In this document: positions 1-64,000 of the stretch, piece by piece | Position numbering within the stretch: the stretch's first letter is position 1 | How the letters are laid out: each line of letters starts with the position of its first letter | Assembly: GCA_030141605.1 (NCBI GenBank) | Contig: JAQGDQ010000261.1 | Coordinates: 184,708-248,707 of the forward strand | Source of the DNA: Tubiluchus corallicola | Lineage: Eukaryota; Priapulida; Priapulimorpha; Priapulimorphida; Tubiluchidae | Direction of reading: 5' to 3' | Length of the DNA: 64,000 bases | Translations under genes and position numbers: made by a program | Notes under the pieces: model-generated | Told to the model about the DNA's origin: nothing | The model's database searches: none | What the model saw: the letters and a program-made list of their open reading frames with translations, nothing else

Positions 1-64
1 TTTGTTCTAGCATTAAATTTGCTTTGTTATTTTTCAGTTTACTGTCATTTTTCTTTCATTTCAG

Positions 65-391
65 AAACAACATATTTTGAAGCTCATCCTACTGGCGAGT
101 ACTTGTTCAAAGGATCATCTAAAATACTTAACTGTCAGATTGCAGAATCTTATAAAAGTCATGCTAATGTAGAATGGCTGCAAAACAATAACATTTTCTC
201 ATTAGATGCTGCCAGTAACATTAGTTATGCAGTGGAATTTGAAAGTGATCGATTGCTTACTGGCAATTATAGTATTGTAATCAGTAATATTGACATAAAT
301 CATGGTGATGGTGAATACCAGTGCAAATATACAAGTAATGTCAGTTCTTCTATAGTAACCTATTCATTTCCAACAACAGTAGGAGTTCTTG
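65..391 (+). CDS. Gene A exon: V-like Ig domain
   Basis: Exon of 327 bp (109 codons), phase 1-1, with acceptor TTTCATTTCAG and donor G|GTAAGA. It has the canonical Ig core: B-strand Cys in ILNCQIA, C-strand Trp in VEWLQ, and the F-strand motif DGEYQC. Three N-x-S/T sites are visible. It is the most N-terminal domain seen, but earlier exons may lie outside the window. I found no equivalent in gene B. Confidence 0.82.
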
Positions 392-3300
392 GTAAGAAAA
401 CTGTATCAAACATTTTCATTTTCAACAAGCATGTACAATTTCATAGCTTGTGAATACAGCAGATGGCTGCTTGCACATGTCCTAGCTGGAAATGTATTGT
501 AGCATGGCATGGGTGGTAAGCATATCAGTTAAAAGTATCATAATTGTTTTTCTAAGGTTTCAGTTACTTTTTTGTTGAGAAAGATTCTCGATTTTGCAAA
601 TATAAGCTTACTAGCCGGCACACAAATAATCATACACTAATTACTTGTAATCTTGCAGATTATTTTCATATTTTTAGTTATTTCTGCAAATGTAATTTCA
701 TTACATCTGAGTTTACCTGTTAATGTGTAAATTGTTGCCTTTTTTGTTGCAAATTCATCTAAGAGTGCTCAAGTCGCAATGTGAGCTTATAAAATAATAA
801 TTTCTCCTTATTGCAAAATTATTCCTTCCCAAATAACTCAAACATGTGTTTTTTTTGTTAATATTTGTATAAATACTTTTGGCATTTTTGGTTTACGTTC
901 TGTGTAGTGCCAAATTTTTGCCTTTCTGTGCTTGTTTAAATCCTCTTATTTAATTTAAATGTTTAATTTTATTGCAGTTGAAGCACAAAATTTCCAGGTG
1001 ACACTTGGTGACAACAATATAGCAGGTGGTACACAGACTATCATACCTAACAAAAAAAATTCTTTAGTTTGCTCCGGTGAAAGCAGTCCCAAGCCTGTTC
1101 TCACATGGTTTATTAGTGGTATGTTATTAACAACATTCTGGTCAGTTTCTTTGTAAGTTGGGTGAGGGTTTGCTCTAAGTCATGTTTCTAGATGTCAGTG
1201 CCTGGCAGTACTCATCACATTGACTTGTGCTGTTTTACATTAGTTTTGTTTTATCATTTGTGAATGGCTTAAGTCTAATTTTCAACTGTTTTTTCTAAGT
1301 GGTTCAATATTGATTAAAATATTATTTTAAGTCAAACAAAATTGAATGACATTGTAATTTTATTTTTGTTTTTCTATTGACACACTAATTTTCTTTCCGC
1401 TTATTTGCCCAAATTGTTATTGATCCAAAAATGCTTGAACACAACAAGACAGTAAATTCTCAATCACTGCAGAACTTGTTCATTCTAAAAAAATTTTGCA
1501 GCAGTCACAAAAAATGACTGTATTTATTCTCATTGAAAAAATGATGTATTCCTATCTTTACAAATCAATATTGGCATCAGCTTTTGCGTTCATTTCATCA
1601 TAATTTTGGCTTAACTTTATCTGTGTCATTCATTGCAGAATAGCATTCAACTACAGGGTGATCCAAATTAAAAACGTTCCCCCAAACTAACTCATAACCA
1701 TTCATCTTGGTACAGCTTTTTATAAAAGAGGATCACGTCAATGTATAGCTCAGTTTCTCCTCTTTCCAATTAGCTATAAACTACCTAAGCTTCCCCCCAC
1801 CAAGTGCTCATAAGACGTTTTTCTGCATGGTGGTCGTATAGAAACAGATGGCCAGTTTTGGAGGTATTCCTCCACTGTGCCTAGAGGACTTTGCAAACTT
1901 ATATCCATATAACAGCTTTCCAAACCGTCACATTATCTGCATATATCTATAGCGTTTTGGAAAATCAGAAACCAAGCTACATAGTGATGTAGGTCTCTTT
2001 TGCAAGTGCTTCTACCAGGATGAAAGTTTATGAGTTAATGTAGGGGAATCCTTTTCTGGATGACACTGTACTTTCCAGATTCAACTCGTGTGGTTAAACG
2101 TGGTCTGTAATGCCTTTTTCTCCAGACAGAATTCACGGAAGCAAAGAAGTGTATGCTGATGATTACAGTGAAGTAAAAGACTATACTACAGGACTTATAA
2201 CTGTTAGTAAGTCAATAATAGTTGACTTTGCTCATGGTCAGGATGGAGACAATGGGAAAATCTTATCCTGTAGGTTGCATGTACACGAGGCATTTGAGGA
2301 CAAATACATCAATATAACATTAAATGTGGAATGTAAGTTTGATCTCAATTTTAGTACCTGGTGACCATATATGATCACTGCGAGGTTGAACTGCATTTAT
2401 TGATACTGTTACACTTGTTCACTTAATTTATTAGTGTTATAAATTACTGTTGATTTTTGCTTTATGAGGTATATAATTCCAAGCAGAGGAATTGGTTTTG
2501 TTTTCTTTTTGTTTTGTCCGATCTTCTGTACTAAAGTATTGCGGTATTTGCCTAAAGCCAACTCCGACTCCCTTTCCAAGAGAAACAGAGTCCCAGTTAA
2601 ATTAGAATAAACAAAAATCACCTAGGGTGCGAATTTGTAACTCGTAATATGTACTGCCAATCCGCAACCCATAATAAGTACATGACATTTGGGCAGGGAT
2701 ACACTTGGGCACAAGACATTTGGGCACCAATAAAATCTGATGTTGTACCTTCCTATTTTTTATTTTTGTGTATTAAATTTTTAGTGACTCACTCAAATTT
2801 CATAACTCACATTTTTTAAAAATAATTGTTTCACAAAATTAAAACATAGCAGAAACATATGCTATAACAATTATATCTAGTCTGTTGAATGCACTTTCTA
2901 GATTTTTGCCTTAATTCAATATTTTATGTGTTGCTTTGAATGCTGCAGAAAACACCACAAATTTACATTAAAGTGAATAACAACTACGTGCACCATGAAT
3001 GAACTTCTTCACACCAAAATTTAGTGTCAGTGCAATTACTGTAGCAATTTGTCTAGTATTATATCATAATACTATATTCATTGAACACTTAGTGTACATT
3101 AGACAACCTAGAATGTGTTGTTTAGTTCACTAGTTGCTTGTAGCTAGCTCTCAACTCGAAAACGACTAGCTGAAGCAGTTTGTAAGTCATTTAAATTATG
3201 TATGTTTGTCAATATTGGGATCAACAATAATTGTAAGCATTTTTGCTGTATCTCTTACGAAATGGATGATAATATCATGCGTTCAGCAGCAGTGTTCTGA

Positions 3301-6300
3301 GATGTGTATAGTTATACTACATACTCAAGTTTTACACTCATATACACAAATATAATTATTTCTATTCATACAAAAATTTTAAATGTTACAAGGCAAATGT
3401 CCTGCCCCATTATATACTAATACGTTTTATTAATGAGAGTTTTCTGCAACATTCGATGTCTGTAGACAGTAAACAAGGAGCACAATAGACAGGTACCTGC
3501 TCACGTGATTGTTTCATAGTAACTGTTTAATAGCTCAGATAATCGATAAAGAGCACTGTTCTGTTTATGATTCGTCCAAATGAATGGCAATTTTGCTGAT
3601 TAAAACTAAAGGCTTTGCACAGTATTTACAGCATCAAGCTCGCAGCTAATGATCTGTTTTTGTTGCACAAGACAATTTATAAATGAGATAATACATTTAT
3701 ATATGTAAACAGATAGAAGACACTGAAAATCAAAGTAAATTAACTAATAATAAATGAATTTGTGCCATTAATTTGATTAATTGTTTCACTGCCAATATTA
3801 AACTGTGTTCCATTTTTTCCACATCAAACAAGACACCCATTGCCTAGAATCATGTTCCTAAAATAATGGAAAACCCCTCTGTGACAATCCCTTCACCTGC
3901 TTATGCTGTTTTAACTAATATTAACTAACATTAAACTCAGCAATCAACAGTTTGTTCATGTAAATTCAATGAATGAGTCACAAAAAGCTACACCCATTGT
4001 GCTTATTAATGAGCACACCTGCTAATTTCACATAACAACTGGTCTGACCTGCCAGTGATGTTTGAGACAGGGATTTAAGGCATACCTGCTGTGCAGATAA
4101 ATAAGCTTTATAAATAAGATAAATATATACCTAAATAAAATTAATAAATAAGGTAAGTAAGATCAAGAAAGTGCCATTTAAGCTTATCTGATTGAAAGAT
4201 AACGTGCCACACATTAGAATGCTGGCTTTGAATAGTTCGATAAACGCAGTCTGCTGTTACCTTGTAACCTGCATGAAGGCAGATTGAAAATAGCAAGCAT
4301 GCTTAATTTTGTGTAGTTAAAAATAAAAATAAAGAATGACTTTTAAAATCATTTTTATGAAGCAAGACGTCATGTCCCATGTATTGCTGTGTTTGCTCTC
4401 GTGAAAGTGAGGAGCTAGTTCTATGATATAATTAAAGCTCCACTTGAAAAACTAAAACACAACCTGTACATTGTGGCCCATAACCTGTAAACTACAGCCA
4501 ACTCTATATGGTGCGTATGCTAGAAAATGGTATCTCTTTTGGGAAATCTAACAAAAAATGAGTTATTTTAGTGTTTAGATGGCAAACTCAATTACAGTGC
4601 CATAAACTAGAATGTTCAAATTGTCATCAGGACTTCCTTTGGCACTTTGGTTGCCAGAAAAGTGTGAAAATAATCTAGAATTGCACTCTGTGTTCTTTAA
4701 GAACTGTTACACAACGGAATTTGGAAACAATTTGAATCTCTAAATGAAAATGTGAATATCTGAAAATAAAAAATGTATATTAAGAATGATTTAAAACTTG
4801 CAAAATAAAATATGTAAAGCTTTTATATTTACAGGCACACAAACCTTTCAAGCCTGTTTATTTTGCATCTTCTGTGCAATCTTGCCTAAGAATGATGCTT
4901 TTGGCATTGGCTTCCATCATTTAATCCAGCACGTGAAAAATTGTTCAGCACTTAAATATCATCGATTTAAAGCTTTATCACTAATTGCTACAGATCCACC
5001 AATGGACATTAAAGTCACATCAGATCAAGGTGAAAGCATACCACTAGGCAAAAAGATGAAACTTACCTGCCAGGTTGATGCGAACCCACCACCTGCCAGG
5101 TATGAGTGGAGCAAGGAGCCATACCCAGAGGCTAAAGATCTCCATAGGTACAACTTCGATCACAAGGAAATATTTGAGCTTAAAACTAAATATACCAGCG
5201 ATAGTGGCAACTACACATGCAAAGCAACAAATTCTCATGGAAGTACCATTGGCAGTATAAATATTTATATTACTGGTGAGTTGCATGTTCCTGCAAGCAT
5301 GGAATGGTTGCTATATAATCAAATTCCGGAAATTTCATTTTCGTTTAATCAACTTTGTTTATCAGGGATTTCTTCTTGCCTTGCTTAAGTTTTCAAAGGT
5401 TCTGTACATTTACCTAGCTAATTACACATTTCACCTAACTAATTGTTTCGGCTTCTAAGGATCCATACGAGTTAAATTTTGATTGACACTTTTAAAGACC
5501 CAGTAGATTCGTAATAGAGTAATGTTGCCTGTTGGCTTTCTCAATGCATGTTATCTATCTAATGAAAAGTTATAATAACTCTGCTCAATTCAACATTACT
5601 TGACTCAACTCTCAACTAACCTGTCACTCAAGCACCCATCCGTTCTCAACTCGCCTAAACTGAGAGTTTTGATTTCAACATTTATTTCTTTTTTAACTTT
5701 GATTCAATTTTTAATTAAAGTAAAACCTCATCTCTAGTAAATTCTCAAGTGCTGGTTGGCTAAACGTTCAGCTGCCCAGGCGTCCACTGCCCTACTATCC
5801 AAAAAGTACCACCTATGCATATATGGCACAAGCAGTACGCTGTGGTTATGCACCAAGTGTGCACTACCAAAGTGTCTCTGCTCAAATGTCCATTTTTCAA
5901 GTGGCACGTACTGCCTAAGAAACCACTGCTATAGTAAAAGCATACCGCTGCATAACTGCCCACTGTATTCATATGCTACTGCGGAACTATATATTGCTTT
6001 AGTGTTTGTAGAAACAAATAATAAAATAGTTGCCCAATCATTATAAATAGTAGCAAAACCTGTCAACTGTAATCTTATTGTGGACACTAATTGACATACA
6101 GATGTAGCAAAATGAGGAACACATAATAAACTTAAAGTCTGATTATTTGAATAACTCATTTACTGATTTTCTTGGCTCACACCTGTAACTGATTGCTTGA
6201 TTTTTTGTCAAACATTTCAGTGCTGGCAAGGTTTGAAGGTCAGCGAGTTTATTGGGTAAACCTCTACAAAGATGCCATCATCTTGCTAAATTTCTGTGAC

Positions 6301-9300
6301 CTTAAAATGTACAAAAATGCTGAGTGGCTAAGCAAGCAACATTTTAGGAAACTTTCGCATGGCAACCAAACAGGACAGGTATCATTTGATAGGTTTCGGT
6401 CAGTCATCATTCCGAGAAAAATTGGAACAAATGGATTCATATGTTTCAATGTAACTTTGTTGATAGAAAGCGTGCGCCCGACTGATCTACATGACTACAC
6501 ATTTCAAATGGAAAGTGGCGAAGACGGCAGCATCAATCAATTTTCTCTCAGCCTTTTTAGTAAGTCTGAACCTTTGCTGTTTATGGTTAACCTGTTAATG
6601 AAACTTCCCTCATTAGGAAAATGTGAATTAGTGAAAAGGCTTACTGTTCACCTGTAATCATTGATGATGTCATTGCTAGAGAATGACAATTGTTGCCTTT
6701 CAAATTTGCAAAAACTGTTTTCTGACTATAATTTATTAATTGACGATTATTTGTAGGACTGAGATTTTTGAAAAGTAGCCAAACCATCTACAGGCTTAAA
6801 TTTGTATGCACTCCTTTTGTAGAATTTTGAAACTTACAGGTCAAACCTGACTCCAGAATAATTCTGAAATCATAAGTCTCTAATACTGTTATAATTACCA
6901 TTGATCATTATGGTCAGGCTTTCTAAAGGCACATGGTTAATATTGTAGTTGTAATTGTTGTAAATGTGGTGCGAATAGCGAGTGCCAAATTGTGATGTGA
7001 ACAGCTTTCAAAACTAAATTACACTGAAGCTTACACTCGCTGTGGACATCGTTCTGTTCAGTACAGTGATTTCCTTAAAAAATGTGTATGGCATTATTTT
7101 TATTTAACTGTGTTGCACTGTGTTACATGGTTCTGTATTTTATACTGCCAGATGTGTTGTAATATATATATTCTTGCATTGCACTCACTTGCACTCCTGC
7201 CAGAGAAATCAAATGAGCCAAAAATGGCATTTAGAGCATCTTCTGATCTTGTGTTAGTAAATACTTTTGATTTAACAACCTAATTTAACAATTTTGATGT
7301 AATAATCTAAGAAACCATTTTCTGCTTTTACTGTCAAGGTAGATTAAGCAACGTTGTTCGATTTTAAAGTCATTCTAAAATCTTTAGCATCCTCACAGTA
7401 TACGCATGACCTGCCTTTGTTACATCTTTAACTCTAAAACGGTGGATACTTTTAGATAAACTTTTATTTTTTCACTTTTGTCTTCTGCTTGAATTTGTTA
7501 CAGATTACCCAGAGTTACGAAATGATACACTGACTAAATTTAATGCCCACATTGGCTATGACATCAACATAACTATGCACTTTTGTTGCTGGCCAAGATT
7601 TAAAACTGCAAAGTGGCAATTCAACTATTTTGGCCGTGATGATATCCTCATAACTGAAGTTTTGAAATCTTATCAGCAAATCGGGTATTTCTCTACTTTA
7701 AACCTTGTTGATGTAGGACTTTTTACACCGGCCCATCAAGACATCTGCCATACTGCCTGGTTGCACATTGACCATGTAAAAACTTATCATCAGCAAATAT
7801 ACGCTTTGGTTGTGAGCAACAACGAATCTCAGGAGAGCGTATTTGAGGCGAGGCTTGTTGTATTAGGTTTGCACTTTATTATAAATTTATAGTAACCTTG
7901 CCTACAATGGCTTCACACATTTAATACATATGTGGGGGATGCAACTGCATTTAGCTACTGTTCAAGTTGACCTATAAATGCAAATGACTGGTTTAATGTA
8001 TAAATGACTGATGTGGCCCGACTACCTTCCAATGAAGTTACCGTTGCACTTACATTTAGTCAGCATTGACCTAGCCGAAATCAGCTGCTTAAAAAACAGA
8101 TAACAAATGATTTGAACGTATTTGATTTATGAATTCATAGCCAGTCGTTAATAAACCATTAAGCAAAATAAGGATGTCCTTAAGGCTCAGAGGAAGAGGG
8201 GACGCATGCATTTTTTTCAAATTTAATAATTACCCAGAAGTAAAATATACTGAAATGTGTGTGGCAGTTTCTGCGTTTGTTTACTATATGGCAATATGGA
8301 TGGACACTTTGATTTCGTTTTACAGTTTAGTATTGCTTTTATTCTCCATTATACATATATATGGTCCACACACACACACACACATGCACGCACACACACA
8401 CACACACACACACCACATATATATGGTACATTAATCTTTTCAGTGCTTAAGGCCTCTTGAGGTCTTAATTAATCCGGCCCTGTTCATAACTCAACTTATC
8501 TCAAACACAGGGTCATTTCACACTTCTGACATTTTCTACGATGTCCTTTTTGTCCTCAGTTATGTATTAGAGAAATTGCAAATTATGTAAAAAATGTCAA
8601 ATTGCCATACTATTAAGCATCCATGTACAGATGTACATGTATATGGTTAACTTGCGAAGTCGACCAACTTTTGTATACATGCTCATTGAAATCAAATTAT
8701 TATTATTTGAAAATGAAAATGTTTGTTATAATGGCATAAATCAAAGGTTTTGACACTAAAGGCCACAGTGTAGTAGTGCAAGTTGTAAGGGAGGCATGTA
8801 AATTAAAGTAAAAAGATGTTATTGACACAATTTTATACAATGCCTCAGTGTTGTGACTGGCAGCAACTGCACTACAAGTAGTCTGCTTTGAACAACACTG
8901 TTAGCTTGTATAAACTGTTTTTTACAATGTACTAAACAGCCAAAGGTTACCTTTTATATATAAATAGAGCTAAGTTCCACACTGCAATTGTCCTTAGAAT
9001 ATGTTGTGTTTTGTTTCCCTCGGAAGGCTCGTAGAGAAAACCAGAAAACACGCCGTAAAATAAAACTACTTTATTTAGCGAGAATTCTACTACACAAAGA
9101 ACGAGAAATGATTATACTAAACGTGAAAATCTGGAAAACGTTTAATATGTAAGTATTACATCTGTGAGATCTGCGTGCTCTGTGTGCTGTGTGCAGCCTG
9201 CTTCTCCTTATATAACGCGCTGTAGAAACTTCTCGAACAAATGTTCGAGAACAATCCAGACAGTAAGGCGGTCATTCCGAAGGAGCATTCTACGATGTTC

Positions 9301-11000
9301 TATGCAATTCTACTTGACGTCAGCGATCTCCACAACAGAATAATTGACAGAACTAACAGGGACATTTTAGTTTTGCCAAGCAAGGTGGCAATTAAGCTGC
9401 ATCAACTACAAACTTGCACACAACTCCTTGAAGATAAAATCACTTGACAAAACAGCTGTTTAAATTGTTTTTATAAAGATGCATTTCATTAATCTTATTG
9501 TCAATGTATTGTTTGAGTGAAAACGTTAGAAAAAATAATACAACCATGAATGACATGTGTTATTTAAACAAAATGTTTTTATTGCAGAATCGGATGAAGC
9601 AGCAAAAGCTGTTCTTGGTGTAGGTATAAGCATAGCTGTTGGCATTCCTCTTATTATTGTTTCACTTCTTGTACTTTCTTACTGGAAAAAAATTTGGTGT
9701 TTTTACGGTAATCACTTTTTAATTTATGCCTTATCATTGTAGTGAATGTACCTGATTTCTAACACATTTACGTTAAATACAATGCACAGGCCTACAGTGT
9801 TTGCTGTTTGCTGCACGTTTTTAATACATTGCTATCATGATTCATGAAGCATATGCAGATTATTGTTTTATATTGTATTGCACAAAATAGTCCCCTTTCT
9901 TATTTGTTTTTATTGATATTCAGTGTCCATTAGAGGGTTTCCAGAATTTTTTAATCATTGTTAATCATTATTATTAAGGTTTAGGTGTATGTATTGCCAC
10001 ACTTTGCAGCAATATATGAGTAAAATATTCCACTAAATGAATGAAAAACCTACTTCATTAAAAAAACATTTCAATTGAAAGTTTTGGCGATGTGCAACAA
10101 ACATTGCTATATCCCTCTCGGCCATTTCTTTTCTTTTTCTTCTTTTAGAAACGTACTTCCTCTAAATCGAAATAATTGGGTTGCATTATCATGTTGTTCA
10201 TTACAGGTCTAAAGCAACAGCCTGGTGATCTAGAAGCAGTACACCAGGGCAATGTTGTTATGGTACCTATTGATGGCTCTACTAACAGAACTATTCTACC
10301 GCTGGCAGCAAACCAGAGCCTCACTTCGTTTCCTGTGGAATATGCACCGTATGATACAATGTTTATCCCAATGGCTGGAATACCTGTAGCAGATGTTACA
10401 CACCCATATGTTAACCTAGCAGGAACAGAACAGATGACAACTGTCCAAGCTGTAACATCTCAAGTAACTGTACCAGGGCAAGTTAGCCTGACTGGAATAG
10501 CACCTGTTTCTGCAGTAAGACAGGGTTTAACAGAAATGCCGACTTCAGAAGCTCCTGTTGCAAGAGCAAAGCAAACTACTTTATCTGGAATGGTGCCAGT
10601 GATTGCCCCGACAGCAGCGATGGCACCCAGGCAAGTAATCCCTGTGTCAAATGAAGTTTCAGTTGTCATGGTCCCTTCAAGTAATATACAACTTTCCCCT
10701 GTAACTCCTACAACTACAGTGACACAAGCAGTGCCAGACAGAATTCCTGCAGCACAGGCATATGATGTACCTGCAGACAGTGCTGTTCTTGGACATGAAG
10801 AATCCTCACCCCTACAGATAGATCAAACTGTAACTGGAATTTCTGCAGACAAAGCTATAACTGATCAAGAAGAGCCACAAGTAGAATCTACACCTGGAAC
10901 TCCTGCAGAGAGTGCTAAAACTGATCAAGAGCCACAAGTAAAACCTAAAATTGGAATCCCTGAATACATTTACAAAACTGAATCAATTGATTCAGATTGA
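65..11000 (+). CDS. Gene A: Ig-superfamily single-pass receptor, 3' part (8 exons in the window; 5' end lies before position 1)
   Basis: Predicted type I membrane protein, about 856 residues visible. Exons: 65-391, 978-1118, 2126-2332, 4994-5275, 6221-6559, 7504-7866, 9588-9707 and 10207-11000. Each internal exon starts after AG, ends before GT and is phase 1-1, the usual arrangement for shuffled Ig domains. Order: V-like Ig, Ig split by an intron, I-set Ig, two Ig-like domains without the F-strand cysteine, transmembrane segment, Thr/Pro/Val-rich tail. The signal peptide and start codon are not in the window. The paralogue gene B lies downstream on the same strand. Family knowledge: Ig ectodomains of this kind bind other proteins at the cell surface. 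No ligand can be named. A role in adhesion, recognition or immunity is inferred from architecture only. Confidence 0.85.
978..1118 (+). CDS. Gene A exon: first half of a split Ig domain
   Basis: Exon of 141 bp, phase 1-1, with acceptor TTTTATTGCAG and donor G|GTATGT. It carries the B-strand Cys (SLVCSGES) and C-strand Trp (LTWFIS). The domain is completed by 2126-2332. The matching exon of gene B (26555-26695) is also exactly 141 bp and is cut at the same place. Confidence 0.82.
1119..2125 (+). other. Gene A intron with mariner-type MITE
   Basis: Spliced between the two halves of one Ig domain. Holds the MITE at 1654-2068; nothing else recognised. Confidence 0.6.
1654..2068. mobile_element. 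MITE with ~30-bp imperfect TIRs and TA target duplication (mariner/ISL2EU-like)
   Basis: The left end CAGGGTGATCCAAA matches the reverse complement of the right end, CAGTGTCATCCAGA. Similarity continues inward to a shared TTCCCC/TCCCC. TA flanks both ends (1652-1653 and 2069-2070). No transposase frame inside about 415 bp, so it is non-autonomous. Confidence 0.6.
2126..2332 (+). CDS. Gene A exon: second half of the split Ig domain
   Basis: Exon of 207 bp, phase 1-1, with acceptor TTTTTCTCCAG and donor T|GTAAGT. It supplies the F-strand Cys in ILSCRLHV, which pairs with the Cys of the preceding exon. The intron before it (1119-2125) contains a mariner-type MITE. Confidence 0.8.
2683..2734 (-). 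repeat. Dispersed TGCCCAAATG-type repeat, inverted copy of 11471-11522
   Basis: The reverse complement aligns over about 50 bp with 11471-11522: both read ATTGGTGCCCAAATG, then TGCCCAAGTG, then TGCCCAAATGT. The decamer TGCCCAAATG recurs within each copy. Confidence 0.55.
3968..4030 (+). repeat. Dispersed repeat fragment shared with 17582-17655
   Basis: Shares AATGAGTCACA-AAAGCT-CACCCA and a following TTAATnnnC..GTGCAnnn-like stretch with 17582-17655, with small gaps. The family is not recognised. Confidence 0.35.
4994..5275 (+). CDS. Gene A exon: I-set Ig domain
   Basis: Exon of 282 bp (94 codons), phase 1-1, with donor G|GTGAGT. It is a textbook I-set core: LTCQVDANPPP for the B strand, YEWSK for the C strand, and D-S-G-N-Y-T-C-K-A-T-N for the F strand. 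It is closest to the gene B exon 30980-31252, which shares the VDANP motif. Confidence 0.87.
5276..7503 (+). other. Gene A introns around exon 6221-6559
   Basis: Two introns of about 0.94 kb each. No further genes or clear repeats recognised. Confidence 0.4.
6221..6559 (+). CDS. Gene A exon: non-canonical Ig-like domain (relocated cysteine), first of two
   Basis: Exon of 339 bp, phase 1-1, with acceptor AACATTTCAG and donor A|GTAAGT. It keeps the B-strand Cys (LLNFCDL), the C-strand Trp (AEWLSK) and an E-strand pattern (VTLLIESV), then D-x-x-D-Y-T-F where a canonical domain has Y-x-C. A Cys (ICFN) lies just before the E strand instead. Assignment to the Ig fold is from pattern only. Confidence 0.75.
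7504..7866 (+). CDS. Gene A exon: non-canonical Ig-like domain (relocated cysteine), second of two
   Basis: Exon of 363 bp, phase 1-1. It contains a Cys pair at the B strand (HFCCWP), Trp in AKWQF, then DICHTAWLHI for the E strand and IYALVVSN where a canonical domain has Y-x-C. The gene B exon 35128-35496 is its clear counterpart, sharing the F-C-C pair and the C-x-T-A-x-L-x-I stretch. Confidence 0.78.
8370..8412. repeat. (CA)n microsatellite
   Basis: About 20 CA units interrupted by ATGCACG, bordered on both sides by ATATATATGG-like sequence. Confidence 0.9.
9002..9337 (-). mobile_element. Solo LTR, copy 1 (minus orientation), with heat-shock-element-like promoter
   Basis: Ends TGTTGTG...CACAACA and 5-bp target duplication GAATA (8997-9001 and 9338-9342). 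Read on the minus strand it has an inverted TTCTCGAA/TTCGAGAA pair (9230-9251), TATATAAGG (9206-9214) about 15 bp downstream, and AATAAA (9070-9075), the order U3-R-U5 of an LTR promoter. It is the reverse-complement homologue of 12786-13145. No gag/pol is attached, so it is a solo LTR. It sits in a gene A intron, antisense. Confidence 0.8.
9230..9251 (-). promoter_or_regulatory. Heat-shock-element-like inverted repeat in LTR copy 1
   Basis: TTCTCGAA and TTCGAGAA, six bases apart, each a TTCnnGAA core, directly upstream of the TATA box in the LTR's own direction. Confidence 0.6.
9588..9707 (+). CDS. Gene A exon: transmembrane segment
   Basis: Exon of 120 bp, phase 1-1. A short stalk (ESDEAAKA) is followed by about 24 hydrophobic residues (VLGVGISIAVGIPLIIVSLL...) and the basic stop-transfer WKKIWCFY. 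KKIWCF is also present in the gene B transmembrane exon; its membrane-proximal Cys is a plausible palmitoylation site (inference). Confidence 0.85.
10207..11000 (+). CDS. Gene A terminal exon: cytoplasmic tail with SLTGIAP-type repeats and a YxxM motif
   Basis: Acceptor TTCATTACAG, then about 263 residues to the TGA at 10998-11000. Low-complexity, Val/Thr/Pro/Ala-rich, no catalytic domain. Tyrosine motifs: Y-D-T-M (10350-10361; YxxM, the known p85 SH2 type), P-Y-V-N-L, Y-D-V-P (YxxP, Crk-type SH2 consensus) and E-Y-I-Y near the C-terminus. VSLTGIAP and TTLSGMVP correspond to the TGI repeats of the gene B tail. Acidic C-terminus (ESIDSD). Predicted disordered; signalling is inferred from motifs. 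Confidence 0.85.
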
Positions 11001-11202
11001 ACCATTCTGCAGGCTGTACATGATATTTGCTGCTAATAATGTGCAACCTCAGAGCATGTAAATAAGATGCATAATTTTAACTACACAGCTAATACACAGA
11101 GTCGCCTAAATGAACTCATCTATTATGGCAGGCAGTTCCCTTGTAGTTTATTTATTATTTCATTGTTTTTATTACATTTGTGTAAATTAAGCTGGTGTGT
11201 AA

Positions 11203-11208
11203 AATAAA
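11203..11208 (+). terminator. Gene A poly(A) signal
   Basis: AATAAA about 200 bp after the stop codon, in an AT-rich 3' UTR. It is the first strong hexamer downstream. Confidence 0.6.
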
Positions 11209-12785
11209 TTATGTATTACTGTAATGATAATTCAAAGTAAGTTTGTTTATGAATTTAACACTTGCATTTGCTATGTGTTTCTTTCACGATTATCATAAGG
11301 ATATTTATTTCAAATTCATCTGTTTTCGGAATGCTGAATCATTGGCAAATTTTTTTATGATTTTGGGTATTACATGCTTATGAAATACTACATGTTTGTG
11401 ATTTTTACACATTCCACTTCCTAATGCCTGATTATCGGGAACAACTGGCAATTTAAACCCGTAAATATTAAATTTCATTGGTGCCCAAATGCTTCATGCC
11501 CAAGTGACCAATGCCCAAATGTGTACACTCCATGTGACAAGTACCCAGATGGAACCAACGCAACTACCCATAGTGCCCACATAGAAACTTGGGGCCCAGG
11601 TGGCCGCCGCCCCTGCAGGATGCCCACGTATGACCACAGTCAGAGAATCACAGTGGGGCCCAATTGTGTCCCACTTGTGCTTGCTGTCTGGACTGGTATT
11701 ATCACATGCCCTAAATATAGAAACAAATTGGGGTATGGCGGCATTTTGCTGCCGAAGTTTTACTTTTAGGGCATTTGCATAACAAGTAGTCATACGCACT
11801 TAATTTCCTATCATTGTTATTTTTTGGTACAGCATTAATAGACTATCATTGTGACATCAGCCAGCACTTCATAATCATGTTCTTCAAAGTTCTAATTCCG
11901 TACTACGGTAGGGATATTAAGTAGAAACCCTGCATTTACCAATTATTGAAATGTTTGCCATTACATATATCAGCTTTCAAAGATGATGTCACATAATTAT
12001 ATACCATTTACAAGCAAATCAGAAAATAGCTGCTACATGCATTATGTTCTAATTTCGGTCAGTCTTATTTGTTTTTAGGATGTCTGACTGTCTGACCGGT
12101 ATGTAGCCGATACCATTGAATTTTAAAATTTCTGTTATTGTTACGTTTACGGTCCTTGGTTGACTGGCCATCATTACAATTCATTTTTGCTGCATTTTCA
12201 TATTATCATCGATCCAGGTCCCAGTTTGGTCCCCCGCAATTATGGTGTCTGGCAGACAGTAATAACCAATGCCTCTTAAACTGTATCTCGTTATCAACTA
12301 TAAACTACATGATCATAAGCTACAATATAAAATTAAAACCTACAGGTGTCTCTTTGATCTAGTTCATTTTTCAGGGTACGTCCATTGATGGTACCTATAG
12401 AGACTTGCACAATAAAAAAATGAAGCCAAGCGTGGCACCCCAGCAGATGTTCACACCTGAACATCACATATTATGTCACATTACATACCATATTTTGTTG
12501 AAGCTTCTTATGTGACTAGGTATTGGTATCTTGCTCGACCGATCTGAAGGGCCCTAGCTGAGTGTCTATTATGTTACATCCTGATAATTCGGAATTGCAC
12601 TTTATTAAATTCACAGCCCTCAACAACTGGAATAAAATAAATGCCCGAGTAAAAATACACAAAACTTAATTTTACAGTTTCAAAAAGTACTTGAAAAGAA
12701 CCATTCTTGATTCATACTTATAATACAATTTTGATGCTTCTTTGTCTCATGCAGTCGCAATGTATGGCCTCCCATACATTATAAT
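11209..12785. other. Intergenic after gene A
   Basis: Apart from the repeat arm at 11471-11522 and the GC-richer hairpin stretch to ~11,780 I see no gene or element here. Confidence 0.4.
11471..11522 (+). repeat. Dispersed TGCCCAAATG-type repeat
   Basis: Partner of 2683-2734 in the opposite orientation, about 260 bp beyond the gene A poly(A) signal. It continues into a GC-richer segment (to ~11,780) with a stem ATGCCCTAAA/TTTAGGGCAT. Confidence 0.5.
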
Positions 12786-13145
12786 TATTGTGGAGATCAC
12801 TGGCATGTATTAGAATTTAAATAGAACATTGTAGAATGTTCCGTGAGAATAATCGTCTTACCTTGTAGAATGTTCTGGAAAGAAACTTCTTGGGCATGCT
12901 GTATAAGGCGAAGCAGGCTGCTGACAGAGGTACGCTGATTCACACGGACGCCACTTACACATTCTCTTGTATACTTGTATTTTTATATACACTTAAACGT
13001 TTTCCAGATTTTCACGTTTACTGTAATCATTTCACGTTCCTTCATACTTTTGTGTTGTAGAATTCTTGCTTAATAAACTAGTTTAATTTGATGAAGTGTT
13101 TTCTGGTTTTGTCTACGAGCCTTCCGAGAGAAACAAAACACAACA
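12786..13145 (+). mobile_element. Solo LTR, copy 2 (plus orientation), with heat-shock-element-like promoter
   Basis: Target duplication ATAAT (12781-12785 and 13146-13150) brackets the element exactly. It starts TATTGTGGAGATC (copy 1 has TGTTGTGGAGATC) and ends AAACAAAACACAACA. AGAATGTTCTGGAAA (12867-12881) is a perfect three-unit GAA/TTC/GAA array, 20 bp before TATAAGG (12902-12908). AATAAA is at 13072-13077. It lies between genes A and B and points towards gene B. Confidence 0.82.
12867..12881 (+). promoter_or_regulatory. Three-unit heat-shock-element-like array in LTR copy 2
   Basis: aGAAt-gTTCt-gGAAa: three contiguous inverted nGAAn pentamers, the known minimal HSF trimer site. A weaker GAAnnTTC occurs at 12833-12840. 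Confidence 0.65.
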
Positions 13146-15029
13146 ATAATACTATTTTAATATATAAATTAAACATACACTGTGGTCGTTTCCTCTCCTC
13201 CCTTCTACCTATCGCTAATCTCACTATTTTTTCCATTCCATCATGTCTGCTAACACTAACCATTCTTTTGTTCACTCACTTGTGCCACCTTAACAAGCCA
13301 AGCTTTCAAAGGTGCCATACAGCAACTTTTTTATTTGGTTAATTTGACTTCATCAATGTTTTTTTACCTATACTGTTTTTTCCAATCATATTGTATGTTG
13401 ATGTATTGTTGTGTGCTGCTGGAGTGAATTAAATAGATTTGATTTGATTGCAAAAGTTCATACTAGTTTTTCGATTGTTTTTTAAGCAGAGTCTATGATT
13501 ATGTACAGCTATAGCTCATTTGATAAAGATATGAATATCATTATTATAATATTTTCTAAAGTAAGTAATTATTACTCGCTCAATCTGTGTTATGATCGTT
13601 GAAAGTCGAGCAGCTTCGACACAAAGCGATGCACCCATATTTGGAGAGTTTATTGGTAACTAGGCAACTAACTAAGTACTTATTAACGGGTCGCAGCGGC
13701 CGCTAAGTCGCGTGTGTTTGTAATGGGAATGATAATAGCACTTATAATGTTTATCTTAATTAGGAAAATTATTAAAAAATAGTTGTCTATTTGTCAGTTT
13801 TGCATGCTTGCTAATTTAACAAGTAAGCTTGTTCGTGTTCTTATTGTTAGGAGAAAAACATTAGTGCCCACACTTCGGTCTTAATTAATCTGAACTAGGC
13901 CGGCGTGTACAACTGCGAGGCATATGATAGCAACACGATGATTATAATTATGATCACAGTTATATGATTATTACACTTATCCGTTTATCTTTGCAATGTG
14001 ATAATTAATTAAATTTCATAAGAGACAAAATTTTTCGTACTGGTAATGTGTATAGGAGGAGATAGGCCTACTGTAATGGTGATAAAAGGTCGATCAGAAT
14101 TTATTGCTGAAAAAATTGAATACCGAGAGAACATCTCAGAATTATCATTGTTCTTTTGCTTGCTGGCGTCGTTGTAACGCCACTGGTTGATTGTCTGAAA
14201 GCATTCCACAATTCACAAAAAACTGACATCTTACTCGGCCGTCCTGTGTTTAATTTGTGTATTCAACTGTAGATGGTAACCACCCTAAAGTAAAGCTTGT
14301 GAAAGTGATTTTCCGATACCTTGTGAGAGCCAAATTTGAAGGGCTTAGAATGTGGAGGTGAGACTTGTTTTTGGCAGCAATAATTATTTTAACGTGGTGT
14401 AGTCTAAAATCGATGCAAAAACTGGAACAATTAATAGTTTTCTGCATTGACGCTTATACTAGCCTACATTAAAAAAGAATGGCATGTAATATACTGTATT
14501 GGTATTTTAGTGGTCAAAACGTGTTAAGTTAGGAGTTTAAGACCTGGTTTTACCACAAATAAACAAAACTTTGATCCTTTAAAGCTATATTTTCAAATTT
14601 CAATACTAACTTTCAATGAGTTTTGTTGGGGGGAGGGAGTTTTTAGAATGCAGCTATACATCAATGAACTGACACACTACTAAAATATGTAGTAGTGTAT
14701 CAACTGTACTAACTGTATTAGTTCATTAATGAAAGTCATTCTATATCATCAAGGTAGGTTTAACCAAGTTTTACAAAATCAATATATACAGCAATAAACC
14801 TTTGGTTCTTCTGGCAGATGGATGCAGATTTTTACTTGAAATTTTACTTAGAAGAAGCTTAGATGTTATCATCTCTTCACTAGCAAACTGTTCCACATTC
14901 TAATATTCACGTAAGTTACAACTAGTTATTATCTGAGGTTATATCTTTTTCACGCACATACTGCAATTTGTCTCCACAGTTGTCCCTAAACAGAACACGC
15001 GTAATTGTTGTTTGTTTTACTGTTCGTGC

Positions 15030-15137
15030 AGTTCGAGTCATTATTCAAGTCAGTGACATCCAAGTCCAAGTCAAATCCAAGTGTAAAACAAATTACGACT
15101 CGATTCCGAGTCTCAGATTCGAGTACTACAACACTGG
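15030..15137 (-). mobile_element. Terminal fragment of a GAGTC-rich DNA transposon
   Basis: On the minus strand it starts CAGTGTTGTAGTACTCGA and continues with repeated GAGTC/ACTTGG motifs, a terminus I recognise as widespread in animal DNA transposons. The opposite end was not found; superfamily uncertain. Confidence 0.4.
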
Positions 15138-17581
15138 CTTGCAGTACTAGAATTTCTCTACTTAATATTTTAAACTGTCACCTTACTGACTGGTTGATTT
15201 CTGGTTGGTTTCAAATTACAGTAACTCCTAGCAATAGTTTCTGACCTTAGGACCTAGTCACCAATCAGTGACTAATATCCTAGAAACTTCACAGTTTAAT
15301 TATTTTTTGACATTCATAAATACTATCTTCAGTAGTTAAGCAATATCGGGCGTGCTTGGTTGAGTGAAATATTTCGAAGATTGATTATTTTTTCGAGAAA
15401 CAGTATCAAGCATTAGGTAACGAAGTTTCATCTTGTTAAGCCAATTTACCAATGAAAAGCCTGAATGCTGAAAATACTATTGAAGTTGATATATAGAAGT
15501 CCACCATTTCAAATCTTTGAGGGGTTTCCCATTAAATCTCCGGTCCTTCACCACAGCTTTTCCACCCCACCCCCACCCTAATTGCTAGTGCATTTTCTCA
15601 TAGATGTTTCTTTCCTTCCTACATATGTAAAATTTTCCACAGTGATATAGCTTCTAGCTGGGCTGCATATTGCCGAAGAAGCCAAACAAATTAAACAATG
15701 AACAAAATTTAAGAAACGAAACAATCATAGTTGACGTAATTGTGCTGGAACGTTAATTGGGCAAACTTTTGTTTAGATTTAGCTTCATTGGTACCTGAAT
15801 TAGAATTGATTGTAAGTTTCAAAAGTCTGAGTTTTATTGTGTAGTGCTAATTTTCCCTGACAATTTCCGGATACATTTGGCTTTCCGACATCAAGCCCAT
15901 TCCTTGACGCATACGGGAAAATCCAAATGGGCGGTCACCCTATTTTCAGCTGTGAATTTTTCATAATGTTATTAGTACGAGTGTTTTGTTATATTACAGC
16001 ATTAGATTTGTCGATCCGCAAATTGCTAGCACATGATTGTGATGATCATAATTCAATTATTAGTGATTGTTTATTTTTCACCATTAGTTTTATGGACATT
16101 TACTAACATTATGGCTGTCAAATTTTTATATCCATGATATTATTGATTAAGAATTCCTTTTAAATTTCTACACGTTCATAGATTTTTATATCTACAGATA
16201 CATAAATCTGTACATTTATACCATAGGCCTATTAAACCTAGTTTGGTTTGAACTATTTCTTTTGACTTTGTTTAACGTCAAGTGAACTCTAACATTGAAA
16301 ATCTTAAAAAGTGAAGGGTTAACTGCCAAGAACTATACTACAGGTGACTAAAAATCGCTTTATTTTTGCCCTTTTCTGAAAAATTGGCAATTTTACTAGT
16401 GTATAAGCCTATCCAATAACACAAATTATGACATTGTGAAGTTCTATTTTGATGCTATTAATAATTTTGAGATTTTCTGAAAATTTGTTATCTTCTATAA
16501 GTGTCGTCATAGCAATTAAGTAAAATTCTCTTAAACTGAAAATTTCATTAAAATTTAAAAGAAATTGAAAAATGATAAAATTTGAATTTGGGATTAAGCA
16601 ATAGCTACATAAAGTGAAGTTCTAAAAACTTTCTACTTTCTAGACCTCCTATGAACCTGTCCAACTTTGAACCATTATTGGAAAAAGCGAATGACATGTT
16701 ATTCGATATTCAGATCTTAGATTGATGATTTATAATTCTCACTTTTTTAAAAGGTAAAAAAGTTGCCAGACACTTGCAGGACCAACTCACGACCCAATTT
16801 TTTATCCAAAATTTTGCCACAGCCAAGTTTTTCAGCCATTTTTACGTTATATCAGTCACAGTATAATGAAAGCCTGTTAGAGCACGGAAGAATTTATTTT
16901 CCAAGAATGTAATCACTTGATATTTTCTTTAGCTATTTTGAGTAAACTTTAGTTTTTGGCTAAAGGTTATATAAGGTGGGCTGGCCCTGCATATGGCTCT
17001 CTACATTTACTATTTCAGTAGTTCTTTCTAAATCTTTTATCTAAAATTTCAAGTGGAATGTTGTTAAGCAGTAATAATTCAATATTTTGCATTAACAACA
17101 AACAACCTTTTTCATAGAACAGATTGTTTGGGAACAATGTTTTTCATCAATACAAAACTTGTAAGGGCAACATGATATTTTTTTCTATAACCAGTACATT
17201 TGGTAAGCTAGCGTGCTGATTTGTGGCCTGTAACCCATAATCCGTAGTGGCAACCCATGACCTGTATTATATATATTTGGCTTCCCTGTTAAAAATACAG
17301 TTTTCTTTAATAAACTTGCTGTGTGCACTTGTGATTAAACTGTGTGTGTGTATTTGTGTTTACAAATGGCTTTATCTAACTCAAACGTAAGTAAACTATC
17401 ATATTTAGATGTAATTGTCACTGAGGAAGTGTCACTCACTTTGATGAATGACTGAGACAGAATCATGAAACTGTACTATAACTAACTTACTTCCATCAAT
17501 ATTATCACACACGAAGACACAATTCACTCAGGAAAATCTGCTAATCCTCCGTGAAACCATTTGAACTCTGCATTTCTCATT

Positions 17582-17655
17582 GCGAATGAGTCACAGAAAG
17601 CTTCACCCAGTTACAGTGTGCATGTTAATCCACTGTGCATACAAATTAGTTTACG
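17582..17655 (+). repeat. Dispersed repeat fragment shared with 3968-4030
   Basis: Diverged copy of the 3968-4030 segment, same orientation. Nearby text (17225-17260) has ACCCATAA/ACCCATGA motifs also seen near 2660 and 4475. Confidence 0.35.
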
Positions 17656-19498
17656 TGCGCATTTTTACCTGAGGATTGTTAGACACTATAGTAAATGATA
17701 AATACAATCATTTGGTGCTTTGTAATCTGCATTTCAAAGTAATCATGAATGTGTTACACTACAGCCAATATAATTGTTTAAAGAAATGTTTCAAAGGGGT
17801 TTTTCGTGGAGCAACGCATACAGCACGCAATTACAGCAAAGCTAAGATTTCCTTTTGTTAAAGTTACACAGCTGCTGTGCTATTTTGTAGATCCATCCAC
17901 AGAGAATAATAGTCCCAACCCATACACCTAACCAGTAACCCATATGTTGAGGACCATAACCAATAAATTAAAACCAGCCCGTTACGGTGTGCATTCTAGT
18001 TAATCAGTTATGATATCTTGTTTCGAAATTAGGACAAAAATGAGCAGTTTATTACTGTACTGAACCCGTACATTTTCTGGAGACTTTGATCTGTTATGTT
18101 TGGTAACATAAAACCTACATTACATATTGTGTAGTGCTTAAAATGTAACACACACTTTTCATTTAAAACACTTTGTGTACTTGCAGGGGACTGAAAATAT
18201 TGCTTTTCCGAAGCTACTAAATGTGTCATGTATTTGGTGCAACTAGCATGAAAATACAACTGAACCTTTACTTATTACTTATTGCTTGTATTTGTAAGTA
18301 AATTATGTTCAATACAGTACTGTACGTCCTTTTTTAAAGTATTTCGACACGTTCCACTTATTCTAGCATATAGAGATACTGTTTATTAAAACTATTAAAA
18401 GCATTAAATAACATTAAGTGCACTGTTGCAGTTGAGTTAATAGGTAATATTTCTAAATATGATCAGATAACCATTATTCAAATTAATGACTTAATGGAAC
18501 TGTGGTTTTACTGAGAGCAGTATATACCGTTGTTATCCTATATCTACAATTCATTTCTATTTCTTCCGTTTTTTTGCTTGGCTCCACTAGCTAGAAACTG
18601 GTCTTACAATTTACGCACACAGCACACAATTAATTAATTAGTGCTATACAGTTATTGATATACAATATATTTTACTTCTGCTACAAATGTATACAATTAC
18701 GCTTGTGAACGTGTAATACATATATTTTGTATTCGTATCATTGTATGTGTATGACCAATCTTCAGTCATTGTTTTACTGAACTACAGTTAATTTGATAAA
18801 TGATGTACCTACCGTCCAGCTGTTTTAGGCAATTTGGTAGCAAAATCCTGCTTTGAAAATGTTTAGGTAGATATATAAATCCAAATACTTGAACTCAAAG
18901 AAGTTGTGATAACTCTGATCACGTGGTTAAATGTTTCTGCTATGATCTAAAGTTCGAATCTCGTGTGGCAGTTGTGATTCGGAGTTCTAAAGTTTGCAGT
19001 CAAATTTTTCTCGCTTGTGACTGTGTATGCTGTTAGCCTATTGAAATTAAAATCACAGATAATCACAAACAACACTGGATTTGGCATATGTATATTTCCG
19101 AAAAGCATTTGTTTGCTTATATTTGTTTAATGTAGGCTAATTATATTAAAAGGGCAGACTTGCTGTTGCTTTGCAAAATACACAATTAGTATGTAGATGG
19201 TAAACCGTAATAGCTCCAAATATAGCAACATAATTTTAACACTTTTGACTTGGTGCATAAGAATAACCTTAATTTTTAAATAGCTGTAATGATGCTAGCA
19301 GATGTCAACTGCAGGGATGAGAATTTTCCGCGGATACGCGGAATTCCGAGTTTTTGGAAGACCAGTAGTGCTATTTTTGTAAATCGCGTAAATTCGTTGA
19401 GGAAATTTTTATGGACCCACTGCATTATTTCACAAGCTGACCGCTAGTTGGCAGGCCGTCACTTTGTTTACATCACTACCGTTACCGTTACCGTTACC

Positions 19499-19980
19499 CT
19501 GTAGCGGATAGCCCTATAAGGCTGAATAGGCTGAAGCCTAAGGCCCGGGATCAAAAGGGGCCCGGCAAAATAAAACGAAAAAAAATTTTTTTGTAAAAAA
19601 AAATAAATTGACAAAAGAGCAAGGGGCTCTTTTTTTCAAAAGTCAGTCACCATATTTCAAATCGGGTTTACACAAATCAAGTTTACACAATTTAAGTTTA
19701 CACAATTCAAGTTTACACAATTTAAGTTTACACAATTCACGTTTACACAGTTTAAGTTTAAGTTCAAAATTTCAGTTTAAGAATTTTTCTGGGGGCAAAG
19801 TCATTTATAATTTCTGAAAAGTCCATTTTATCACAATCGGTGGGCAAAAACTCCCAAAATTAAACAAACTTACAAACGACGAGAGCTCCACAAAAACACG
19901 TCAGCTCAGCAGTGTAGCAACATTTAAAAGGCCCGTTCCAAGCTCAAGCCTAAGGCCCATAAAATCATAATCCGCCGCTG
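19499..19980. mobile_element. Nested hAT-type MITE with 8-bp target duplication
   Basis: CCGTTACC flanks both ends (19491-19498 and 19981-19988). Ends CTGTAGCGGAT and ATCCGCCGCTG are imperfect TIRs of the common CAGnGGCGGAT type. Internal mirrored arms contain AAGCCTAAGGCCC. An internal ~16-bp tandem (TTTACACAATTCAAG-like, 19667-19760) is present. Confidence 0.72.
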
Positions 19981-20092
19981 CCGTTACCATCGAAGAATAG
20001 AGGTTAAGCATAAAAAGCTTATGAACCTCTCCACTCTTCTTTGTTTACTTTATCAATATAAAAAATAAACATAATAGGTGGCCACGCTGCGA

Positions 20093-22180
20093 TCATGAAG
20101 CATAGCACAGGGTTTCTTGTTGCCATTGTGGCAACCTGGGGTCTATATATTTTTCAGCATTGTTTTTCCAATATCTATCAAGACGAGACTTAAACTGGGC
20201 AGGATTGGATGCTTGAACTACATGGTCAGGCAGCGTGTTCCACTCATTAATTACTCGCCTTGCGAATGTGAATCTTCTTCTACTCCATCTTTGGGGAACT
20301 GTTCTCTTCTTGATTTTGTAAGAGTGACCTCTGGTACCATGATATGTCTGTCGATGGAAAAATATTTCACTGTTGATGGTTTCTATACCTTTAAGAATAC
20401 GAAATGTTTGAATTAAATCTTGTCTTTTGCGTCTGTACTTTAGAGTTGTAAGGCTCAGAATCCTAAGTCTTGCAACATATGGTAAATGAGAAATGGCAGG
20501 TACAAGTCTAGTAGCTCGACGTTGTATACTTTCAATTTTCCTTATCATGTCTTGACGATTTGGGCTCCAAATCACATCACCATAATCCAAAATAGGACGA
20601 ACCATTGATTTATATAGCTTGGTCACCATAGATCTGTCAAGGTAAGAGAAACTACGTTTGATCAATGTCAATCTTCCATGTGCTTTATTGACAACATTAT
20701 TCATATGTGTTTGAAAATTAAGCATACTGTCGATGGTAATAACCAGATCTTTTTCTTCTGTGACGCTTATAATTTCTTTAAAACCTTGTCCTTGTGCCAT
20801 TTTATATGTATGACCTGCAGTCACATGCCTTCCAACAGTCAGGAGCTTACATTTTTCAGTGTTAAATTCCATTTTCCATTGGCGACACCATTGGTCGGCA
20901 TAATTAATATTATTCTGCATGACCTCAAAATCACCCAGGCAGCATGCTTTACCATATATTTTAGTGTCATCTGCAAACAGGCTCTTACCACAGTTGAAAA
21001 CTTTGGGAAGATCATTTATGTAAATAGTGAATAAAATAGGTCCAAGCACCCTTCCCTGTGGTATGCCACTGGTCACATTTGCCCATTCTGATTCTTGCCC
21101 ATTAACTACTACACATTGTCTTCTCCCACAGAGAAAACTATTAATCCATGTTAGCAGGTGACCACATATTCCGTATGCTTCAAGCTTTTGAAGAAGTCTC
21201 AGATGGGGTACTCGATCAAATGTTTTAAAAAGTCGTAATAGATAACATCAACTTCACCTTTGTTCTCAAGTAAATCCATCCATTCTTCAAGAGAAACTAA
21301 CAAATTGGTAGTACAAGATCTGCCAGTTCTGAAGCTGTGTTGACTATCACAAATGAGATTATGTTCAGTAATGAAGTTGTAGATTTTATCCCTTAGTATT
21401 CCTTCTAGTAATTTACAAACAACTGATGTCAGACTGATAGGTCTGTAATTTTTTGCTAAGTCTCTTTCACCTTTTTTATGGATAGCAGAAACTCTGGCCA
21501 TTTTCCAACTCAGTGGTAATATACCACTGGATAAACTTTGGTTCATTATTTGTAGCATGGGACTGATAAGGATATCTTCGTTGTTCTTAATTATACTTGC
21601 ATGAATTCCATCAGGCCCCATAGATTTATTGGCCTTCATCTTTTTAATTTTTGTACTTAGTTCTAATTCACTGATACTACTGACATCAAGTTTATACTCG
21701 GTTACTGGTAGTAGCTGAAGAATTTGGCTGTATCTTCGTTTGTATAGACAGATGTGAAAAAATTCTGTAATTCATTTGCCTGTTCTTGATCAGTAGTGGC
21801 AACACTACCATCTTCTCTTTTTAAGGGTCTTACCCTTTCTTTTTTCATTAAGTTAGAATTTACGTATGCCCAGAATGCTTTAAGATTACTACTACATTCT
21901 TCCGACAATTTTTGCTCAAAGTTTCTTCTCGCTGATCTAACTAATATTGTAACATCATTCCTAGTTTGAGCACATTGTTCATAGTTGGCACGGGAAGCCG
22001 TTCTTTGATACTTTTTCCAAACAGCTTCTGCCCAAGTTTCGATTTTATTTCATAATTAAACCACTTTAGTTTTTGACTATTGCCTTGGTTTTGCCCTGGT
22101 ACATACTGATCTGTTACTATTCGCAATGTTTCTTCCAATGTGCTGTTGCAGGCAAATAAATCTTTATCTTGAAAAATCAC
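20093..22180 (-). pseudogene. LINE ORF2, linker and reverse transcriptase part
   Basis: Pieces at 21941-22180, 21702-21908, 21199-21639 and 20093-21076. RT motifs: KNYRPISLTSVVCKLLE, QHSFRTGRSCTTNLL, YYDF, SGIPQGRVLGPILF, and the catalytic FADD, followed by the thumb and the usual C-terminal RRRFTFARRVINEWNTLPDHVV block. Frame breaks near 21,640-21,700 and between 21,076 and 21,199. Confidence 0.85.
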
Positions 22181-22249
22181 ATCCCAGTCTTTTGAGTTTA
22201 AGTAGTTTCTTATAGCTGTATAATCTGCTCTGTAAAAGTTATATTTCTT

Positions 22250-22911
22250 TTAATTAGTAATCTTAACTTCCCAGGAAGCTTCGATGCTGCATGATATAAC
22301 TAAATGGTCACTTTTGCCAATTGGTAAATGTGACTGCAGGTTTGATGCAATGTACGGATTATTAACAATCAATAAGTCTAGTAAAGTAGGATTATGGCCA
22401 ACCCTATATCTAGTTGGAAAGGTTACTAGCTGCTCCATATATCCATCACTTAGAGTGTCCAAGAATGTGTTCTCTAAGCTAATTTCTGGTGTAGAAGCAC
22501 TCCATGTACTCCAGTTTATTTTACTAAAATTGAAATCTCCACATACGACTTTCAATTTCTCAACAGGTTTTCATTTTCCTTATAACCAGATGATGGACTT
22601 CGGTATATGCCTCCAAATAAAACTTCTTTACCATTTAGCAGAAAAATCTTAACCCACAAAGAGGAGGTGAAAATATTTGATAAGTGCGTAACTTGGATTG
22701 GTGCCAAATCAGATCTCACGTAAAAGGCAATCCCTCTTCCATCCAAATTGCTGAACATATATTCTGGCAGAATCAATTCAGAGTGTTGCAAAGAATATCT
22801 AACAATTTTTGGATTTATCTCAGACAAGAAGATCATGTCAGGTTTTAATTCCAGTAATCTCATTTTTATGTCCTGCATTTTATTTGTTAAACAGTCAACA
22901 TTAGAAAACAA
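22250..22911 (-). pseudogene. LINE ORF2, endonuclease part
   Basis: Apurinic-type endonuclease motifs in order: N-V-D-C-L-T-N-K, FLSEIN (catalytic Glu), GGIYRSPSS, VVCGDFN, and SDHLVIS. A frameshift lies near 22,553 between the Tyr-Arg motif and the GDFN motif. Confidence 0.8.
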
Positions 22912-22929
22912 CAGTTTTACATTTTTATT

Positions 22930-23757
22930 TTAATTTAGTTTTCTCGATGATTCAGAGTTGCACTTTTTACTTTTTTGTTTATCTGAACCGGATTCCACAT
23001 TGTCTTTCACTATTAGTTTTGCAGTATTAGTTCGCACACTGTTAATAGAAATATTTACACTATTTACAGCTGGGTGATTGATGTTCACATGTCGCTTTTT
23101 CTTGGTAACCACCGATTTTAGGCGAGTTAATGGTGGTGTTAAATACTGGTCTATCATTCCTGTGATAACTGAAGTTTTATTCCTAGGACTGGTAGTAGTT
23201 TGTTGTAGTTGTCGATTTAGTTCAGGTAGTAAGCAGATTTTAGGTGACGTCTTTTTATTTGATCCTGCATCACTATCATCTTCACGTAATTGTTCCGGAG
23301 ATTCAAGTTCACTTACGACAGATTTTGTGTCATTTGCATCTGACATGGAAATCGGTACACAGTTGCTTTCTGTAAAAGCTGCCGTTGCATTACTATCTTG
23401 TTGCTGCATGAATGCGGAATGCTGGTCCGAAAAATGTACTTTAGGAGAGCATGTAATGTTATCTTCATCGATGCTAACTATTTGGTTTTTATGTATTTTA
23501 ACCTTTTCTACTTTGGCCCTTCTTGACTTTAGTTCACTGACTAACTTTTCATTTTCCTCGCGTTCACGCCAGGTGAGATCAGGGTTTACATAGACATTCT
23601 TGCGATCCTTTTTATGTAAATCTTTAGCAGCCTTTAATACTTGCCATTTTTGACCAGGATGTGAAAGACGGATCCTAACTGGTCCTGTAGATGCGGATGT
23701 CATTTTAGATGCTACCTTTAGCGGCATTGATTCCACGATTTTGACTTCTATGTTCAA
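22930..23757 (-). pseudogene. LINE ORF1 (nucleic-acid-binding-type protein)
   Basis: 275 residues from the first Met; the frame is open for ~30 codons further upstream (residues such as WYEQWVQNTLNIEV). A VRIRLSHPG...WQVLKAAKDLHKK...VYVNPDLTWREREENEKLVSEL stretch is typical of ORF1 proteins of CR1-like LINEs. The C-terminal half is Ser/Lys-rich. No intact element here, so listed as a relic. Confidence 0.7.
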
Positions 23758-24818
23758 TGTATTTTGAACCCATTGCTCATACCACTGACTGTCTGCGACT
23801 GGTGTAAGCCCATGTATTTTGATGCTACTCTTTTTTGCCTTTTTTGCATTCGTTCATTAAAATCTTTGTACTTTATGACGTACATCAGTGTAACCACGTG
23901 TAGATCTCTATGTATAAAAATATAGAATCAATTGGGCGGAGTTATTTGAGTCAATTGCAGACAGTTTTTATATACTTTTGCATAGGAGCGACCAGTACTT
24001 GCGACACTTAGGTATCATGTATCCTTGTTAGTTGGGTATTTTGAATTATGCATGAAACAAGGTAACTTATATTTTAAGTCCACTTAGAGGCTGTCTATGG
24101 TCACAAAATGACAATTTGTTGCTGGCTCCAAGGGGGCTCCCTTGAACCCCATAGGGGGCCTAGGTGGCGCCAAAACCCCCGGCCTGTTTCAGAGTTTTTT
24201 GCAATTTGTCATTCTCATCCCTGCAACTGCAACATTATGATTTGCTCAGTTGATATTAACTAATGACGGGGTATATATTAATAGGTAATAAAAATACCAA
24301 GAGGCTTTGCTGAAACAGTACAAAAAAGTTTCTCTTTGTTAGTATACAGGAACACCAGATAGCTGTGCCGCAAATTTAGATTGATTAATTAAACCTGAAT
24401 ATTTTCCTTTTGTTCCAAGAACATAATTTATGGCTGTATGCATGCCTTCATTAACAATACAACTACTAAACAGAAAAATCAAAGACTAATTGAAATAATA
24501 GGAGCAGTTATAAAGTACAAAACGTAATAAAAAAAATTACAGAACCATGAAAAATTACTCATGAAAGAAAACTTCTCATTTGCCACATGAATTAATTTTA
24601 ATTACACTTTTGTCAGTCAAGTATGGTCAGTGATTAAACCGAAATATTCTGTTTTAAAAAAATCTATTGACTTAGCAGTGGTAATGCCTGATTTTATCAA
24701 CAAATTATGCTTCTCTTGCAATATTTTATTCAGGCTAATATAAGAGCTAATTTGTAATCATGTTTTTACTTACTTACAATGTGCAGTTTTCTTGGATAAC
24801 ATTGTAATTTTGTTTCAG

Positions 24819-24890
24819 TTTGGCCAATTTCAAGCTTTGCCAGTACAGACCCTCCTTTACTTGATGTAAATTCAGCTGACAGTGATCCAG
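24819..24890 (+). CDS. Gene B: tentative small upstream exon
   Basis: Exon of 72 bp, phase 1-1 and open, with acceptor TTTTGTTTCAG and donor CAG|GTAAAG. It encodes VWPISSF...TDPPLLDVNSADSDP, which is no recognised domain. Splice sites and phase fit gene B, so it could be a linker or propeptide after the signal peptide. It could also be an alternative 3' exon of gene A, or chance. Confidence 0.35.
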
Positions 24891-27800
24891 GTAAAGTATT
24901 GTATATCACTGTCATGTTCTTGCCTTTGAGGCAGTGGGTGCCAGGCTAAAGACATTTTCAAACTGCCACCTATTGTTTGCAGTAGCAACAACATCATTAA
25001 TTTCTAAATTGACTTAGATCATCAGCATGTTTAGAATGCAATCATTCAATACTTAGAGTCAATGTACAGTGAATACGTAATATAGTTAGAGATGTTAACA
25101 ATAACGATAATCGTATGGATCATTATTGATCAACGTATCGGTATGAAAAATTTGTTTTTATCGATTTTATTCTAGAAATATCGTTGTCATATCGAATTTG
25201 GCACTTGTCGCTTGCCTTTTAAAATTGCTTCATTTTTCTTTTTTATTTATTTATACTTTATAGTAATTATGCAAAGATGTGTACAAAAAGAATTATTTAA
25301 AACTATAAGCTTGTCAAACACCGAATCATTATCTTGTACTTTTGCCTGGCAATCATGGCTATCTTCATTCTGAACAATACTGACAAAGTATAGAGACCCT
25401 TTTTATACACTTTGATGCTGATGCGCGGATGTCAAATACGCTGTACCGTATTTTTATTGTCACTTTCCTGGTCATGTGCAGCTCGCACAAATAAAATATC
25501 TTACTTACTTATGAAGTATCATGACAAACAAACCTTTTTCATAATTAGCAGCGATTTAAGTGTATATAGCACTGAATGCACTGAAGCACTTAATCATTTT
25601 AATTATTAATACTTTTTCTATTGTTGTATAAATTGTCTGACTTCAGTATTGTTTTTATCGCTCGAAATAAGTTTTCATATTGTATCGTATCATATTGCAT
25701 CGTCTAAAAAAATGTTTATCTTTATCATATCATTGGAAAACATATCATATCGTATCATTATTGTATTGACAAATTAGAATTGTTTAACATCCTTATGTAT
25801 AGTAACATCTTCCACATGCAGTAATCTAAAAAACTTATTACTCCTTTCAACTTATTGGTAGTACATTTATTTATTTAACTGATTATACCTAATGAGTGTG
25901 TAAACACAGCAGACTTGCTCTTTTATGCAATATCTGAGTGGTCATAGTGTACACTTAGTGGTTGTTGACCAAACCAACAATGTTGAGTCTTGTCTGCTTT
26001 ACTACCTCGGCTGCTTAGCTTTGTTCAGAAAGAATGTAAACATTTCCCACACGTGTCCAACACCTCTGTCTGTTCGTTATGTCATCCTATGTACATGTAG
26101 AGAGATTATCTTTGATTAATAAATATGTTCCGGCCCTGCCCAACCATGTACTTTAAATGAGTGCATTAAACCACAGCTTGCAGAGTGCTGAACTTTGTAA
26201 AAAAGATTCAGTAACTGATTGTCTTGCTTCACATAAATGACAAAAAAATCATAAGGTGGCATGTAGGACTTGGTGGTCTCAACTACCGTGTTTACAAAAC
26301 TTGTTTCCTGAGACATTTTCCCAAAACAAAAAATCTGAAAGGTAAACATCTGATATTATGGGCTTTCCTTGTAGTTCTTCATGATCAAGTATTTACCTTT
26401 GGAACTTTCCAAAATGTGATTGCTGTAAATGACAGCAAGTTATGGTGCAATAGTAAAAGTAGATTTCTTGTTAATTTTGTCATGTATGCATGTTATTTTA
26501 ATAGTTTATGTGTTTTGTTTAGACTAATTAGCTCACTAATGTCCCTTTTCACAGTTCCAGCAGTAATACAGAATATTATAGTGGATGGTACTCCTGTATT
26601 ATCCAATGCAATTACTATCGAAGGAGATACAACTGCAAGCGTGAAATGCAGCGCAAATGGCGGATATCCTAAGCCTTCCATCCTGTTTTATATAGGTATA
26701 TAATCTACACTTTATTGTGTTATACGCTCAAAAACACATTTTCTTTGTACTATGAAAACTATATTCTCTGTAAATTTACTTAAATTTGTGAATGTAGAAC
26801 AGTATTTTTATGACGTAGGTCAGGCAATGGAGACAACTATAACTTTGATAAAGATAACAGTAATTGCTGGGCAGTTTTTTTAAGGGGACACTATCTCACA
26901 TGGTTTTTGAGAGGTTAAAAGCAATTGTTCTGCTCACGCTTGCTAAGCAAACGGAAAAGCACGTGAATGAAGGGCTGTGTGGTTTACTCAAAAAATTTTT
27001 GCCTGATTTTGAATCATTTAATATTATTATCCAGCAGAATGATGAATGTATTGACAATCATTACATTTATTCTAGTTTTGCAAAAATTTTCTATTTTGCT
27101 ATGAAATTTCACAGACCTATAGAATTGGAAGACCCGAACATCATACATGTTAGAGTTTTAAAAAATTTTCTCAGGTTACCAGCACTTTCTATTCAACTGA
27201 TGCAAGGGCAAAAGCTCCTGAATAAATATTATTATCTTTGAGTCTATAATAGAGCATTACGTTTTTCTCTACTTACAAGATATTTTAAAAAATACCGATA
27301 GCAATCATGCCGTACAATTACGGTTACTAAAACCTCAGTTAAGATATATTATCACAAAATTTAAATAATGATAACGCGATAATAATCTAATGCTGTTTTT
27401 CAAATATTATAAACATTTAAAGTTTTTGGTCGGTACGGGATAAGAACTTCGGAAACAGGGTTCAGGACGGTACTAAATGTTTGAGAATGGGGTTCGGGAT
27501 TGAGGGTTGTAATCATAACAACTCTGATCCCGAACACTACTAGAGGTAAGCAGTTTAACAGAAATTTGAATTTACAGACTGTATTTGAATGGTAACCATT
27601 TTGGAAATGATTTGCTGGTGACCATGTTGAAAACGATTTGGCTAGGTTGAACTCAAGGGATTCAGGGTTGCAAGTTCTATAAGTGTGCATGTTTTATGAT
27701 TTTGTTATCTTATAGGGAAGTACATGTTTATCTATCAAAGTTTTTGGTGGAGGCAGCCACAACTTGGTTGCCATTTTGTAAATGTCAAAGTGACAAAGCA

Positions 27801-30800
27801 ATGAAAGAAATATAGGAAAATCAACCAGTGTACCATCTTAGGAATGCCATGAGCAGAAAGTGTGCAAAATTTTATGTTTGTGTTGAATTTCTTTAATAAA
27901 ACTGCTAATACATGCAGGCATGCATCTAGCAAGTATTTTAGAAAAAATAATATTTTCAGCCACATTGGCTAAAATCAAATATAGCTTTATATAGAATTAA
28001 TCAGCATGTCACGCTGTGCGAAGTCAAATGGATTTGATTATGCATAAGGTAAAAATAAAATTGATAAATTGCAAATTTCTGTGGAGACCCTGTTGCAAGT
28101 TAAGCTATGTTTAGGTTTGTTTAAGGCTTTCCATATATGCGTGGCATATATATGTATGTTGCACAATAGGACTGTGATGTACAGATTGACTAAAGTGTTT
28201 TACCTGCTGTGAACGTACTAAACTACCTTGTAATCAGCATATTCTTGTCACTTCTACAGGGTTCTTGTCATTGTTGACGTGTTGTGAAATGCTGTCTAAG
28301 GGTTAAGATTAAAGAGTAGGGCTGATTCGGATTAATGATTAAAATTTGGGGCTGATTGATGATGATTGTAAGGTTAGCAATTACTTCCCATTATACAAAA
28401 GTAGATGTGTTAAAATGAAAAGCATCTACTTGTCCTTCTGTTCAGAAATCTTTTGCATATCAGTCAAATGCACTCTTATGTAAGCCTGACTATGTAAATC
28501 AAATTGTTTGAAAAGTCATCCATTGAAATAGTTGATGACCTTTGACCTTTTACTTAAAACACATTGTTATCATTTGTTTATTCTCCATATTTTGTTTTCA
28601 AATCATTTGCAACAAGTTTGCAGTATTCGGCCTCATGGCCTGGGCTGGATTATCCTATAGGTTAGTATAAGCCGCAACTTAGGGCCCCTCAAGCTTGGCA
28701 GCGTATTTGCATTGCTGAATAATTCGTTTAATTTAAAATAAAATTTAAACTCTAAAAAAGGAGGCCAGGAAGTATGAAAATCCAATTTTAAAGTGACTCC
28801 TCATGAGAAAAGATCCCTGTTTGAGGCCTGTATTTTGAGATTTTGAAGCCTTTTTTTGAAATATGGGGACCCATATTTAGGGACCAAAAATGTTGCTGGA
28901 CTATATCACTAATAAAAAATATTTGAGTCAAATGCGAGCAAACAGTGATTTCATAGAGGAAAACAAAGGTATTTGCACCCTTAAAAACAGATTTTTCACA
29001 TCATTCATACATTTATGAATATGTTAATTTGTTAAAGGATTTGTTTCCAGTAGCTTACCGTGTTTTATAGCTGACAAAGAGCTTTCCGACGATGGAACAG
29101 GGACTGTTGAAGAAACAAAGGATGTTGATACTGGTCTGTGGGATGTTTCTAGCACAGTCAGTATTAAGTTTCTGTCTGGTAACAATAAGCATCATGGAAA
29201 AACAATGAAATGTGAAGTGTCGCAAGCAGGACTTGAGCTTCAGTCTATAATTAAAATGCTGAATATCACTTGTAAGTTGAAAATATCGCAAAAATTTTAT
29301 TACTCAAAACTTGCGATACCAAAATCTGAATACCATTTGATAAGAAAGCTACAGAGGCTTTCTCAGCCGCCACTCTGCAGCCCCTGTTTTTGAGCCTGAT
29401 AGCTAGTTTTGGCACCAAACATCTCATATATTTTAATGTGGCATTTGTGTGTTTAGACAGTTTCACTCTTACTCTTCCAATTAAATTCTATAATTACCTT
29501 AACCTTATCCTTTTTTAAGTTTCATATATATTTGAAAATCAAAATTTTCAAGGACTGTATATTATGACATCATTGCTACAATATGATGCATGCCCAGAAC
29601 TTCTATGGGCACCTCAAAACTGGTATAAAATGGTCTTGAAGCAGTGGAAAAACGCATTCTTGCCCTAACGAGCAGCTATCGAAGTACTACCTGGTAAGTA
29701 CTAGTTAGTATTCTCAATATAGGATCATATAAATATACAGCTCAATATAGGCTGGGGAAATATGTTTCATATATGCCTGAGCAAGTAGCAAGAATACTAC
29801 TGATAGACACAGTTCACATTGCTGGGAAACTACGTCCTATATAAGCTTGGAGCAACCAACACTCTCACACTGCTTACATCCACAGATCTATTCTGTGAGT
29901 GTGAAGTTGCCTTTTGCTAGGCTGAGGAACTTAAGGTCTATGTTAGCCTATTGAATTTATCACACTAGTTTGAGGAGAATGTTAAACTTTCAACATTGAA
30001 TACCTACAAATTGCAAGTCATAGCATGATTATTTACTCGCTCTTGTTTGCTGTAGGATACGAGTTATTCAGTCACAACATTCACTACACGAGGATTTACA
30101 GGAAGACAAATTCCAAGAGCTAGCTACTAGTTCAGCCTTCATTCCTGTCTGAAAACCCAAGGCTGCAAATACCGACATCATATTAAAATTATTCATTATT
30201 TCTTATTTTAGCATAAAAGCAAGATAGTTATGTAAAAGCAATCATTTATGTATGATGCAATAAACGTGTGAAACGTATTTCACTGTTCTGCATTTTATTC
30301 TTGCTGTTGACTAGTTGCCTGAAAATGGTTTAACACAAATGAACCCAAACCATTCTGCAAAAGAGTGCAGTCTCATGAAATGACCCTAATGTTAGTGGTG
30401 TATTCTAGACCCGGCACAGTTACATAAAGCCAATGTTCCTGAATTGGTCTCCCTTTGTACGGTGAATGCCATATACTGACATCAGCTTGAGGATTGTCTT
30501 TTGTCATTCTTTATAGTTGTTTTCTTTACTACTAAAATGGTCGAGTATTTTGTCTGAAAATTAATTTGAAATTTTGAGTGAGTTATCATTTTTCATATTT
30601 TTTACACAGTTTGGCGCATACTGCCAGCCAAGATTCCAGTATTCAACAGCAGTTCATACTTAATGTTCAGATCATCTGACAGTACATCTGATCCACCTGA
30701 ATCAGATACATACACATCCTCCCAAAATGAGAGAAACAGCTGGGATGGCATGGCACCTTAATAAAATTTTCTAAGCATTGTTCCCACTAGTTATTCAGCC

Positions 30801-33800
30801 ATTATTTTACCTACTGCTTATTATGGTCTCACCAGATTGTGTCAGATAAAGCATAAGCGTTATAGTATATGGTGTCTGATTAGTTCTGTTTACTTGTATG
30901 TTAATGTATCATGACACTAGCTTAAATAGCATTAATAGTTTGTTTGTAATAGATTAATAGCATTAATTATTTGTAATAGATTTCCGTGCGGACACTTTAC
31001 TCGTTGAACTGCTTGGTGATCATGTACGTCCTCACAACCAGTTGCCAAGTGGAACAAAATTGCACTTGAGATGCTTTGTAGATGCCAATCCAACACCAGG
31101 TTTTAACTGGAGCACTCCAAATTTGGGGTCATTTAGGGGTACCCAAGAACTTGCTAAACTAAACATTTCATCAGATCACACTGGAAAATACACTTGTTCT
31201 GCTGGAAATGAGTATGGACAAGATTCAGATTCAATATATGTTAAGGTTACAGGTAAGTTTATGCCCTATGTTGTTAATTAAATTAATTGTTATAAGAAAA
31301 ATATAATAAAATTATTATTGAATTCAAATGTTATAAAAAATGTCAGATTTTAAAATAATCAATATTCTCATAACGGTAAATGAAATATGACAATTGACTG
31401 TAGTTATATAAAGCATGTCGATCTTTGTTGGATTTAAATTCGTGAACATTTAAGAACTAGTATTTTAGGAGCTTATATTTAAGAACTACCAAATATTTCA
31501 AAATTGGCCATACTGACCTTCCAAAATATTTGTGTATACCTATAATTTTTTTATTTTTACTGTAGTTCGGTTTATGTGTTTATGTGCATGCTAGCTTAGT
31601 TCTAGTTGTTTTAGAACACATCATTTTATGAATCTATGAATGGGTGATATTTACACAACACATTCTGGATAGATTTGGCAGAGCCAATAATCTTTCATAT
31701 TTCAAATAACAAAAAGTCGTATATACTGCTAGTTCAAAATTTTATATATGCTAGTTCAAAATTTTAAGGTTTTATCATTTTTGAAAAACCTAATTAAGGC
31801 TTTGCTGTTTCAAAATGGATAGGGGGTAAATTTTGCAGCATGATATTAGAGCATATTTCGTGTCCTTTGATCCGCTTGATTTTTTTGACGTCGCATCTGT
31901 AGCAAAGACCTTCATTTTCCGAAAGTTCTATCATTTCTATAATTTTTGAATAAAGGAGCTGCATGATTATAGAGAATGATACTAAAACATTATGAGGACT
32001 GGAGCTAGGACGCAGAATTATAGAGTTTTATGTCACGTCATAATTTTCAAAATCATAGAGATGACATGGATCTATTTTGAAAACAGCTACTTATATCTTA
32101 TTATTAAGACCATTTTTTCATCACTAAGGGGAATAAATCTGTTAGCAGATGTGTTCTTATTCTCTAACATGAAAATTATCTCTCAGTGATCAGCACTATT
32201 TAAAGCATCCATTTATCCCTATGGCTATTGTATGCTGTGAGTCTTACCATCAGCCTGTCATACAGGATTTTGTCCAGTTTTCAACCAAATGTATCCATTG
32301 TTTCATATGCTTCTCTCTGTATTACCTGTTTCATTATATTTGGTGTGAATTATTTAATAATCACTTACATTTGTGTAGCTGGTGGCACTAATTACATGTA
32401 ATTCAAGTTACATTGCAGCATTGTGTCTACAGAACCATTTCAGAATGACACGTGTGTATCGTATGCCTTTTTCAGATATCATAGTTATTACGGGTCCAAC
32501 AGAAATTTGGACTGCTCTGTATAAAGATACTGAATTTGCACTCGAAACTTGCTATGTAAGGAATTTGAGAAAATTTAAGTGGCTAGTGAGAGGTCGTACG
32601 CTTGTACACAAAAATCCAGGAGTCGTGAAGAATGGCAGATATGTATCCGTGCTAACTAGTGAAGTTGGTCAGCGTGTCGGTGCTAATTGCTATCGAAGTT
32701 TCTTTACCATTAGAGACACACAGCCAGTAGATATAGCTGCCGTTGCTCTCATTGTAGAAGGGCAAGAAGGAAATGCAAAAGACGAAAAAACTGTTGAGTT
32801 AAAATGTGAGTGAATGTCGTTTTTTTCATTACAGACTATCTATAGTTTCTTAAATATACAAAAATTTACTGTGTGCCAAATGACAAAACAGAATTTTACC
32901 AGAAAATAAAAAAGAGTGCTTGCATTAATAAAAATATCCTGCTTAACACTTACAGCAGTTAGTCTAAGTAAGTAATTAACTGAAGAAGAAGGCCGTGGAA
33001 AGTTGAGTCAACCAGGACTTGAACCCAAAACCTTATCCTTTCAAGACATACATTCTGCCATCTAAGCTACTGACTCAACGGGCAGAGCTGATCTTAACTG
33101 TTATCCCATCAATACACAATCAATCAATCAATAAATACTCAATAAATAAATAAAGCAAACCTACCTATCCACTACTAGTGACATATCAGTGCATTTAAAT
33201 ACCATCATTAATTTAATGAGAGTCAACTTGTAAAAATTTGCACTTGCACCATTCTATAGGGTATCCACACATATACATGTGATTTGAACACCTAGACAAA
33301 GTTCTTGATAGCTTTTCCAAATAAACAGGTTTTAAAGACTTACTGAAGCATGCCAGTATCTTAGCTTTGTGATACTGCCTATCATTACAATATAACTTAG
33401 CAACACGAAATTAAGGCGGCGAGATATGGACAGTAGATTCGTCGAGAAAGTAGATACGACAGCTATAGTAATGTCTACTGACAATTTATTCTACTAGACA
33501 GATAGATTTTATACACCCATACACACGTAGAGGTGCGAAACAGTATCACCATTTAAGATTCTAATAGGCCATCCTCGAAGGCATTCAAAACTTGCTACTG
33601 AGCACTAATAATGTAGAAAGTGGCACTGACACAGTAAAATTTGATGATATCAAGTGTCGACATAACTTACTGCAGATCAGACAAATCATTAGCTGACACC
33701 TATCAGAGAGACAGCAGTAATTATCAGATACAAATGTGAAAGCTGAACATCTGTGAAACATCTAAGCTTTAATTAGCAAGTGTACAGTGGCTTAGCTCAG

Positions 33801-36800
33801 CATCATCATGCTCTTTATAAAAGACAGCCAAAGCATGATTTAATAAAAGTACCAGTAATATTACTAGTCTGTCAAGCATGGCGTAATAAAAAATGTAATG
33901 TTACTACATCCTTAACATCCTTTAAATAATACTAAGATCATGATGGAAAAGTTTTAGCATTTATTGCACGATGCACAGATATGTGCAGTCATACAGTAAT
34001 TAAATTGAAAGATATCAGATTTCTCAGCAGAGCTTTTCAGTGTCTACTTCTGCAATTATATCAAAATATTAAGTGAAAGCACATAACTAAAATTGTTGCT
34101 GGAAGCAGCCATGATTGTAGAGAAAATAATCAACCAAACTATCAAAAACTTTCAGGACAGATCCAAAACATTCGGACCAGACCATAGTTCAGTATACCTT
34201 AGACATCCACGGCTGGGAGACAACAATATGCTTTTGAAGATTCTTTAAAAACAGTTAAGTATACTTACCCCTGCAGCATGCTGAGAGTCATTTATTCCTC
34301 TAGGGTAGGACTGCTTTACCTATTAATTTGAAAGATGAGATAGAAGCCCACACTGTTAGTAATATTGTATATGAATTTATTTGCAATTGTGGAACCTAGT
34401 ATGTGGGCCATCTCAAAGACTGATCGTTAGAGTGAAAGAACACATACCAGTATGAATAAGAACCAAATCCACAGCCGTTTGAACTCAACCAGATAGAAAA
34501 GCAAAAGTAATTCAGCTACAAACCAAGACAAAGCCACTTCTGCTATAGCCCAGCATCTACACAACAATCAGTCAGGTAATTGATTCAGATTTCAAAATTA
34601 CATACAAGTGCAGATCAGATTTTCATCTTAAAATTTTGGAAGCAATAATCATAAATTTTAAAGACCCAATTGTATGTAGACAAAAAGAACATGTTACTGA
34701 ATATAGTCCTAATTTTATTCAGTAACAAACATGGCTGCTTTCAGCAACAATTTTAGTTTTGTGCTTTTACCTAATATCTTGATATAATTGCAGAAGTAGA
34801 CACTGAAAAGCTCTGCTGAACAGTCTTATGTTTTTCAGTTTTGTTACTGTATGACTGCATATACCTGTGCTCTGTACAATAAATGCTGAAACTTTACCAC
34901 CATGGTCTTAGTATTATTTAGAGCATCCTTAACATCCAAAACAAAACATCTTTATCCCAAATAATTGCCTGCTTATCCTTATTTACCGGGATTTGTCTGT
35001 ATTATGTGATATAATAGTGGCTTGAAATTACCATTAATCGCTATATAATTGTTTCTACTTACTTGTGTGTGGAATCAGAGCTCTGAACAACTCTAATGAA
35101 ATCAGTTTCATTTATTATTTCTAACAGGTGAACCTACATTAGTACGAGGATCAAAGAAGGAATTTTTTGGTTTTATCGCATATGATGTAAAAATAATATT
35201 AGAATTTTGTTGTCATCCCATCTACAAATCAGTGAAGTGGGAATGGTCAGACGGTGTTATTGACCTTACAGCAAATTCTGAAGGCAGTTTTAAGCAACGT
35301 TTTCTTGCGTATGTTCGTGCCTCACACAGCTTCAGGTATCGAGACTATAATAGTTCCATTACACCTTCAGGAAGTAGGTGCTATACTGCTGGCCTTACAA
35401 TATTGTCTGCTGAACCATATCACTCACAGACATATCAATTATTTGTAAACAACAGAGAGAAGGATGCAGTTTTCAATGCAAAACTTTATCTAACGGGTAA
35501 GTTATTATATTATCTCAGTTAAATTCATTTTATCTTGGGGTGGTCTACAAAATCCTGATCAGTTTACAAAGGCTAAGTGTTGTCATCTCAGATCATCAAG
35601 TGCTTTCATAGAGAAATGTGAATTACTGGACTTACAAAATGAAATACATATGTGACACTTCAGTCTTCGTAGCAACTCCAAATAAAATTCACCTCACAGG
35701 CAAGAGACTCACTCACATTTGCAGACTTCTCGAGCTAATATCACAAGGTTAAACATTGTTTCAATAAACTCCATTTACGCTATACAAGAATGCTCAATTC
35801 AGACATTATAGACAACAGAGAAAAAACTGCTCATGCTCTTAATTGCCACCACAGTAACATACAATCATTTTTGCCTTTATGCTTGCAGCATCTCTTACAT
35901 GATATGTGTACATTTAATTTGTTTGTTATGTTCATGTTATAAAAAAGTACTGAGGTGCTCTAGCAGTACACACTTCTGCTGTGTAGGGTTATTAAGATTG
36001 GGATTATTTAAATGCAGTGTTTTATGCAGCATTATAAGTTTTTATTTTACCAATCAAGCAATTTCATACAAGCCCATGCTATTGTATGTGTAATTGTAAC
36101 AGTTTTAACAGCTAGTTAGAACCTTACCTTGTCCATTTATCTTGTTCCCGAAGCCAAGATCCTGCTAGTAAATCACTCTAGATCATCTAGACTAATGCAT
36201 AATGAAGCAAAATCCATGTAAAATAACAAGGAAATGGCATCGCAATTGAACTTACTGAACTGATGTGGGAGACAGCTTTGCCTTACCCACATGTCACGTG
36301 ACCATTGTAGTTAAGACGCATTGCTGGGTTTCACTTAACTTTTGACCTACAACAACTGCACGTGTACATAGCAAAACTGCGAAAAGGCTTATTTACCAAT
36401 AACCATTCGACAATGGAACGATGCAACCCAACTCTCACTGTTTTTTTATTCCAATGCTCTTTAGCATTCTTAGCAAATAAATTTCTTCATTCTACATTTG
36501 AAAATAATGTGAGTGTTCGTGTTGTAAAGTTTTCATATCATATACAATTGCCATCCATGGGTGGATAAATCCTACTAAAATGAACTAATCTGATTGACAC
36601 ACAACAGTCAGTTTTTATTTGCTTTTTAGTTGCTTTACAGACTGCAGTGTTATTTTTTTTTAGATGGGCCAGGACTTCTTGCACGACAACTTAGCATCTC
36701 ATTCGGTGTTTTGATCCCTCTAGCTATAGTAGCTATAGTTGCCTTTGCTTTTGCCAAGAAAATATGGTGCTTTAAATGTATGTATTATTATTGCCACTAT

Positions 36801-38179
36801 CGCTTACTTTTATAAAACAAACTTTAGCAGCATTTGCATTACTTGTCAGGTAACACTAACATTAATGTAAAACTTGATGCCCATAATTTTTTAAAAAATG
36901 TATCAGTGTTTTAAATTGCTGTTGTAGTAGAAATTGGTTTTCATGTTTAGAGTTGTTGTAATATTGCAGTCGCTAAAGTCCTTTTTTGTCCAATGCTGCA
37001 TTTGCTATTTTTTTCATATTTATTCACCCATGACTGACAATATCATCCTTATTCTATTTTTGTTAATATAATTTAATTATAGATCAATTTATCTTACATA
37101 TATATGTATTTATTTCACTAAATTTTTTTTGGCACTATAAGCTTCAAATTATGAAACTTGTTAACTATGATCCAAAGTGAAACTAATTAGTGGGTACATC
37201 TTTTGTAATTTGTTTTTGCTACATGTAGTTACTTGTTGGGGGGTGGGGGAGAAATGGCACAATTGTGGGAATAGGCTTAGTTGTGGGAAATCCATACTTA
37301 CAGAAAAGCAGGATACCACAAACCCTTTAAATACTGAAAATCTATACTATTTCAAATAGTTTTAATCTGAATATTTTAAAGAGCTGATTTATACACCTGT
37401 GTTACAACTATGGAAATTTTGAAACATCTGAATTTTTTGCAGCACGAACTGAAATAAGGGAAGAAACGCCTACTGTTCTTACCACAGCAGTTCCAACTGC
37501 TAGACGGACATCCTTAGCTTCGACTCTTGTAATGATGCAGCCAGCCTTTCCTACATCAGATGTGACTGGTATAGCTCAACCATATGTTCCTATGGTAGGA
37601 ACCACAGTAGTTGGGGCACAACCACCTATTGCCCCTCTTCCGTCTGTTAGTCTAACTGGTATAGCTCAACCTATTGTGTCACCTAGTCCAGCAGGAGTTG
37701 TGACATCATATGTCCCAATGAGTGGTACGACAGCAGCTGGGGCACAAACTTTTGTCCCTTCATCTAGAACCAGTATTACTGGAATAGGACCTTTGGTTGC
37801 CTCGCCTACCCCAACTAGTGTCATGCCATCTTATGTTCCCATCACAGGAGGCTGGACACAACAACAGTTTGCCCCTGCCCACAGGACTAGTCTCACTGGA
37901 GCAGTACAGCCGATTGTTCCCATTACTACTGGAAGTCTGACTGCATTTCCACAAGCTTCAGTGCAGATGGTGCCTGTTGGTAGTGTGATGGGAGTAACGC
38001 AACCTATGACACCAGTTGAAGTGTCAGCAGAAATGCTACCTGCAGAACAGGGTCAATCAGACACTGCTCCACTTCCTCCCATTAGTGAAACCCCACGACC
38101 AGAAGATGGTTCTCAGTTGCCAGAAGAGATATCTACTAGTCAAGAACAGGAACGATCAGTCAGTGCTCAAAAGCAATAA
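24819..38179 (+). CDS. Gene B: paralogous Ig-superfamily receptor with YVPM/TGI repeat tail
   Basis: Exons: 24819-24890 (tentative), 26555-26695, 29071-29271, 30980-31252, 32476-32805, 35128-35496, 36664-36777 and 37443-38179. All are phase 1 with good GT-AG sites. From the split Ig domain onward the order matches gene A exon for exon, so the pair arose by tandem duplication and has diverged far. About 744 residues are visible. I found no V-like N-terminal domain, no signal peptide and no start codon. These may lie upstream among the repeats at 13-24 kb, or gene B may truly be shorter. The protein should be a type I receptor with a repetitive signalling tail. Confidence 0.85.
25087..25795. 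mobile_element. hAT-like MITE rich in ATCG/CGAT
   Basis: Ends TAGAGATGTTAAC and GTTTAACATCCTTA are imperfect TIRs. Flanks AATATAGT (25079-25086) and TGTATAGT (25796-25803) match at 6 of 8 positions, consistent with an aged 8-bp duplication. Both subterminal regions carry many TATCG/CGATA words. Confidence 0.5.
26555..26695 (+). CDS. Gene B exon: first half of split Ig domain
   Basis: Exon of 141 bp, the same length and phase as its gene A partner. B-strand Cys is in SVKCSANG. The C-strand Trp is replaced by Phe (SILFYIG). Acceptor CTTTTCACAG, donor G|GTATAT. Confidence 0.78.
26696..29070 (+). other. Gene B intron, 2.4 kb
   Basis: Includes a 125-codon open stretch at 26864-27241 without recognisable similarity and a possible transposon end near 28,640-28,900 (CTGGATTATCC, GGGCCCC). 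No assigned gene. Confidence 0.35.
29071..29271 (+). CDS. Gene B exon: second half of split Ig domain
   Basis: Exon of 201 bp, phase 1-1, with acceptor GTGTTTTATAG and donor T|GTAAGT. It contains the F-strand Cys in TMKCEVSQAG. The preceding intron (26696-29070) is 2.4 kb. Confidence 0.75.
29272..30979 (+). other. Gene B intron, 1.7 kb
   Basis: No coding signal or clear element seen. Confidence 0.4.
30980..31252 (+). CDS. Gene B exon: I-set Ig domain
   Basis: Exon of 273 bp, phase 1-1, with donor G|GTAAGT. Canonical: LRCFVDANPTPGFNWS, then D-H-T-G-K-Y-T-C-S-A-G-N-E-Y-G. Best-conserved domain with gene A. Confidence 0.87.
31253..32475 (+). other. Gene B intron, 1.2 kb
   Basis: AT-rich; nothing recognised. 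Confidence 0.4.
32476..32805 (+). CDS. Gene B exon: non-canonical Ig-like domain (relocated cysteine), first of two
   Basis: Exon of 330 bp, phase 1-1, with donor T|GTGAGT. B-strand Cys in ALETCYV, Trp in FKWLV, E strand ANCYRSFFTI with its own Cys. The F-strand position reads AAVALIVEG with no Cys. Same layout as 6221-6559. Confidence 0.75.
33004..33076 (-). ncRNA. tRNA-like sequence (probable tRNA-derived pseudogene or SINE head)
   Basis: 73 nt that follow standard tRNA numbering: 7-bp acceptor stem GAGTCAG/TTGACTC (one G-T pair), T8, A14, G18-G19, A21, anticodon stem with 4 of 5 pairs, T54-T55-C56-R57-A58. A box TAGCTTAGATGG and B box GGTTCAAGTCC. Positions 34-36 read TGA (Ser), but the variable loop is short, unlike tRNA-Ser; a one-base shift gives GAA (Phe). 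The D stem has a C-A mismatch and wobbles. Outside the acceptor stem pairing continues three more pairs (GTT/AAC). Likely not a functional tRNA. Confidence 0.5.
33920..34923 (+). mobile_element. Penelope-like element remnant with inverted 194-bp arms and 13-bp target duplication
   Basis: Two ~194-bp arms (33920-34113 and 34730-34923) are inverted copies, about 90% alike by eye. CATCCTTAACATC flanks both sides (33907-33919 and 34924-34936). The 0.6-kb core encodes, with frame breaks, the C-terminal part of a Penelope-like polyprotein: LGDNNMLLKIL, then VYEFICNCGT-YVGHL of the GIY-YIG nuclease, then RVKEH and a C-terminal ITYKCRSDFHLKILEAI...C-R-Q-K-E. Inverted terminal arms and variable-length duplications are known for this group. 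The reverse transcriptase is missing, so it is non-autonomous. Confidence 0.75.
35128..35496 (+). CDS. Gene B exon: non-canonical Ig-like domain (relocated cysteine), second of two
   Basis: Exon of 369 bp, phase 1-1, with acceptor TTTCTAACAG and donor G|GTAAGT. B-strand Cys pair in LEFCCHP, two Trp in VKWEWS, E strand SRCYTAGLTI, F-strand region TYQLFVNN without Cys. Confidence 0.78.
35497..37442 (+). other. Gene B introns around the transmembrane exon
   Basis: Two introns (1.17 and 0.67 kb). No other feature recognised. Confidence 0.4.
36664..36777 (+). CDS. Gene B exon: transmembrane segment
   Basis: Exon of 114 bp, phase 1-1. Stalk DGPGLLARQ, then a hydrophobic stretch (LSISFGVLIPLAIVAIVAFA...) and the juxtamembrane KKIWCFK shared with gene A. 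Confidence 0.85.
37443..38179 (+). CDS. Gene B terminal exon: cytoplasmic tail of ~40-residue TGI/YVPM repeats
   Basis: Acceptor TTTTTTGCAG, then about 244 residues to TAA. Three to four tandem copies of a ~40-residue unit: TGIAQP...YVPMVGTT, SLTGIAQP...YVPMSGTT, SITGIGP...YVPITGG and a diverged SLTGAVQP copy. YVPM at 37583-37594 and 37709-37720 and YVPI at 37832-37843 are visible. YVPM matches the known p85 SH2 target consensus Y-x-x-M. The C-terminus is Glu/Gln/Ser-rich. No enzyme domain; probably disordered. Confidence 0.85.
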
Positions 38180-38330
38180 CTACCTGTTTACAGTTTCCCC
38201 TCGGAGTATATTATTTTTTCTAAATGGTTATAAAAAGTGCGCCAGTATGTACATTTTCTATGAAAGTTGCATGTAGTGTTACCTAAAAATGTTGCACAAA
38301 TTAACTTTGCATTTAATGATGAAAACAAAA

Positions 38331-38336
38331 AATAAA
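38331..38336 (+). terminator. Gene B poly(A) signal
   Basis: AATAAA about 150 bp after the stop codon. Confidence 0.6.
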
Positions 38337-41236
38337 AGTGCTCCTAAGACCTTAAAACCAAGAAATGTGTCCTAAATTACTCCTAGAAATGTCATAAATT
38401 GCATCAGCAGATAAGCAGTTACAACAGCAAGAGAATGAAGAGGACACTACATTAGTTTTTGCAAGTATCCATCTAGCATTTTCAAAAAAAATTAAATTTG
38501 AAACGTTTAAAAAGAAAAGTACAATTACATCAAATCAGTACACTGATTTCTCATCTAGCTACAGTCTGCAGTGGAACTGGACGGGGTGTCTAAACTGAAG
38601 TTAAACAAATACAATCGGAGTGATAAAGTTACGAATCAGTATTGTAATGAAGAGCGGATGGTGCTTATACGCATGTCACGACGTACTTGTAAAGAAAACG
38701 TAAAAAAGCAGCAGCAAAAGTGAAATTATAGACTCAAGTAACTCGCCAGATTTCTAATCGATTGTATTTCATGCTGGTTGTCATTACGGAGCAGGTGCTG
38801 AAGTGGAAAACGCACCTGCCCGTCCGCCCACTGAACCGACGAGGCCACTCCACAGCAACCGTTTTATACCTGGTATTCAACGCCACTATGCAATGGTCTC
38901 GTATGGAGGAGACCACAACAGTGTAGTGGGGTAGGTCGAAAATAAATGACATTTCGCCTCCGTAACTGTATTTAAGGAAGTCTTTAAAACTGCTATCGGT
39001 CTTTTACGTTTGTTATTGGCCCCAAATCATTTTTCTGTTGGAGAGAAGCTTGTGAAGGGTGTCTGTTTGAACAAAGTCTGCCTAACAAAATCAAAACAAA
39101 CATAATGAACATTTACAAAGAGTTCGAAGCTAAATGTTTTTTTAGCCAAAGACCCGTGCAGGATCTCACAGTACGTGTAGTTACAGTGAAATGGCAAAAG
39201 TATCTAGCCATGTTCAGATGGATGTATCTTCAACAAGGTCCACAACCGCGAGCAGTACGGGAGCTAAAACTGCCTACCTATGCAGTTACCTTGATGGTCA
39301 GGTATTCTTTGTTGCCCAAATATTGTATTACTTAACTTCAGTCTCTAAACATACACAAACCACTCAAATATAAACAAATATCTTAAAGCTTACAAAGTGA
39401 AATACGTGTACTTCCTATTATCACACTGGTAATGTTTTAGACAAAAAAAATGATGCATTCGTAATAAAAAGCATGTCTGTTTAACTTAGCACGTTTTTGG
39501 TAGCCTTTCCTGTAACAGCTTCTGTGTGAAAGAGGTCACTGATCAGTGGTTACACTGCAGTCTGAAATTTTTGTGAAATATGTCGCTACCATTACGCCTT
39601 TTCACTCTGTTCCTGTATTACGACACCGTTTTAACGCTTAATTCCATAGTTGATACCGTCCAATGTGAACCAACCTTAATAATTCAAATAATGAATTAAG
39701 TTTATTTGAACTACCAGCCAATTATACCATTAATAAAAGGCAGTAGCCAAATCATTTTCCCAGTAAATCTACTGCAAAGAACCTAATAGAAGGAGCTGCA
39801 TGATCGAGCGTTTACATACAAACAAATTGACAGGGACGGTTAACCACTAAGAAATAGGGCTTAGGCTAATAATATATATAACCTTAATTTAGGTCCTAAA
39901 TTTTGATAGGCACTCCGACTCCTGAGACTGGTGATGAGTTAAACAAAGATAATGTTATTTAATAAACAGGATAACGAAATTATTTAAACTGGACATTCTA
40001 AACACAAGACTTAGTATTTTTGTTTTTTATCGTCCATTGCTTGTAAGCACCTAAGCGATTGAGCCTATATTGTACACACAATATTTCATTATATGTAGTC
40101 ACACTTGGGTAGACTACAGGATGCTTCGTCGTAAACCATTTGGACAAGATAGTCTTGACCGCTTAAGCAACTTTGTATAGGACCTACTGTAATTGAACAC
40201 AAGGTATTTTAGGCACATGGGTTATTGAAAAGACAGGCCAAATACACAAGAATTCGACACTTATAAAAGGGTAGACATGTAACATTTGCTGCATGTTTCT
40301 CGTTGCCCAACGTTTTAGAGTTCTCATCAGAGATAGCCTGAATGACGAACCAGCAACTTGCCTTCTGGTTTCGCCGGTTGAAAATCATGTAAAATCTGTC
40401 ATGACAAAAGCTGTTGATAAGTCTATTATGGATTTTATGTCAAGACCGCGCAGGTAGAAACCGGCCACTAAACAATTAACTAATAAAAAAGCGGCGTTCG
40501 TCCACCGCTAGGTAGCTCTTGCGGCGGCTGAGAACCTGCTGAGCTGTTCCATTATGTACCGGGGTTACCATCAGTCGCGCAGTAGACAATAAGGAAGAGT
40601 ATTTTCATGTTACTAATTCAGTTTAAATTAATTACCATTCATGTCGCATCAGAAACATTCATCATTTATTAATCACAGTATAAGTAGCATGATTTATAAA
40701 GACATACAAAAACCACATTAGTTAAAAAATACATGTAATTAAAAACGACAATGCTTAAAATCACCTTAAAATAGAATGTAAGCTAAAGCCATCGTGCTTA
40801 AAATCACACTGAAGTAGAATTAGAAAAGTATTAAATTAAATTAAAGCAAAATCACACTGATGAAAAAATTATTAGTCCAAATTCTTATTCTCGGAAAATT
40901 CGTATGCTTTCTTATTCATATAAAGCAGACATTTTATAACACACCACTAGCAATTACTAAGCCACATTTAATATATGATCCCATATAACAACGAACGTGG
41001 TATATAATTTATTTACAAATAAAGTTATAAAAACACTATAAATTGCAGGGTAAACATAAAAAATTAGTCCATGTTCCAAGCCAGGTACTTTCAAATACTG
41101 TACAAACAAGTAAACAACTTTTTTTATATAAATTGCATTACACAAATAAATGAAATAATTGCTGCTTAGATATAAACGCTGTCTAATCAGTAATAACTAA
41201 TGGAGATAAACAGAACAGTACACAATACAACGTGGT
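38337..41236. other. Intergenic after gene B
   Basis: No gene seen. A 22-bp word AAATGACATTTCGCCTCCGTAA (38946 region) is nearly repeated near 56,020, suggesting a shared repeat end. GC-richer patches at 38,790-38,930 and 40,490-40,580 hold no clear exon. Confidence 0.35.
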
Positions 41237-41818
41237 GGCAATACTTCTTGGAAGAATTGTAAATATCTTGGCAGTTTACTAGGCACTGAAGCTGACATAA
41301 CTCTGAGAAAAATATTAGCCTTGCCTGCATATTCTAAGCTTACAAATATCTTTGAAAATCCGAATCTCACCACCGAAACTAAACTGCATATTTTATCATC
41401 ACTTTTAGAACCTGTATTCTTAAATAATTCTGAATTGTGGACTGTCAAAGTTGGAACTAAATCAATGGCTTCCAAAGGCGCCTGTGCAGAGAGATGTTGG
41501 ACATAAAATGGCCAAAGAAAATCTCAAATCAAGATCCTTATGATTTAACGAAGACGAAGGAATGGAGTGATTGTATGTCAATTGTATTGGACATGTCATT
41601 AGATTACCAAAAGACTCTCCACTTACTACAGCGTTACAGCAAGCATTAATACCTAGGAAGAAGCCAAAAGGGGAACAGCTGATCACGATCTGGATGTTCT
41701 GAAGAAAGATTTGTTAAATACTCAACTTGACAAACAATGTAGATACTTGGCATGTGGCAACAGTATGGCATCAAACTGTGAGTGGTACTGTGTAGCCAAA
41801 CGGAAGCACCTAAGATGA
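41237..41818 (+). pseudogene. 3' fragment of a non-LTR retrotransposon polyprotein (LINE fragment 2)
   Basis: Encodes the region after the reverse transcriptase core: KNCKYLGSLLGTEADI, then LTTETKLHILSSLLEPVFLNNSELWT, and after frame breaks DIKWPKKISNQDPYDLTKTKEW, CIGHVIRLPKDSPLTTALQQAL. This is the well-known C-terminal part of LINE polyproteins. At least two frameshifts and stops; 5'-truncated. A different family from the LINE at 20-24 kb. Confidence 0.75.
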
Positions 41819-44044
41819 CGATGACTGGTGATAGTACTACACCACAGATACTTGTTAATTGGATTCATATAATAGATAACGATAAACCCAAAATAGAGAT
41901 AGGTAGGCTGAACGAGAGATGACTCAGCCTTAGGGTGTCGTAATGTCTTGGTAAGGCCCTGGGAGAAGCCTTTGAGGAGGGGGCGCTAAAAATATTTTTG
42001 CCCAGGGCGTCAAAGTACCTAGAGCAATACAGTACGATCTTTTTACAACAATCATAAAAATCCATTTTACTAAATACGCCCAACTTGCAATAATTAAAAC
42101 ACAGCACCCTAATTTGCATCTCCTAGAGACAACAAATGCACGATTAAGTATTATCTCTATGTAAATAATAATTCTACTTTTATAAATGCAAAAATGGAAC
42201 AAAGATGTTTCCCAAAGAAAATTTTCTCTCATTTCAGGCCTATCATTCATCAAAGTCAAGCTTTAAATGTAAGCATCTGAAATTTTACTAATTCGCATTC
42301 TGTTGCCTAAGTTAATACTATCATTTCGTTATATTCGGGCTTATACTAAACTTCAAAATATTTACGTTACATCAGTTAAACACAGAGGAACAACTACTGA
42401 CAAGCAAAGTAGGCTTTTACTAAAAGGCATTGAAAAGTTTAACTTATATGCGTCTGCCTTCTCTAACTTATATGGTGTTTTTGAACATTTTCTTCATATA
42501 CGTCAAAAACAAATTCATCGTCAAATATTGTGGTTAGTAAACACGAGTTAAGGTTAAAATAATAATGGCAAAAGCAAATGTCCCACAGAGTGTTAGGCCT
42601 ATTGTGTGACAAACAAAAAACTTGAGAAATATTTTTCGAAAGTTCGGAAATGGGCTGAGGCCAATTTTAAAGGCATGCATGTGTTCATGTCACACTTACA
42701 AGATTTTAGACCTGCAATTAATAAAAATTATGATAAAAAACTGTTTGAATGTGGAATGCTTTACCCATTGTAACAAAGAAAGTAGATAACAGTACTGTTA
42801 AAACTTTATTGAAAAAAGGTACATACTATTATAACAGACCTATCCACAAAAGAGAACAAGTAAAAACAATGCAGATTTCATTATGCCATCTAAGTAATTA
42901 TATAACATTAAATTTTACTCTTACCACAATGAGCTTTATCTGATATATATATACAGATATACAATACATATCATATCGGGTCCACTAAAATATAAAAATT
43001 AATAATAAAACTGAATCGTGAAGGTTTAATAATAATACTGTAATATAATAAGAGTGAAAAACCAAATAATTACAGGAGCAGGTTAAACTGAAAAGAAGGT
43101 TAAAAAAGAGGTTAATAGTGTCACATTGTAAGCGACAAAATTACAAAAAGCTGCACCGTTGATGAGATTAAAATGAAATGTACCCCGCAATTGAAAGGCT
43201 TTTCTTTCAAAAATTTAGATAAGGTAAGGCCGAATAAAAATACAAAAAGATTTTCGAATTATGATTCCAAATTTAACTGGAATCTAAGTGATACAGTGAC
43301 TTCATTTACAAGTAATAAAACGGATGAAAATTTAGCCACTAGAATCAACGTAGTTCGATTAAGGAGGGTATACTTAGGATTCCGCGAATCAGGAACCATT
43401 GAAATTTATTGGGCGAATCCTGTTACATTTCACAATATTTCGAAGAGTATTGTCAACAATTTTTTCATGACGCAAAGGACGTTGCCTCTTCAGTAATTTT
43501 AGGTGCAATTTTATTGAAAAAGATTGAGATTTGACTTAGAAAAAGAGTTTTTTTTGGTCGGGCCTTATACCGCTCTTTCAAACTGGTGAATGTCTCCCAG
43601 TTGCTTGCTTTGTTAGTTCTGTTTCAGGATGTCGTTTTCGAACCGAGGCCTCTCGTCCACCGATGGCATTGGTTCAAACCGTCCAGGGGTGATTGCTAAG
43701 ACCCTGGCCGCGAGAACCCGACGGCGGAACAATATGTTATTTTGATGCCATTCATTAATATAATAAAACTAGAGCGCGCTCATTAGAAGCAGACAATCGC
43801 CATGGTCTAAAAATTCTAAATAATTTATGTTCCTCTATTTATTTTAATTGGCAAAATACAAAACGTACAAATTCATAAAAACACAAACATACACAAATAT
43901 ATCTATATAAGTAATATGTAGATTAGCAAAATGCTCACAAATACTTAGTTCATAGAAATATAATCAATGATACACGAACATTCCACATAGTGTTTGGCTA
44001 TGTTCTTTAACCATTTGGCGAAGGATGATAGTAACAGATTGATA
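41819..44044. other. Intergenic, no assigned gene
   Basis: Open stretches at 42303-42551, 42749-42943 and 43173-43496 have no recognisable domain. 43,560-43,740 is GC-richer, with TATAAGG-like and B-box-like words on the minus strand, possibly an old element. Confidence 0.3.
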
Positions 44045-44345
44045 TTAGTATTCACATATCAAGTAACAGTTTTCAACGCGAGAATTTTTCAAAATGGAAC
44101 TTGGTACTAAGTCTTGGTTATTAATTTGTATTGGTACAGATAATAATAATTCTCTCTTTCCAAACAACTGTAACGCTGTCTCTGAGGCCTCCACAAAGTG
44201 CTTCAAGAATGTTTTTGTACACGGTATTCGGCAAAGACTTGTGTGGAAAAGAACGATCAAAAACGCCCCCATTTTCGCAGTTTTAACACTCCCCTGTCTA
44301 AAAATCTGCGTCAAGATGCGTCTGTCTTGTATCCTAGCAACCTTC
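44045..44345 (-). CDS. Open region, possible last exon of gene C
   Basis: Minus-strand frame open over ~100 codons to a TAA at 44045, reading IQDRRILTQIFRQ, then HTSLCRIPCTKTFLKHF, and ending VENCYLICEY. A weak acceptor (GTTGCTAG|G) gives the phase 2 needed after exon 4. The plus strand is also open over the same stretch (44094-44426), so this may instead be a transposon relic. Confidence 0.22.
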
Positions 44346-45262
44346 TTCACATTGTGGCGTGAAAATAATAAAATAAATAATTTTTGCATAAGAGGCTTAC
44401 TGCTATACCAGACAAAAAACAACTAAACAAACACTGTTGAAGTATAACTTCCGTGGCAGAGGTTACAAATAACTAAAATAATTATCCCCCACAGTAACCC
44501 TAATCCTAAAGTCATATTTTATAAGTATGCCATGTTTCCTATTCTTCCATTTATACCCTTTTTTCCTGTGCCATTTTGTCGTGCACCGAATAATTAATTC
44601 TCAAATACGTACTGCTAGAAGACAGGAATCATTTGGGGAGGTTCACATGTTCGAGTTTCTGGATCACCAGTGATTCCGTTTATAGAATTAATGAATAATG
44701 TCAATTAAGTATGAAACTTCGCTTTCAATGAACGTAAGTGATAGGCAACGAATTTGGTTACCAATTTCGGATGGGAAATTATTTATTCCTGGGAGTACTG
44801 CCTTAGCCGTGGCATTTAACCGAAGATGCCGTTTTTATTGTTACGAGGACGAAACACATTTATTTTCCCTTCTCAGCCCCACATTGCGATTGTTCCATCC
44901 ATTACGAAGCCGTTACACACCTGCAATGCATAGGGGCTATAACTAGCTAATACCGAATGGCTTCGTCTGTTCAAATGGCTGACGGACAACTGCGACTAAT
45001 ATCTCAGAACTCGTTCGGTAGAACCAGCTTCACGTTCTTTCATTTACCTGACGTTTTATTATAACACAAAGTGAACTTGCGTTATCAGCACCATCTGGTC
45101 AACATTACAAAATTTTGAAAGATATTAGAAAATGTTAAACAAATTAACAAGTTTGGAAGAGGCATATTTATTTCATAATTTGGGCCAAACGGTCGATTTT
45201 GTTCTGGGCACTCACAAAATATTTTTATACCTATTTATTTTCTTTGCTTCGTGATCATCTAC

Positions 45263-45359
<97 letters not shown>

Positions 45360-45366
45360 GTAATAA
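45263..45366. repeat. (TAA)n microsatellite
   Basis: About 33 uninterrupted TAA units followed by TAGTAATAAA. Confidence 0.95.
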
Positions 45367-46035
45367 ATATTAATCAAAAATTTTATTGTCCAGCTGGTAC
45401 TGACCATTTTCTGGGACTGCAACAAACAGGGCCGGCAAGTGCAGGCCCAATCAGAAAATTGTTAGAGAGGCAATCTACCACACAAACGCCGAAGACTGAT
45501 GTTTTGTGTTTTGTGTAGTTCTCCAGTCTCAGCCAAAAAGCATTGAGGGCTTGAGGTTACACCATTAGCCACAATGATATATTAAAAATTGAAAACCCAT
45601 ATGAATGCTTTAATGTTTATTACAAGTTAAGATAATTACTGACATGCTGTTTGTACTTAGACCTTCTAAAAATCTTTCAAAACCTTTTCAAAGTCATTGG
45701 TTTTTGTAATGTCATTTTCTACAGATAATATCCAAAAATTAAACTTCAGTCTCCGTTGGGAATTGTTGAGCATAGGTATGTTTTAATCAGTTTTAGTTTT
45801 GAAAAACTTCTGTTACCTGATGCGACTGACGCGGGACCCCCTCTCGGCGATTTACTCAGTTTGAACAAATCTGTCTAATTGGCTTAAAAACCAACCCTGG
45901 GAACAAAATTTCCTTAACTACTGGTTTTTTTGTTACAGTTGTGAAGATATCAGCTGAAATGCGTTGGACAGTAATATCCTGAATATCTTTAGAACTTCAA
46001 AGTTGTAAATTTGGAAATAATAATAATCATGTGAC

Positions 46036-46110
46036 GATGGTAATGATGATGATGACGATGATGATGGTGATGATGACGACGATGATTGATGATGATGATG
46101 TTGATGATAA
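46036..46110. repeat. (GAT)n microsatellite
   Basis: Imperfect GAT/GAC trinucleotide run. Confidence 0.9.
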
Positions 46111-46352
46111 ACATTTACACTATTCACAGAATGCGATTAAAGCATAAAGAATAAAATTACTTGCACGTGTTTATTAAATTCTAAAAATTTATAGCCAAAT
46201 TGCTAGTTTTAGCCTCTTTATAAATTGCGAAACAAAGGAAAAGGTGTCTATTGCGTGCATTATCAAAACGGTTCTTCGTTTGCAAGAAACGGTATTTACA
46301 TTATTTACACTATTCACTACTGAAAAAAAATTTAGATAATTGGTTTGCATAC

Positions 46353-60710
<14,358 letters not shown>

Positions 60711-60868
60711 GATGGTTGGTAGCAATGTTCCTTGTAATTGTCCAGAAAATTCCAGAACAACTTCACGAAGCACACTGGAGTGGAACGCGATTCGAACACT
60801 GTTATTTAGTCTTAACCCTCAACACTGAATCCTTACTGAATCGTGTCTCAGAGATAATACGTACCGCT

Positions 60869-60916
60869 ATTATATTTCTGTCTTAAACAGACCTAGAGCG
60901 GTGACGTAAACGTCAC
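60869..60916 (-). promoter_or_regulatory. Candidate promoter of gene C: CRE/E-box palindrome and TATA-like box
   Basis: GTGACGT-AA-ACGTCAC (60901-60916) is a near-perfect inverted repeat of CRE half-sites; its right arm overlaps CACGTG (60914-60919), a full E-box. On the minus strand TATAAT (60874-60869) follows 26 bp downstream, and the exon 1 ATG is about 160 bp further. Confidence 0.5.
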
Positions 60917-60961
60917 GTGATCACTCACCGAGGCACACGATGTCGAAGTTTATCCATGTAA

Positions 60962-61494
60962 ACCGAAGAAAAAATCTAAGAAAGATCTTCGGCTAATTTC
61001 GTTTCTTTTATTAAAGCGCTGCTTTTATTTTATTTTATTTAAAGAAAATAATCACAGATGGCGAGACCACGTTTCCATAGGAGTTCTCTCGTCCGACAGA
61101 TCTTTATATTTATAGCCAATTGACACTTATGTAACAATATGAAGGCAATTCCCCCACACTTTAAAACGACCAGTTGATATAAGCTTATTAATCGTATTGT
61201 AAATTTGGATAGGCATTGGAATATTTAGCTGAGTTCTGCGTGATTAAGATAATTGTAACCCTTTAACATGGTTCCGGTATGGAAAACCTTGACGCCATCT
61301 AGTGGCAAAAAAATAAACAATTTATTGAAGCTGAGATTTTAACAAATTAGGTCTACTGTTCATGTTTATCGCACAGTAAATTGACACACAAACTATCATT
61401 TTTTAAAAAAACGTTAAAAACAGGCGGCGATAAAAATTATTTTGTGAAAATCCCCCAACGAAGCAAACATTTTTTATCACTTCAAATTATCACT
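60962..61494. other. Spacer between gene C promoter and minisatellite
   Basis: AT-rich; nothing recognised. Confidence 0.3.
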
Positions 61495-63268
61495 AGTACA
61501 GTAACTAACCAACACCCCATGGCATGCTTGAATGGTCTAGTACAGTAAACAACACACCCCATGGCATGCTTGAATGGTCTAGTACAGTAACAAACAACAC
61601 ACCCATGGCATGCTTGAATGGTCTAGTACAGTAAACAACACACCCCATGGCATGCTTGAATGGTCTAGTACAGTAACACCAACACACCCCATGGCATGCT
61701 TGAATGGTCTAGTACAGTAACCAACACACACAATGGCATGCTTGAATGGTCTAGTACAGTAACCAACACACCCCATGGCATGCTTGAATGGTCTAGTACA
61801 GTAACCAACACACCCCATGGCATGCTTGAATGGTCTAGTACAGTAACCAACACACCCCATGGCATGCTTGAATGGTCTAGTACAGTAACCAACACACCCC
61901 ATGGCATGCTTGAATGGTCTAGTACAGTAACCAACACACCCCATGGCATGCTTGAATGGTCTAGTACAGTAACCAACACACACATGGCATGCTTGAATGG
62001 TCTAGTACAGTAACCAACACACCCCATGGCATGCTTGAATGGTCTAGTACAGTAAACAACACACCCCATGGCATGCTTGAATGGCCTAGTACAGTAACCA
62101 ACACCCCATGGCATGCTTGAATGGTCTAGTACAGTAACCAACACCCCCACACAACACAAACACCCCCACACAACAACAAACAACACACCCCCCACAACCA
62201 ACAAAACAACACACCCCATGGCATGCTTGAATGGCCTAGTACAGTAACCAACACACCCCCATGGCATGCTTGAATGGCCCAGTACAGTAACCAACACACC
62301 ACATGGCAGGCTTGAATGGTCTAGTACAGTAACCAACACACCCCATGGCATGCTTGAATGGTCTAGTACAGTAACCAACACACCCCATGGCATGCTTGAA
62401 TGGTCTAGTACAGTAACCAACACATCCCATGGCATGCTGCTTGAATGGTCTAGTACAGTAACCAGCACACCCCATGGCATGCTTGAATGGCCCAGTACAG
62501 TAACCAACACACCCCATGGCATGCTTGAATGGTCTAGTACAGTAACCAACACACCACATGGCAGGCTTGAATGGTCTAGTACAGTAACCAACACACCCCC
62601 ATGGCATGCTTGAATGGTCTAGTACAGTAACCAACACACCCCATGGCATGCTTGAATGGTCTAGTACAGTAAACAACACACCCCATGGCATGCTTGAATG
62701 GTCTAGTACAGTAACCAACACGCCCCATGGCATGCTTGAATGGTCCAGTACAGTAACCAACACGCCCCATGGCATGCTTGAATGGTCTAGTACAGTAAAC
62801 AACACACCCCCATGGCATGCTTGAATAGTAGTACAGTAAACAACACACCCATGGCATGCTTGAATGGCCTAGTACAGTAACCAACACACCCATGGCATGC
62901 TTGAATGGTCCAGTACAGTCCAACACACCCCATGGCAGGTTTGAATGGTCCAGTACAATAACCAACACCCCATGGCATGCTTGAATGGTCTAGTACAGTA
63001 ACCAACACACCCCATGGCATGTAGATAGTCTAGTACAGTAACCAACACACCCCCACAAACAGTACAGTAACCAACACACCCCCATGGCATGCTTGAATGG
63101 TCTAGTACAGTAACCAACACACCACATGGCAGGCTTGAATGGTCTAGTACAGTAACCAACACACCCCCATGGCATGCTTGAATGGTCAAGTACAGTAACC
63201 AACACACCCCATGGCATGCTTGAATGGTCTAGTACAGTAACCAACACACCCCATGGCATGCTTGAATG
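61495..63268. repeat. 42-bp minisatellite, about 40 copies
   Basis: The unit begins CCATGGCATGCTTGAATGG, continues TCTAGTACAGTAACCAACACACC, and is 42 bp in the regular part (e.g. 61773, 61815). Variants: GGCAGG for GGCATG, GGCCC or GGTCC for GGTCT, AAAC for AACC, and 1-2 bp indels in the CACACC tail. A CA-rich interruption is at 62140-62215. Because 42 is a multiple of three, long frames run through the array on both strands; they are not genes. Confidence 0.95.
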
Positions 63269-63699
63269 GCAGTCTGCTAGGAATCCAGCACAGCAATCTA
63301 ACCTTGTAATACTTGAGCAGGCTGCATAAATCTATAAGTAATGAGACCACTGCTCTCAGATTAAACATTGTGAACAAGAGAGAGAGATATAGTTATATAT
63401 ACACAGTCGACTGGCTGCTATGCTCAGCTGATTGTATCCGAGGACACAGTTAAGGAGTGAGATAAGGTTGTTCGAAGGTTAAACTCTTTATGAGAAATCT
63501 GCTCGTCAGACTTTTCTGTTCAACGGTCACGTTTCGAAAAATTGATAAACTATTTAATGAAATTTCAATTCCCTGGCGTATACACCACTACCCGATCCTA
63601 ATAGCAGGCTGAGGTATAGCACAACATCAGTACATTGGCATAAATGCTAATTCTGGCTTTCATACTGACTTATATATCTTCGAATAATCACAGAATAGA
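63269..63699. other. Stretch between minisatellite and terminal MITE
   Basis: Nothing recognised. Confidence 0.3.
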
Positions 63700-64000
63700 A
63701 CAGTGGTTCCCAAAGTAGGGGTAAATTACCCCCCGGGGGTAATATGGTTTTTTTTTGGGGGGGGGGGGTAACGGGCACCCTCTGAAAATTTTTAAATTTT
63801 AATTCTTGTTTTGACAACAATACAACAACAACACCTGGAAATTTATTTATGTCAGGAGCAAACATAAATAATTTTGCTTGCTTGTGGCATATACGTGTGT
63901 TTACTTTTTGAGTTGGAGAAGTAGTACTAGGTGGGGGGTAATGGACACGACCGGGTTTCCCGATTTGGGTAACGGTCCGAGAAAGTTTGGGAACCACTGT
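63700..64000. mobile_element. hAT-type MITE at the window end
   Basis: The left end ACAGTGGTTCCCAAA is the inverse of the right end TTTGGGAACCACTGT, the familiar CAGnGGTTCCCAAA hAT terminus. Both subterminal parts carry GGGGTAA words. About 300 bp, no transposase. The right flank is cut off by the window edge, so the 8-bp duplication cannot be checked. Confidence 0.7.

Follow-up and report, generated by a model that had tools for sequence, protein, structure and literature searches.

The window analysed here, 64,000 nucleotides long, corresponds to C1958:184708-248707 of a 343.5 Mb assembly comprising 2344 contigs. It contains two genes, A and B, which lie in tandem on the plus strand ∼15.5 kb apart. 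Gene A spans positions 65-11000 of the window, with its 5′ end outside, and gene B was modelled at 26555-38179. Within the window, eight exons with AG/GT borders were modelled for A and seven for B; every internal exon of both genes is a multiple of three in length, and all modelled junctions are in phase 1. The exons amount to 849 (A) and 714 (B) stop-free codons, which would be expected by chance with probabilities of ∼2e-27 and ∼4e-23, respectively, at the base composition of the window, values that disregard the selection of the exons for openness. The layout common to both genes consists of a C2-set Ig domain, an I-set Ig domain, two unusual Ig-like domains (odd1 and odd2), a transmembrane (TM) helix ending in KKIWCF, and a repetitive tail. 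In either protein, the single TM helix leads through basic residues into a cytoplasmic tail, which fits a type I receptor of the Ig superfamily (IgSF).

Gene A additionally has two V-type Ig domains. The second of them is encoded at 65-391 (phase 1/1) and scored 24.3 bits with V-set (3.8e-05), below the Pfam cut-off of 26, and 24.9 bits with V-set_CD47, above the cut-off of 21. The exon encoding the first of the two precedes the window, at C1958:184053-184370 (phase 1/1, E 2e-5; the likeliest of three donor choices). They are followed by the two halves of a split C2-set_2 domain, the first (978-1118) scoring 20.6 bits, just below the cut-off of 21, and the second (2126-2332) resting on the exon model and the alignment with B, and by an I-set domain (4994-5275; I-set 4.7e-17, Ig_3 1.4e-23 over the whole protein). 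Domain odd1 (6221-6559), Ig-like with a putative B-E cysteine pair, was delineated through domain alignment, covariation, and tree, and odd2 (7504-7866) through domain alignment, genome search, and covariation. The TM exon (9588-9707; exon model and shuffle tests) precedes the last exon (10207-11000; exon model), which encodes an S/T/P/V-rich cytoplasmic tail of 263 amino acids and the stop codon. The Pfam profiles exceeding their cut-offs in A were Ig_3, I-set, Ig_2, ig, and V-set_CD47.

In gene B, also on the plus strand throughout, the split C2-set_2 domain occupies 26555-26695 (first half) and 29071-29271 (second half), with an E-value of 1.3e-06 across both, and the I-set domain 30980-31252 (2.7e-09). 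Domain odd1 (32476-32805) is again based on domain alignment, covariation, and tree; odd2 (35128-35496), a V-type Ig and the sole domain for which a structure was modelled, is based on genome search, structure model, and fold comparison. The TM exon (36664-36777; exon model and shuffle tests) and a last exon (37443-38179; exon model), encoding a repetitive tail of 244 amino acids with the motifs YVPM, YVPM, and YVPI and the stop codon, complete the model. The profiles Ig_3, I-set, Ig_2, and C2-set_2 exceeded their cut-offs in B. A counterpart of the V domains was not recognised for B in exon-profile scans of window and contig. For its signal peptide there is one weak candidate, a putative first exon at 18248-18293 on the plus strand with a Met, a short hydrophobic stretch, and a phase-1 donor, derived from two overlapping matches of a crude scan. 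The same order of exons, which the sequence-only reading had assigned to both genes, is thus present from the C2-set to the tail, but it does not extend to the two V-type exons, which were recognised in A alone.

Several other features were noted at this locus. Between the two genes, on the minus strand, a LINE-type retroelement is present in several broken frames (20093-23853; reverse transcriptase and an upstream frame, classified by eye), and a second reverse-transcriptase-like fragment, of different appearance by eye, lies on the plus strand at 50621-51794. A tandem array of a 42-base unit (∼43 copies, 86% matches) occupies 61493-63269, and frames resembling it recur at C1958:254511-256115. 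Two short, S/D-rich frames starting with V-W-x-I were seen on the plus strand behind acceptors that look good by eye (24819-24890 and ∼30612-30761, the latter within an intron of gene B); they are possibly exons of another transcript, or due to chance. Rfam and tRNA scans of the window found a single tRNA-like match, on the minus strand at 33002-33077. Upstream of the window, two short collagen-like frames on the minus strand (C1958:126032-126862 and 150422-151219) start with C-x-C-P-P-G-P-P-G. Near the end of the contig, one frame, which we take to be junctophilin-like, occurs twice in inverted orientation (C1958:312565-313425, minus strand, and 318464-319324, plus strand; L024 and L025), the copies being equal in length and in their first 160 residues; this duplicate may be an assembly artefact. 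A frame of this kind might hint at a bilaterian source; a search for COX1 returned no match.

The proteins encoded by A and B align at E 2e-55 with 192 identities in 731 columns (26%), an alignment that takes in the low-complexity tail. When the exons were aligned pairwise and compared with 500 shuffles each, z was highest for odd2 (24.9), followed by odd1 (15.3), I-set (14.2), TM (10.9), the second half of the split Ig (8.9), the tail (4.2), and the first half of the split Ig (2.8). Six of the seven pairs beat 500 of 500 shuffles; the first half of the split Ig did not. Judged by these alignments, homology between A and B is solid in five of the seven exons; the tail supports it less strongly, and the exon that opens the split Ig only weakly. 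The earlier description of the locus as a tandem, same-strand pair of strongly diverged IgSF receptors built from phase-1 exons is therefore confirmed by the exon models and by the degree of identity.

Searching the genome with the odd domains yielded 19 places for odd2 of B (E 1e-3), 8 for odd2 of A (E 0.01), and 39 for an odd domain of a paralogue on contig C1492 (E 0.01), the query's own place being counted each time. Their union comprises 43 places on 28 contigs, 37 of which scored E 1e-3 or better at least once; the remaining six fell only between 1e-3 and 1e-2 (C1432, both places on C1457, C2196, C2157, and C1492:6295). Once same-strand places less than 6 kb apart were merged, 36 gene-like groups remained, which include at least two redundant copies in the assembly. 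C156, C1309, and C1753 (L039, L040, and L041) match each other exactly over 615 bases of a family member and probably represent a single locus that was assembled in triplicate; C2157 and C2196 gave equal search scores, a statement on scores and not on sequences. Because of such redundancy, a careful count arrives at ∼33 loci, which is a lower bound, as only the best candidates were scored. With 43 related places, A and B are not single-copy genes within their own genome, and their proposed membership in a multigene family of IgSF receptors is borne out.

The odd domains are recognisable by the signature F-C...W...C-Y-x-A-x-L-x-I and otherwise differ widely, the median pairwise identity being 22% (820 pairs, 41 rows). 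Among 39 distinct odd domains, 36 contain both cysteines and 3 neither, and none contains one alone; the pattern of cysteines and Trp was intact in 36 of the 39. Read as a V-type Ig, the odd domain appears from this covariation to have a cysteine bridge between strands B and E (positions 27 and 84 in odd2 of B) in place of that between B and F. The structure model of odd2 of B is a V-type Ig (30 of 122 residues with pLDDT below 50; the five models averaging between 49 and 63), which was compared by fold with Foldseek's top 1000 chains, all aligned and 50 rows of them listed. The same domain had no Pfam match at E 0.1. Across the 39 domains, matches at this threshold were to I-set (14), Ig_3 (13), V-set (9), and the NK receptor 2B4 (2). 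Titin, DSCAM, CEACAM1, and other Ig stretches, and no specific relative, were found among the best 60 of 326 PDB matches of the odd-domain profile. A crude scan for splice sites around 35 paralogous odd exons returned acceptors of phase 1 in 13, phase 0 in 2, and phase 2 in 4, and donors of phase 1 in 26, phase 0 in 17, and phase 2 in 10; nine exons had both a phase-1 acceptor and a phase-1 donor. The scan is in agreement with the phase-1 rule suggested by A and B, short of proving it.

Related TM exons, in phase 1 on both sides, were located downstream of the odd domains on C1492 (FFKKIWCCK), C1170 (INKGMCF), and C1247 (INRKWF). Pairwise scores of the TM exons exceeded 400 of 400 restricted shuffles for A-B, A-C1170, B-C1492, B-C1247, B-C1170, and C1247-C1170, and were reached by 1 of 400 shuffles for A-C1492 and C1492-C1170, while those for A-C1247 (22/400), C1492-C1247 (59/400), and five pairs involving C1432 (24 to 191) were near chance. 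With C460, only the pair with C1170 was nearly clear of chance (2/400). Within ∼1.5 kb downstream of 12 paralogous loci, TM-exon candidates were seen in three (C1492, C1432, and C460:468k) and in none of the other nine; C1247 and C1170 have one further on. The candidates on C1432 and C460 are not shown by these pair scores to be TM exons of the family. The motif KKIWC was likewise dismissed as a genome-wide tag of the family, with 71 matches of the DNA pattern versus 73 for the reversed control. Two of the 69 matches other than those in A and B were opened: C1492:37739 is the TM exon, whereas C1230:42954 is not one.

The tails did not serve as a family tag either, as that of B had no match in the genome at E 0.01 other than itself. 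On C1170, a repetitive V/A/S/P frame lies past a phase-1 acceptor downstream of the TM exon and is perhaps its tail; on C1492, the 3.7 kb behind the TM exon revealed no recognisable tail exon. All three tyrosines of the B tail are part of Yxx[LIVM] motifs (YVPM, YVPM, and YVPI; p 0.014 versus shuffled tails), and, being copies of one repeat, they are not independent of each other. Two of the six tyrosines in the A tail are in such motifs (YDTM and YVNL), which is no enrichment (p 0.48). Neither ITIM nor NPxY was found in the two tails, nor was a paired, ITAM-like Yxx[LI], the only sites being YxxM and single Yxx[LI]. As the B tail is unmatched elsewhere, each branch of the family may signal differently or use its tail as a tether only.

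The fact that a TM-exon candidate was missing within ∼1.5 kb downstream of 9 of 12 loci could mean that the 43 places include many decayed or incomplete copies and that the family consists mostly of pseudogenes. A further decayed piece lies upstream of gene A, where the first part of A's I-set exon recurs in degenerate form at C1958:182889-183209 (L017), a relic of an exon duplicated locally. Against such general decay stand the cysteine/Trp pattern, as it is retained in nearly all odd domains, and the absence of internal stops from every listed odd-domain match, although the latter is not decisive, because the search favours open frames. A family made up largely of remnants is, on balance, highly improbable.

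In the sequence-only reading, the window had been proposed as the possible edge of a larger cluster. Scanning C1958:64708-319723 (255 kb of the 320 kb contig, with N stretches at ∼248.7-253.5 and 265.9-268.4 kb; C1958:1-64707 lies outside the scan) with exon profiles and frames of at least 25 residues, no third member of the family was recognised, and neither did a profile of 41 odd domains detect a further one over the same stretch. Beyond A and B, the scan brought up just the upstream V exon and the degenerate I-set piece, and within the window no more copies of their exons were recognised. Elsewhere in the genome, the members occur as singletons, pairs, and small groups: pairs lie ∼20 kb apart on C480 and C2025 and 8 kb apart on C1457, and most places are single. 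A larger cluster is, therefore, not supported at this site, and the family is dispersed rather than densely clustered as far as the assembly shows; many of the other 27 contigs with members are short, so that the assembly could hide linkage.

This distribution bears on the proposal that the family governs allorecognition or immunity in the manner of the Alr complex of Hydractinia, with polymorphic distal domains and signalling tails that decide between self and nonself. The tandem arrangement and divergence of these IgSF members, their unusual Ig domains, and their long tails behind a TM helix are in line with the analogy. The lack of a cluster in 255 kb of C1958 and the spread of members over 28 contigs argue against it, as does the lack of a close second allele of odd2 of either gene in the assembly, in which the next-best matches were 33% (A) and 35% (B) identical. 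An Alr-like system is, on balance, unlikely, and an immune or allorecognition role is one of several possible readings.

How the members are related was addressed with a tree of 39 domains, which was rooted at midpoint and has long end branches, an unsettled bootstrap, and 18 open branches among 36 inner ones. The odd1 domains of A, B, C1247, C1492, and C1170 group together (99/90), and their sister is a domain on C460 located behind an I-set exon (99/92). The odd2 domains of A and B are sisters (87/88, under the tool's mark for strong support). In contrast, odd1 of A is not firmly grouped with odd1 of B, and the tree flags the latter and odd1 of C1247 as long branches meeting. The odd1-odd2 pair is also present on C1170 and C1492, and C1247 carries I-set, odd1, and odd2 in the same order as A and B. 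The split between odd1 and odd2 would, thus, seem to predate that of the genes, and, if odd2 alone is considered, A and B seem to be each other's closest relatives.

Close but non-identical pairs of odd domains were restricted to two among the sequences fetched. The pair L047/L049 differs by 7 non-synonymous and 4 synonymous changes (dN/dS 0.48), the pair L055/L056 by 18 and 4 (dN/dS 1.34). In the latter, 18 of 22 changes alter the amino acid, and the exon is, by eye, more different than the sequence just behind it. The former pair shows constraint and the latter is perhaps relaxed or diversifying; the counts are too small for more.

The ratio for L047/L049 would also suit a family employed in adhesion during development or neural wiring, in which many diverged IgSF pairs label cell types, as Dpr/DIP and Beat/Side do in insects, and which takes no part in immunity or self-recognition. 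Contactin, Robo, nectin, and DSCAM were among the 60 PDB matches listed for A, beside titin and others (the best E-value, 2.9e-14, was to contactin-4 in the I-set region), the Pfam order of V, C2-set_2, and I-set is that of nectins, and the members are dispersed rather than clustered as far as seen. However, the low median identity of the odd domains found here, together with tails that are not conserved, amounts to more divergence than would be expected of such families, and the ratio for L055/L056 points the other way. We regard a pure wiring role as possible, if rather less than probable.

The reading we consider probable is that A and B belong to a large and old family, dispersed in the genome, whose members are type I IgSF receptors serving recognition, either between cells or between cell and nonself. 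What can be read from the sequence itself is the domain order, the phase-1 exon modules, the core of odd1, odd2, and TM helix common to several members, and the family as such. In this recognition family, the distal V, C2, and I domains would engage a partner exposed by another cell, or else a foreign ligand, and odd1-odd2, as V-type Ig domains with a B-E bridge, would form a conserved membrane-proximal stalk, which may also pair receptors side by side. The basic-aromatic-Cys end of the TM helix (K-K-I-W-C-F or near) could be palmitoylated, and the long, probably disordered tail would carry the signal. YxxM-type sites have the form of docking motifs for the SH2 domains of PI3-kinase p85, and B perhaps signals via its three repeated YVP(M/I) sites. 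New members would arise through duplication of whole genes, both locally and to distant sites.

Large IgSF families often house the recognition systems of animals, be it allorecognition, immune receptors, or neural identity codes, and the odd-domain signature is a handle with which members can be retrieved from a genome to ask about their polymorphism and expression. Should the relocation of the cysteine be confirmed, the odd domains would, after those of the Siglecs, provide a second example of rewiring inside a single sheet of the Ig fold, in this family retained in 36 of 39 domains. Nothing recognisable as this family came up in the literature searches, which do not prove that it is undescribed. 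A bolder version of the recognition reading, which we put forward only tentatively and hold to be rather doubtful, would see here an undescribed, lineage-specific system of some thirty or more dispersed and fast-diverging IgSF receptors, with a new B-E subtype of Ig as tandem stalk, variable distal V/C2/I domains, and private repetitive tails, dedicated to the recognition of self versus nonself or of pathogens.

Among known systems, nectins combine a V-C2-I ectodomain that binds in trans with an afadin-binding C-terminus (E/A-x-Y-V). Nectins, nectin-like proteins, and PVR have the order V, C2-set_2, I-set in common with the distal domains of A, and nectin-1 matched in one stretch across the C2 and I-set domains of A (chain residues 108-311, E 1.5e-10). 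They differ in that A has two V and two odd domains and B the order C2-I-odd-odd, neither being an exact V-C2-I. Moreover, A and B lack a C-terminal PDZ/afadin motif (they end in ESIDSD and SAQKQ, respectively) and have a long repetitive tail and dozens of paralogues.

The V-set domain of Siglecs such as sialoadhesin and CD33 has an intra-sheet disulphide between strands B and E instead of B and F, with F or L at the position of the F-strand cysteine. The odd domains are alike in this residue and, as far as covariation indicates, in a putative B-E pair. Their cysteines, however, are placed one residue later on strand B and two earlier on strand E, the position of the sialic-acid-binding arginine on strand F is Arg in just 1 of 39 odd domains, and they are membrane-proximal, whereas the V-set of Siglecs is outermost. 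For Siglec-15, a bond linking its two sheets is described in PMC10264397.

An invertebrate case is CgIgIT2 of the oyster, an IgSF receptor with several extracellular Ig domains, a TM helix, and a tail with a classic ITAM, according to the review PMC11999971; A and B have the Ig domains, TM helix, and tail in common with it, but neither an Yxx[LI] pair nor an ITIM. The Alr genes of Hydractinia form tandem clusters of many members, and their alleles, which are highly polymorphic, govern fusion and rejection; two members were recognised in 255 kb here. Compared by description, as given in PMC11067881 and PMC11999971, the Alr genes are a multigene set of type I IgSF receptors, with V-set and I-set domains called unique and low identity between members, and in their type I architecture, multiplicity, and divergence they resemble the family of A and B.
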